A DNA stretch of 45,745 bases from Planctomycetota bacterium (GTDB taxonomy: Bacteria; Planctomycetota; Planctomycetia; Isosphaerales; Isosphaeraceae), in assembly GCA_021777845.1 (NCBI GenBank), contig JAJYDB010000004.1:1-45745 (forward strand). Direction: 5' to 3'. Position 1 is the stretch's first letter. Each line of letters opens with the position of its first letter. Below the pieces are notes generated by a model. That model worked only from the letters and a program-made list of their open reading frames with translations. It was not told the origin of the DNA and did no database searches. Shown piece by piece: positions 1 through 45,745 of the stretch. The translations under genes were made by a program, and so were the position numbers.

Positions 1-226
1 CCCCGTTTCGGCCTCAAAACCGCCCGCCTGAGGCGGTTCGTGGAGTAGAAATCGGGCGCAAATGGAGTAACTCCGCCCGGTAACTCTCCTCATTGCGAGG
101 CGAGGGCGTCCGCGGTGCGCGCGGCGGGGGGGATTTTGGGGTCTGGCGGGGGGACGAAGGTCATTAAACGGCGCCGCATTCGACCGACACGACGCCGCTC
201 GACGCAACTCTCAAGTTAGGCTCGAC

Positions 227-1099
227 TTACGCAGCTCCATACCGCTTGAACCACGCCAACATTCGCTTCCAGCCGTCGTCGGCCGCTGCCTTGCGGTAGG
301 TGGGTCGATAGTCGGCGTTAAACCCGTGCGGGGTATCGGGATAGACGATGATCTCGCCGGTCTTGCCCGCCTCCTTGAGCGCGGCCCGCATCTTCTCGAT
401 GCTCTCGATCGGGATCCCCTCGTCCGCTCCGCCGTACAGACCCAGGACCGGCGCATGCAGGTTGGCCGCCGCGTCGACGGGATGCTTCGGCGTCATTTCA
501 GTGCTCGGGCCGACCAGCCGCCCGTACCACGCCACCCCCGCTTTCACATTCGGGTTGTGCGCCGAATAAAGCCAAACCACCCGTCCGCCCCAGCAAAAAC
601 CAGTGATTCCCAGCTTCTCGACGTTCCCCTTGCCGCTCGCTTTCGCATAAGCGACCGCCGCGTCCAGGTCCGACATCACCTGCGCGTCGGGTACTTTCGA
701 GACCACCTTGCCGATCAACTCGCCGATGTTCGTGATCTTCGAGACGTCGCCCTGTCGCGCGTACATCTCGGGCGCGACCGCGAAGTGACCCAGCTTCGCC
801 AACCGTCGGCAGAGGTCCTTAATGTGCTCATGGACGCCGAAGATTTCCTGGACCACGAGGGTCACCGGAAACGGCCCCCCTTGATCGGGCATCGCGCGGT
901 ACGCCGGGATCTCGCCGTCGGCCACGGGGATCTTAACTTCCCCCGCGGTCAGACCTTGCGTATCGGTCGTGATCGTCTCCGCCGATACCGGCTGCACCGC
1001 CAGCGCGAAGCCCGCCGCCAGCGTCGTCACCGCGAACTCGCGTCGCGACCACTCCGCCTTCGGCAACAACTCGCGCAAGCTCTTCATGTCGTCGTTCAT
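227..1099 (-). CDS. Dienelactone hydrolase family protein with Tat-like signal
   Basis: Alpha/beta-hydrolase of the dienelactone hydrolase family, predicted to be exported. The N-terminus has a twin-arginine-like SRREF stretch followed by a hydrophobic Ala-rich segment ending near VSAET. The body carries the nucleophile elbow GFCWGG (catalytic Cys) and a late PHGFNAD segment that supplies the His of the Cys-Asp-His triad. I chose the ATG at 1099 because a GGGGAG Shine-Dalgarno sits just upstream; the frame can be read 16 codons further upstream, but that part looks non-coding. About 290 residues is normal for an exported family member. The real substrate is unknown, since many homologues hydrolyse esters or lactones other than dienelactone. 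It is transcribed away from nothing obvious and lies downstream of the pirin gene on the same strand, 125 bp apart. Confidence 0.9.
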
Positions 1100-1224
1100 C
1101 ACAATCGCTCCCCTTCGCGTCCGTCGGGCGGATAAAGCAGCAGCCACGTCTATAAGTCAGCCCGCGACGAACCGCAAGAGGCCGGCCCCGCTCGTGCCCA
1201 TCCCCGCGGCCGACCTCCGCCCAA

Positions 1225-1920
1225 TCACGCCAAATCAAACAACAAGAACTCGCCGGCTTCGACCGCTTCGATCGCCGTCTGGTCCTCGTCCTCGATCGCC
1301 GCGCCGTCGCCGGTTTCGAGCCGCGCTCCGTTGACCGTCAACACCCCCGAAGCCACTTGAATCCAAGCGTGCCGGCCCGGTTTCAAGGCGTAACGCGCCG
1401 CGTCGCCGGGGTCGAAACGACCGTGGTACAAATCGACGTCCTGATGAATCAAAAGCGACCCTTCGCGGCCGTCGCGCGACCCGATCAGCACCAACTCGCC
1501 GCGACGATCGCCTAAAATAGAACGCTGATCGTACTCCGGTTTGTAGCCGTGCCGATCGGGAATAATCCAAATTTGCAGCAGATGAGCCGCCTCGGTCGCC
1601 GACGGGTTCGCCTCGCTGTGATAGATACCGGTTCCCGCCGACATTTTCTGGATCTCGCCGGCGCGTATCACGCCGCCGTTGCCCATGCTGTCGCGATGCT
1701 CAAGAGACCCCGCGAGCATCACCGTCACGATCTCCATGTCGCGGTGCGGATGCATCGGAAACGCCCCGCCCGCCGCGATTTTATCGTCGTTCAAGACCCG
1801 CAGCGCCCGATAATGTACGTGGGCGGGGTCGTGGTACTCCGCGAAAGAAAACGTGAATCGCGTGTCGAGCCAACCGTGATTCGCTCGCCCGCGCTCGTTC
1901 GACCGACGTAAGCGGATCAT
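1225..1920 (-). CDS. Pirin family protein (YhhW/quercetinase-like bicupin)
   Basis: Cupin-type metalloprotein of the pirin family; bacterial relatives such as E. coli YhhW have quercetin 2,3-dioxygenase activity in vitro. The N-terminal cupin keeps the metal ligands in their usual places: FPMHPHRD gives His57 and His59, and GIYHSEAN gives His101 and Glu103. The C-terminal half is a second, metal-free cupin with a GRHAWIQVASG segment. The length of 231 residues equals that of YhhW. The start ATG is followed by IRLRRSNERG, typical for the family. It lies 51 bp downstream of the oxidoreductase gene and may be co-transcribed with it. Cytoplasmic; the physiological substrate is not known. Confidence 0.93.
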   Translation of the reverse strand: MIRLRRSNERGRANHGWLDTRFTFSFAEYHDPAHVHYRALRVLNDDKIAAGGAFPMHPHRDMEIVTVMLAGSLEHRDSMGNGGVIRAGEIQKMSAGTGIYHSEANPSATEAAHLLQIWIIPDRHGYKPEYDQRSILGDRRGELVLIGSRDGREGSLLIHQDVDLYHGRFDPGDAARYALKPGRHAWIQVASGVLTVNGARLETGDGAAIEDEDQTAIEAVEAGEFLLFDLA

Positions 1921-1971
1921 TTTTAAGTGCTCCTAGTTAAACCACTCGGCGTGCCGGCATTTTCAGGCCGA

Positions 1972-3072
1972 TTACGCCGTCCGTACCTCGTCCAACGTGG
2001 GGTAGTCGATATAGCCCTTTTCCGCGCCGCCATAAAACGTCGACGGATCCGGGGTGTTCAGCAGCGCGTCGAGCTCAAATCGCTTCGGCAGGTCGGGGTT
2101 GGCCAAAAAAGGACGACCGAACGCGATCAAATCCGCTTCGCCCGCCGCGATCGCCGCCTCGCCCGACTCCTTGTCGAAGTCCTGATTGGCGATGATCGCA
2201 CGCGAAAACAAAGGCCTGAACCTTGCAAGCGGCACGATCGCTCCGCCGTGACGTCGGTCCGACTCGCTCGCACGCATCACGTGAATGTAAGCGAGTCGCA
2301 GGCGTTCAAATTCACGCACGACATAGTCGTACGTCGCGAACGGGTCCGAGTCGCTCATATCGTTGTAAGTTCCGCTTGGCGAGATTCGCACGCCGACGCG
2401 CTCCGCGCCCCAATCGCCGACCAGCGACTCCGCGAGCTCAAGCACGAATCGCGCCCGCCCCGCCGGCGAGCCGCCGTATGCGTCGGTCCGATGATTCGAC
2501 CCGTCACGCAAAAATTGGTCCGGCAGATAGCCGTTCGCGGCGTGGATTTCAACGCCGTCGAACCCCGCGGCCCGCGCAACCAACCCTGCGGCACGATACT
2601 CCGAGACGACCTCCGCGATCTCGCTAAGTCCAAGCGCTCGCGGCGTTTGACTCGACTTTGGGCCTTCGTTCGTGAGCACCTGCACCCGAGCCGCCACTGC
2701 GGACGCCCCCAACGGCGGACCTCCGTCCGGCTGGAAATCCGAGTGCGAAACGCGTCCCCCATGCCAAAGCTGCGCGAAAATCCGCCCGCCCGCCGCATGC
2801 ACCGCCTCGGTGACCAGACGCCAACCCGCTTCCTGATCGCGCGTGTACAAACCGGGAATGTTCGGAAAACAATTCCCACGCGGCGAAACCGAAGTCGCCT
2901 CCGAAATGATCAGCCCCGCAGTCGCCCGCTGAGAGTAATATTTCGCGTTTATCGCGCTCGGAACGCCGCCGTTGCCGGCTCGACAACGCGTCAAAGGCGC
3001 CATCACCATTCGGTTTGGCAGTTCAAGGCCACCCAAGTTGAATCTGGTCAACAGGATCGATCGCGCGCTCAT
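1972..3072 (-). CDS. Alkene reductase, Old Yellow Enzyme family (NemA-like)
   Basis: FMN-dependent ene-reductase of the Old Yellow Enzyme family, which reduces activated C=C bonds (and often nitrate esters or nitroaromatics) with NAD(P)H. The protein begins with NLGGLELPNRMVMAPLTRCRA, contains AQLWHGGRVSH, the active-site region GVEIHAANGYLPDQFLRD (the canonical HxxH/N pair that binds the substrate oxygen is here H-A-A-N), and ends with the phosphate-binding stretch DLIAFGRPFLANPDLP. The ATG at 3072 follows a GGAGGA ribosome-binding site and gives 366 residues, the usual size. The frame is open for a further 71 codons upstream, which has no family similarity and is rejected. It probably forms a transcription unit with the pirin and hydrolase genes downstream. 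Confidence 0.94.
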   Translation of the reverse strand: MSARSILLTRFNLGGLELPNRMVMAPLTRCRAGNGGVPSAINAKYYSQRATAGLIISEATSVSPRGNCFPNIPGLYTRDQEAGWRLVTEAVHAAGGRIFAQLWHGGRVSHSDFQPDGGPPLGASAVAARVQVLTNEGPKSSQTPRALGLSEIAEVVSEYRAAGLVARAAGFDGVEIHAANGYLPDQFLRDGSNHRTDAYGGSPAGRARFVLELAESLVGDWGAERVGVRISPSGTYNDMSDSDPFATYDYVVREFERLRLAYIHVMRASESDRRHGGAIVPLARFRPLFSRAIIANQDFDKESGEAAIAAGEADLIAFGRPFLANPDLPKRFELDALLNTPDPSTFYGGAEKGYIDYPTLDEVRTA

Positions 3073-3463
3073 CGAAGTCCTCCGTTTCCTACGCCACCGC
3101 CCAATCAAGCCGGCGTCGGCCTTCTTCACAATGCGACGCCAGAAAAAGCCCACATCCCGACTCCCGGGGCCGACACAATCAATTATAGAGCCACCGCTAG
3201 TTGTTTCAACAACGATATTCAGAGAATCGTCGGCCGACCTCACACGCATCTTACGCCTGAGCCAACCTGGCCCGAGAGAGAACAAGCCGAGGGGGCCGAA
3301 TGGCCGATCTTCTGCCTAACGGCACCCAACTTCGGAGATCGCATCGGTTGTCCGCGGCGAGTCGTTTGGCTAGTCTTGATGAACCAGGCGCGGCGAACCG
3401 CCCCGCGCGAGTCGCGGCGGCGGCGTTGCCGGTACCTCAACGAGGTCGACAAGGAGCCTACGC

Positions 3464-4303
3464 GTGCGGGACATCTCGCGACGTATCATTACGCTGATCC
3501 TAACGTTAGGGATCATCGTCGCGCTCGCGGGACCGCGTCGCGCGGCGGTCGCCCAGGACATCCCGGCGGCCCCCAAAGTCGAGGCGTCCGAGCCGTTTCT
3601 CGCCTGGATGGCGCGGGCTTCCGGGCCGATCGGCTTCGTGATTCTCGCGATGTCGTTCTACCTGATCGCGGTCGTCACTTGGATGGGGTTCCAATATCGC
3701 AAGGCGGTCGCCGCCCCCGAGACGCTCACCGCCGAACTCAACGAATTGTTAGGCCGCAAAGATTATCAAAGCGCCTTTCAGAAGCTCGAAAGCAACGACT
3801 CTTTCCTGGCGCGGGTGCTCTCGGCGGGAGTCCGCAAACTGCCCGGCGGCGTCCCCGCGGCCCGTCACGCGATGGAACTCGTCAACGACGACGAAACCAT
3901 GGCAATGGAGCACCGCACGACGTATCTCGCGACGGTGGGAACACTTGGGCCGATGATCGGGCTCGTCGGCACCGTCTACGGGATGATTCTCAGCTTCCGC
4001 GTCATCGCCACCGAAGGAGCTTCGCCGCAGGCCAGCGCGCTCGCCGCGGGGATCTCGACCGCCCTCTTCGCGACCCTCGAAGGGATCGCGATCTCAATTC
4101 CCGCCATTTATTTCCACGGCTTATTTAGAAATCGCGTCGCGAGGCTTTCGCTCGAGGTCGAGATCGCCGCCACCGAGTTGCTCGATCGCTTCGCGCCGGG
4201 GGTGAAGTCGACTCACCCGCTCGCCGCCTCGGCACTCGCTCGGACCTCCGCCTCGGCTCCCAAACCCGACGCGGCTCACGACGGAAACATCTCCGGAGCC
4301 TAA
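3464..4303 (+). CDS. MotA/TolQ/ExbB proton channel family protein
   Basis: Inner-membrane proton-channel subunit of an ExbB/TolQ-type energising complex that couples the proton motive force to work across the envelope. It starts at GTG with AAGGAG seven bases upstream. The N-terminus has a hydrophobic segment (about residues 9-30) ending in AVAQ, then a second membrane span near residues 50-73, and the conserved MotA/TolQ domain near residues 140-240 with LGPMIGLVGTVYGMI and GISTALFATLEGIAISIP, the two pore helices. It is followed after 2 bp by two ExbD-type subunits, so the complex is probably ExbB with two different ExbD proteins. What it energises is not shown; a TonB is not encoded here. 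Confidence 0.93.
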   Translation: MRDISRRIITLILTLGIIVALAGPRRAAVAQDIPAAPKVEASEPFLAWMARASGPIGFVILAMSFYLIAVVTWMGFQYRKAVAAPETLTAELNELLGRKDYQSAFQKLESNDSFLARVLSAGVRKLPGGVPAARHAMELVNDDETMAMEHRTTYLATVGTLGPMIGLVGTVYGMILSFRVIATEGASPQASALAAGISTALFATLEGIAISIPAIYFHGLFRNRVARLSLEVEIAATELLDRFAPGVKSTHPLAASALARTSASAPKPDAAHDGNISGA

Positions 4304-4305
4304 AG

Positions 4306-4773
4306 ATGCGTCGACGACGTCAGAACGGCTCCGAACCGCCGAGCGTGAATCTGACCCCCTTGCTTGACGTCGTGCTCCAGCTCATCACCTTCTTCATGAT
4401 CCTCATCCACTTCGGCTCGAAGCTCGAGGGCTCGACACGCTCAATCCGACTTCCCGTTACTCCCGCGGCGCTCCCCGGCAGCGACCTTACGCTCGACCGA
4501 CTAGCCGTCGCCGTCAACGCGCAAGGCCTTCTCATGACGGGAGATACGATCATCCCTGCGGAACAAACCGACGCCTGGTGGCGCGACCAGGCCGCGCTCC
4601 GTCGCGAGGGGTCGCGCCTGCTCGCTGGACCGGCCGCCGACTTGCCCACGATCGTCGTCCTCAGAGGCGACAAAAACGCCCCTTACGGCGCGGTTCGGAC
4701 AACTCTGGCACGCGCCCAAAAAGAGGGGTTTGCCCACTTCAGCCTGGTCGTGTTGCGGAGCGTCCCGCAATGA
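4306..4773 (+). CDS. ExbD/TolR biopolymer transport protein (first copy)
   Basis: Small ExbD/TolR subunit with an N-terminal cytoplasmic Arg-rich tail, one membrane span (about residues 18-36) and a periplasmic domain. The span contains the proton-relay aspartate, Asp21 in TPLLDVV. The length of 155 residues is typical. It starts 2 bp after the ExbB-type gene and its stop overlaps the start of the next ExbD by an ATGA junction, which implies translational coupling. Two ExbD-type paralogues in a row are common in planctomycete operons; a heteromeric ExbD pair is likely but is inference. Confidence 0.9.
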   Translation: MRRRRQNGSEPPSVNLTPLLDVVLQLITFFMILIHFGSKLEGSTRSIRLPVTPAALPGSDLTLDRLAVAVNAQGLLMTGDTIIPAEQTDAWWRDQAALRREGSRLLAGPAADLPTIVVLRGDKNAPYGAVRTTLARAQKEGFAHFSLVVLRSVPQ

Positions 4774-5267
4774 GCAAGCACCAGCGACGACCACGCGGCG
4801 GCGCTCCCGTGGAAGTGATGTTTCCCGTAACCCCCATGCTGGATATGGCTTTCCAACTCCTCGCCTTTTTTGTGCTCACCTTTAGGCCGCCGACGCCCGA
4901 GACCCATATTGAACTCGAACTGCCGACCACCCCAGTCGCTCTGCCCGGCGCACCCGAAGGAAAAGTGCCCCGAACCTCGCTTAAAATCGACGCCGACTTC
5001 GAGAACGACCTCTGGATCTATATTCAGGCCAACGACTTAGGCGACTTGAAGTCGATCCGCTTAGGAGATTCGGACGTCCCCGACCTGGTAACTTTAGGGC
5101 GTCGTTTGAAACGTTACCGCGAAATCTTACGCAACCGTCCGCTCCGCGTCCGGCTCGCGGCCGACGACCGGCTCCGTTACGAAGAGGCCGCGCGCGTGCT
5201 CTCGGTCTGCGACGCCGCGGGCATCGAGTCGATCCGCCTCGCCGACCCCGCGCGAGCCGGTCCATGA
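4770..5267 (+). CDS. ExbD/TolR biopolymer transport protein (second copy)
   Basis: Second ExbD/TolR-like protein, 165 residues. The membrane span is near residues 20-40 with the proton-relay Asp25 in TPMLDMAFQ, preceded by a basic tail. The ATG overlaps the upstream stop codon by 4 bp (ATGA), so I reject the longer in-frame reading that begins inside the previous gene. The downstream exported protein gene also starts by ATGA overlap. The two ExbD paralogues share the TP-LD-QL-FF pattern but differ elsewhere, so they are probably not interchangeable. Confidence 0.9.
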   Translation: MSKHQRRPRGGAPVEVMFPVTPMLDMAFQLLAFFVLTFRPPTPETHIELELPTTPVALPGAPEGKVPRTSLKIDADFENDLWIYIQANDLGDLKSIRLGDSDVPDLVTLGRRLKRYREILRNRPLRVRLAADDRLRYEEAARVLSVCDAAGIESIRLADPARAGP

Positions 5268-5890
5268 ACTTGCGATCGTACGCAACCTGTCTGGTCTATA
5301 TGATTTGCGTTGGCCGAGAGGCCGTCGCACAGAGCGACGATGCGCGCTTCGGGCTGGCCGACTTGAGTGCGTATCGGGCCGCGCTCGAGTCGCCCGGACC
5401 GCGTGCGGAGCCCGCCGTTCCCGCCGGTTTTAGCGAAGTTTGGACCTACCCCGAACGTTATCAAGGCCGACGCGTCCGGGTGGAGGGTCGTCTCGCGCGG
5501 CTTTTTAATGCACCCGCGGTCGGGTCGTTCCCGGATTTGGTTGAGGCGTGGTTGATGACGCCCGCGGACAATCCATTCTGCCTTGTCTTTCCAAAATCCG
5601 GGTCAAACCCGTCGCTGGGCACGACTGTATCCTTTGAAGGGACCTTTTTAAGGCTTGTGAGTTATCAAGCCGGGGACGAGGCGCGTCTCGCCCCGTTGGT
5701 GGTGGGGCCGCAGCCGCCGATTCGGGTTGCAAATGTATTTGAGGCTGCGACTTCCGGTTTTTCTACGATCGATTGGGTGGTTGCGGGAGGATTGGGGGCG
5801 GCTGTGTTGCTTTGGTTTGCCGCGCGGCACGTCTCGCGACCGAGGCCGCGTCCGAGACAGATTGAACCGCCGCCGGAATTCGAGGCGTGA
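5264..5890 (+). CDS. Exported single-pass protein, last gene of the exbBDD operon
   Basis: I do not recognise a named family. The 208-residue product starts with a short hydrophobic signal (residues 4-22, ending AVAQ), has a soluble domain of about 130 residues with alternating hydrophobic beta-strand patterns (RVRVEGRLARLF, VSFEGTFLRLVS) that resembles an OB-like barrel, then one C-terminal membrane helix (IDWVVAGGLGAAVLLWFA) and a basic Pro-rich tail. The start is coupled to the upstream ExbD stop by an ATGA overlap. This topology suggests a periplasmic domain anchored in the inner membrane, acting with the ExbB/ExbD channel. Function unknown. A strong hairpin follows. Confidence 0.8.
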   Translation: MNLRSYATCLVYMICVGREAVAQSDDARFGLADLSAYRAALESPGPRAEPAVPAGFSEVWTYPERYQGRRVRVEGRLARLFNAPAVGSFPDLVEAWLMTPADNPFCLVFPKSGSNPSLGTTVSFEGTFLRLVSYQAGDEARLAPLVVGPQPPIRVANVFEAATSGFSTIDWVVAGGLGAAVLLWFAARHVSRPRPRPRQIEPPPEFEA

Positions 5891-5937
5891 TTTCGATGTA
5901 AGCCTAGTTACAGTAGTCTGTTTCAACGACCTGGCGG

Positions 5938-5970
5938 GAGGCGGAGTCGAAACGGTAACGACTCCGCCTC
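5938..5970. terminator. Perfect 12-bp hairpin between convergent genes
   Basis: GAGGCGGAGTCG pairs exactly with CGACTCCGCCTC across a 9-base loop. It lies between the end of the exbBDD operon and the end of the protoglobin gene, which converge. There is no T-run on either side, so it would be a bidirectional or factor-assisted terminator rather than a classical intrinsic one. Confidence 0.6.
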
Positions 5971-5998
5971 GCCGCGCGGCATACGGCTGACCGCGTCG

Positions 5999-6598
5999 TC
6001 AGGCCGCGTTCGTTGCGGCTTCCGCATCCGTTTGGTAGTGGCGATTGATGAGGTCGTTTTGCAACCAAAGCAGCTTATTAAAGGAACGCAAGGTCGCGAC
6101 TTCGCGCTCCCTCGGCAGATTCAGGCTGAGGATGGTGAAGACGAGCGCGTCGGCGACGAAACCCATGAGTACGTTCATTTGGACGAGAGGGACGTCGAGC
6201 AGCGGCGAGCCGGCCTTTGGGGTGTGCATTTTGCCGACGTGGTCGAGGTAATTGACCATGCGGGCGTCGTAGGGCCAGGAGACCAGGCGCGTGAGGTAGC
6301 GAGCCAAATGTTCTTTCCGAAACCGAATGAGGTCATGGTCTTGCGTCAACGAGGCGAGGTCTTCGGGGAGTTTGCCGGCGTAGCCGTCCTGGCGAGGCAG
6401 GAAGTGCCGCCAGGTGGAGTCATATTTGGCGAGTTTCGCGTACACGGCTTCGACCAGGGCGGGGACCGCCGGAGCGAGGAGCGTTGCGGCGCTGTGGATC
6501 GTGGCGGCGTCGTCGGGTCCAAACTCGATGAACTCGGCGAGGTAGGAGAATCGATAGCCGAGGTCGGACTCGAGGCGAGCTTCATCAATGTGCTGCAT
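5999..6598 (-). CDS. Protoglobin family heme protein
   Basis: Single-domain globin of the protoglobin/globin-coupled-sensor class, expected to bind heme and O2, CO or NO. The sequence has the protoglobin pattern: an N-terminal extension with SYLAEFIEFGPDD, a helix with TWRHFLPRQ, and YLDHVGKMHT, where His120 is placed like the proximal heme His of Methanosarcina protoglobin. The C-terminal helices end with KLLWLQNDLINRHYQ. About 199 residues, with no output domain attached. The ATG at 6598 has GGAG nine bases upstream; a longer reading starting 17 codons earlier is less likely. It is divergent from an Rrf2-type regulator, suggesting control by a redox- or NO-sensing repressor. Its role (NO detoxification or sensing) is inference. 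Confidence 0.88.
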   Translation of the reverse strand: MQHIDEARLESDLGYRFSYLAEFIEFGPDDAATIHSAATLLAPAVPALVEAVYAKLAKYDSTWRHFLPRQDGYAGKLPEDLASLTQDHDLIRFRKEHLARYLTRLVSWPYDARMVNYLDHVGKMHTPKAGSPLLDVPLVQMNVLMGFVADALVFTILSLNLPREREVATLRSFNKLLWLQNDLINRHYQTDAEAATNAA

Positions 6599-6660
6599 CG
6601 CGGAGCACTCCAGAGCGATGGTTGACGTTCGGCGCGAAAAAGACGACAACTGGACCTACT

Positions 6661-6725
6661 TGTCCTGTTAGAGGCAAAGATACAACCAGCCTTTCTGGAT
6701 GTCAAGGTCCTGTTTCTGGAAATGA
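6661..6725. promoter_or_regulatory. Imperfect direct repeats in the protoglobin/Rrf2 divergent region
   Basis: Two 20-base units at 6661-6680 and 6706-6725 match at 15 of 20 positions and share the core GTCCTGTT, with a GG-AA-GA tail. They are 45 bases apart, in the 136-bp gap between the two start codons, nearest the Rrf2 start. They are candidate operators for that regulator. No experimental or comparative support is available here. Confidence 0.35.
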
Positions 6726-6734
6726 GAGTCGTGC

Positions 6735-7190
6735 ATGTTTACGCAGACGGTGGAGTATGCGTTGCGGGCGGCTGTGTATCTGGCGGGTCAAGCGCCGCGG
6801 TCGTGCACCACCGACGAAATTGCGACGGCGACCCATGTACCTAAAGCCTATCTTTCCAAGGTGTTGCAAGGATTGGGTCGCGCCGGGCTGGTGCATGCGA
6901 AGCGTGGGATTGGGGGTGGGGTCGGGTTGGGTAGGGATCCGGCGGAGGTATCGATATTGGAGGTCGTGAACGCTGTGGAGCCGATCAAGCGGATCCGAAC
7001 GTGCCCGCTGGGGTTGAAGACGCACGGGGTCAACCTTTGCCCGTTGCACAGGCGGCTCGACGACGCGTTGATGTCGATTGAGAATGCGTTTGGGGCGACG
7101 ACGCTGGCCGAGGTGCTGGCCGACCCCTCGCCCGTCACGCCTTTGTGCGAGTTTCCGACACCGACGGCCGGGGGTTCGCGTGAGTTTTAG
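6735..7190 (+). CDS. Rrf2 family transcriptional regulator
   Basis: Winged-helix regulator of the Rrf2 family (NsrR/IscR relatives). The N-terminal MFTQTVEYALRAAVYLA and the recognition region AYLSKVLQGLGRAGLV with the GIGGGVGLG wing are typical. Iron-sulfur members use three clustered cysteines; here Cys90 and Cys102 are present (TCPLGL and LCPLH) but the middle Cys is absent, so the cluster, if formed, would need another ligand such as His97 or Cys145. Its 151 residues are of family size. Divergent transcription from the protoglobin gene suggests it controls that gene, possibly in response to NO or redox state. Paired repeats lie upstream of its start. Confidence 0.9.
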   Translation: MFTQTVEYALRAAVYLAGQAPRSCTTDEIATATHVPKAYLSKVLQGLGRAGLVHAKRGIGGGVGLGRDPAEVSILEVVNAVEPIKRIRTCPLGLKTHGVNLCPLHRRLDDALMSIENAFGATTLAEVLADPSPVTPLCEFPTPTAGGSREF

Positions 7191-7253
7191 GCGTAGTTCT
7201 GCGACGCGGCGGTCGCGGTTTAGGGATGGGTTGGATTTTCCGGCGGGTTTAAA

Positions 7254-8273
7254 ATGGCTGAGCGATCAATTCATCTGGGTGATTCTCCGCTGACGGACCC
7301 GCGTGCATTGTTGGGTTCGGCGTTGGTTCACGGCTTAATATTGCTGGCGGCGTCGTTCGTGATGTATCAGGCTTCGGCGCCGAGGTCGGAGCCGGAGCCG
7401 TCGCGGACGATGCGTGCGGAGTTCGACGACGCGGTTGACAATCGGGCTCGGTTGCGCGCGGGGGGAGGGACGGGCGCGCAGGGAGGCGAGGGTCGGCGCG
7501 AGATTCGGGTGGCGACCGAGGCGGATGCGTCGGAGGGATCGGCGCGGAAGTCGGCGGAGGATGCGTTGTTGGCGGAAATTGTGCCGACGACGCCCGCGGC
7601 GCCGGCTCCGACCGAGAAGGATGTGCCGGGTCCGGAGACGACCGGGGTGGGGGTTTTGCCGGGCTTGGGGATGGGTGGAGGCGGGGGATCCGGCGGCGGT
7701 TCGGGCGGTGGGAAGGGGCGGGGGATCGGGCCTGGAACCGAGTTTTTCGGCGCGCGCGACCATGCCGACTCGTTTGCGTACGTCATCGACTGCTCGGGGA
7801 GCATGGGCTCGCGGAACGCGCTTGATATCGCGAAGCGGGAGCTGTTGACGAGCCTGGACGTGCTGCCGCCGGACGCTTTGTTTGGCGTCGTCTTTTATAA
7901 CTCCAAGGCAACGATTTTTTCCGATCCGGAGGGTCGGATTGGATTGATGAAGGCGACGGCGGCGAATAAGAGCCGGGTGCGGACGCAGTTGACCTCGGTG
8001 GAGGCGATGGGGGGTACGGACCATATGTTGGCGTTGCGGACGGCGTTGGCACTGAACGCCGAGGTGATTTTCTTTCTGACCGACGCGGCGTCGATGACGG
8101 ATTCGGACGTGCGGGACGTGCTTAAAATCGCGGGCAAAACGCGGATTCAGACGGTGGAGTTTGGGGTGGGGATTGATTTAGGGGAGCAGAAGCCGTTGCG
8201 GTCGCTTGCGGAGCGGACGGGGGCGTCGTATCGGTATATTAATGTCGAGGGTTTTCGGGGAATGCGTCGTTAG
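7254..8273 (+). CDS. Membrane-anchored VWA-domain protein
   Basis: A 339-residue protein with one N-terminal membrane span (about residues 19-40), a low-complexity Ala/Glu/Pro region, a Gly/Ser-rich linker (about residues 140-165) and a C-terminal von Willebrand A domain. The VWA domain begins FAYVIDCSGSMGS, giving an intact DxSxS metal-ion-dependent adhesion site, and continues with FYNSKA, GGTDHMLAL and FFLTDA strands. Planctomycetes encode many such anchored VWA proteins, often near ExbD/TolR genes, as is the case 1.4 kb upstream. It is probably periplasmic and binds a protein partner. The ATG has only a weak ribosome-binding site. Exact function unknown. Confidence 0.85.
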   Translation: MAERSIHLGDSPLTDPRALLGSALVHGLILLAASFVMYQASAPRSEPEPSRTMRAEFDDAVDNRARLRAGGGTGAQGGEGRREIRVATEADASEGSARKSAEDALLAEIVPTTPAAPAPTEKDVPGPETTGVGVLPGLGMGGGGGSGGGSGGGKGRGIGPGTEFFGARDHADSFAYVIDCSGSMGSRNALDIAKRELLTSLDVLPPDALFGVVFYNSKATIFSDPEGRIGLMKATAANKSRVRTQLTSVEAMGGTDHMLALRTALALNAEVIFFLTDAASMTDSDVRDVLKIAGKTRIQTVEFGVGIDLGEQKPLRSLAERTGASYRYINVEGFRGMRR

Positions 8274-8487
8274 GGGTTCGCTTCGGCGAGATTGAGATGG
8301 GTATTTGCTCTACACTCTTCCCGATGCCGGGCGGGTGAGGTTTAATGCTGCAAAGTTGGCGGTCGTCAACCTGCTGTATTACTATCAACAAGTCGGCGCG
8401 GGGTCGGACGTCGCGGCGTGTGGTCGGCGGCCGGACCGGCGTTCTCTCCATCCCTCGAGAAGCAACGAAGACGCGGAGGCGGAAGGC

Positions 8488-11352
8488 ATGCGAACCCGTG
8501 CGATCCTGACTCTGGCCGTGACTTTCATCCTCGCCGCACAGTCGGCGTTGTCGTCGAGGGGGCAAGAGTCGCCTCCGAGGCAGCCGGCGACACCGGTGGT
8601 CGCGGGCAAGGCTACGGCGAAGGCGGACGCGGCCGCGTCGATTCCGGGCAAGTCCGCGGAGTCGACGAAGAAGGCGGTGCCCGAGGCGTCGAAGGGGGGG
8701 ACGAACGTGCCTCCGGTTGCGTCGGGGCCGGCGGCTCCGGTCGAGGCGAAGAAGTTTGAATTCTTCAGTTTTTTGACGGACGATCACTATGACATGACCG
8801 AGAAGGTGGCGCTCTGGCTGGTGTTGTTGGTGGCGGTGGCGGGTTTGGTGTATGCGATGCAGTTGGTCGGGCAGGTGATCGGGGCCGACCAGGGGACCGA
8901 GAAGATGCGGACGGTGGCGGCGGCGATCCGCGCCGGGGCGAACGCGTATCTGGGACGACAGTTCAAGGCGATCATTTTTCTGGTGTTTTTGATCACGGTG
9001 ATCCTGTATTTCGCGGCGAGCAGCGAGGAGATCGGCGGGTATGTCGCGGCGGGCCGGGCGCTGGCGTTCTTTGTCGGCGCAAGTTTTTCGTGGCTGGTGG
9101 GTTACGTCGGTATGAGCCTGGCGGTGCGGGGGAACCTGCGGGTGGCGGCGGCGGCGCGTCACAGTTACGGGACGGCGTTGCAATTGGGCTATCGGACCGG
9201 GACGATCACCGGGATGTTGACCGACGGCCTGGGGCTGCTCGGCGGCACGGTGATCTTCATGATGTACGGCGAGCACGCGTACGAGGTGCTGCTTGGTTTT
9301 GGCTTCGGCGGGACGCTTTTGGCGTTGTTCATGCGGGTCGGCGGCGGGATTTACACGAAGGCGGCGGACGTCGGGGCGGATCTCGTCGGTAAGATTGAGG
9401 CGGGCATCCCCGAGGACGACCCGCGGAACGCCGCGACGATCGCGGACAACGTCGGCGACAACGTCGGCGACTGCGCGGGCATGGCCGCCGACATCTTCGA
9501 GAGTTACGAGGTCACGATCGTCGCCGCAATGATCCTTGGCTATGCCAGCTTTGGCCACAAGGGGGTCATCTTCCCGCTCTTGGTGCGTGCGATCGGCGTT
9601 ATCGGCTCGATCTTCAGCACGAAGAGCGTGAAGGCCGGGCCCGACAGCACAAGCGACGACGCGCTGCACTCGGTGCACCGTGGGTTCATACTCGGTTCGA
9701 TCATTAGCGTGGCGGGATTCTTCCTGCTCGGCCTCGGATATTTGCACTTTGACGACAAATACGTCAAAGAGTACCCGCAAGCGCTCGGCGGATTCCGGCT
9801 CGACCCGGGGTTTGAGAGCGACCGCGAGCAGTTCAAGGTCGACTTCACGAAGAAGTTCGACCAGCTCGCCCCGGCGCTGAAGACCGGCGACCCGGCACGG
9901 TACGAGTCCGAGCTGTCGACCGCGCTTTCGGAAGCCGACCGCAAGTGGGTTGAAGGTTACGAGAAACCGATTCTGGCCGCGAGCCAGCCGGTCTGGCAGT
10001 CGTTTGTGTTCGGGTCGGCGTTTGGGCTCGATATGCGGCCGGCCTTGACGTGCCTGATCGGGATCATCCTCGCGATCGCGCTCAACAAGTGCACGAGTTA
10101 CTACACTCACACGCATTACGAGCCGGTGAAGTCGCTGGCGAAGGCGTGCCAGACGGGCCACGCGACGAACATCATTCAGGGGTTCGCGGTCGGGTACGAG
10201 TCGACGGTCGTCGCGGTGATGATCATCGCGATCGCGCTCTTTCTCTCGGTCTTGATTTACAGCGGTTCGAGCCCGATTTTCGTGGCGTACGGCGTCGCGA
10301 TGTGCGGGATCGGCATGCTCACGCTGACCGGGAACACGATCAGCATGGACGTCTTCGGCCCGGTCGCCGACAACTCGAACGGGATCGGCGAAATGGCCTA
10401 CGACCGCGAGGAAATGGGCGAGGAAAACTACAAGCGCGCCCGCCAGATTCTGGCCGACCTCGACGCCGTCGGCAACACGACCAAGGCCGAAACGAAGGGG
10501 ATCGCGATCGGCTCGGCGGTGATCGCCGCGGTCAGCCTGTTTGCGAGCTTCATCGCGGTGATCGCGGTCGGCAGCGAGTCGAAGATCGGCGATATGACGA
10601 CCGCGCAGTACGTCGCCGAGGCGGGCAAGCTCTCGGTGGCCGCGCCGCGGGTGTTCATCGGGATGCTCATCGGCGGGGCGGTGCCGTTCCTGTTCAGCTC
10701 GATGCTGATCCGCGCCGTCGGTCGCGCGGCCTTCTTGATCGTGAAGGAATGCCGCGTCCAGTTCCGCGACAAGGAAATTTGGGCCGGGACGAAGACCCCC
10801 GACTACGGCCGCGTCGTCAATATCTGCACCGCCGCGGCACAACGCGAACTTGTCGGGCCGGGCCTCTTGGCGATCATCATGCCGATTCTCGTCGGCGTGT
10901 TTCTGGGGGCGTCGGCGCTCGGCGGCTACCTCGCGGGCATGATCGTCGTCGGGCAGTTGCTCGCGGTCTTCATGGCGAACGCAGGCGGCGCCTGGGACAA
11001 CGCCAAAAAACTGATCGAAGACGGCATCTACGGCGGCAAAGGTTCCGAAGCCCACAAGGCCGCCGTCACCGGCGACACCGTCGGCGACCCGCTCAAGGAC
11101 ACCGCCGGACCGGCGCTCAACCCGCTCATCAAAGTCATGAACATGGTCGCGCTCCTCTCAATCGCGCCCATCCTCGTCGTTTCAAAGTCCGAGAACTACT
11201 GGATTCTTTACGTGATCGGGCTGGCGGGCGCGCTCGCCGTGGCCTGGGCGGTCTATCGGAGCAAGACCGAGTCGAAGGAGTTCCGCGAGTTGGAGGCGGA
11301 GCTCGCCGGTGCGACCGCGAGCGAACCCGTGCTCGAACACGCTTCGCACTAA
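8488..11352 (+). CDS. hppA: Membrane-bound proton-translocating pyrophosphatase
   Basis: Integral-membrane pyrophosphatase that hydrolyses PPi and pumps protons. All catalytic motifs are present: the DVGADLVGK region, DNVGDNVGDCAG at residues 320-331, and the C-terminal AWDNAKK and GDTVGDPLKDTAGPALNP. Lys666 in GNTTKAETKG occupies the position where K+-dependent enzymes have Ala, so this should be the K+-independent H+-pumping type. The ATG at 8488 has GGAGG and GGAAGG upstream and starts a signal-like hydrophobic segment (residues 5-22). At 954 residues it is long. An Ala/Lys/Pro-rich region fills residues 27-90 before the first family helix, and a charged soluble insertion lies near residues 420-500. 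The 214 bp before the start hold no gene. It is a stand-alone gene followed by a hairpin. Confidence 0.95.
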   Translation: MRTRAILTLAVTFILAAQSALSSRGQESPPRQPATPVVAGKATAKADAAASIPGKSAESTKKAVPEASKGGTNVPPVASGPAAPVEAKKFEFFSFLTDDHYDMTEKVALWLVLLVAVAGLVYAMQLVGQVIGADQGTEKMRTVAAAIRAGANAYLGRQFKAIIFLVFLITVILYFAASSEEIGGYVAAGRALAFFVGASFSWLVGYVGMSLAVRGNLRVAAAARHSYGTALQLGYRTGTITGMLTDGLGLLGGTVIFMMYGEHAYEVLLGFGFGGTLLALFMRVGGGIYTKAADVGADLVGKIEAGIPEDDPRNAATIADNVGDNVGDCAGMAADIFESYEVTIVAAMILGYASFGHKGVIFPLLVRAIGVIGSIFSTKSVKAGPDSTSDDALHSVHRGFILGSIISVAGFFLLGLGYLHFDDKYVKEYPQALGGFRLDPGFESDREQFKVDFTKKFDQLAPALKTGDPARYESELSTALSEADRKWVEGYEKPILAASQPVWQSFVFGSAFGLDMRPALTCLIGIILAIALNKCTSYYTHTHYEPVKSLAKACQTGHATNIIQGFAVGYESTVVAVMIIAIALFLSVLIYSGSSPIFVAYGVAMCGIGMLTLTGNTISMDVFGPVADNSNGIGEMAYDREEMGEENYKRARQILADLDAVGNTTKAETKGIAIGSAVIAAVSLFASFIAVIAVGSESKIGDMTTAQYVAEAGKLSVAAPRVFIGMLIGGAVPFLFSSMLIRAVGRAAFLIVKECRVQFRDKEIWAGTKTPDYGRVVNICTAAAQRELVGPGLLAIIMPILVGVFLGASALGGYLAGMIVVGQLLAVFMANAGGAWDNAKKLIEDGIYGGKGSEAHKAAVTGDTVGDPLKDTAGPALNPLIKVMNMVALLSIAPILVVSKSENYWILYVIGLAGALAVAWAVYRSKTESKEFRELEAELAGATASEPVLEHASH

Positions 11353-11385
11353 CCGCGTTTCGAGCCTTGTTTTAAGCCGAATCGG

Positions 11386-11412
11386 CCCCTCTTCCGTTCG
11401 CCGGAGGAGGGG
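11386..11412. terminator. Hairpin between hppA and mptG
   Basis: CCCCTCTTCCG pairs with CGGAGGAGGGG (11 bp, one T-G wobble) across a TTCGC loop. It lies between the convergent hppA and mptG genes. No T-run follows, as for the other convergent-gene hairpin in this window. Confidence 0.5.
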
Positions 11413-11433
11413 TCGGTGCGCGCGCGGCGGGGG

Positions 11434-12417
11434 TCAGGTCGAGCGCGTCGCGACGCCCGCGCCGCTGTTTCGCGCAGACGTCCACAGCACATCTTCATCG
11501 CTCAAATCACAGGCCGCGAGGACATGATCGCGTATCGATTGCCGCTCCGCCTCGTCGCCGAGGCTGAATCCGTAGAGGGCGGGTCCCCACGAGCTTTGGC
11601 CGACACCGCGCAGTCCGAGGTCGCGCATGGCGGCGACGATCGACTCGGACCGCGGGCTCGCGTAGATGCCGCCCTGGGCGCTTGCGAAGCCGCGTCCGAC
11701 GAGCGCCTGCATCGCTTCGAGGGCGGCTCCGAAGGCGTGGAGGTCGCGCTCGGCGGCGGCGGGCAGAAGCTCAAGCAAAACGAGGCCGCAGAGCCGGTCG
11801 GTGGTGGCGCGAGGCAGGGGCGGGAGGGTCGCGAAGGCCGACGACTCCGCGCCTCCGGAGAGCCCGCGCGACCCGCCCGGAATCACGACCAAAATCGACC
11901 AATCCGCCGGGAATTCCAGCCTTGAAAGCAACGGCGGGATCCCTTCGTCGGTCGCCCGGCCGCCGTCGACGATCAAGCCTCCGCGCGCGAATCCGTGGAG
12001 CCCGATCCCCGACCGCCGGCCGCGCCCGGTGGCCTCGGCAAGCCGCTCGGGCGGCGGGTTGGACAGCCCCGCGACCTCGAACACGCCCCGCGCCGTCGCG
12101 AGGCAAAGTTGCGTCCCCACCCCGAGCCCGACGTGCTCGCGGGGCGACCTCCGCACCCGCACGCACAGCGGTCCGACCACGACCCCCGACGCTTCCAGAA
12201 CGGCCGCCGCCGTCCGGGCCGTCGCCAGAGCACGGCTCGCAAGCGATCCCTCGGCGCTCCACGTCTCCGCTTGCTCAACCTCAACCTCAACCCCGGGCGC
12301 GGCCGCCATCAAACCCACCCCGCCAAACCGTCGCGGCGCGCCTCCGCCCCATCCCAGCAGGCCGAAATGCAAACGACTCGCCGTCTCGATCGTCACCGCC
12401 CGCAAACGCTCGCTCAC
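11434..12417 (-). CDS. mptG: Beta-ribofuranosylaminobenzene 5'-phosphate synthase
   Basis: First committed enzyme for the aryl-ribose half of H4MPT: it condenses 4-hydroxybenzoate or 4-aminobenzoate with PRPP, releasing CO2 and PPi. The protein belongs to the GHMP-kinase fold. It starts TIETASRLHFGLLGWGG and has RFGGVGLM, PREHVGLGVGTQLCLATA (the glycine-rich phosphate loop) and RRSGIGLHGFARGGLIVDGG, all characteristic of beta-RFAP synthases. The length of 327 residues is normal. Its ATG overlaps the stop of the DUF447 gene by 4 bp, placing it as the last gene of a minus-strand operon with DUF447, the DHPS-like gene and possibly the SDR. It is a diagnostic marker for H4MPT synthesis. Confidence 0.95.
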   Translation of the reverse strand: MSERLRAVTIETASRLHFGLLGWGGGAPRRFGGVGLMAAAPGVEVEVEQAETWSAEGSLASRALATARTAAAVLEASGVVVGPLCVRVRRSPREHVGLGVGTQLCLATARGVFEVAGLSNPPPERLAEATGRGRRSGIGLHGFARGGLIVDGGRATDEGIPPLLSRLEFPADWSILVVIPGGSRGLSGGAESSAFATLPPLPRATTDRLCGLVLLELLPAAAERDLHAFGAALEAMQALVGRGFASAQGGIYASPRSESIVAAMRDLGLRGVGQSSWGPALYGFSLGDEAERQSIRDHVLAACDLSDEDVLWTSARNSGAGVATRST

Positions 12418-13010
12418 TCGTCCCCCCGCGCCGTCGCGGCTCGCTCATGTGCGTGATCCTCGATATACTCGCATAAGAGCGCCATTGCCTCGCGCTCGCG
12501 ATCGCCCCCCGTCTTTTCGACCGGGATCGACAGCCGCCGCAACTCCTCGCGAATCGCGTCGATCGGCAAGATCGCGACCCGCGTCGCCAGAATCGCCGCC
12601 TCGACCACCGCGTGCCGCGCGCGATTAAAGCCGAAAAAGTCGCGGATTCGACCTTCCGCCACCATCGTCGCCGTCAACGTCGCGCGCTCGTCGCGATCGT
12701 CGCACTCGCTGATCTTGAACTCATAGTATCGGCATGCGTCCACAAGAATCCGACCGTCGACGACCTCCGCCGGCCGCGTCGGCGCATCCTCCGGCCGCAG
12801 CTTTCCGATCGCCGCCCGCGCGAGCAACAAAGCGTCGTCGGTCACGTGCAGCACCCCCTCGCCGCTCCGCTTCAGGTTCCGATACGTTGTCGACGTCCGA
12901 AACGGCCGCAGCGTAAATCGAAGCATCTCCGCCTCGACGCGCGGGCCCATCGGCGCGATGTTGCACCGGCCGTCGACATCGAGCGTCGTCACGATCCCTT
13001 CGAGAATCAA
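12414..13010 (-). CDS. DUF447 family protein of the H4MPT island
   Basis: Member of the DUF447 family (COG2457), which co-occurs with H4MPT genes in methanogens and C1-oxidising bacteria; solved members have a flavin-reductase-like split barrel. Visible features are the N-terminal ILEGIVTTLD, the NIAPMGP stretch, FRTSTTYRNL and VLHVTDDALLLARA. I place the start at a TTG at 13010, which overlaps the upstream stop as TTGA and gives the family's usual beginning; the longer ATG reading overlaps the upstream gene by 79 bp and adds 25 unrelated residues. The result is 198 residues. It is translationally coupled on both sides (to the DHPS-like gene and mptG). The reaction is unknown; a flavin-dependent step in pterin reduction is a guess. 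Confidence 0.88.
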   Translation of the reverse strand: MILEGIVTTLDVDGRCNIAPMGPRVEAEMLRFTLRPFRTSTTYRNLKRSGEGVLHVTDDALLLARAAIGKLRPEDAPTRPAEVVDGRILVDACRYYEFKISECDDRDERATLTATMVAEGRIRDFFGFNRARHAVVEAAILATRVAILPIDAIREELRRLSIPVEKTGGDREREAMALLCEYIEDHAHERAATARGDE

Positions 13011-14398
13011 GCCTCGCCCCCGTCCGATTTCAAGCCGCCCGCGCGCTCGTGCCGACTCGTCTCGGCACGCGTCAAAAAGCCCCATTCGAGCGCAACGTCC
13101 TGCCGATAATTCTTCCCCAACGTCAACGCCGTCCGCGCCTTCGACAGCTCGTATCCAAGGTAAAACGCGTGCGACGCGTCGTCGACGCCCATCCGCTCGA
13201 AAAGCCGAAACGGGTCGTCGTCGACCAAATAATGCGTATGATTGAAGGCGATAATGCGGCCGTCCTCCGCGAAAATCCGCCAGTTCGGATCCTTCACCCG
13301 CGCCGCCGTCGCGCGCAGTTCATCGTCGCCAAACCGAGCGACCCGCGGGTCGCGGAGCATGACCAGTCGCGGCTCGACGTGCTTCGGCGGCGTCCTGTTT
13401 TCGACCGCGAAGTGCGTCAAGCGCCGCGCCAAGTCGACTTCGCGCACGCTCGACCGCGCCCACGAAATCACCTCGGTCGTCAACACGCTTTGAATGTTCA
13501 ACTCTTGACAGAAGCCGACCAACAGCGTGTTCACGCCGGCCGAGTCGACATCCGTAAGCTCCGTGAGGTTACCGATCCCCATCAGGATCGACGCGTCGGG
13601 ATAACGCCGCCGCGTCTCGATGTAACGACCGAGCGAACGCGCGAATCCGAAGCCGATCGGCTCGAGAATCGGGTCGAGTCGAAACCGCACGCCGCGCTTT
13701 TCGAGCCAATTCACCGTGTCGTCGAGGCCCTCGAGCGTACCCGGCCGGTCTGGAATCGCGACGACCTCCACGCCCCAGTCGACAGCGCGCTCGCGGTTCG
13801 AGGCGTTCACGCTCAAGACTAAATCAGCCCCCGCGCGGGTCGCGTCCGCAACCTCAACCGCGTCAAAACTATCGATCGAGACCCGCCGGCCCCTCTCAAC
13901 CAGCGCACGCACCGCATCGCCGACGCCGGTCCACGGGCCGTCGGGATCACAGCCCAGGTCGATGCGATCGGCCCCTTCGTCACAATAATGCTCGGCCTCG
14001 CGGACGATGTCGTCGAGCGTTCGCCGCGGTGCGTGATTGACCTCCGCGAGAATCTCGATGGTGTACGCGCCGTAGCCTTCCAGGCCGCGGTCGGCCTGTC
14101 CAAACCAACGCGGCAGGTCGCGCAAATCCTCGGGACCAACTTCGACCTTCGCGCCCTTTGACAACGCTGCGATCTCCGCTAGATCGCCGCGGCAATGGCC
14201 GGGCAAAATCACGCGCTCGACTCCCTCGGGCACTTCGAGCCGTCGCGACGCCCACCGCGTCGTCATCAGCGCCGCCACCGAGATCGGCAGCACCGCGACC
14301 AGAGGCTCGATGTCCGCCGCTTCCGCGACCTCGCCCGCCACGCGCCGCAGCGACGGCTCCGCGAGACGACCAGTCACGAATAAGACGCGAGTGCCCAT
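13007..14398 (-). CDS. DUF6513/dihydropteroate-synthase-like protein
   Basis: A 463-residue protein with an N-terminal DUF6513 domain (about residues 1-110: LFVTGRLAEPSLRRV, VILPGHCRGDL) followed by a dihydropteroate-synthase-like TIM barrel (about 110-390). Barrel features include ILAEVNHAP, GADRIDLGCDPDGP, VSIDSFDAVEVADATRAGADLVLSVNA and ILMGIGNLTELTDVDSAG. This family is found with H4MPT genes in methylotrophs, planctomycetes and archaea. The obvious role is condensing a hydroxymethyl-dihydropterin diphosphate with the beta-RFAP made by the neighbouring MptG, since canonical DHPS performs the same chemistry with p-aminobenzoate. That assignment is inference. No clear ribosome-binding site precedes the ATG. 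It lies 44 bp downstream of the SDR. Confidence 0.9.
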   Translation of the reverse strand: MGTRVLFVTGRLAEPSLRRVAGEVAEAADIEPLVAVLPISVAALMTTRWASRRLEVPEGVERVILPGHCRGDLAEIAALSKGAKVEVGPEDLRDLPRWFGQADRGLEGYGAYTIEILAEVNHAPRRTLDDIVREAEHYCDEGADRIDLGCDPDGPWTGVGDAVRALVERGRRVSIDSFDAVEVADATRAGADLVLSVNASNRERAVDWGVEVVAIPDRPGTLEGLDDTVNWLEKRGVRFRLDPILEPIGFGFARSLGRYIETRRRYPDASILMGIGNLTELTDVDSAGVNTLLVGFCQELNIQSVLTTEVISWARSSVREVDLARRLTHFAVENRTPPKHVEPRLVMLRDPRVARFGDDELRATAARVKDPNWRIFAEDGRIIAFNHTHYLVDDDPFRLFERMGVDDASHAFYLGYELSKARTALTLGKNYRQDVALEWGFLTRAETSRHERAGGLKSDGGEA

Positions 14399-14442
14399 TG
14401 TGTGTCAACATAACCCAGTGTGAGATTTAGCCGCACAATCGA

Positions 14443-15258
14443 TCAACGCACCGCCCCGCCGTTCACGCGGATGATCTGGCCCGTCAGAAACGTCGCTTCG
14501 GGTCCGACCAAAAACCGCGCCGCACGCGCGACGTCGTCGGGCATACCCCAGCGTTTTTGCGGTGTTTCGCGGACCACACGTTCCTGCCAAGACGTCGGGG
14601 CCGACTCGCCCCACGCCGTCTTGATCCATCCCGGGGCGACGCAATTCACGCGGACGTGCGGCGCAAGGCTGAGTGCGAGGCTCCGCGTGAACGACATCAC
14701 GGCCCCTTTGATCGCCGCGAACAGCTCCCCCGAATCGCCTTCCATGCCCGTTTCCGCTTGATCCCAACCCATCGTCACGATCGACCCGCCGCCGCGCTCG
14801 CGCATCCGTCCGCCGATGTCGCGGCAAAGCCGCAAAGTGGCCACGACGTCGACCGCCCACAACAGGTCGAGCTTCGCGTCAAAACCGAGCCGCGCGTCGG
14901 GCCCGGTCAAGGTGTCGGCCCCCGCGAATTGCAGCCACGCGTCGAGCCCGTCCCAAGCACGCCAGGCATCGTCGGCAAATTGGTCGCAGGCCGCGCGATC
15001 GGCCAGATCCGCCATCACAACGTGCGCGCGTCCGCCCCGCGCGCGGATCTCCGCCGCGACCTCCGCCGCCGCCGCGTGCGAACGTCGCCCGTGCACGACC
15101 ACGTCCGCGCCGGCCTCCGCCAACGCGAGCGCCGTCGCGCGACCGATCCCCGAGGTCGCGCCCAATACCGCCGTCCGCACCCCCGTCAACTCGTTCGACT
15201 TTCCCACGCGCCCCGCCCGCAACCTTGCCGCTCTTCGTCGTTTATGCCACAATCCCAT
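14443..15258 (-). CDS. SDR-fold oxidoreductase lacking the catalytic Tyr
   Basis: Rossmann-fold short-chain dehydrogenase/reductase of 271 residues. The nucleotide site is intact (GATSGIG, residues 33-39) and HGRR at 57-59 favours NADPH. The catalytic set is altered: the usual Tyr of YxxxK is Phe180 (FAAIK, with Lys184 kept), the usual Ser region reads TMGWDQ with Asp166, and the NAG motif reads FAG. Pteridine reductase PTR1 also has Asp in place of Ser but keeps Tyr. The C-terminal FLTGQIIRVNGG is typical. The ATG at 15258 has AAGG upstream. As first gene of the minus-strand H4MPT operon it is a candidate dihydromethanopterin reductase, but this is inference and it may not be a classical dehydrogenase. 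Confidence 0.85.
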   Translation of the reverse strand: MGLWHKRRRAARLRAGRVGKSNELTGVRTAVLGATSGIGRATALALAEAGADVVVHGRRSHAAAAEVAAEIRARGGRAHVVMADLADRAACDQFADDAWRAWDGLDAWLQFAGADTLTGPDARLGFDAKLDLLWAVDVVATLRLCRDIGGRMRERGGGSIVTMGWDQAETGMEGDSGELFAAIKGAVMSFTRSLALSLAPHVRVNCVAPGWIKTAWGESAPTSWQERVVRETPQKRWGMPDDVARAARFLVGPEATFLTGQIIRVNGGAVR

Positions 15259-15424
15259 GATCAACCTTACGCGCCCTCGGTACAAGCCGAACGCGTCGCA
15301 CAGCCGAAACCACCGCGAGATTTCGTCGTCGGACGATCACGCGCAGCATGCCAATGCGAAAACACCACGTCGTGTGCACATGGTTAACGACTCGCCAGGT
15401 TAGGTTTTTTGGGATCGCGCGCAC

Positions 15425-16642
15425 TTGACTCGAACTCGAACGCTGCTCATCACGATCGGCAGGACTTTCCGCGGCCTGCGCGCCGGCTGGCTGATGCTTG
15501 GGATCGCGCTGCTGATGCTCGCGGCGCTCGAGCTCACGCTCCGCGCCGGCTTCGCGTTCAAGGACTCTGTTTTCAAGCCGACGCACCCGGAAACCGCCGT
15601 GCTCGCGCGCGGATACGGCGGCGAAACCTGGCCCGTGGACTATTTTCGGGACGAAGCCCGCATGCGCGATCGGTGGCACTCGTATGTTTATTTTCGACAC
15701 GCTCCGTTTCGCTCGCCGCACATTAATATTGATGCCGACGGGCTTCGTTTCACGTGGGACGACGCCGCCGCTCGCGCTCGCATCGGCGGCAAGGAACGCT
15801 TGATTTACGTCTTCGGCGGCTCGACGGCCTGGGGTGTGGCGGCGCGCGACGACGCGACGATTCCGTCTATGCTTGCGCGCGACCTCGTCGGCCGCGGCTG
15901 GAACGTCCGCGTCAAGAATTTCGGCGAAATCGGCTACGTGAGCACGCAAGAGGTCGTCGCGCTCCTGCGTTGCCTCCAAGCCGGCGAGCGACCCGACCTC
16001 GTCGTGCTTTACGACGGAGTCAACGACGTCACCGCCGCGCTTCAGGACGGACGCGCCGGAGTCCCCGAAAACGAGGACAACCGTCGCCGCGAGTTTAACT
16101 CCACCCAGCATCCAGGCCGACTTGTGAACGCACTTGGTTATAGTCTGATCCACGACTCCGCGCTCTTTCGCCTGGCCGGCTCGCTGCAAAGTCGTCTCCG
16201 CGGGGCGGGCGCGGGCCTCGCCGTCAAGATCGCGACGCTCGACCCCGACGCGCGTGCGGAACTCGCGGACGAAGTCCTATCAACTTACGCCGCCAACGTT
16301 CGGCTCGTCGCGGCACTCGCCGAAGCTTACAAATTCGAGGCTGAGTTTTGCTGGCAACCGGTCGTCTTCACGAAGCCGCGGCTCGACCCCTATGAAGCCT
16401 CCGAGGCCCGCAAATACGCCGCGCTCCAGCCGCTCATGCTCGACGTCTACGAGCATCTGCCGCGACGGGCCGAGCTCGTCTCGAACCCGCGCTTTCACGA
16501 CCTCAGCCGAATTTTCGACGACTCCGATACGCTCGATTTCATCGATTTTTGTCACGTCACCGAGGCCGCCGACGCGCGGATCGCGAGCCGCATCGCCGTC
16601 GACTTGAATCAAGCCTTGAAGCGGACCGAGGCGCACCGCTAA
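15425..16642 (+). CDS. SGNH/GDSL-type hydrolase with N-terminal membrane anchor
   Basis: A 405-residue protein with one hydrophobic segment near residues 20-42 and an SGNH-hydrolase domain on the outside. Block I reads VFGGSTAWG (nucleophile Ser), an oxyanion Gly/Asn region is DLVVLYDGVNDV, and the C-terminal block V is DFIDFCHVTEAAD with the Asp-x-x-His pair. Such domains act as esterases or lipases, or on cell-envelope sugars. The TTG start has no strong ribosome-binding site; an in-frame ATG at 15494 falls inside the hydrophobic segment and is less likely. The gene stands between the two halves of the H4MPT island, divergent from the SDR and 85 bp before fhcB. A link to C1 metabolism is not evident. 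Confidence 0.85.
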   Translation: MTRTRTLLITIGRTFRGLRAGWLMLGIALLMLAALELTLRAGFAFKDSVFKPTHPETAVLARGYGGETWPVDYFRDEARMRDRWHSYVYFRHAPFRSPHINIDADGLRFTWDDAAARARIGGKERLIYVFGGSTAWGVAARDDATIPSMLARDLVGRGWNVRVKNFGEIGYVSTQEVVALLRCLQAGERPDLVVLYDGVNDVTAALQDGRAGVPENEDNRRREFNSTQHPGRLVNALGYSLIHDSALFRLAGSLQSRLRGAGAGLAVKIATLDPDARAELADEVLSTYAANVRLVAALAEAYKFEAEFCWQPVVFTKPRLDPYEASEARKYAALQPLMLDVYEHLPRRAELVSNPRFHDLSRIFDDSDTLDFIDFCHVTEAADARIASRIAVDLNQALKRTEAHR

Positions 16643-16727
16643 CCGCGCGCGACGCTTGCGGCATTGCCCGTCCGATGCGATCATTCCAGACGTAACGAGG
16701 CGCGACTTCGCCCCGCAGAGAGGCCCG

Positions 16728-18083
16728 ATGACATCGAACGCCGACCCTCAAATCGCCGCCCGCATCGAGGACGCAGTGTGCCTGCGTTGCGGCTGCCTGT
16801 GCGACGACATCGCGCCTCGCGTCGAGGCCGGCCGCGTCGTTGAGGCGTTGCGGGCGTGTTCGCTCGGAGCCTCGTGGCTGCTCGGCGACATTGAAGCCGC
16901 GGACGCCCCGCGCGCCGCGATCGACGGACGCCCCGCCTCCGATATCGACGCGACCTCGCGCGCCGCCGAACTGCTCGCCGACGCCCGCGCACCCTTGATT
17001 TTCGGCCTTTCCGGCTCGGATACGGAAACCGTTTCGCGCGCCGCCGAACTCGCCGAAGCAACCGGCGCCGCGGTCGAACTCGCTCACGCCGCGCACGCCG
17101 AACCGCGTTTATGCGCGTTTCAACGCGTCGGCCGCGTCTCAGCGACGCTGGGCGAGGTCGCCGACCGCGCCGACGTCGTCGTCTTCTGGGGCGTCGATCC
17201 CGAGACAACCCACCCGAGGCACCTCGAACGCTACTCCGCCGACCCGCTCGGACGGTTCATCCCCGACGGGCGTGCCGGTCGCACGATCATCGTCGTTGAC
17301 GCCGCGCCCAACCACACCTCCGCCCGCGCCGATCGGTTCCTCGAGATTCAACCTGCCGCAGCCCTCAATGCGCTTTTACTCCTGCGCATGATCGTGCGCG
17401 GATCACGCTACGACGTCGCTCGAGTCGCGCGCACGACCGCTCTCGACCTCGACTCGCTCGGCGACTTTGCTTCGATCCTTCGCAAGTCGCAATACTGCGC
17501 CTTCTTTTATGACGATGCGTTGGGGCACGTCGCGGGCGGATCGGCGGCCGTCGAGGCTCTCTTCGCGCTCGTCCGCGACTTGAACGCGTCGTCTCGCTGC
17601 GTCGCGATTGCGTTGGGATCCGCTGGGAATCCCGCCGGTGCGGAATCCGCGCTCGCCTGGCGCACGGGACACGCGACCCGCGTCGAGTTCACACGCTTTC
17701 AACGCGGCGCGCAGGCGTTTCCCGCCGGCGACTCGAGCGCCCGTCGCCTCGAACGCGGCGGCTTCGACCTGGCGATGATCGTCGGCGACGGCGTCGAGGC
17801 CGCGCTCGAGGAGCCGGCGCGTTCGGCCCTCGCGCGCTTGCCTCGCATCGTCGTCGGTTCCGAGTCAACCTCAATGCTGCCCGCGACCGCAGTCGCGCTC
17901 CGCGCGGCCAGAACCGGAAAATCCACGCGCGGCACCTTGATCCGGGCCGACGGCGTCGCGCTTCCCACCCGTCCGTGCGCCGCCTCGACCTACCCCGACT
18001 CAGCCGAGTGGATGCGCGCGATCCACTCACGTTTGGACGCACGTTCAACGCGACATATTCTTGGTCGAGGCGACGCGCGATGA
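16728..18083 (+). CDS. fhcB: Formyltransferase/hydrolase complex subunit B (formylmethanofuran dehydrogenase B-like)
   Basis: Homologue of the molybdopterin/tungstopterin subunit FwdB/FmdB. In bacteria the Fhc complex does not reduce CO2; it transfers a formyl group from formyl-H4MPT to methylofuran and hydrolyses it to formate, with FhcB structural. The N-terminus CLRCGCLCDDI (Cys18, 21, 23, 25) with Cys44 resembles the 4Fe-4S site of FwdB. The region around residue 122, AAHAEPRL, aligns by eye with the archaeal VCHGPS segment, so the tungsten-ligating Cys/Sec is replaced by Ala, as expected for a non-redox FhcB. VVVFWGVDPETTHPRHLERY and TIIVVDAAPN are other family blocks. The ATG at 16728 has AGAGG upstream; 451 residues. 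Its stop overlaps fhcA as ATGA. Confidence 0.93.
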   Translation: MTSNADPQIAARIEDAVCLRCGCLCDDIAPRVEAGRVVEALRACSLGASWLLGDIEAADAPRAAIDGRPASDIDATSRAAELLADARAPLIFGLSGSDTETVSRAAELAEATGAAVELAHAAHAEPRLCAFQRVGRVSATLGEVADRADVVVFWGVDPETTHPRHLERYSADPLGRFIPDGRAGRTIIVVDAAPNHTSARADRFLEIQPAAALNALLLLRMIVRGSRYDVARVARTTALDLDSLGDFASILRKSQYCAFFYDDALGHVAGGSAAVEALFALVRDLNASSRCVAIALGSAGNPAGAESALAWRTGHATRVEFTRFQRGAQAFPAGDSSARRLERGGFDLAMIVGDGVEAALEEPARSALARLPRIVVGSESTSMLPATAVALRAARTGKSTRGTLIRADGVALPTRPCAASTYPDSAEWMRAIHSRLDARSTRHILGRGDAR

Positions 18084-19705
18084 GTCTGCTCAGAATCAAA
18101 GGGGGCCGCGTGGTCGACCCCGCGAACGGAGTTAACGACGTCGTCGGCGACGTTTGGATCGAGCACGGACGAGTCGTCGCCGCTCCGAGCGACCCCGCGG
18201 CACGCCCCGACCGAACCATCGACGCGCGCGGCTATGTCGTCATGCCGGCGGGTGTCGACGTCCATTCGCACATCGCGGGCGCGAAGGTCAACGCCGCGCG
18301 CATGCTCCGTCCCGACCACCGACGCGACTCCGATTTCGACCCGCCCGGCAGTCCGAGAGTCCCGCGCCGCGGTACCGAGGGCCGCGTCCCGTCGACCGTC
18401 GCGACCGGCTTTCAATACGCCGGTCTGGGCTACGGCACGGCTCTCGACGCCTCCATCCCACCGCTCGGCGCGCGACAAGCGCGGCTCGAACTCGACGACA
18501 CTCCGATCATCGACAAGGCCTTCTTAGTATTGCTTGGCAATAATCATGCTGTAATGGATCGCGTCGCCCGCGGAGACCGCGCCGCACTCCGCGATTACGT
18601 CGCTTGGGTCACAAAGGCGACTGGCGCTTACGGGGTCAAAATCGTCAACCCCGGCGGCGTCGAACGCTGGAAGCAAGGTCGCGGCAACGTCTCGACGCTC
18701 GACGACGACGTCGACGGCTTCAACGTTTCGCCGCGCGCAATTATCGAGTCGCTTGCCGACGCGGTCGACTCCCTCGCGTTGCCGCACCCCGTCCACATCC
18801 ACGGCCTAAATCTAGGCCTGCCGGGCAACGCCGAGGTCACTCTCGAGACGCTCCGCGCCCTCGAAGGGCGACGCGCGCATTTCGCGCACATCCAATTTCA
18901 CAGCTACGGCGGCACGCTCGACGACGTCGATTCGATCGCCTCGCAAGTATCCCTATTGGCCGACTACATCAACACGCATGCCGGGCTCAGCGTCGATGTC
19001 GGACAAGTCGTCTTCGGCGAGACGATGAGCATGACCGCCGACGGCGCGGTCGGTCGGTTCTTACATCGACTCACCGGCCGGCCGTGGGTCAGCCAGGATA
19101 TCGAGGCCGAAACCGGCTGCGGCATCGTTCCGATCACGTATCGCGACACGAACTCCATCCACGCTCTGCAATGGGCTGTCGGCCTCGAATGGTTTCTGCG
19201 CGTCGACGACCCTTGGCGCGTCGCGCTTGGCACCGATCACCCCAACGGCGGCTCGTTTTTATCTTATCCGCAGATCATTGCTCTCTTAATGGACCCGGCG
19301 CGTCGGCTCGAGGCCTTGCGACATTTGCCCGAAAAGGTCCGTGCGCGATCGGGTCTCGCCGACCTCCCGCGCGCCTACACCTTGAGCGAAATCGCGATTA
19401 TTACCCGCGCCGCCCCCGCGCGGATGCTCGGCCTCGACCGCAAAGGGCATCTCGGACCGGGTGCCGACGGCGACGTTGCGATCTACAGCGTCGACGACGA
19501 CCTCGAGCGCATGTTCGCGTTCCCGCGCTACCTTCTCAAAGCGGGCGTCGTAGTGCTCGACGACGGCGAGATCCGCGCCGAGCCCCCGGGTGCCACAATT
19601 GCCGTCAACCCCGAATTCGACCGCGACGCAATCCCCGCCATCGCCGCCGAATTCGAGCGCACGACCTCGATTCGCTATCGGAACTTTGTTCTTAACGACG
19701 TGTAG
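18080..19705 (+). CDS. fhcA: Formyltransferase/hydrolase complex subunit A (formylmethanofuran dehydrogenase A-like)
   Basis: Amidohydrolase-fold subunit that hydrolyses formyl-methylofuran to formate at a binuclear metal site. Visible ligands are HSH at residues 62-64, Lys187 (GVKIVNPGG, the presumed carboxylated lysine), HIHG at 239-242, AHIQFHS (His270, His274) and the late TDHPNGGSF aspartate. The ATG overlaps the fhcB stop by 4 bp; 541 residues, the usual size. The family forms a complex with FhcB, C and D, all encoded here. No frameshift or missing ligand was seen, so the active site looks complete. Confidence 0.96.
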   Translation: MSLLRIKGGRVVDPANGVNDVVGDVWIEHGRVVAAPSDPAARPDRTIDARGYVVMPAGVDVHSHIAGAKVNAARMLRPDHRRDSDFDPPGSPRVPRRGTEGRVPSTVATGFQYAGLGYGTALDASIPPLGARQARLELDDTPIIDKAFLVLLGNNHAVMDRVARGDRAALRDYVAWVTKATGAYGVKIVNPGGVERWKQGRGNVSTLDDDVDGFNVSPRAIIESLADAVDSLALPHPVHIHGLNLGLPGNAEVTLETLRALEGRRAHFAHIQFHSYGGTLDDVDSIASQVSLLADYINTHAGLSVDVGQVVFGETMSMTADGAVGRFLHRLTGRPWVSQDIEAETGCGIVPITYRDTNSIHALQWAVGLEWFLRVDDPWRVALGTDHPNGGSFLSYPQIIALLMDPARRLEALRHLPEKVRARSGLADLPRAYTLSEIAIITRAAPARMLGLDRKGHLGPGADGDVAIYSVDDDLERMFAFPRYLLKAGVVVLDDGEIRAEPPGATIAVNPEFDRDAIPAIAAEFERTTSIRYRNFVLNDV

Positions 19706-19741
19706 CATGCTTGCACGACTATCGGTTATGTGCGTGGCGTC

Positions 19742-20635
19742 ATGATCCTCGACGACATCATTATTGATACCTTTGCCGAAGCGTTCCCGATGACCGCGGC
19801 GCGTCTGATTTTGACCGCGGACACGCCGCGCTGGGCCGCGGTCGCCGCGCGCGTGCTCACGGGTTACGCGACGAGCGTGATCGGTTGCGACGCCGAGGCG
19901 GGTGTCGAGCGCCTGCTTGAACCCGGCGAAACACCCGACGGACGGCCGGGCGTGTCGGTGCTCGCGTTCGCGTTCAGTCGCGACGCGCTCGAGAAGGCGC
20001 TCGTGAATCGCGTCGGCCAGTGCGTGATGACGTGTCCGACGTCGGCGTGTTGGAACGGCCTCCCCGTCGGCGAGAAGTCGACCAACATCGGCGGCAAACT
20101 CCGCTTTTTCGGCGACGGATTTCAAATCTCAAAGCGTCTCGGCGATCGACGACTTTGGAGGATCCCGGTGATGGACGGAGAGTTTACGTGTGAAGAGACG
20201 TTCGGCACGACGAAAGGCGTGGCGGGCGGTAATCTGATCCTGCTCGGCGTCGACGGCGCCCGAACTCTCGCCGCCGCCGAGGCAGCCGTCGACGCGATCG
20301 CGGCGGTCTCCGACGTCATTCTGCCGTTTCCCGGCGGGATCGCGCGCTCAGGCTCGAAGGTCGGCAGCAAGTACCGAGGACTGCGCGCGAGCACAAACAC
20401 CGCCTACGCGCCGATGCTCCGCGGCCTCGTCGAAACTGCGCTGCCCGCCGGCGTGAACGCCGTTTACGAGATCGTGATCGACGGCCTCACACTCGCGGCC
20501 GTCGAACGCGCCACCGCGGTCGGCGCTCGCGCCGCCGCGCATCAACCCGGGCTCGTCGCGATCACCTCCGGGAATTACGGCGGCAAACTCGGCCCATTTC
20601 ACATTAAGCTCAAGGACGTTCTGGAGCGTTGTTAA
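19742..20635 (+). CDS. fhcD: Formylmethanofuran--H4MPT formyltransferase (FhcD/Ftr)
   Basis: Transfers the formyl group between H4MPT and (methylo)furan; in bacteria it is a subunit of the Fhc complex. Family landmarks are the N-terminal DDIIIDTFAEAFPM, CVMTCPTSACWNGLP, KLRFFGDGFQISK, GGNLILLG, SKVGSKYRGLRAST and the C-terminal LVAITSGNYGGKLGPFHIKL. The ATG at 19742 gives 297 residues; a GTG 12 bases earlier is in frame but adds residues the family lacks. It follows fhcA by 36 bp and precedes fhcC by 19 bp. Confidence 0.96.
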   Translation: MILDDIIIDTFAEAFPMTAARLILTADTPRWAAVAARVLTGYATSVIGCDAEAGVERLLEPGETPDGRPGVSVLAFAFSRDALEKALVNRVGQCVMTCPTSACWNGLPVGEKSTNIGGKLRFFGDGFQISKRLGDRRLWRIPVMDGEFTCEETFGTTKGVAGGNLILLGVDGARTLAAAEAAVDAIAAVSDVILPFPGGIARSGSKVGSKYRGLRASTNTAYAPMLRGLVETALPAGVNAVYEIVIDGLTLAAVERATAVGARAAAHQPGLVAITSGNYGGKLGPFHIKLKDVLERC

Positions 20636-20654
20636 CAGACGATCAGACGCTATT

Positions 20655-21500
20655 ATGCCCACCCACTTACACTTACGTCCGAGCACACGATTGACCGTCG
20701 ACGGTTCGCCGTTGCGGCCCGACGTGCTCTGCGCGCTCGCTCTCGACGAAGTCGCGCGCGTGCGTTTGACGCACGGCAATCGCGCGGCGGAGCTCGGCGA
20801 GTTGTTCCTCGTCGATCGCGATGGGACAGATCTTGATTTGATCATCTCCGGTGAGATGCCGCACGTGCATTCGATCGGCGCGGGGACGTCGGCGGGACGC
20901 CTGCGCGTCGAAGGCGACGTCGGCGACGAAGCGGGTGCACGAATGACCGGCGGCTCAATCGAAATCACGGGGAACGCAGGCTCGTGGGCGGGCGCTGCGT
21001 TGCGCGGCGGCGAGTTGCGGATTCGGGGGAACGCGGGCGACGGACTAGGCTCCGCGTACGACGGCGATCGCGTTGGCATGCGCGGCGGCTTCATCCGCGT
21101 CGACGGCGACTCGGGCCGTGAAATTGGTCTGGCGATGCGTCGAGGATTGATCGTCGTGTCGGGCGACACGGGCGACCTCGTCGGTCGCGGACTCGTCGCG
21201 GGCTCGATCTTCGTCTTCGGTGCCGTGGGACGATACACCGGCGTTGCGATGAAACGAGGTACACTTGCGCTTTATGGAGACGTTGATGCCGACGTCTCAC
21301 TGCCACCCACGTATGTCGCAAGCGGTCGTGCGCAGCCGCCGTTTTTGAGGTTTTACCTTAAGGAACTCGCCGCGCGCGGAATCGTGCGCGCCGCCGAGGA
21401 AATCGCTGCCGGACGCGACCTCGAGCGTTACAATGGCGATCTTGCGGAAGGCGGCAAGGGTGAGATCTGGCTGGCGGGACGAGGGCTAGGCAAACCGTGA
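20655..21500 (+). CDS. fhcC: Formyltransferase/hydrolase complex subunit C
   Basis: Structural subunit homologous to FwdC/FmdC and to the GltS alpha C-terminal domain. It is dominated by repeated Gly-rich turns of a right-handed parallel beta-helix, for example GARMTGGSIEITGNAG, GAALRGGELRIRGNAG, GMRGGFIRVDGDSG and AMRRGLIVVSGDTG (about residues 95-190). The 281-residue length suits the family. The ATG gives an N-terminus LHLRPSTRLTVDGS. Its stop overlaps the GTG of mch, so the two are translationally coupled. It completes the four-subunit Fhc set in the order B-A-D-C. Confidence 0.95.
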   Translation: MPTHLHLRPSTRLTVDGSPLRPDVLCALALDEVARVRLTHGNRAAELGELFLVDRDGTDLDLIISGEMPHVHSIGAGTSAGRLRVEGDVGDEAGARMTGGSIEITGNAGSWAGAALRGGELRIRGNAGDGLGSAYDGDRVGMRGGFIRVDGDSGREIGLAMRRGLIVVSGDTGDLVGRGLVAGSIFVFGAVGRYTGVAMKRGTLALYGDVDADVSLPPTYVASGRAQPPFLRFYLKELAARGIVRAAEEIAAGRDLERYNGDLAEGGKGEIWLAGRGLGKP

Positions 21501-22441
21501 ATTTGAACGCGAAGGCGCTCTGGGCGGTCGAGTCGTTGCTGTCGCATGCGGAAGAGCGTCGCGTCGTCGCGCATCCGATCGAGCTTGGGGGCCGGTTCGT
21601 CGACTGCGGCGTCGAGGTCCGCGGCGGACTGCTTGCGGGGCTGGAATTGGCTCGGATTTGCCTGTCGGATCTCGCGCAGGTTGCGATCGTGCCCGGTTCG
21701 GTCGGCGGTCGCGCGTGCCCCGTCGTCGAGGTCGTCACCGATCAACCCGTCGCGGCCTGCCTCGCGAGCCAGTACGCCGGTTGGGCGATTCAGGTGGGCA
21801 AGTTTTTCGCGATGGGCTCGGGTCCGATGCGCGCGGCGGCCGGAAAAGAGGCGATTTTCGACAAGATCGGCCGGCGCGAGTCGCCGCAGGCGGTCGTCGG
21901 CGTGCTTGAGGGACGCAAGCAACCGACGCCCGAGGCCGTCGCGATGATCGCCGCCGCGTGTCGCGTGCCGCGGTCGTCGGTCACGCTCGTCGTCGCGCCC
22001 ACCGCGAGCCTCGCGGGCGGCGTGCAGATTGTCGCTCGCTCGGTCGAAACGGCGCTTCATAAGCTGTCCGAGCTCGATTTTGACCTCGAGCGGATTGTCT
22101 CCGCGTGCGGCTGGGCGCCGCTGCCGCCGGTCGCGCACCACGACCTCGCCGCCATTGGTCGCACCAACGACGCCATTCTCTACGGAGCGCGCGTGGTGAT
22201 CGACGTCGCCTGCAACGACGCGACCATTGAGGCGATCGGCCCCCGCGTCCCTTCGTCGTCGTCGCCCGATTACGGAGCCCCGTTCGCCGAGATTTTCGAG
22301 CGCTACGGCCGCGACTTTTATAAGGTTGACCCGCACCTGTTCAGTCCCGCCGAGGTCGTTTTCCGCAGCCTCGAAAGCGGTCGATCGCACGCGTTCGGCG
22401 CCGTCGACGAAGCTGTCCTGGCGCGGTCGTTCAATTCGTAA
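21497..22441 (+). CDS. mch: Methenyltetrahydromethanopterin cyclohydrolase
   Basis: Converts methenyl-H4MPT to 5-formyl-H4MPT, the step feeding the Fhc complex. The 314-residue protein begins NLNAKALWAVESLLSHAEE and carries family blocks ASQYAGWAIQVGKFFAMGSGPMRA, VVGVLEGRKQPTPE and RTNDAILYGARV. The GTG start overlaps the fhcC stop (GTGA), the same 4-bp coupling seen elsewhere in this operon. Cytoplasmic homotrimer in known examples. Together with fhcABCD it defines the formyl-to-methenyl part of the H4MPT pathway. Confidence 0.96.
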   Translation: MNLNAKALWAVESLLSHAEERRVVAHPIELGGRFVDCGVEVRGGLLAGLELARICLSDLAQVAIVPGSVGGRACPVVEVVTDQPVAACLASQYAGWAIQVGKFFAMGSGPMRAAAGKEAIFDKIGRRESPQAVVGVLEGRKQPTPEAVAMIAAACRVPRSSVTLVVAPTASLAGGVQIVARSVETALHKLSELDFDLERIVSACGWAPLPPVAHHDLAAIGRTNDAILYGARVVIDVACNDATIEAIGPRVPSSSSPDYGAPFAEIFERYGRDFYKVDPHLFSPAEVVFRSLESGRSHAFGAVDEAVLARSFNS

Positions 22442-22474
22442 CCGACATGTTTGCAACGCCGGCGCATAATAGTC

Positions 22475-23365
22475 ATGCACGTTATGGCATTAGTATCCGG
22501 ATTAGGTTGGCATATTCAAGATCTTGCGCGCGCGGCCGGGTCGGCATCGATTTCGTTTCAGCCTCTCTTGTTTTCGCGTATAGATACGTCTCTCGGAGCA
22601 ACTCGGCGATTAATTCACGCAGAGGGCGTCGATCTGACGCGAGCCGAGGCGATCCTCATCCGGATGATGCCGCCCGGCAGCCTGGAACAAGTGGTTTTTC
22701 GAATGGACGCGTTGCAGAGGCTCGCGGCCGCGGGTGTGCCGGTCGTGAATAACCCGCGCGCGATCGAGATCGGCGTCGACAAATATCTCGCGCTCGCGCT
22801 CCTTGCCGAGGCCGGGCTGTCCGTGCCCGACACCTGGTGCGGCGAGTCCGCCGACGATGCCTTGATCGCCTTCGAGCGGCTCGGCGGCGACGTCGTGATC
22901 AAGCCTCTGTTCGGTTCGGAGGGTCGCGGCATGATGCGAGTCGCGCATATCGAACTGGCGCGTCGGTCGCTGCATGCCCTCGAGCGGCTCTCCGCAGTGC
23001 TTTATTTGCAGCGTGCGATTCGGCATCCCGGCCACGACCTTCGTGTTTTCGTGATCGGCGAGCGGGTCGTCGGCGCGATCCGTCGGCACGCTCCCGAGGG
23101 CGAGTGGCGGACGAACGTCGCAGTCGGCGGACGCGCGGAGGCGTGCCGACTCGATGTATGCGTTGAGCGGATCGCGCTGCGTGCGGCGCGCGCCGTCGGA
23201 GCAGAAGTCGCGGGCGTCGACCTCATCGAGGACCTCGACGCCGGCGGCGCCTATGTCGTACTCGAAGTGAACGCCGTCCCCGGCTGGCGCGCCTTGTCCG
23301 AGGCCGCCCGAGTCGACGTCGCCGCCGAGATCCTTCAATATCTTCGCGTGAAAGCGCGCCGATGA
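22475..23365 (+). CDS. RimK-like ATP-grasp glutamate ligase of the H4MPT/methylofuran island
   Basis: ATP-grasp ligase of the RimK/MptN/CofF type, which adds L-glutamate to a carboxylate. The N-terminal domain has GLGWHIQDLARAA; the ATP-grasp part has NNPRAIEIGVDKYLALALL, VVIKPLFGSEGRGMM (phosphate loop), LYLQRAIRHPGHDLRVFVIG and the metal-binding VVLEVNAVPGW. I start at the ATG at 22475; a TTG eight codons upstream is possible and neither has a good ribosome-binding site. In methanogens MptN adds Glu to H4MPT. Bacterial dephospho-H4MPT lacks that side chain, but methylofuran of Methylobacterium is polyglutamylated, so a role in methylofuran glutamylation is plausible (inference). Its stop overlaps the next gene by ATGA. 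Confidence 0.88.
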   Translation: MHVMALVSGLGWHIQDLARAAGSASISFQPLLFSRIDTSLGATRRLIHAEGVDLTRAEAILIRMMPPGSLEQVVFRMDALQRLAAAGVPVVNNPRAIEIGVDKYLALALLAEAGLSVPDTWCGESADDALIAFERLGGDVVIKPLFGSEGRGMMRVAHIELARRSLHALERLSAVLYLQRAIRHPGHDLRVFVIGERVVGAIRRHAPEGEWRTNVAVGGRAEACRLDVCVERIALRAARAVGAEVAGVDLIEDLDAGGAYVVLEVNAVPGWRALSEAARVDVAAEILQYLRVKARR

Positions 23366-24294
23366 CGCTGTGTTCTCTAAACAACCTCGACCTCACTCCG
23401 GGCGCGATCGCGCAGCTCGCGTGCGTGCTCGAAGCGACCGCGCGAAAGCCCGGCAACATCCATCGTTTCCGCGATTTCGACGACGCAACCTATCTTGATT
23501 TTATACTGAGCGCAGCCGCAATCGCGCGTCCGCTCGACAACGCACGAACGCTCGGCGTGGGGGCCGCGGTGTTCGCAGCGGTCGAGGCGACGCAACGTCT
23601 GATCACCACGAATACTAACCTCGGCATGGTCTTGCTGTTCGGGCCGATGGCCGCCGTCGACCCCGACGAAACGCTCGCCAAAGGCGTCGCCTCGGTGCTC
23701 GAATCTTTGACCGTCGACGATGCGATCCACGCGTATCGAGCGATCCGACTGGCACGGCCCGGCGGTCTCGGCGCGGCAACCGATCAAGACGTCGCGCGCG
23801 CGCCAACCGTCACTTTGCTCGACGCGATGCGGCTCGCCGCGGATCGAGACGTCGTGGCACGTCAATATGCGACGAGCTACCAAGATCTCTTTGATGTCGC
23901 ACTGCCGATATTAGTCGACGAGTTCGATCGCGGCGGCGCGCTCGAATCCGCGATAGTCGCGTGTGCCCTCGGTGTGCAAGCGGAGATCCCCGACACCTTG
24001 ATCGCACGCAAACGCGGTGTCGACCTTGCCCGCGAAGCCTCCGCGCGCGCCCGCGCCGTGTTCAACCTCCACCGCTCCGACGACCCGGGCGCCGCGCAAG
24101 CGCTCGCTGAATTCGATCGCTGGCTCCGCGACGACGGTCGAGCGCGCAACCCCGGCGCGACCGCCGACCTCGTCGCCGCCGCGCTTTTCGCCGCGCTCCG
24201 CGAAGGCTTGATCCAGCCTCCCTTTCGATTCGAGCCGCCGTCCAATCACGCGGGCTTGTGTCACTTGGCCGCACTCCGCGATGATGACCAATGA
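23362..24294 (+). CDS. CitG-like (triphosphoribosyl-dephospho-CoA synthase family) protein
   Basis: A 310-residue all-helical protein of the CitG/MdcB family; CitG forms an alpha-ribosyl bond from ATP to dephospho-CoA with loss of adenine. Family marks are the N-terminal LEATARKPGNIHRFRDFDD, LGVGAAVFAAVEATQ, TNTNLGMVLLFGPMAA and GGLGAATDQDV. The citrate- or malonate-lyase genes that normally accompany CitG are absent, while close relatives recur in H4MPT clusters. Its ATG overlaps the RimK-like stop (ATGA), tying it to cofactor synthesis. H4MPT contains an alpha-linked ribose phosphate, so this protein is a candidate for forming that link; this is inference only. Confidence 0.87.
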   Translation: MTLCSLNNLDLTPGAIAQLACVLEATARKPGNIHRFRDFDDATYLDFILSAAAIARPLDNARTLGVGAAVFAAVEATQRLITTNTNLGMVLLFGPMAAVDPDETLAKGVASVLESLTVDDAIHAYRAIRLARPGGLGAATDQDVARAPTVTLLDAMRLAADRDVVARQYATSYQDLFDVALPILVDEFDRGGALESAIVACALGVQAEIPDTLIARKRGVDLAREASARARAVFNLHRSDDPGAAQALAEFDRWLRDDGRARNPGATADLVAAALFAALREGLIQPPFRFEPPSNHAGLCHLAALRDDDQ

Positions 24295-24337
24295 AGTCAA
24301 CCCCCGTTTCGAGCACTCCGACAGGAGCCTTCCTCCC

Positions 24338-24838
24338 GTGCCTGCAACTCGCTACTCGGTTCGCGTCAGTAAAGATTATTTGGTATTCTGCTCCGGTCAC
24401 TTCATCACATATGACGGCGACCATTGTGAGCGGCTCCACGGCCACAACTATCGCGCCGCGGTCGAAGTCGTGGACGACCTCGACGAGAACCATTACGTCT
24501 TCGACTTCATCGCTCTCAAGGACATCACCCGCACGATCACCGACGCACTCGACCATCGAATGTTGCTGCCCGAGCGCAGCACACGCATCGGCGTCGAGGA
24601 TGACGGCGACAATTGGCGCGTCGTTTATCGCGAGCGTCGCTGGAGCTTTCCGAAGGACGAATGTGTGCTGCTGCCGATCGCGAGCACGACTGCCGAACTG
24701 CTTGCCGAGTACGTGGGGGATCGTCTTTTCGAGGCATTCTCGACGCGCGGACTGAAGCGGCCCCGCGTGCTGCGTGTCGAGGTTGAGGAGAGCTTCGGCC
24801 AGTCGGCGATCGTCGAGTGGGACGACACGGCGTCGTGA
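24338..24838 (+). CDS. 6-pyruvoyl/6-carboxy-tetrahydropterin synthase family protein with CExxHGH motif
   Basis: Tunnel-fold pterin enzyme (COG0720). With the start used here, His21 in SGHF and His34/His36 in LHGHN bind zinc, Cys30 is the usual catalytic Cys, and Glu31 directly follows it, giving CExxHGH. The C-terminal half has ALDHRM and VEESFGQSA. I chose GTG at 24338 because AGGAG lies ten bases upstream and the protein then begins TRYSVRVSKDYLVF; an ATG pair at 24281 is also in frame, overlaps the CitG-like gene by 14 bp and would add 19 residues. It probably acts on dihydroneopterin triphosphate or a related pterin to supply the H4MPT pterin half, rather than (only) queuosine synthesis. 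Last gene of the fhc operon. Confidence 0.85.
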   Translation: MPATRYSVRVSKDYLVFCSGHFITYDGDHCERLHGHNYRAAVEVVDDLDENHYVFDFIALKDITRTITDALDHRMLLPERSTRIGVEDDGDNWRVVYRERRWSFPKDECVLLPIASTTAELLAEYVGDRLFEAFSTRGLKRPRVLRVEVEESFGQSAIVEWDDTAS

Positions 24839-24863
24839 TCTCCACACCCGTTGCAATCGACGC

Positions 24864-25607
24864 CTACCGATGTGCGTTAATGTCGTCCAAACTGATTCGA
24901 CCGTCGTGCAAGGCCGAGCCGACGAGTGCCGCGGCCACACCCGCGCGCGCAAGCTCATCGAGGTCCTCGACGCCCCTCACGCCTCCGCCGACAATCCACT
25001 CGATGCCGGGACAGGCGCGACGCGTCGCCGCCGGCAGATCGATCTTGCCAACGCCTCTCGAAGTGCCGACCCGGGCGAGATCAAGGAGAATGACCCGCCG
25101 CACTCCCGCGTCAAACGCGGCGCGAGCGATGGCAAGCGGCGATCGGTCGGCCCAATCGGAACCCTCGGCGACGATCGACGCCCCGTCGCGATGGTCGAGA
25201 CTAAACACCACGCGGCTCGGTCCGCCGCGCGCGACGAGTTCGCCCAGCGCCCGCGGTCCGCGCAGCGTCTCCAGGCCCGCGACGACGCACTCGACACCCC
25301 TCTCGAGCAATGGATCGGCGTCGATCGCCGTCCGCACGCCTGCGTCGACCCAACACGCCATCTTGTGTTCACTCATACTTTTGTACAACTCGAGCGAGGG
25401 TGGACCGCCTTCAAGGGCGTCGAGGTCGGCGACGTACAATCGGCTCGCGCCGATCATCGCGCGGAAGGCGAGCGCGGCCTCGAGCGCGTCATCCCCTTGG
25501 AAAAGCCGTGAGTTCAGGCTCTGATAGAGGCGACGATCGCCGCCTGCGGCATGCACCACACGGCCGCGGCGCATGTCGAGAACAGGAATCACTTGGATTT
25601 TCAACAC
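24864..25607 (-). CDS. HisA/HisF-related TIM-barrel protein of the C1 island
   Basis: TIM-barrel protein related to HisA (COG1411), about 247 residues, a family repeatedly found with H4MPT genes but with no assigned reaction. It begins IQVIPVLDMRRGRVVHAAGG, keeping the Asp equivalent to HisA Asp8; the second-half Asp region is SLDHRDG; the phosphate-binding loops are VGGGVRGVEDLDEL and ALVGSALHDGRI. The start is GTG at 25607 or TTG at 25604; longer upstream readings run antisense into the divergent gene and are rejected. It converges on the PTPS-like gene (25-bp gap) and diverges from the MfnD-like gene with essentially no spacer. It may act on a phosphorylated sugar or furan intermediate; unproven. 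Confidence 0.85.
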   Translation of the reverse strand: MLKIQVIPVLDMRRGRVVHAAGGDRRLYQSLNSRLFQGDDALEAALAFRAMIGASRLYVADLDALEGGPPSLELYKSMSEHKMACWVDAGVRTAIDADPLLERGVECVVAGLETLRGPRALGELVARGGPSRVVFSLDHRDGASIVAEGSDWADRSPLAIARAAFDAGVRRVILLDLARVGTSRGVGKIDLPAATRRACPGIEWIVGGGVRGVEDLDELARAGVAAALVGSALHDGRISLDDINAHR

Positions 25608-26685
25608 TGTGGATATCGATCGCACGCCGCACGCACGACGTCGTCTCCTACTGCATGAGTGGGTCGCAGGCGGCGGCCTCGCGGGCGAAAGTCCGCCGGA
25701 ATCTTGGCTCCGCGAGGGCCGCGCCATGCGGGCCGCGCTCGCGCGCGACTTCGCCGCGCTGCCCGATTTCGACGTCGTCGCGACCATCGACGCGCGCTTC
25801 CGCGAGGAGCCCGGAGTAACCTGGAGCACCGTTGCGATCGGCCCCGGCGAGGAAAAAAGCCGTCTGCTCGCGATCGCCCGCGACTCGGATTATACACTCG
25901 CAATCGCCCCGGAGACCGGTGGAATTCTTGCCGAGCGCGCTCTTTGGCTCGACTCGACGCCGACGCGTTCGCTCGGATCGAGCGCGTCTTCGATCGCCGT
26001 CGCGGGCGACAAGGGACGACTCGCGACAATGTTCAAGGCCGCGGGCATTCGCGCGCCGCGCACAACGATCGTCCACCCGTACGCCGGACAAACACCTCCG
26101 TTCGATGGTCCCACCGTCCTAAAGCCGATCGACGGGGCCGGCTGCACGGATACCTTCTATAGCAACACCCACTATCACCATAGACCTGTTCATTTGACTA
26201 GACACATGGTGCTGCAGCAGTACGTTCGCGGGATACCTTCGAGCGCGTGTTTCCTGCTCGACGCGTCGGGACGCGCCAATTTGATCGCCGTCGGACGACA
26301 AGACGTCGTGATCACAAACGGCCGATTTTCGTATCGGGGAGGCTCAATTCCAGCCCCGCGCAATCGTGCCGACGACCAGGTCCGAGCCGCGGTCGGCATC
26401 GTCCCCGGCCTGCGCGGATTCGTCGGCGTCGACTTCATTTGGAATGAGCACGAAGACCGTTCGACCGTGATCGAGATCAACCCCCGACCGACGACTTCGG
26501 TCGTCGCACTGACGCGGTTGCTCGGTCCGGGAAAGCTCGCCCGCGCATGGATCGAGGCCTGCGACAACGCATTCACGAGCGACGACGCGTTTGATCAAAT
26601 CGACGATCAACCCGAACTCGCCTTCGACACCAACGGCCGACTACACTCGTCGTGTTCCTCGCGGAGCACTATCACTCCATCATGA
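25573..26685 (+). CDS. ATP-grasp ligase, MfnD-like (methylofuran biosynthesis)
   Basis: ATP-grasp enzyme of the COG1821 type. The archaeal member MfnD joins tyramine to L-glutamate in methanofuran synthesis; bacterial methylofuran uses tyrosine, so here the acceptor is probably tyrosine or a tyrosine-containing intermediate. Motifs are LLHEWVAGGGLAG (residues 25-37), VAGDKGRLATMFKAAGIRAPRT, TVLKPIDGAGC, MVLQQYVRGIPSSACFL, GFVGVDFIW and VIEINPRPTTS (metal site). The ATG at 25573 overlaps the start of the divergent HisA-like gene; a GTG at 25609 would almost remove the overlap. The stop overlaps the MfnF-like gene (ATGA). Confidence 0.87.
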   Translation: MSRTGITWIFNTVDIDRTPHARRRLLLHEWVAGGGLAGESPPESWLREGRAMRAALARDFAALPDFDVVATIDARFREEPGVTWSTVAIGPGEEKSRLLAIARDSDYTLAIAPETGGILAERALWLDSTPTRSLGSSASSIAVAGDKGRLATMFKAAGIRAPRTTIVHPYAGQTPPFDGPTVLKPIDGAGCTDTFYSNTHYHHRPVHLTRHMVLQQYVRGIPSSACFLLDASGRANLIAVGRQDVVITNGRFSYRGGSIPAPRNRADDQVRAAVGIVPGLRGFVGVDFIWNEHEDRSTVIEINPRPTTSVVALTRLLGPGKLARAWIEACDNAFTSDDAFDQIDDQPELAFDTNGRLHSSCSSRSTITPS

Positions 26686-27707
26686 AACAATGGCTTGCCG
26701 TCGATATCGGGGGTGCGAATCTGAAGGCCGCGCATACGACCGGCGCGGCGTGCGCGGAGCCTTTCGCGCTCTGGAAATCACCTGATCAGCTCGCCGAGAG
26801 ACTGCGCGCGCTCGCCGGGCTCCTGCCTGCGTTCGACATGGTCGCCGTCACGATGACCGCCGAGTTGTGCGACTGTTTCGCGACCAAGAACGACGGCGTC
26901 CGGCACGTGCTCGACGCCGTCGAATCCGCGTTCAACGGCCGCGAGATTCGTGTCTGGACGCTCGACGGACGCTTTCGCGGAGTCGCCGAGGTTCGTATCG
27001 AGCCGGCGTCAGCCGCCGCCTCGAATTGGCTCGCGCTCGCGTCCGTCGCCGCGAGGCTTCTGCCGGCCGAAGCCTCGATTCTAGTCGACGTCGGATCGAC
27101 AACGACCGACCTGATTCCGCTCTCCGGCGGCAATGTCGCCGCGCGCGGACGTACCGACCTTTCACGCATGAGACACGGCGAACTTGTTTATGTCGGGATC
27201 CGTCGAACGCCGGCCTGCGCGGTCGCCGCCTCGATCGAACTCTTCGGATTTGAAACACCCCTCGCCGCCGAATTGTTCGCGACGACGAACGACGTCTACC
27301 TCGCGCTCGGCTCGACGGTCGAGGACCAGGAGGACCGCGACACCGCCGACGGTCGGCCTTCGACGCGCGCGTACGCCCTCGCCCGTCTCGCTCGGTCGGT
27401 CTGCGCCGACCTCAACGAGCTCAACGTGGACGCTGCGCTCGCGATCGCGCGCGCTCTCGACGAAATTGTCGTCGCTCGTCTGGTCGCGGCGGCCCGCAAT
27501 GCCTGCGAGGCAACCGTCGGCGCGCCGCGCGCCGCGATCGTCGCCGGCTCGGGAAGCATCGTCGCGAATCGCGTCGCCCGCGCGCTCGTCGGCACTCACG
27601 GCAACGTCCTGAATCTAAGCGAACTCTGGAGTCCCGCCGCCGCCGACGCCGCCTGCGCATTCGCTCTCATCGAACTCGTGCGCAACGCTAATCTCAACTG
27701 CTCATAA
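26682..27707 (+). CDS. H4MPT-linked C1 transfer protein, MfnF-like (hydantoinase/oxoprolinase fold)
   Basis: ASKHA-fold protein of the H4MPT-linked family (TIGR03123/COG1548). Its archaeal relative MfnF couples the furan-methanamine diphosphate to gamma-glutamyl-tyramine in methanofuran assembly. Motifs are VDIGGANLKAAHT (phosphate 1), SILVDVGSTTTDLIPL (phosphate 2), TDLSRMRHGELVYVGIRRTPAC and VAGSGSIVANRVA. The ATG overlaps the MfnD-like stop by 4 bp, so I reject the reading that starts ten codons earlier; 341 residues. Its place between MfnD- and MfnE-like genes strongly supports a methylofuran role. Confidence 0.9.
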   Translation: MKQWLAVDIGGANLKAAHTTGAACAEPFALWKSPDQLAERLRALAGLLPAFDMVAVTMTAELCDCFATKNDGVRHVLDAVESAFNGREIRVWTLDGRFRGVAEVRIEPASAAASNWLALASVAARLLPAEASILVDVGSTTTDLIPLSGGNVAARGRTDLSRMRHGELVYVGIRRTPACAVAASIELFGFETPLAAELFATTNDVYLALGSTVEDQEDRDTADGRPSTRAYALARLARSVCADLNELNVDAALAIARALDEIVVARLVAAARNACEATVGAPRAAIVAGSGSIVANRVARALVGTHGNVLNLSELWSPAAADAACAFALIELVRNANLNCS

Positions 27708-27722
27708 TAACACGCTACTTGC

Positions 27723-28319
27723 ATGATCGAACTCACGGTTGTCAAAATCGGCGGCAGCTTACTCGAGTGGATCGGCTTGCGCACCGTCCTGACTCGTTAT
27801 TTATCAGAACATACAAGCCGTCGACGACTCCTTATCGCAGGCGGTGGCCTCGCGGCCGACGCCGTCCGCGGCCTCGACCGCGCACACGGACTCAGCCCGG
27901 CGACCGCGCATGACCTCGCGCTGCGCGCCATGGAGATGAACGCACACGCGGTCGCGGAGTGGGCGGGAAATTTGGCGCTCGTCGACGACCCGACGCATTG
28001 GCTCGCGCTGCCCGTCGAATGTCGCGACGCTGTTCTCAACCCGAGAACCTGGCTCGAATTCGACGAACGCACGCATGGAGAACCGCTCCCGCGCTCTTGG
28101 GAAGTCACCTCGGATTCGATCGCCGCGCGCGTTGCGTCGCGCTTCGACGCCGACCTCGAACTTTGGAAAAGCGCAACCCCAAACGGCGTCGTCACCCGCG
28201 CCGTCGTCGCTCAAATCGGACTCGTCGACCCTTATTTCGAGACCGCCGCGCGCGACGTGGGCCGCGTTTTTATCGTCAACCCGCGGGATCACGACGCCCG
28301 CGCGATCGAGTTGAATTAA
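27723..28319 (+). CDS. Amino-acid-kinase-fold protein, MfnE-like
   Basis: A 198-residue protein of the aspartokinase/uridylate-kinase fold. Archaeal MfnE phosphorylates the aminomethyl-furan-methyl phosphate to the diphosphate used by MfnF. The N-terminus TVVKIGGSLLEW is the typical nucleotide-binding start, LLIAGGGLAADAVRGLDRAHGL follows, and the later DSIAARVASRFDADLELWKSA holds the second nucleotide-site region. It starts 15 bp after the MfnF-like gene with no visible ribosome-binding site. It is the last gene of the island; immediately beyond it lie remains of a toxin-antitoxin module on the other strand. Confidence 0.88.
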   Translation: MIELTVVKIGGSLLEWIGLRTVLTRYLSEHTSRRRLLIAGGGLAADAVRGLDRAHGLSPATAHDLALRAMEMNAHAVAEWAGNLALVDDPTHWLALPVECRDAVLNPRTWLEFDERTHGEPLPRSWEVTSDSIAARVASRFDADLELWKSATPNGVVTRAVVAQIGLVDPYFETAARDVGRVFIVNPRDHDARAIELN

Positions 28320-28341
28320 AAGAGACCGGGAAGAAAGTCAC

Positions 28342-28436
28342 GGCTTGCTCGTGGGCCGCCTGAGGGTTCGCCTCGACCCAAACCGCGATACGTCGACCGG
28401 ACCAACAGCTAGACACTCATATATCGGCAGCATCAT
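28342..28436 (-). pseudogene. Truncated mazF-like toxin remnant
   Basis: Only the N-terminal part of a MazF/PemK-type toxin is recognisable: from 28383 down to 28342 the minus strand reads VWVEANPQAAHEQA, matching the conserved start of MazF (V-W-x-D/E-x-x-P-x-x-G-H-E-Q). It is out of frame with the ATG at 28436 that overlaps the antitoxin stop, and the remaining ~80 residues of a toxin are missing, replaced by the end of the mfnE-like gene. The toxin is therefore non-functional. Short match, read by eye. Confidence 0.6.
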
Positions 28437-28688
28437 CGTATTACGTTCACATCCGCCTGTTCGACCGGACCGCCGCTCACCACCCCGAGACGAGGATTCT
28501 TCGCATCGATCCGGTCCAGCAACGCGTTCAACTCAACCTCCCGCGCGGACATGGGAGTGACGATCAATCCTCCGCCTTCAATCGCCGGTTCGACCCGCGA
28601 AGCCTGACTCAGCGCTGATTTGTAAGGCGAAAGACTTTGGGAGCCGCAAAACCAAGCTGTTGGCCGATTTTTGAATTTGAAACCCCAT
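28433..28688 (-). pseudogene. Frameshifted mazE-like antitoxin
   Basis: Two overlapping minus-strand frames together spell an AbrB/MazE-type antitoxin of about 84 residues. The first frame starts at ATG 28688 and reads MGFQIQKSANSLVLRLPKSF, then ALQISAESG, before a premature stop at 28578. The second frame continues with SRVEPAIEGGGLIVTP and ELNALLDRIDAKN, ending at 28433. One base change near 28595-28605 would restore a single frame. The pattern QIQK-NSL-LRLPK followed by G-LIVTP and a LLdrI-N tail is typical of chromosomal MazE. The stop overlaps the ATG of the mazF remnant, as in intact mazEF pairs. Confidence 0.65.
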
Positions 28689-28789
28689 CGTCATCTCACA
28701 AACGAGGGTCATCACGAGCACATCGACTCTAGTCATATCACCTGCGACCATGTATCACACTGTCACTTTGGTCATCCGCCTCGCCCCAA

Positions 28790-28825
28790 CAAAATAAGCG
28801 ACCGACCCAGAGGGGCCGGCCGCTT
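28790..28825 (-). terminator. Intrinsic terminator of groEL
   Basis: On the minus strand AAGCGGCCGGCCC pairs with GGGTCGGTCGCTT (13 bp, two G-U pairs) across a CTCT loop and is followed by ATTTTG. It lies 32 bp beyond the groEL stop. On the plus strand the same arms carry two A-C mismatches, so the signal is directional. Confidence 0.8.
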
Positions 28826-28856
28826 GAGTGCGATTCGCGGAATCGATCACTAACGA

Positions 28857-30485
28857 TCAATACATGTCGTCATAGCCGCCGTGGCCGCCGCCGGCCGCGG
28901 GCTTCTCGTCCTTCGGCGCGTCGGCGATGAGCGCGTCGGAGGTGAGGAGCAAAGTGCTCACGCTTGCGGCGTTTTGCAGCGCCGAGCGGGTGACCTTGGT
29001 CGGGTCGATGATGCCGGCCTTGACCATGTCGGTGTAGACGTCGTTGAGCGCGTCGTAACCGAAGTTGCCGGTTCCTTCGCTGACCTTTGAGACCACCACG
29101 CCGCCGTCCTGACCTGCATTTTCGGCGATCTGGTGAATCGGCGCGGCACAGGCCCTCACGATAATGTTGAAGCCGGTTTGCTCGTCGGCGGTGAGCTTGT
29201 CGGCCTTCACAGTCTTCGAGGCACGCAGCAGGGCCACGCCGCCGCCAGGCAGAATGCCCTCTTCAAGCGCGGCGCGAGTCGCGTGCAGAGCGTCCTCAAC
29301 GCGGGCCTTCTTCTCTTTCATCTCGCTCTCGGTCGCCGCGCCGACGTTGATCTTCGCCACGCCGCCCGCCAGTTTCGCGAGCCGTTCTTCGAGTTTCTCG
29401 CGGTCGTAGTCGCTCTTCGTGTCGGCGATCTCGCGGCGAATCGCCTCGATTCGACCCTTGATCGCGTCGGCCGTACCCGCACCCTCGATGATCGTAGTGT
29501 TGTCCTTGTCGATCATCACCTTCTTCGCACGGCCAAGATCAGCCAGCCCCACGTTCTCAAGCTCGATGCCAAGCGCCTCAAAAATCGGCTTCCCGCCGGT
29601 CAGGACCGCGATGTCTTCAAGCATCGCCTTGCGACGGTCGCCGTAGCCGGGAGCTTTCACCGCCGCGCAGCGGAACGTCCCGCGCAGCTTATTAATGACG
29701 AGCGTCGCAAGCGCCTCGCCTTCAATGTCCTCGGCGATCAAGAGCAAGGGCTTGCCGGTCTGCGCGACCTTCTCAAGCACCGGCACGAGATCTTTAACAG
29801 ACGAAATCTTTTTCTCGTGAATCAAGATGTAGGCGTCTTCGAGAACCGCTTCCATCGTGGTGGGGTTCGTCGCGAAGTATGGGCTGAGATAGCCGCGGTC
29901 GAACTGCATGCCTTCGACCCACTCAACCTCGGTCTTCAGGCTCTTGCCCTCTTCGACCGTGATCACACCGTCTTTGCCGACCTTCTCGGTCGCCTCGGCG
30001 ATCATCTTGCCGATCTCGGCGTCGAAGTTCGAGGCGACCGTCGCCACCTGCTCGGTCTCCTTCGAGTCCTTCACCTTAGTACTCAACTTGTGCAGCTCGG
30101 CCACAATGTCGGCGACCGCCTTGTCCATCCCGCGCTTCATCAACATCGGGTTCACACCCGCGACGACCGCCTTCAAGCCTTCGTTATAAATGGCTTCGGC
30201 CATCACGGTCGCGGTCGTGGTGCCGTCACCGGCAATGTCGGAAGTCTTGCTCGCGACCTCCTTCACCATTTTCGCGCCCATGTCTTCATACTTGTCTTCC
30301 AGTTCGATCTCCTTCGCCACCGTGACGCCGTCCTTCGTCACCGTCGGCGAACCGAACGACTTCTGGATAATGACGTTACGGCCGCGGGGGCCGAGCGTCA
30401 CCTTGACGGCGCGGGCGAGCTTCGCCACCCCGCGCTGCATCGCCTGACGTGCTTCTTGGTCAAACGCGATCATCTTCGCGGCCAT
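28857..30485 (-). CDS. groEL: Chaperonin GroEL (60 kDa)
   Basis: Group I chaperonin large subunit, 542 residues, which folds proteins in an ATP-driven double ring with GroES. Landmarks are [32 protein letters not shown] (nucleotide-binding start), [22 protein letters not shown] and ALLRASK. The C-terminus ends [10 protein letters not shown] rather than in repeated GGM units, a difference seen in several planctomycete GroEL copies. GGGAGA lies upstream of the ATG. It follows groES after 114 bp on the same strand and is closed by an intrinsic terminator. Confidence 0.98.
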
Positions 30486-30599
30486 CTGCTGGAGTCTCCC
30501 TTTGAATCCGATCTAGTGTCGAGCGTGTATCTTGAATGCGGTCTGTGGTGCGACCCTACCGCTTAACAATGTGCGGCCGAGTATTCGCACGGCGAGCCG

Positions 30600-30890
30600 T
30601 CAATCGACAATCGCGAGGATGTCCTCTTCGCGCATCAAGAGAACTTTCTGATCGCCGTTGATCTTGAATTCCTCACCGGCGTAAGAGGTAAAGAGCACGT
30701 GGTCGCCGGCCTTCACCTGCAACTCACGGCGCTTGCCGTCCTTCGTCACGCGACCCTCGCCCACCGCCACGACTTTGCCTTTTTGCGGCTTATCCTTGGC
30801 GGTGTCGGGCAGAACAATACCGCCCGCAGTCGTTCCCTTCGCTTCCTCGCGCTCGACGACCACACGGTCGCCCAATGGCTTCAGATTCAT
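30600..30890 (-). CDS. groES: Co-chaperonin GroES (10 kDa)
   Basis: GroEL co-chaperonin, 96 residues, beginning [18 protein letters not shown] and ending ILAIVD. The [24 protein letters not shown] block includes the mobile loop (residues about 17-33) that contacts GroEL. The ATG at 30890 has GGGGAG six bases upstream; seven additional codons of the open frame are excluded. I looked for a CIRCE inverted repeat upstream and found none, so HrcA control is not supported by this sequence. Confidence 0.97.
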
Positions 30891-31302
30891 CGACGCTCTC
30901 CCCACGTGCAAAAACCCCGCCTCGACTCGCCGCTGCAGTCAACCCAACAGCGGATGACCCGCGCACGACCCAAGGACTGTGTTCTCAACCCGTCGTCACT
31001 TCCAATACGAGCAATCTCACCGAGCCCTAACTCGACAGTCGCTCTTCACTCGCAACTCTGTATGCAACCGTCGTGCCCACGCCCGTCTGGGTCGTAAGAT
31101 CCTTCATTAAGAACACTTGCGCCGGACGCTTAGGGCTGAGCAAAGCCTCCGACGGCTGCCGCGACTGGAAGGGACGACACGATCGACTGCCGAATTGGCA
31201 GTTGCCCGGGCACACCCGACGTCGCGGACGCCGCTCGGTAAAGGTTTCCGAAGGAGGGTCGCGTCCCGACGTCAGCCCAACCAGAGAATCCAACGGGCAG
31301 CC
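30891..31302. other. Intergenic region upstream of groES
   Basis: About 410 bp between the groES start and the end of the lipoprotein gene, both on the minus strand, so it should contain the groES promoter and any terminator of the upstream unit. I see no CIRCE element, hairpin or convincing promoter. An 88-codon minus-strand frame (31027-31293) has biased composition and no recognisable motif, and I do not call it. Confidence 0.5.
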
Positions 31303-31818
31303 TTACTTGAGTTCGAACTGCAGCGGAGGATTGTCCAAACTGGGGGCGACGCTCGCCTTGAGGCCTGATCGCTCGACATTGTTATACTTACCACGCAGGA
31401 GATCGGTCTTCTTTTTCGCAAGTTCTTTCTTATTCTTCGGCGCGAGGAAGCCCGGCTTGTCCACGCCGGCCTCCGGAACGCTCGAAATTGAAACCAGAAA
31501 CTCGCCCGCCGGCGCGCCGTCGCCGGGCGAGTAGGTGCCGAGAATAAAGGCGCCGTCGGCATCTGTCCGCGCGGTCGGGTTCGGAACGTCTTGATTCGAC
31601 TCGGTCTTCAGCGGCTTGACCGGCTTAAAAACGATTAGTGCGTCAACAACCGGCGCGCCTTTAAATGTCACTTTTCCTTGAGTTGGATAAACCTCGACAA
31701 CGTCGTCCGGTGTACCACAAGCCGTGAGGCACCCAAGGGTAACCACGAATGATAGAGCGTCTCGGACGCGACGGATCGATCGCACGACGTCGCCGCGCGG
31801 AGGCTGATTAACGTTCAT
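31303..31818 (-). CDS. Planctomycete transthyretin-like lipoprotein
   Basis: Secreted lipoprotein of 171 residues. A hydrophobic signal (about residues 21-33) ends in the lipobox LTAC with Cys34. The mature part has the pattern VYPTQGKVTFKGAPVVDALIVFKP followed by TARTDADGAFILGTYSPGDGAPAGEFLVSI, a carboxypeptidase-regulatory/transthyretin-like beta-sandwich widespread in planctomycetes. Such genes usually follow a DUF1559 gene, as here (90 bp downstream of it, same strand), which suggests co-expression. The start could be a little later, since the first ~20 residues are polar. Function unknown; probably cell-surface. Confidence 0.85.
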   Translation of the reverse strand: MNVNQPPRGDVVRSIRRVRDALSFVVTLGCLTACGTPDDVVEVYPTQGKVTFKGAPVVDALIVFKPVKPLKTESNQDVPNPTARTDADGAFILGTYSPGDGAPAGEFLVSISSVPEAGVDKPGFLAPKNKKELAKKKTDLLRGKYNNVERSGLKASVAPSLDNPPLQFELK

Positions 31819-31908
31819 CGCAATTGGGCCCCTCTGGAATGATTAGGCCTCATTTAGACGCGGTCGTCCCACTCCCCGCGGCCGACCTCTCGCCGCGGCC
31901 GAGACCGG

Positions 31909-32940
31909 TCAGTACGAGTCAGCGGAAAGAATCTCGCCGCGGTTGTAGGTGATGATCGCGACGAAAACCGCGGGGTTTGTCGACTGTTTAATGAAGTGGA
32001 CCGAGCCGTCGGCGAAGGCGTGATTCGCACCGCCGGGGTGGAACGAGTAGACTTCGTTGTTACTACTCCAATTGGTGTGAAAGTTGGAGCAATCGCCGTC
32101 GGTGTAGAATTCGCTTCCGTAATCGGCCCAACCCGCTCCGGAGCCTGAATTTCCCGCGGAAATCGGATAATTACAGTAGCCAGGAATATTCGTGACCCCG
32201 TATTGAACCTGTGTCCCGCGGAGATAAAAGAATGGCCGCCCGGCATCCTCCGACATCAAAATTGTATTGGAGGACCCATCGGTAATGTCGGCGAAACGAC
32301 GCAGCACGTTTCCCTTCAAAAGGCCCTTCGGCGCACCCGCGGAAGGGTCGTACGGAACGTTGTTGCGGGCCATCCAGCCTTCATCGATACCGTCGTCGAC
32401 GGCGTAGTCGCCGGCGGCCAAAGTCGCCGTATTGCCGACGAACGGGTCGACTATCGTCTCGGTTCGAAAGCCCGGACCAGACGGACAAATCATGAAATTA
32501 AGCTGCGTCCCGACAATTGTCGAATTGATCGGGTCGGGAAACAGCTTGGTCATATTGTAACCATTGAACATTTGCACATTGTCCGTATACGCCAACACAA
32601 ACGGCACCCAGGCGTGGATGTTGATCGGGTATTGGCAAACTTCGTTGAGTTGGATCGGGCAAGGTTGGATGAAGTCGGGGAACGTATTGAGCTCGCCCGC
32701 ATTTGCGAGGAGGTCGTTGGTGATCGCCCAGGTGGGAGGGAGGAAACCGCGCGAGCTTTCAAAATTGTGGAATCCGAGGGCGATCTGCTTCAGATTATTC
32801 ACGCACTGGGCACGGCGGGCGGCCTCGCGGGCGGACTGCACCGCGGGCAGCAGCAGCGCGATCAGCGTGGCGATAATCGCAATCACGACCAAGAGTTCGA
32901 TCAGCGTGAAGCCGCGTAGCGAGTGACGGCGAGCGTTCAA
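31909..32940 (-). CDS. DUF1559 domain-containing protein with pilin-like N-terminus
   Basis: Planctomycete-specific DUF1559 protein of 343 residues. The N-terminus is a type IV pilin/pseudopilin signal: a short basic leader, [20 protein letters not shown] with the Gly-Phe cleavage site and Glu5, then [17 protein letters not shown]. The C-terminal part has the family H-x9-DG element [18 protein letters not shown]. The protein is expected to be processed by a prepilin peptidase and assembled or anchored at the cell surface. Planctomycetes carry tens of paralogues; the individual function is unknown. It is paired with the downstream lipoprotein gene. Confidence 0.95.
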
Positions 32941-33274
32941 GGTAGGGACCTCGTGCGGGGTTTGGCGGGGTGATTACGCCTCCGAAAGAGTTATAAAAAT
33001 CGACCGTAGCGAAGGGGTGTGGATCGCGCGAATCTTTGTCGAAGAAGTCGACGCTGCAGACCCTCCGCTGTTGCTTTCGGCGCGCCGCGATGTTGATTTC
33101 GGGCAACATTGCTTTCTTTGACACGTCGGGCCGCCACAATCCGACCTACGATGCGTATCAATCTTGACAGCGACGAGCGCATAGTGTCATTCTGTATAGA
33201 ACATCGTGCGGTTTCGATCGCGGTTGCTCGCCTCGGTTTGACTTCGATCGCTCCACTGATCCAAGGGCCGACTC
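32941..33274. other. Divergent promoter region between the DUF1559 and beta-propeller genes
   Basis: About 330 bp separating two divergent starts. It is AT-richer than the neighbours near 33150-33210. A TTGACA hexamer occurs near 33164 but the only good -10-like TATAGA is 25 bases further on, so I do not call a promoter. No repeat or hairpin stood out. Confidence 0.4.
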
Positions 33275-35161
33275 ATGCCGAATCCTCCCTGGTCTCGCTC
33301 GCGTTTTCTCCGTGCTTCACGTTCCAAACATCGCCTTGCGAAGCGGAACTGCGGGCTCCAGGTCGTCGCGCTCGAAGAGCGGTGCTTGTTAAGCAGCGGT
33401 GCGTTGACGGAATTCCCGCTTCCGGGGTCGAACACCAACGGACCGCTTAATATTGCGATCGCCCCAAACGGCAACGTTTGGTTCACGCCGACGAACGGCT
33501 CCACGATCGACAAAATGACGCCCGCGGGCGTTGTAACTTCCTATCTGTTAACGACGAACGGCGAAGGGCCGGTGAACGATCTGATCCTCGCTCCGGACGG
33601 GTCGATTTGGTACACGAGGGGCTTCGCCGGGGGCTATGTCGGTCATCTCGCGAGTGACGGCACGGTCACCGAATATCAGGTCGCGCAGGGGAATTTCGCC
33701 GATAATTTCGCGGCCCCTGCGGGGCTGGCGTTTGGTCCCGACGGCAATCTTTGGGTGAGCGAGCCAGGGGCCGACTCGATCGCGAAGGTGACTCCGACTG
33801 GGCAAGTGACGACCTATGTTATTAAAGCGGGCGTCGCGGACGTCACGAAGCCTTGGAGCTCGATCGTCGCGGGACCTGATGGTGCGATGTGGTTTACCGA
33901 CCCGACCGACGCCGCGATCGGCCGGATCACAACTTCGGGCACAATCACGCTTTATCCCGCGGCCGGGCTGGGCGTGCAAACCAACGACGCGGGACTGACG
34001 GTCGGACCCGACGGTGCGCTCTGGTTCACCGACGCAGGCACAGGCAGCATCGGGCGCATCACAACCGAAGGCCAGATTTCGACTTACGCCATCCCCGGGG
34101 GGGGCGGCACTCCGGCCGGGATCACAACCGGGCCGGACGGCGCGTTATGGTTCGCGGAATCGGCTAGAAACGCGATCGGCCGTATTTCCATCGGCGGCTC
34201 GATGACAATCGTCCCGCTGCCGACCTACGATTCGTCGTTTTTTGGCACGGGCAACATGCCTGAGTCGATTGCTGCCGGACCTGACAAAGCGATCTGGTTC
34301 AGCGAACTGGGCTCGAACGAGATCGGACGACTCGACCCGTCGCAACTCGCTGCCTACCAAACGATTTCCGGCAAAGGAACCTACACTCAAGGGACGCAGG
34401 GATCTCCTGCGGATATTGAGGTTGCGACGTTCGTCGACAGCGTGGCGGGGACGTCGACGGCGGATTATACGGCAGCGATCGCTTGGGGGGACGGGACGAC
34501 TTCGGCCGGAACGGTCGCCGCGGTTCCGAACGGCGGTTTCGAGGTGAGCGGATCGCATACGTACGCAAGCTGGGGCGACTACGCAATTGACGTCAACATT
34601 ACGGCGACGAATCCCAACCATTCGACAACGACGCAGGGCGCGATTTTCGTTTCTCCACCGGTTGCCGGCGGCTCCGGGGGCGGAGCGAGTCTAAGCGTCG
34701 GCGTCGTAAGCAGAGGCGGAGGTCTGATCGCAAGCGCGGGCGGGTCGACGAGCATGGCGACGGCGATCCTACCGATCGCCACGACGAATCCGCCGACCGC
34801 AATCACTCCCACGCAGTTGACGAGCCCGCTCACTGCGCCGTTGCCGGCTTCGTTGGCCGGCCCGCCGCCCTCGGCTCTTTCCAGCGGGGTTTCAAATCTG
34901 ACGGCTGAACTCGATGCGCGGCCGATTAATGCGACCACGTTGCGCTTTGCGGAGACGCGGCTGCATTGGGTGCGGACGCACGCGGTCGGAACTCGGGGCA
35001 AGTCTTTCGCGACCGAGCTTGCAAACTGGATCCAAGTAAACCGGGAGGCACCTCGGCAGGGGACAATTGCAGCGAGTGCACGGGGCAAACGCGTTTCGGA
35101 GCCGACGCCAAGAGCGCACGCGACGCGTCTCGCTCCGATGTCGCACTCGATTGCACTTTGA
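33275..35161 (+). CDS. Exported Vgb-like beta-propeller protein with PKD-like domain
   Basis: A 628-residue exported protein. The N-terminus carries a basic stretch and VVALEERCLLSSG (residues 30-42), the planctomycete tag of giant and surface proteins. Residues about 43-355 form a virginiamycin-B-lyase/NHL-like beta-propeller with repeating GPDGALWFT and GRITTxG units at about 45-residue spacing. Next is a PKD-like beta domain (TAAIAWGDGTTSAG ... GSHTYASWGDYAI, about 385-450), then a Ser/Thr/Pro-rich linker and a basic tail. It is unlikely to inactivate streptogramins; the propeller is probably structural or ligand-binding. The ATG has AAGGG upstream. The gene ends 2 bp before the convergent dipeptidase stop. 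Confidence 0.88.
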   Translation: MPNPPWSRSRFLRASRSKHRLAKRNCGLQVVALEERCLLSSGALTEFPLPGSNTNGPLNIAIAPNGNVWFTPTNGSTIDKMTPAGVVTSYLLTTNGEGPVNDLILAPDGSIWYTRGFAGGYVGHLASDGTVTEYQVAQGNFADNFAAPAGLAFGPDGNLWVSEPGADSIAKVTPTGQVTTYVIKAGVADVTKPWSSIVAGPDGAMWFTDPTDAAIGRITTSGTITLYPAAGLGVQTNDAGLTVGPDGALWFTDAGTGSIGRITTEGQISTYAIPGGGGTPAGITTGPDGALWFAESARNAIGRISIGGSMTIVPLPTYDSSFFGTGNMPESIAAGPDKAIWFSELGSNEIGRLDPSQLAAYQTISGKGTYTQGTQGSPADIEVATFVDSVAGTSTADYTAAIAWGDGTTSAGTVAAVPNGGFEVSGSHTYASWGDYAIDVNITATNPNHSTTTQGAIFVSPPVAGGSGGGASLSVGVVSRGGGLIASAGGSTSMATAILPIATTNPPTAITPTQLTSPLTAPLPASLAGPPPSALSSGVSNLTAELDARPINATTLRFAETRLHWVRTHAVGTRGKSFATELANWIQVNREAPRQGTIAASARGKRVSEPTPRAHATRLAPMSHSIAL

Positions 35162-35163
35162 GT

Positions 35164-36201
35164 TTAGGTTGCTTTTGAGGGAGAGCCGCAAGCGAGTTCG
35201 ATGAGGGTGCGCGCGTTGTCGGCGATGAGGGAACGCGCGGTGTCAGGTTCAAACTCACCGTCGATCCAACTAACGACGTGCTCGACGTTACTGAGTTCGG
35301 GTAGGGTTTGGTCGACGCCCATGAAGTCGGTGCCGACGGCGAGTCCCGCGATGCCGGGCGTGCCGCGGAAGGGGAGTTCGGCCGCGGCTTCGAGGGCGGC
35401 TTTGAGCGCGCGTGGGCTGTTGAAGAAGGGAGGGCCGACGGAGAACCCCACAACGCCGCCGAGCGCTCGGAGTCGAGTCAAATTGTCGTTTGATAAGGCA
35501 CGAGGGGTGTCAAAACCAGCGTGTGCGGGTGCGCCGTGGCTGTAAACCGGCGTGAGACGATCGAGGCGCGCGGGTTCGCGTTCGAACCATTCGAGGATGT
35601 CCGCGCACGAGCGAGGGTTGAGGTGCGCAAGGTCGACGAGGGCGCGCGGCCCGGTTTTTCCTGGCGCGGGTCCGAGCACCGCGAGGGCCTCGAGGAAGTC
35701 GCGACCGAGGTCGGCGAGGCCGCGGTCGTCGCCAGGTTGCGAGGATCCGGCGAGTTTGCTCGACGCGGTGTAGGTGGGCTGAAACAGTCGCACACCGCGA
35801 TCAAAGAGCGCGCGGAGGCGTTCAAGGTCGGCCGCATCGCGGATCAAGAAGTCGAACCCTTCGATGCCGATCACGGCCTGGCAGAGGCCGTCGGCGTCGT
35901 CGCGGTTTCGTTGCAAGTCATTTTGAGAACAGAGGATCCGTCCGGCGAACTCAGCCTCGACGCGGGTAATGAGGGTATCGAGAGCAGCCCAGGGGTCGGT
36001 CTGCGCGGCCCAGTCGTCGGCGCCTCGGAAGCAGGAGAGGACCGCGGCCGAGGTCGCTTGGAGGTAGCCCTCGACCTGGTTGAAACGGCTGCGTACGCGC
36101 TGGTACAGCGACGGGTCATAGAGCGTCGTTTCAAGCGCGTATTGGAGGAGCCAGTCGGTGTGCAGGTCAACGAGCCGCGTCGACGGAGGCAGGTGGGTCA
36201 C
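35164..36201 (-). CDS. Membrane dipeptidase-like metallopeptidase (M19)
   Basis: Peptidase family M19 (renal dipeptidase) homologue, 345 residues, amidohydrolase-fold zinc enzyme that cleaves dipeptides. Metal-site motifs are DLHTD (His14, Asp16), VIGIEGFD (bridging Glu), ALVDLAHLN (His), TPVYSHGAPAH (His) and AVGTDFMG (Asp). SNDNLTRLRALGGVVGFSVG is also typical. There is no signal peptide, so it is probably cytoplasmic, possibly for cell-wall peptide recycling; substrate not shown. It converges on the beta-propeller gene with a 2-bp gap, so the two transcripts would overlap unless terminated inside the genes. Confidence 0.92.
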   Translation of the reverse strand: MTHLPPSTRLVDLHTDWLLQYALETTLYDPSLYQRVRSRFNQVEGYLQATSAAVLSCFRGADDWAAQTDPWAALDTLITRVEAEFAGRILCSQNDLQRNRDDADGLCQAVIGIEGFDFLIRDAADLERLRALFDRGVRLFQPTYTASSKLAGSSQPGDDRGLADLGRDFLEALAVLGPAPGKTGPRALVDLAHLNPRSCADILEWFEREPARLDRLTPVYSHGAPAHAGFDTPRALSNDNLTRLRALGGVVGFSVGPPFFNSPRALKAALEAAAELPFRGTPGIAGLAVGTDFMGVDQTLPELSNVEHVVSWIDGEFEPDTARSLIADNARTLIELACGSPSKAT

Positions 36202-36843
36202 GCGCGTGTCTCCTGATGTCGTTGGAGGACGTTGCGAACCACATTGTAGAGTGTCAACCCACCGCGGCGGGAGTCCGACACGACGATTCGCGGCTGCGCC
36301 GCTCGAGTCGACCTCGTCGCGAGCATCCAGGGCGATGCTCGCAACGGCACCGGTGGTTTTGTCAGGTACCCTCTTTGTACGCAGTTGCTAATTTGTGGGG
36401 TTTGCATCGTTTTTTTTGGCGAAGTTCCTTTTGATTCCGGCCAAGCGCTGGAATCCCCATCTGGCTCCGCCTGCGTCATGCATAGTCGCCCCCGGGATCT
36501 GCCTCCGCCCTCCCGTTCGATATTCAAGTCAGCGTGCTGCGACGAGCCGGCGAGCGTCCAGAGCGGGGTTTTTATTGCCGCGACGCTACAACCGGTTCCG
36601 ATGTTTGCGAGTTTGACGGTGACGCTTGACGGGGGTGACGGCGACTCGGAATCGCGACCAGTGTGGGCAAACAATCAAGTCGAGCCGCGGAAATTCACGG
36701 TTTACGACCACGGGCGCGTTGCGATGACGGCGCAGTTCGCGACGCCGATTGACCCGACGGATCAACTCGCGACAGGAGGCGGAGCGAACCAACCGGCTAG
36801 AGGCACGCGCCACGCTCGAGGTCGCGAATTACGAAGCTACCAC
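36202..36843. other. Gene-poor region left of the insertion sequence
   Basis: About 640 bp without a convincing gene. One plus-strand frame (36385-36882) contains an amphipathic-looking stretch FTVYDHGRVAMTAQFATPID, but it has no ribosome-binding site, starts in low-complexity sequence and runs into the IS left end; it could be the remains of a gene cut by the insertion. A short T-run lies at 36410-36417. Several GGCGGAG-type words recur, in both orientations. Confidence 0.45.
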
Positions 36844-36870
36844 TGTAGTGTGTCATCCCAAATGGCACAA
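36844..36870 (+). repeat. Left terminal inverted repeat of the IS3 element
   Basis: 27 bp starting TGTAG and ending in the exact 11-base block AAATGGCACAA. It matches the reverse complement of the right end at 22 of 27 positions. Confidence 0.8.
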
Positions 36871-36931
36871 AGCCTTGGTTAGAAATCAGCCTTCTTCAGG
36901 GGTACGATGATGATGACCTGGAGGACGAGCG

Positions 36932-37231
36932 ATGAGTGGAAACGGGAAGCGTCGGTCGTGGTCCGCCGCAGACAAACTGAGAATCGTTCTGGCCGGTATG
37001 GAGCCCAAGGTCGAGGTCTCCGATCTCTGCCGTCGCGAGGGGCTCAACCCGGTCCAGTACTACGCCTGGAAGAAGCAGCTGCTGGGTTCGGCCGCCCGCG
37101 TCTTCGAGGACAAGAGGGGTCGGCCCAATGCTCAGGAGCAACGTCGCGAGGCCGAGGTGCAGCGACTCAGGAACGTGATCGCCGAGATCACCGCGGAGAA
37201 CCTCGACCTAAAAAAGGGGCGCTCGGGCTAG
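36932..37231 (+). CDS. IS3-family transposase OrfA
   Basis: A 99-residue DNA-binding OrfA. It has a helix-turn-helix (about residues 11-50: ADKLRIVLAGMEPKVEVSDLCRREG, then YYAWKKQLL) followed by a leucine-zipper-like coiled coil (about 68-92: REAEVQRLRNVIAEITAENLDL) used for multimerisation. A GGAGG-like ribosome-binding site precedes the ATG. Near its end it carries the slippery heptamer A AAA AAG; ribosomes that shift -1 continue into orfB to make the active OrfAB transposase, while those that do not stop at the TAG after KKGRSG. Confidence 0.93.
   Translation: MSGNGKRRSWSAADKLRIVLAGMEPKVEVSDLCRREGLNPVQYYAWKKQLLGSAARVFEDKRGRPNAQEQRREAEVQRLRNVIAEITAENLDLKKGRSG
37210..37216 (+). promoter_or_regulatory. 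Programmed -1 frameshift heptamer (A AAA AAG)
   Basis: In the orfA frame the codons are CTA AAA AAG, which is a classical X XXY YYZ slippery site. A -1 shift here joins orfA to the open orfB frame (continuing K-K-G-A-L-G-L-E-D). The orfA stop follows five codons later. This is the standard IS3-family strategy. Confidence 0.85.
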
Positions 37232-38256
37232 AGGACCACGGCCAGTTGCCGCCGGAGCTTCAAAAACGTGTTCATGAGGAGGTCGAGCAGACCAGGAAAC
37301 GTAGCGGTTGGCCCGCGAGAAGGACACTGGCGGCTCTGGGAATCGCGCCGCGGAGCTACTATCGCTGGCTCAAGGAGGAGGCATGGGCAAAGGATCGGCC
37401 CAAGGAACCGTTGCCCCCGGTCTCGCCTTACGAGGCCCTTTCGGAAGAGAAGAAAGCCGTGATCACGTATGCTCGCAGGCATCCCGAGCTGAGACATCGG
37501 GAACTGGCCTGGAGGATGGTCGATGAGGACGTGGCCTACCTCAGCCCCTCGACCGTTTACCGGGTCCTGAAGGAGGCGAACCTGGTCTGCCCGTGGCGGC
37601 GGCGGACCAAGCGGAAGAAGGCCTCGGAGGAAAAAGCGACGCGTCCCGACCAGCGCTGGAGCACCGATCTGATGCATGTGCAGGTAGGTGGACGCGTCTA
37701 TTACTTCGTGGCCTTCCTCGACGAGTACTCACGGTTCATCGTTCATCATGAGATGCTTTTGGGAATGGATGGTTTGACCGTGAGCCTGTCGGCGCAGAAG
37801 GCGATCGAGACGCTGCCCAAGGGCCGCGACGGCAAGCCGGCAACCACGCCCGAGATCCGCTCGGACAATGGGAGTTGCTACATCTCGAAGGAGTTCCGCG
37901 TGGTGCTCCAGGAGAACGGCCTAGGGCATCATCGCATCCAACCGCACTGCCCGGAGGAGAACGGGCTGATCGAGCGTGCCAACCGCACGCTCCGCGAGAG
38001 CCTTGACGGCGAAGAACTGACCGACCTCCTGACGGCCGAGCGCGTGATCGCGCGACTGGTGCGTCGCTACAATGAGGAGCGATTGCACAGCTCGCTTGGG
38101 TACTTGCCGCCCCGTGAGTTCTACCGAGGCGAACCAGCGCGGCGGTTCGAGGAGCGTCGCGTCAAGCTGTTTCAGGCGAGGCATCGTCGCCGCGAGCGGA
38201 ACCTAGAAGTGCGTCAGGGAACCTTGCCATTGGAAAGGGTGGAGGCTGTTTCTTAA
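37210..38256 (+). CDS. IS3-family transposase OrfB (catalytic, expressed as OrfAB)
   Basis: DDE integrase-type catalytic part, about 348 residues from the frameshift point. It contains an N-terminal HTH-like region (WPARRTLAALGIAPRSYYRWL), HRELAWRMV, then the rve core with catalytic Asp in RWSTDLMHVQV, second Asp in PEIRSDNGSCY and Glu in CPEENGLIERANRTLRE (spacing of about 35 residues, D-D-35-E). The end YNEERLHSSLGYLPPREFY is the common IS3 tail. No independent start is evident, so I begin the feature at the slip site. No internal stops, so the gene appears intact. Confidence 0.92.
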   Translation, partial: KKGALGLEDHGQLPPELQKRVHEEVEQTRKRSGWPARRTLAALGIAPRSYYRWLKEEAWAKDRPKEPLPPVSPYEALSEEKKAVITYARRHPELRHRELAWRMVDEDVAYLSPSTVYRVLKEANLVCPWRRRTKRKKASEEKATRPDQRWSTDLMHVQVGGRVYYFVAFLDEYSRFIVHHEMLLGMDGLTVSLSAQKAIETLPKGRDGKPATTPEIRSDNGSCYISKEFRVVLQENGLGHHRIQPHCPEENGLIERANRTLRESLDGEELTDLLTAERVIARLVRRYNEERLHSSLGYLPPREFYRGEPARRFEERRVKLFQARHRRRERNLEVRQGTLPLERVEAVS

Positions 38257-38269
38257 TTCCGGGGGTCGA

Positions 38270-38296
38270 TTGTGCCATTTCGATTGAAACGCTACA
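38270..38296 (-). repeat. Right terminal inverted repeat of the IS3 element
   Basis: 27 bp that read, on the minus strand, TGTAGCGTTTCAATCG followed by AAATGGCACAA; 22 of 27 positions agree with the left end. It starts 13 bp beyond the orfB stop. Confidence 0.8.
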
Positions 38297-39126
38297 AAGA
38301 GTTTCACTCCGCCGTTAATGTCCGCCGCCTCTAAACAGCGCGGTCAAAGTGACTTGAGTCGTTACGGATCGACCTTGTTGCACTTCTCCTTGAAAATCCC
38401 CGACGACAGTACACGAGTAGGCGGCCTTTGAACCGAGCAATCGCAATGTGTTACTTAAAATAGTAGTCAAGACGTACTTGAGAGTATTGCTTGTCCCGGC
38501 ACGTACTTCGCCAAGGGACTTTGTCCACTGGTCGACGATCACCTCCTCTCCTCGCGCGGAAGTCATTGCCGCCTGAATGGATCCGAAACAGTAAATCCCG
38601 TAACCCGCGAACAGTCCCAGGTTTCACGCGGCGATAATCAAACATATTACACACGAGTTAAGTGGCGAAGTCTTTATGCCTCTACCTTGGAGCGGGCAGT
38701 ATGATTGTGCTTCCGCGAACTACCCCTCCCCAATTCTGTCAATAGATAATCCGACCGCTTGGAAAGAGATTTTTTTCGAGGCCGAGAGTGGTCCTTTGGA
38801 TTCCGTGGTCAGGCGGATTCGCGACTCGCTTTCTCGTTCGTTGTGATTTTGAGGTCAAAGCGGTGATAAAGGACTGAAGCGAACCAAGGAATGATTCCTC
38901 TCATGAACGGGCGACGAACTGACCGCCGCTCCACCGACGGCCGTACCTAACCCGCGGTTGCCGATCTGGGTCGAGGTCCTTCGAGGCAACGCGGCGAGCA
39001 GGGGAGGGCGACGGAGCTCGCCCAAGATTTGTGGCCGAGCCGGGCCGATTTCGAGGTACGATACAGTTGCGTGTCTAAGTTTACCCTGCGCCGCGAGTCC
39101 CGCCCCGTTGACGAATCGAGCCCGAC
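38297..39126. other. Gene-poor region right of the insertion sequence
   Basis: About 830 bp, AT-richer than the rest of the window, with no convincing gene. An 83-codon minus-strand frame (38315-38566) contains a beta-like stretch GEVQQGRSVTTQVTLTALF and could be a gene remnant, but it lacks a ribosome-binding site and any recognised family. I see no tRNA, repeat array or strong hairpin. Confidence 0.45.
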
Positions 39127-39741
39127 GTGCTGCGGATCCTGATCGACGGCTACAACCTGATGTATGCGGTCGGCGCACTCGGCGAGCGTCGCGGGCCCGA
39201 CGCGTTCCGTAGGAAACGCACACGCTTCTTAAACGACCTTGCCGCGCGTCTCGGTGCCGACCGCGCCGCCGAGACCACCATTGTCTTTGACGCCGCCTCA
39301 GCCCCTGAACATCTGCCTCAGGAGCAGTTCCACAACGGGCTCTCCGTCGTCTACGCCATCGGACACGACAGCGCCGACGCCTGCATCGAACGCATCATTT
39401 CCGCGCACTCCACCCCGAAACAACTCACCGTCGTCTCGACCGACCACCGCATCCGACTGGCCGCCAAACGACGTCGCTCCGCCGCGCTCACCGCCGACGA
39501 ATTCTGGTCCCGCCTCGACGACGACCTCAAACGCGTCCAGCGTCGCCTCGCCGCCCCGATCGCCGACAATCAGCCCGAACGCCCTGAATTCTCAACCCCC
39601 GAGGAAACGCGCCGCTGGCTCGCCGCTTTCGCCGACGTCGAACAAGATCCCGAAGTCCTCGCCGAACTCAAAAAATCGCGGCCGATCCTCACCGACGACG
39701 AAATACGCCAAATCGAGCGTGAAGTCGAACTCGAAGATTAA
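39127..39741 (+). CDS. NYN-domain (YacP-like) predicted ribonuclease
   Basis: A 204-residue protein with a YacP/NYN PIN-like nuclease domain in the first ~150 residues: ILIDGYNLMYA (first metal-site Asp), TTIVFDAAS, GLSVVYAIGHDSADACIERII (acidic pair) and LTVVSTDHRIRLAAKRR. The C-terminal 50 residues are acidic and helical. Related proteins (YacP/Rae1) cut mRNA on the ribosome in Firmicutes. It starts at GTG. The gene stands alone, convergent with the beta-ketoacyl synthase gene. Its RNA target is unknown. Confidence 0.9.
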   Translation: MLRILIDGYNLMYAVGALGERRGPDAFRRKRTRFLNDLAARLGADRAAETTIVFDAASAPEHLPQEQFHNGLSVVYAIGHDSADACIERIISAHSTPKQLTVVSTDHRIRLAAKRRRSAALTADEFWSRLDDDLKRVQRRLAAPIADNQPERPEFSTPEETRRWLAAFADVEQDPEVLAELKKSRPILTDDEIRQIEREVELED

Positions 39742-39775
39742 GCGCGGTCGCGACCAGATCGCCAATCACGCCTGA

Positions 39776-41055
39776 TTAAATCGCGCTCATCACCAAGCAC
39801 GCATTCTGCCCGCCGAAGCCGAAGCTGTTCGAGATCGCGGTTCGGAGCGGCTTTCCCGCGCGACGTTCGGCACGTAGTCGAGGTCGCAAAGCGGGTCCGG
39901 CGTCGCCTGGTTGATCGTCGGCGGAATCACCCCGCGCTCGAGCGAAAGCGCCGTCGCCGCCGCCTCCAACGCCCCCGACGCACCGATCAAATGGCCCACC
40001 ATCGACTTCTGCGAACTCATCGGAATCGACGCCGCCCGGAGCCCAAACACCCGCTTCACCGCCACCGTCTCCATCAAGTCGTTCAACCGCGTGCTCGTGC
40101 CGTGAGCGTTGATGTAATCAATCTCCGACGCATCCACCCGCGACTCCCGGAGCGCCGACCTCATCGCCAGCGCCGCCCCCTTCCCATCCGGTTCCGGCCG
40201 GGTCAATCCATACGCGTCGAACGACGAGCCGTATCCCGTTACTTCGGCGTAAATTGTTGCCCGACGACGCTTTGCGCGGCTAAGGCTCTCCATCACGAGC
40301 ACCGCCGCACCCTCGCCGAGCACAAAGCCGTCGCGCTCGCCGTCGAACGGTCGCGACACCTCGTTCGCCGGCCGACGCGACGTGCTCACCGTCTTCATCG
40401 CGTTATAAGCGACCAACAATTGCGGGTCCAACCGACTGTCGCAGCCCCCCGCCAGCATCACGTCCGCGTCGCCCCGCGCAATCAGCCGAAACGCCTCCCC
40501 AATCGCCTGAGTCCCCGCCGCGCATGCCGTCACAATGGTATTATTAGGCCCCATCGCGTGGTGCAAAATCGAAATGTGCGCCGCCGCCATATTAGGCAGC
40601 AGCTTGAGCAGCCAGAGCGGGAAAATCGACTCCGCCCGCGCTATCGCAAACTTCTCCAGGTCGAATCCGCCCTCGGCGTTGATCGACTTCGCCATCGGCC
40701 CGGCCAGCTCCGAGACGTCCGTAGGCGTGATCCCCGTACCCATGCAAACGCCGAACCGCTCAGGATCGAGGGTCGATGCCTCGAGCCCCGCGTCGGACAT
40801 CGCGAGCGTCGACGCTCCCGCCGCGAACTCCACCGCTCGACTCATCAACTTCGCGTTTTTGCGGTGTTCGCCTAAGTAAGGCAGAACGTCGAAACCTTTT
40901 ACTTCGCCCGCGATCTTGATCGCCAGTCCCGACGTGTCGAAACTCTCGATCGGACCCACCCCCGACCGACCTTCGACGATCGCCTCGCTAAACGCCGCAC
41001 GGCCGATTCCGTTCGGCGAAACGATACCCAGCCCCGTGATCACGACGCGACGCAT
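39776..41055 (-). CDS. Beta-ketoacyl-ACP synthase (FabF-like) with 3' frameshift
   Basis: Condensing enzyme of the FabF/KAS type, about 425 residues. The active-site triad is present: Cys in VTACAAGTQA, His in INAHGTSTRLND and His in SMVGHLIGASGA. The ATG at 41055 has GGGAG upstream. As read, the frame diverges after DYVPNVARE and ends at 39790 with an unrelated Arg/Ser-rich tail. The adjacent frame reads KPLRTAISNSFGFGGQNACL to a TAA at 39776, the normal end with the conserved NSFGFGGxN motif. A single missing base near 39851-39862 explains this; it is either a sequencing error or an inactivating mutation. The feature spans the repaired gene. It may act in fatty-acid or polyketide-like synthesis; no ACP gene is adjacent. 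Confidence 0.85.
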
Positions 41056-41384
41056 CGGGCCAACTCCCAGCACAACAGGGTGTGTTTCATAGGTGCCCTG
41101 GGGGGATTCCCTCTGCATTTCCAGATACGACCCAGACCTCCGGGTCAGCCTAAGCGTAGCTAGCTACCCAAGTGGTTGTCGTTCTGTTGCCCCCTTTTTC
41201 TGCTCAGATATCTTATCTTACCACCCTTCCCGCGACGCGGCAAAAAAATGGTTTTCACGGAGTCAACAGGTCGCGATGATGCTCCGCGAAGGGTAGAATT
41301 CTCGACCGGTTCGTGGTCGCGGGAAGCTGTCGACGACGTCGTGCTCCGTTGAATCTAGTACGTTGTGATGAGGGGCCTTGGCTG
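41056..41384. other. Divergent region between the KAS gene and the cytochrome lipoprotein gene
   Basis: About 330 bp containing the promoters of both divergent genes. AT-richer between 41200 and 41260, with a run of seven A at 41243-41249. No clear paired -35/-10, repeat or hairpin is visible. Confidence 0.4.
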
Positions 41385-42038
41385 ATGCGATCTTTTCGAC
41401 GTGCCTGGATGCGCGCGGCCACGGCCGCGACCTTGATTGCCGTTGGCTGCGAGCCCGGTAGCGAAACTCCCTCGGGGCCGGGTGGACCCCCGCCGCCGCC
41501 TGATGCCGGGGCCGACGCCGGTCGAGGTTCGAATCCAGCCATCAAGAAAATCATGCTTAGGGTCGCGAAAGGACCGATGTCGCTGACCCCGCTGATTGGC
41601 CGCGAACTCAAGGAATCCGCCCCCGACTGGAACACGATTCAAAGTCAAACCGCGGAGTATGCACTGCTTGCGGAAGAGATGACAAAGCTGGAACCGCCCC
41701 GAGGCGACAAGTCATCCTGGGCCGATTACGCCGGAGAATTCCTCACGCTTGCAACGCAGCTTGATAAGGCTGCCCACGCGAAAGATCCGGCCGCCGCGCT
41801 CTCCGCCCAGGGCAAACTGTCCGAGTCATGCATGGCCTGCCACCGCGAACACCGTGCCGGCGGCCCCGGTAGGGGTGGACGTCCGGGCGGGATGAGTGGA
41901 CCTCCAGGCAAAATGGGTGGACCTGTTGGGAGAGTCCCTGGCGGACCTGAGTCTAAATTGCAGGGGCCGGCTCCCCAAATTCCCCCGCCGCCGACCTCCG
42001 CTCCGAAAACCGCCGAGCCCGTCGTGACGCCAAAGTAA
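41385..42038 (+). CDS. c-type cytochrome lipoprotein
   Basis: A 217-residue lipoprotein with a signal ending in LIAVGC (lipidated Cys22), a Pro/Gly-rich spacer (residues 23-50), and a helical domain of about 110 residues that ends in the heme-binding CMACH (Cys149-His153), similar to cytochrome c'-type/four-helix single-heme proteins where CxxCH lies near the C-terminus. A Gly/Pro-rich tail of 60 residues follows (GRGGRPGGMSGPPGK). The ATG has AGGGG upstream. It should be periplasmic or outer-membrane-attached and carry one heme c. Partner and function unknown. Confidence 0.87.
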   Translation: MRSFRRAWMRAATAATLIAVGCEPGSETPSGPGGPPPPPDAGADAGRGSNPAIKKIMLRVAKGPMSLTPLIGRELKESAPDWNTIQSQTAEYALLAEEMTKLEPPRGDKSSWADYAGEFLTLATQLDKAAHAKDPAAALSAQGKLSESCMACHREHRAGGPGRGGRPGGMSGPPGKMGGPVGRVPGGPESKLQGPAPQIPPPPTSAPKTAEPVVTPK

Positions 42039-42269
42039 GCTCGATCTGCCTCCGCAGCACTTAGGTGGCTCTAACTAGCGTCCCGCCCGCATTTTCCTTG
42101 AAGTCCCACGAGTTTTCGGACTCCTTTTTTGGATGCGCGAACCGTCTTGTCTTTCACGCTGTCGGTCGCATCGACTCCCCGCCTCGTGTACGCGCGCTGC
42201 TGGTTTCGTGTTAATCTAAACCGTCGCGTGCGAGGCTAAGTCCTTTCATGGCCGGTTGATCTGAGGAGA

Positions 42270-43466
42270 ATGATCGTGTTGGAACTCGCGGAACGTTCGC
42301 GCTTGATCGCGCCGTCGGCGACTTTGGCCATGGCCGCCGAGGCCAAGAGGCTGAAGTCCGAAGGCATTGCCGTGCTTGATTTTGCACTTGGCGAGCCTGA
42401 CTTCGACACCCCGGCGAACATTCAGGAAGCCGCCTTCCGCGCCGTCAAGGAAGGTAAAACGCACTACACTCCGCCGTCGGGCATCCCGGAACTAAAGTCT
42501 GCGCTGGCCAAGCTTTACACCGAGCATCATAAGCTCCCCACGAAGCCCGACCAGGTGGTCGTCTCGAACGGCGCGAAGCAGTCTCTGCACAATGCCTTGA
42601 TGGCGCTCTGCGGTCCCGGCGACGAAGTCATCATTCCCGCGCCTTTTTGGGTGAGTTACGCCGACCTGGTGAAACTTGCCGGGGCCGAGCCCGTCATCAT
42701 CGAAACCCCGGAGTCATCAGGGTTTAAGCTCACGCCGAGCCAGTTTCGGAACGCCGTCACGCCGCGCTCGAAGCTCCTCATGATCAACAGCCCGTCGAAC
42801 CCGACCGGGGTCGTTTACAGCCGCGACGAACTCGCCGCGCTGGCCGACGCCGTACTCGAAACGAACGTCGGCGTGATCTCCGATGAGATTTACGAGCAAT
42901 TGACTTACGGCGATATCCAGTCGACGTGTTTCGCGTCGTTACGCCCAGCTTTGGCCGATCGCACGGTCACAATTTCGGGCGTGAGCAAGACCTACGCGAT
43001 GACCGGTTGGCGTATCGGTTGGGCAGTGGCACCGCTCGCGGTGTCGAAGTTCATGGGCGACGTCCAGAGCCAAGAGACCAGCAATCCGTGCTCGGTCAGC
43101 CAGTGGGCTGCGCTCGAAGCCGTCACCGGCCCGCAGGATTCGGTCCTCGAAATGAAGCGGCAGTTCGAGCGGCGACGCGCGTACGTGCTCGGTCGAATCG
43201 AGGCACTCCCCGGCGTCACGTGTTTGCCCCCCGGCGGGGCCTTCTACGCTTTTATGAACGTCTCGAGTCATTTTGGACGCAGCCTCGGCGGCCGTAAGAT
43301 TAACAATTCCAATGACTTCTGCCAGGCTGCCTTGGCTCGGGCACACGTTGCGATGGTGATGGGCTCGGCGTTCGGGACAGAGGGTTATGCTCGCCTTTCG
43401 TTCGCGACCGACCTCGCGATGCTCGAGAAGGGCTTTGACTCGCTCGCGCGTTTCTTGGCGGATTAA
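42270..43466 (+). CDS. PLP-dependent class I aminotransferase (aspartate aminotransferase-like)
   Basis: Fold-type I aminotransferase of 398 residues, probably aspartate/prephenate aminotransferase-like. It has FALGEPDFDTPANI, KTHYTPPSGIPELKSALA, the SNGAKQSLHNALM region, NSPSNPTGVVYSRDEL (Asn-Pro substrate loop), SDEIYEQLTYG and the PLP lysine in ISGVSKTYAMTGWRIGW; FATDLAMLEKGFDSL ends the protein. The ATG is unusually close to GAGGAG; an in-frame GTG two codons later has better spacing, so the true start may be 42276. A single gene, followed by a short hairpin. Confidence 0.94.
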   Translation: MIVLELAERSRLIAPSATLAMAAEAKRLKSEGIAVLDFALGEPDFDTPANIQEAAFRAVKEGKTHYTPPSGIPELKSALAKLYTEHHKLPTKPDQVVVSNGAKQSLHNALMALCGPGDEVIIPAPFWVSYADLVKLAGAEPVIIETPESSGFKLTPSQFRNAVTPRSKLLMINSPSNPTGVVYSRDELAALADAVLETNVGVISDEIYEQLTYGDIQSTCFASLRPALADRTVTISGVSKTYAMTGWRIGWAVAPLAVSKFMGDVQSQETSNPCSVSQWAALEAVTGPQDSVLEMKRQFERRRAYVLGRIEALPGVTCLPPGGAFYAFMNVSSHFGRSLGGRKINNSNDFCQAALARAHVAMVMGSAFGTEGYARLSFATDLAMLEKGFDSLARFLAD

Positions 43467-43476
43467 GCTCTGTCAA

Positions 43477-43497
43477 AGCCCGAGGTCTCTTCGGGTT
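43477..43497 (+). terminator. Hairpin after the aminotransferase gene
   Basis: AGCCCGA pairs with TCGGGTT (7 bp, one G-T wobble) across a 7-base loop, 11 bp after the stop codon. No T-run follows, so it is only a possible terminator. Confidence 0.35.
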
Positions 43498-43751
43498 GCG
43501 TCGCGACCGCTGCGAAATACTGATCCTCGCCGCCGTGCGGGCCGATCTTGAAGTGATAGGCTAGAATAGCGGTTGCGGGTGCCGTCGGTTGGGATTGCCC
43601 GCGAATCGAACCCGGGATAAAGTGCGAAAGCTGGTTGCGGCCTCACCTCGCACGGACCTCCCCGACCGATTAAGCCGCGTTGTCGTCATGCTCCGGAACG
43701 CCTCGCCCCGGGCGGCGGGTAGAGGCCGGCCGAAGCCGCGGAGTTATTCGC

Positions 43752-44918
43752 ATGTCCACCCGCAGCGGCTTAATTCTGATCTTGGCGGCTCTCTCGACGC
43801 TTGCCACTGGATGTCGGACCGCCGGCGTTGGTACCTTCGCGCGGCCCGAGTCGATCGCGAAGCCGGCCTCGTTGAATCCGACCGAACTCCTTGTCGAGCA
43901 TAATAAAAACGCCGAACTGATTCAGAGTTATACAGCGCGCCCTTCGATCAAAGTCCAGTCCGGCGTACGAAGCCTGACCGTCGACGGGAAACTCGCGCTC
44001 GAACGACCTCGCAATTTTAAGCTGTCGCTTGCGATGAGCATGCAAGAAGTGGCCGATATTGGTTCGAACGATCAAGAATATTGGTTCTGGATCAAACCTT
44101 TTGAAAAGCGAGCCAAACGCGCTGTTTATTACTGCAACTACGACGAGAACGGCGAGAGCCCGCTGGCGGGCGGCATCCAGCCCGAGTGGATTGTCGAGGC
44201 TCTGGGTTTGCGGGCGATCCCGGAGGCGGAAGCCCGCGAAATGACCGCGAAACGCGGTCGCGACCGCGACACGATCGTGTTAACTCATGTTCCCAGCGAG
44301 AGTTCCGGCAAAGGCTCGTACGTCCGCAAGATCGTGATGCAAGAGTCGACGCGCCGGATCAAGGAAGTACACCTTTACACGCCCGACCAGAAGACCGAGT
44401 TGGCGTGGGGGGTGATCGCGGATTACCGCGGCCTCCCCTCCGACCCTGGCGACGAGGCCTCGGAGACGGTGTATGTCCCAACGTCGGTTCAACTTGCGTG
44501 GGTTCGCGAGCGGATGTCGATGACTGCGGTGTTCGATCGCCCCAAGGTGAACGAGTCGTTTAACGGCGGGCGTCGCGAGGCGTTGTTTGTCGAGCCAAAG
44601 ATGGCGGGCTTTCCGCGTGTGAACTTGCTCGACGAGCTCGGCCGCGGCAGAGCCGGCCTGGCGTCGGGCGCGAACAGTCGCGGGACGCTTCGGAACAAGG
44701 ACGGGAAAGAGCCGGCGGTGCAGCTCGGCGCGCCTTCGTCAATTGTGAACGAAGATGCGCGGGGGGCGAGCCCGTCCGGAGGCGACTTCTCGGCGACGAA
44801 GGCCGCACTCGACGAAGTCATTGTTGGGGCAAGACTTCCGTCGCCGCCTGAACCCGACGCCGTGCGTGCCGGGACCGCCTACGCCGATAGCTTGAATACG
44901 TTGGGGACACCTCGATAG
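43752..44918 (+). CDS. LolA/LppM-like outer-membrane lipoprotein
   Basis: A 388-residue lipoprotein. The signal ends LATGC (Cys21). The mature N-terminal domain (NAELIQSYTARPSIKVQ, LTVDGKLALERPRNFKLSLA, YWFWIKPFEKRAKRAVYY) has the alternating strand pattern of LolA-like lipoprotein-sorting domains, widespread in planctomycetes with this NA-x-I-x-S-x-x-A opening. Residues after about 310 are low-complexity and polar. The ATG at 43752 sits directly before the signal; the upstream in-frame ATG adds 24 non-signal residues. Exact role unknown; carriage of lipid or attachment in the outer membrane is inference. Confidence 0.82.
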   Translation: MSTRSGLILILAALSTLATGCRTAGVGTFARPESIAKPASLNPTELLVEHNKNAELIQSYTARPSIKVQSGVRSLTVDGKLALERPRNFKLSLAMSMQEVADIGSNDQEYWFWIKPFEKRAKRAVYYCNYDENGESPLAGGIQPEWIVEALGLRAIPEAEAREMTAKRGRDRDTIVLTHVPSESSGKGSYVRKIVMQESTRRIKEVHLYTPDQKTELAWGVIADYRGLPSDPGDEASETVYVPTSVQLAWVRERMSMTAVFDRPKVNESFNGGRREALFVEPKMAGFPRVNLLDELGRGRAGLASGANSRGTLRNKDGKEPAVQLGAPSSIVNEDARGASPSGGDFSATKAALDEVIVGARLPSPPEPDAVRAGTAYADSLNTLGTPR

Positions 44919-44975
44919 AATGCGGCTCGCTTCTGGTTCGAGCCGATACCTCCGCACCTCTGGGAGCACAATCCG

Positions 44976-45449
44976 ATGAGCGTTCCCGCCCAACCCGCCG
45001 GGTACCACACGGTCACTCCGTACTTGATGATCCGCGGTGCCGCCGAGGCCATCGCGTTCTATAAGGAGGCGTTCGGTGCCGTTGAGGTTGTACGAATTCC
45101 AGGACCCGGCGGAAGTATCGGCCACGCCGAGCTTAAAATGGGCGACTCGATCGTGATGATCGCCGACGAGCATCCGGGGATGGTGCACGCCGGGCCGCAA
45201 ACTCTGGGCGGCACTTCGGTAAGCATGCTGCTCTACGACCCCGACGTCGACACCCGCTTCGCACACGCGACCGCCGTCGGTGCGACGGTGTTAAGGCCTG
45301 TTGAGGACCAGTTTTACGGCGATCGCACCGGCACCCTACGCGACCCCTTCGGGCACGAATGGACGATCGCAACGCATCAGAAGGACGTATCGCACGAAGA
45401 GATGCGGCGGATCGTCGCAGCTATGGCCAAGCCAGACGCGGGCGCTTGA
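44976..45449 (+). CDS. VOC family (PhnB/glyoxalase-like) protein
   Basis: A 157-residue vicinal-oxygen-chelate protein with two beta-alpha-beta modules. It begins HTVTPYLMIRGAAEAIAFYKEAFGA and continues with GHAELKMGDSIVMIADE and RTGTLRDPFGHEWTIATH, the PhnB/YdcN-like pattern. GGGAG precedes the ATG. Members include glyoxalase-like, antibiotic-resistance and demethylubiquinone-related proteins; the sequence does not decide between them. It is convergent with the partial gene at the window end, 6 bp apart. Confidence 0.92.
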   Translation: MSVPAQPAGYHTVTPYLMIRGAAEAIAFYKEAFGAVEVVRIPGPGGSIGHAELKMGDSIVMIADEHPGMVHAGPQTLGGTSVSMLLYDPDVDTRFAHATAVGATVLRPVEDQFYGDRTGTLRDPFGHEWTIATHQKDVSHEEMRRIVAAMAKPDAGA

Positions 45450-45455
45450 TCGCGG

Positions 45456-45745
45456 TCAAAACGCGAGACCCGAGTGTGCCATATAAAGCTTGGCACCTTG
45501 GACGACCACGAAGGCCGCGGCGATACAACCGATGATGAGGACGGCGCGGCCCCAACCGGGTCGGTGCCGTTCCACAACCTCGCCGATCGCAATCACCCCC
45601 GCGATTAAGGCGAATTTAAACAATGTCATCCCGGCAATGTTCCAGCGAGCGAAGATCCATTGCGCGATGGGGTTGGCTTCAAAGAAGCCGGCCGACTGCT
45701 GACTCAAAAGTTTATATGTAAGCAGCAGGTCAGCCAGACTAAGCG
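45456..45745 (-). CDS. DUF5658 family membrane protein (partial, cut by window edge)
   Basis: Small integral-membrane protein; the N-terminus lies outside the window. The visible 96 residues begin LSLADLLLTYKLL, continue EANPIAQWIFARW, and hold two further hydrophobic helices (FKFALIAGVIAIGEVV and AVLIIGCIAAAFVVVQGA). The L-A-D-L-x-x-T then E-x-N-P pattern is that of the DUF5658 family. The frame is open to the last base, so I extend the feature to the edge rather than use the internal TTG at 45707. Function unknown. Confidence 0.8.
   Translation of the reverse strand, partial: LSLADLLLTYKLLSQQSAGFFEANPIAQWIFARWNIAGMTLFKFALIAGVIAIGEVVERHRPGWGRAVLIIGCIAAAFVVVQGAKLYMAHSGLAF

Follow-up and report, generated by a model that had tools for sequence, protein, structure and literature searches.

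An SDR oxidoreductase in the H4MPT/methylofuran island of Isosphaeraceae as a candidate dihydromethanopterin reductase of planctomycetes

The 17-kb gene block at positions 11434–28319 of the window (the whole stretch of 45,745 nucleotides analysed here) is, judged from its sequence, very probably a bacterial H4MPT/methylofuran C1 island of Isosphaeraceae that encodes both the pathway and the assembly of its cofactors. The island is of an already known kind; its new part is an SDR oxidoreductase gene upstream of the DHPS-like gene, which is tentatively put forward as the dihydromethanopterin reductase of planctomycetes. The history of H4MPT-linked C1 metabolism is one in which planctomycetes have been given a key place, and for their missing final reductase of H4MPT synthesis the candidate would supply one conserved gene, backed by its operon context and by gene fusion. 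It also bears on dihydrofolate reduction in the many members of the class without FolA.

Layout and conservation of the island

The host is an Isosphaeraceae MAG, 92% complete, of the phylum planctomycetes. Reanalysis upheld the limits of the island, and NCBIfam/Pfam profile or homology searches recovered all of its genes, some with matches below equivalog cut-offs (Table 1). Every gene listed in the first-pass annotation was confirmed in this way, but that inventory had missed the SDR and a GDSL/SGNH-like hydrolase. The repeated 4-bp overlaps that it described are borne out by five exact ones read from the sequence (12414–12417, 18080–18083, 21497–21500, 23362–23365 and 26682–26685). The HisA-like protein is also present as claimed, but it is encoded by the minus strand, and its gene and that for MfnD are transcribed divergently; a plus-strand position was rejected, as the plus-strand ORFs there have no family match.

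The same gene order recurs in several Isosphaeraceae genera, so the arrangement is not due to chance. The assignment to a known kind rests on the presence of the block in these genera, and in part in Singulisphaera acidiphila, while fhcD stands mostly alone in the other families sampled. In 16 of 20 genomes from other families of the class, fhcD had no other detected island gene within 10 kb, which agrees with the earlier remark that planctomycete H4MPT genes are usually more scattered. The GDSL/SGNH-like hydrolase is found at the same place in only part of the Isosphaeraceae loci.

Table 1. Genes of the island, with window coordinates and supporting matches.
Gene or product	Position	Strand	Evidence
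mptG (Orf4), beta-ribofuranosylaminobenzene 5'-phosphate synthase	11434..12417	-	TIGR00144 142 bits, above cut-off
DUF447 (Orf20), start uncertain	12414..13085	-	PF04289+PF20766; PDB 3b5m, 2iml, 2ptf, 2nr4
DHPS-like (Orf19, DUF6513)	13007..14398	-	DUF6513; TIGR00284 168 bits, below its cut-off; PterinBD-DUF4346
SDR oxidoreductase, start uncertain	14443..15258	-	PF13561 154 bits; structure model pLDDT 94.8
GDSL/SGNH-like hydrolase, facultative passenger	15425..16642	+	PF13472 24 bits, below cut-off
fhcB	16728..18083	+	TIGR03129 279 bits, below its cut-off of 328
fhcA, formyl-methylofuran hydrolase subunit	18080..19705	+	TIGR03121 635 bits
fhcD, formyltransferase	19730..20635	+	TIGR03119 431 bits
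fhcC	20655..21500	+	TIGR03122 240 bits
mch, methenyl-H4MPT cyclohydrolase	21497..22441	+	TIGR03120 379 bits
RimK-like ATP-grasp, Orf5/MyfB homologue	22451..23365	+	RimK 110 bits; MptN 243 bits, below cut-off
CitG-like (Orf7 homologue)	23362..24294	+	PF01874 213 bits; 38% to Azospirillum homologue
PTPS-III-like	24281..24838	+	PF01242 78 bits; motif CERLHGHN; nearest PDB sequences 3lze, 2a0s, 1y13
HisA-like, Orf17 homologue	24864..~25607	-	PF00977 130 bits; PDB HisA/PriA-type E 8e-13
MfnD-like ATP-grasp, start uncertain	25573..26685	+	NF040722 76 bits, below cut-off; ATP-grasp_3 88 bits
mfnF (Orf9)	26682..27707	+	TIGR03123 271 bits
mfnE-like kinase (Orf21)	27723..28319	+	NF040622 48 bits, below cut-off; AA_kinase 26 bits

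C1 pathway and methylofuran assembly

Every member of the C1 pathway set (FhcABCD, Mch, Mtd and Fae) is encoded in the genome. Fae (234 bits) and the methylene-H4MPT dehydrogenase Mtd (108 bits) are products of neighbouring genes on contig C61, where a second, MyfA-like ATP-grasp protein adjoins Fae, and MfnB (179 bits) is encoded on contig C354; all three had been predicted to lie outside the island. Formaldehyde would be captured by Fae and oxidised to methenyl-H4MPT, which would be opened by Mch, and formate would then be released via the formyltransferase/hydrolase complex FhcBADC, with polyglutamyl methylofuran as the swinging arm of the Fhc step. Cofactor identity and flux direction are predicted here from gene content, and we infer that the pathway serves mainly in formaldehyde removal, not in growth on methanol. 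H4MPT enzymes are reversible in archaea, and a PQQ-dependent alcohol dehydrogenase is encoded near the Azospirillum island, which would suit methylotrophic growth or a reductive direction; either is nevertheless unlikely, as no methanol dehydrogenase family was detected among the window ORFs scanned and the presence of Fae on C61 suggests that formaldehyde is used.

The methylofuran set MfnB, MfnE, MfnF, Orf17 and MyfA/MyfB is likewise encoded, in part by genes with matches below equivalog cut-offs. The RimK-like protein matches the Azospirillum Orf5 homologue at 37%, within the same mch-orf5-orf7 gene order, and is best read as MyfB, acting in methylofuran polyglutamylation, the function of Orf5/MyfB (PMC8141765). 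Its assignment as the H4MPT glutamate ligase MptN was rejected, as bacterial dH4MPT is without the tail (PMC8141765). Orf5, OrfY and Orf17 are required for methylofuran, Orf17 being needed for it in Methylorubrum (PMC8141765), and the HisA-like protein matches the Azospirillum Orf17 homologue at 36%. The MfnD-like protein, a putative tyramine/tyrosine-glutamate ligase, is 35% to the Azospirillum ATP-grasp protein that adjoins MfnF, and the MfnE-like kinase is 34% to an Azospirillum kinase. Matches below cut-off for MfnD, MfnE, FhcB and TIGR00284 can be expected of divergent bacterial members.

Pterin assembly

Genes for the H4MPT-assembly proteins MptG, DHPS-like and DUF447 are all encoded, some of them recognised below equivalog cut-offs; the PTPS and the CitG-like protein are also grouped with H4MPT-type pterin assembly. 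The mptG product is 38% to its Azospirillum homologue, and the DHPS-like protein, probably the pterin–arylamine condensing enzyme, is 41% to an Azospirillum DUF6513 protein; DUF447 may also act in H4MPT synthesis. MptA (GCHY-1 family, PF02649), the mark of archaeal-type pterin entry, was expected elsewhere in the genome, but was not found in the 92%-complete MAG. FolE is present on contig C36, and the island PTPS carries the catalytic PTPS-III glutamate before HGH, its motif aligning with the Plasmodium-type ETLHGHN and being conserved in 17 loci; MptA is therefore probably unnecessary, with pterin entry via FolE and PTPS-III. GTP would pass through FolE to the PTPS-III-like protein, which would convert dihydroneopterin triphosphate into 6-hydroxymethyldihydropterin. 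The pterin would then be activated by HPPK and coupled by the DHPS-like protein to the MptG product. HPPK was not found in the 92%-complete MAG, though most other Isosphaeraceae have one.

The SDR oxidoreductase

In the scheme proposed here, the SDR would take the place of DmrA/DmrB and reduce dihydromethanopterin with NAD(P)H as the last step of the synthesis. Afp or DmrA is not recognised in planctomycetes, and planctomycete DHFR homologues cluster with DfrA, not DmrA (PMC5020050, PMC6193120). An SDR orthologue was found in 135 of 149 genomes of the class at 1e-60 and in two more by profile (about 92% in total), apparent absences at the 1e-60 threshold in genomes G023 and G039 being due to divergence or partial genes, as judged by profile. 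In 61 of 130 genomes, spread over 10 families, the SDR and DHPS-like genes are neighbours, and the SDR often shares an operon with MptG; at other loci (L154, L189, L197 and L199) it lies beside fae-mtd or mch. In two further families it is fused to HPPK in all 34 genomes (domains checked in two), and this is the only HPPK of those genomes. Such a fusion would place two pterin reactions of H4MPT synthesis, an early one and the last, in one protein.

Only the SDR family was matched by the protein, which has neither DHFR-like (DmrA) nor FMN flavoprotein (DmrB/DmrX) character. No variation was seen at residues W145, D146 and K164. At the position of the catalytic Tyr, 122 of 125 orthologues have Phe and three have Tyr, so that the classical YxxxK pair is incomplete in most of them. 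By sequence the SDR groups with FabG-type SDRs, not with FolM/PTR1; the FolM/PTR1 motif TGX3RXG (PMC1971073) is absent, with G at the R position in 125/125 orthologues, and membership of FolM/PTR1 was rejected on this test. The FabG-type placement and the Phe at the usual Tyr position were both counted against the proposed function. A link between SDR loss and FolA presence was dropped as not significant (Fisher p 0.19).

Most genomes of the class lack FolA (PF00186 in only ~46 of 149, with weak matches set aside), and the SDR might therefore substitute for dihydrofolate reductase instead, its H4MPT-gene neighbourhood being incidental or its role dual. SDR-type dihydrofolate reductases exist (FolM; PMC1971073), and the fusion partner HPPK serves folate and H4MPT alike. 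This role is nonetheless rather unlikely, given where the gene is found. Nearly all genomes of two families (f5 and f11) have FolA, yet among those that have both the SDR and the DHPS-like gene, the two are still neighbours in 10 of 12 (f5) and 5 of 5 (f11). Its identified neighbours are dhpsL, DUF447, mptG, fae, mtd, mch and HPPK, in a check that covered HPPK alone among folate genes, and the SDR is often missing from genomes without the DHPS-like gene.

H4MPT synthesis by White's pathway includes a reductive step in which the ribofuranosyl ring is turned into the ribityl chain. The shared operon with MptG would also fit an SDR that performs this step on the MptG-derived intermediate, leaving the final pterin reduction to another enzyme. 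That assignment is improbable: all H4MPT synthesis includes this step, but in the islands of Azospirillum and Paraburkholderia that were examined no gene is annotated as an SDR. DUF447, common to all three, is the better candidate for a universal step. The preferred reading, itself a little short of probable, is that the SDR is a third, non-homologous and lineage-specific dihydromethanopterin reductase with Phe for the catalytic Tyr, fused to HPPK in some families and perhaps active on dihydrofolate as well in genomes that lack FolA.

Comparison with known systems

Singulisphaera acidiphila DSM 18658 (L128) and KatS3mg108 (L127) have the same two arms, with mptG-DUF447-dhpsL-SDR divergent from fhcB-A-D-C-mch-rimK-citG-ptps. 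Unlike in this MAG, the GDSL gene was not seen in their islands, and no hisA-mfnD-mfnF-mfnE arm occurs in the 10 kb compared; that arm is joined, as here, in Isosphaeraceae loci L038, L048, L050 and L055.

The plasmid island of Azospirillum sp. TSH58 (L209) represents the Proteobacteria. Of its 20 proteins, 18 have a homologue encoded in the window, on C61 or on C354, the exceptions being PCD and dihydroneopterin aldolase. Besides the mch-orf5-orf7 order, the two islands share an orf17 divergent from ATP-grasp-mfnF. The Azospirillum island differs in holding fae, mtd, mfnB and dihydroneopterin aldolase, whereas the Isosphaeraceae island has a PTPS and an SDR that the former lacks.

FolM/PTR1 proteins share the SDR fold and a pterin context with the planctomycete SDR, but differ from it in the TGX3RXG motif, which the SDR lacks, and at the catalytic Tyr, which is Phe in most SDR orthologues. 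DmrA and DmrB catalyse the reaction proposed for the SDR, but belong to DHFR-like or flavoprotein families, in contrast with the SDR of planctomycetes (PMC6193120).

Island genes and their surroundings

Family searches of the 4.85 Mb, 92% complete MAG, in which the window is contig C30, recovered every gene that the first-pass annotation had listed for the island (fhcB-A-D-C, mch, mptG, DUF447, and genes for DHPS-, RimK-, CitG-, PTPS-, HisA-, MfnD-, MfnF- and MfnE-like proteins), and the repeated 4-bp overlaps described there measure exactly 4 bp at five junctions. The observation is confirmed as a whole; its interpretation, that the lineage makes its own dephospho-H4MPT and methylofuran and uses them to convert formaldehyde-level carbon to formate, is supported and requires three corrections. 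The divergent arrangement of the hisA-like and mfnD-like genes recurs in other Isosphaeraceae loci, Azospirillum and Paraburkholderia.

Features of the window located in this analysis
Feature	Coordinates	Strand	Remark
Protoglobin gene and Rrf2-type regulator gene	5999-7190	- (protoglobin)	regulator gene divergent
Membrane pyrophosphatase	8305-11352		1015 aa; family match in two separate stretches
Short-chain-type reductase (SDR)	14443-15258	-	missed in first-pass annotation
GDSL-like hydrolase	15425-16642	+	missed in first-pass annotation
HisA-like gene	24864-~25607	-	divergent from MfnD-like gene
Integrase-core (rve) transposase-like gene	36907-38256		~9 kb downstream of island
Class I/II aminotransferase	42270-43466		14 kb from island

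Outside the island, the protoglobin and Rrf2-type genes possibly form a gas or iron-sulfur sensing pair. The membrane pyrophosphatase exceeds the 650–800 positions of its matching models, reflecting either a large internal insertion or a wrong start. Nothing ties the aminotransferase gene to MfnC, the aminotransferase of bacterial methylofuran synthesis, which to our knowledge is yet to be identified.

Cofactor synthesis and pathway genes

In the Methylobacterium numbering, Orf7, Orf19 and Orf20 are taken to be the CitG-like, DHPS-like and DUF447 proteins, respectively. Solved structural-genomics relatives of DUF447 include 3b5m, 2iml, 2ptf and 2nr4, and some relatives of known structure presumably bind FMN. 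In Methylorubrum and Methylobacillus, methylofuran formation requires Orf5 (MyfB), OrfY (MyfA) and Orf17, while Orf22, Orf21 and Orf9 are the counterparts of MfnB, MfnE and MfnF, respectively (PMC8141765). Homology and gene order identify the window RimK-like protein as the putative MyfB, so its use as evidence for an H4MPT glutamate ligase was rejected.

Fae, methylene-H4MPT dehydrogenase, MfnB and MptA had been expected elsewhere in the genome. The first two are encoded side by side on contig C61 and MfnB on C354; MptA (PF02649) had no match in the searched MAG. An ATP-grasp gene adjoining the C61 pair best matches the Azospirillum ATP-grasp beside mtd and mch (MyfA/OrfY type), and the window ATP-grasp best matches the one beside MfnF (MfnD/Orf1 type).

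The solved structures nearest to the island PTPS are of the Plasmodium type, which we take to be PTPS-III proteins. The Glu of its motif CERLHGHN, conserved across 17 loci, aligns with the Glu of Plasmodium-type PTPS. From this residue, the FolE gene on contig C36 and the failure to find MptA, we infer that pterins would enter by FolE and PTPS-III. The pterin-activating enzyme HPPK had no match in the searched MAG, which is treated as an assembly gap because most other Isosphaeraceae carry it.

A candidate dihydromethanopterin reductase

SDR orthologues (E ≤ 1e-60) occur in 135 of the 149 class genomes, and in two more by a profile search that separates full-length orthologues (~295 bits or above) from other SDRs (~187 or below); outside the class, orthologue-level matches are few in the phylum-wide sample. 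The SDR and DHPS-like genes co-occur in 130 genomes, with 5 and 6 carrying one only and 8 neither (Fisher p 6e-7, a value inflated by relatedness among the genomes, gaps in the MAGs and physical linkage). Where both are present, no more than 2.6 kb separates the start of the SDR from the DHPS-like gene in 61/130 genomes, which span 10 families; with a limit of 10 kb the count is 69/130. Elsewhere the SDR adjoins fae-mtd (L197, L199), mch (L189) or a large island (L154). Three genomes of family f7 (G011, G043, G059) are without FhcD, two of them also without the DHPS-like gene, an apparent loss of the H4MPT pathway; one f7 member retains an SDR relative (48%). Planctomycetia-type SDR genes (55–59%) also appear in four records titled Candidatus Kuenenia or Bacteroidales (L135, L178, L184, L188), which are probably MAGs with a wrong label or bin.

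HPPK and the SDR are fused in families f3 and f8, as the N- and C-terminal halves, respectively, of a single protein. Both matches lie in one open frame in all 34 genomes, none of which yielded a second HPPK, and the HPPK half scores 131–138 bits against PF01288 in the two fusions checked. Named loci (L134, L152) assign the f3-type fusions to Gemmataceae.

The confidently predicted SDR structure (pLDDT 94.8) resembles FabG and hydroxysteroid dehydrogenases. Across 125 distinct orthologues, W145, D146 and K164 never vary, nor do four other Trp residues. At the site corresponding to the catalytic Tyr of SDRs, 122 orthologues carry Phe and 3 carry Tyr, that of Singulisphaera acidiphila being one of the latter. 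A non-catalytic role is possible; since the cofactor-binding glycines are conserved, the SDR is regarded as a probably functional NAD(P)H enzyme acting on an unusual substrate.

Chistoserdova noted that Afp is unrecognised in planctomycetes (PMC5020050), and the planctomycete DHFR homologues in a published tree all fall within the DfrA clade (PMC6193120). Among the openly accessible papers searched, none assigning the dihydromethanopterin reductase step in planctomycetes was found, and subscription literature may hold one. The main rival to this role is folate reduction, because FolA (PF00186) was found in only ~46/149 class genomes and most of the class must therefore reduce dihydrofolate another way. 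Families with FolA nonetheless retain the SDR adjoining the DHPS-like gene, and the genes recognised around it belong to the H4MPT pathway. Judged by sequence and gene context, the SDR is the best available candidate for the dihydromethanopterin reductase.

Comparison with known islands

The complete block also occurs in further Isosphaeraceae genera (L038, L048, L050, L055). Its first two arms are present as well in L046, L053 and S. acidiphila (L128), and the arrangement is scattered in other members of the family (L039, L045, L049, L051). The earlier statement that planctomycete H4MPT genes are usually more scattered holds: in 16 of 20 genomes from other families, no other island gene was detected within 10 kb of fhcD by tblastn with the window proteins, a search that diverged neighbours could escape. 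Outside the Isosphaeraceae, genomes of the class commonly carry an additional, more distant copy of FhcD.

Proteobacterial islands can roughly match the planctomycete block in compactness. Together with its recurrence in Isosphaeraceae and the scatter elsewhere, this makes the island a family-level variant of an already known kind. It differs from the Azospirillum island, where a dihydroneopterin aldolase is present in place of the proposed FolE and PTPS-III entry. The planctomycete SDR lacks the TGX3RXG motif of FolM/PTR1 (PMC1971073). The SDR is a testable new component of an otherwise known kind of island.
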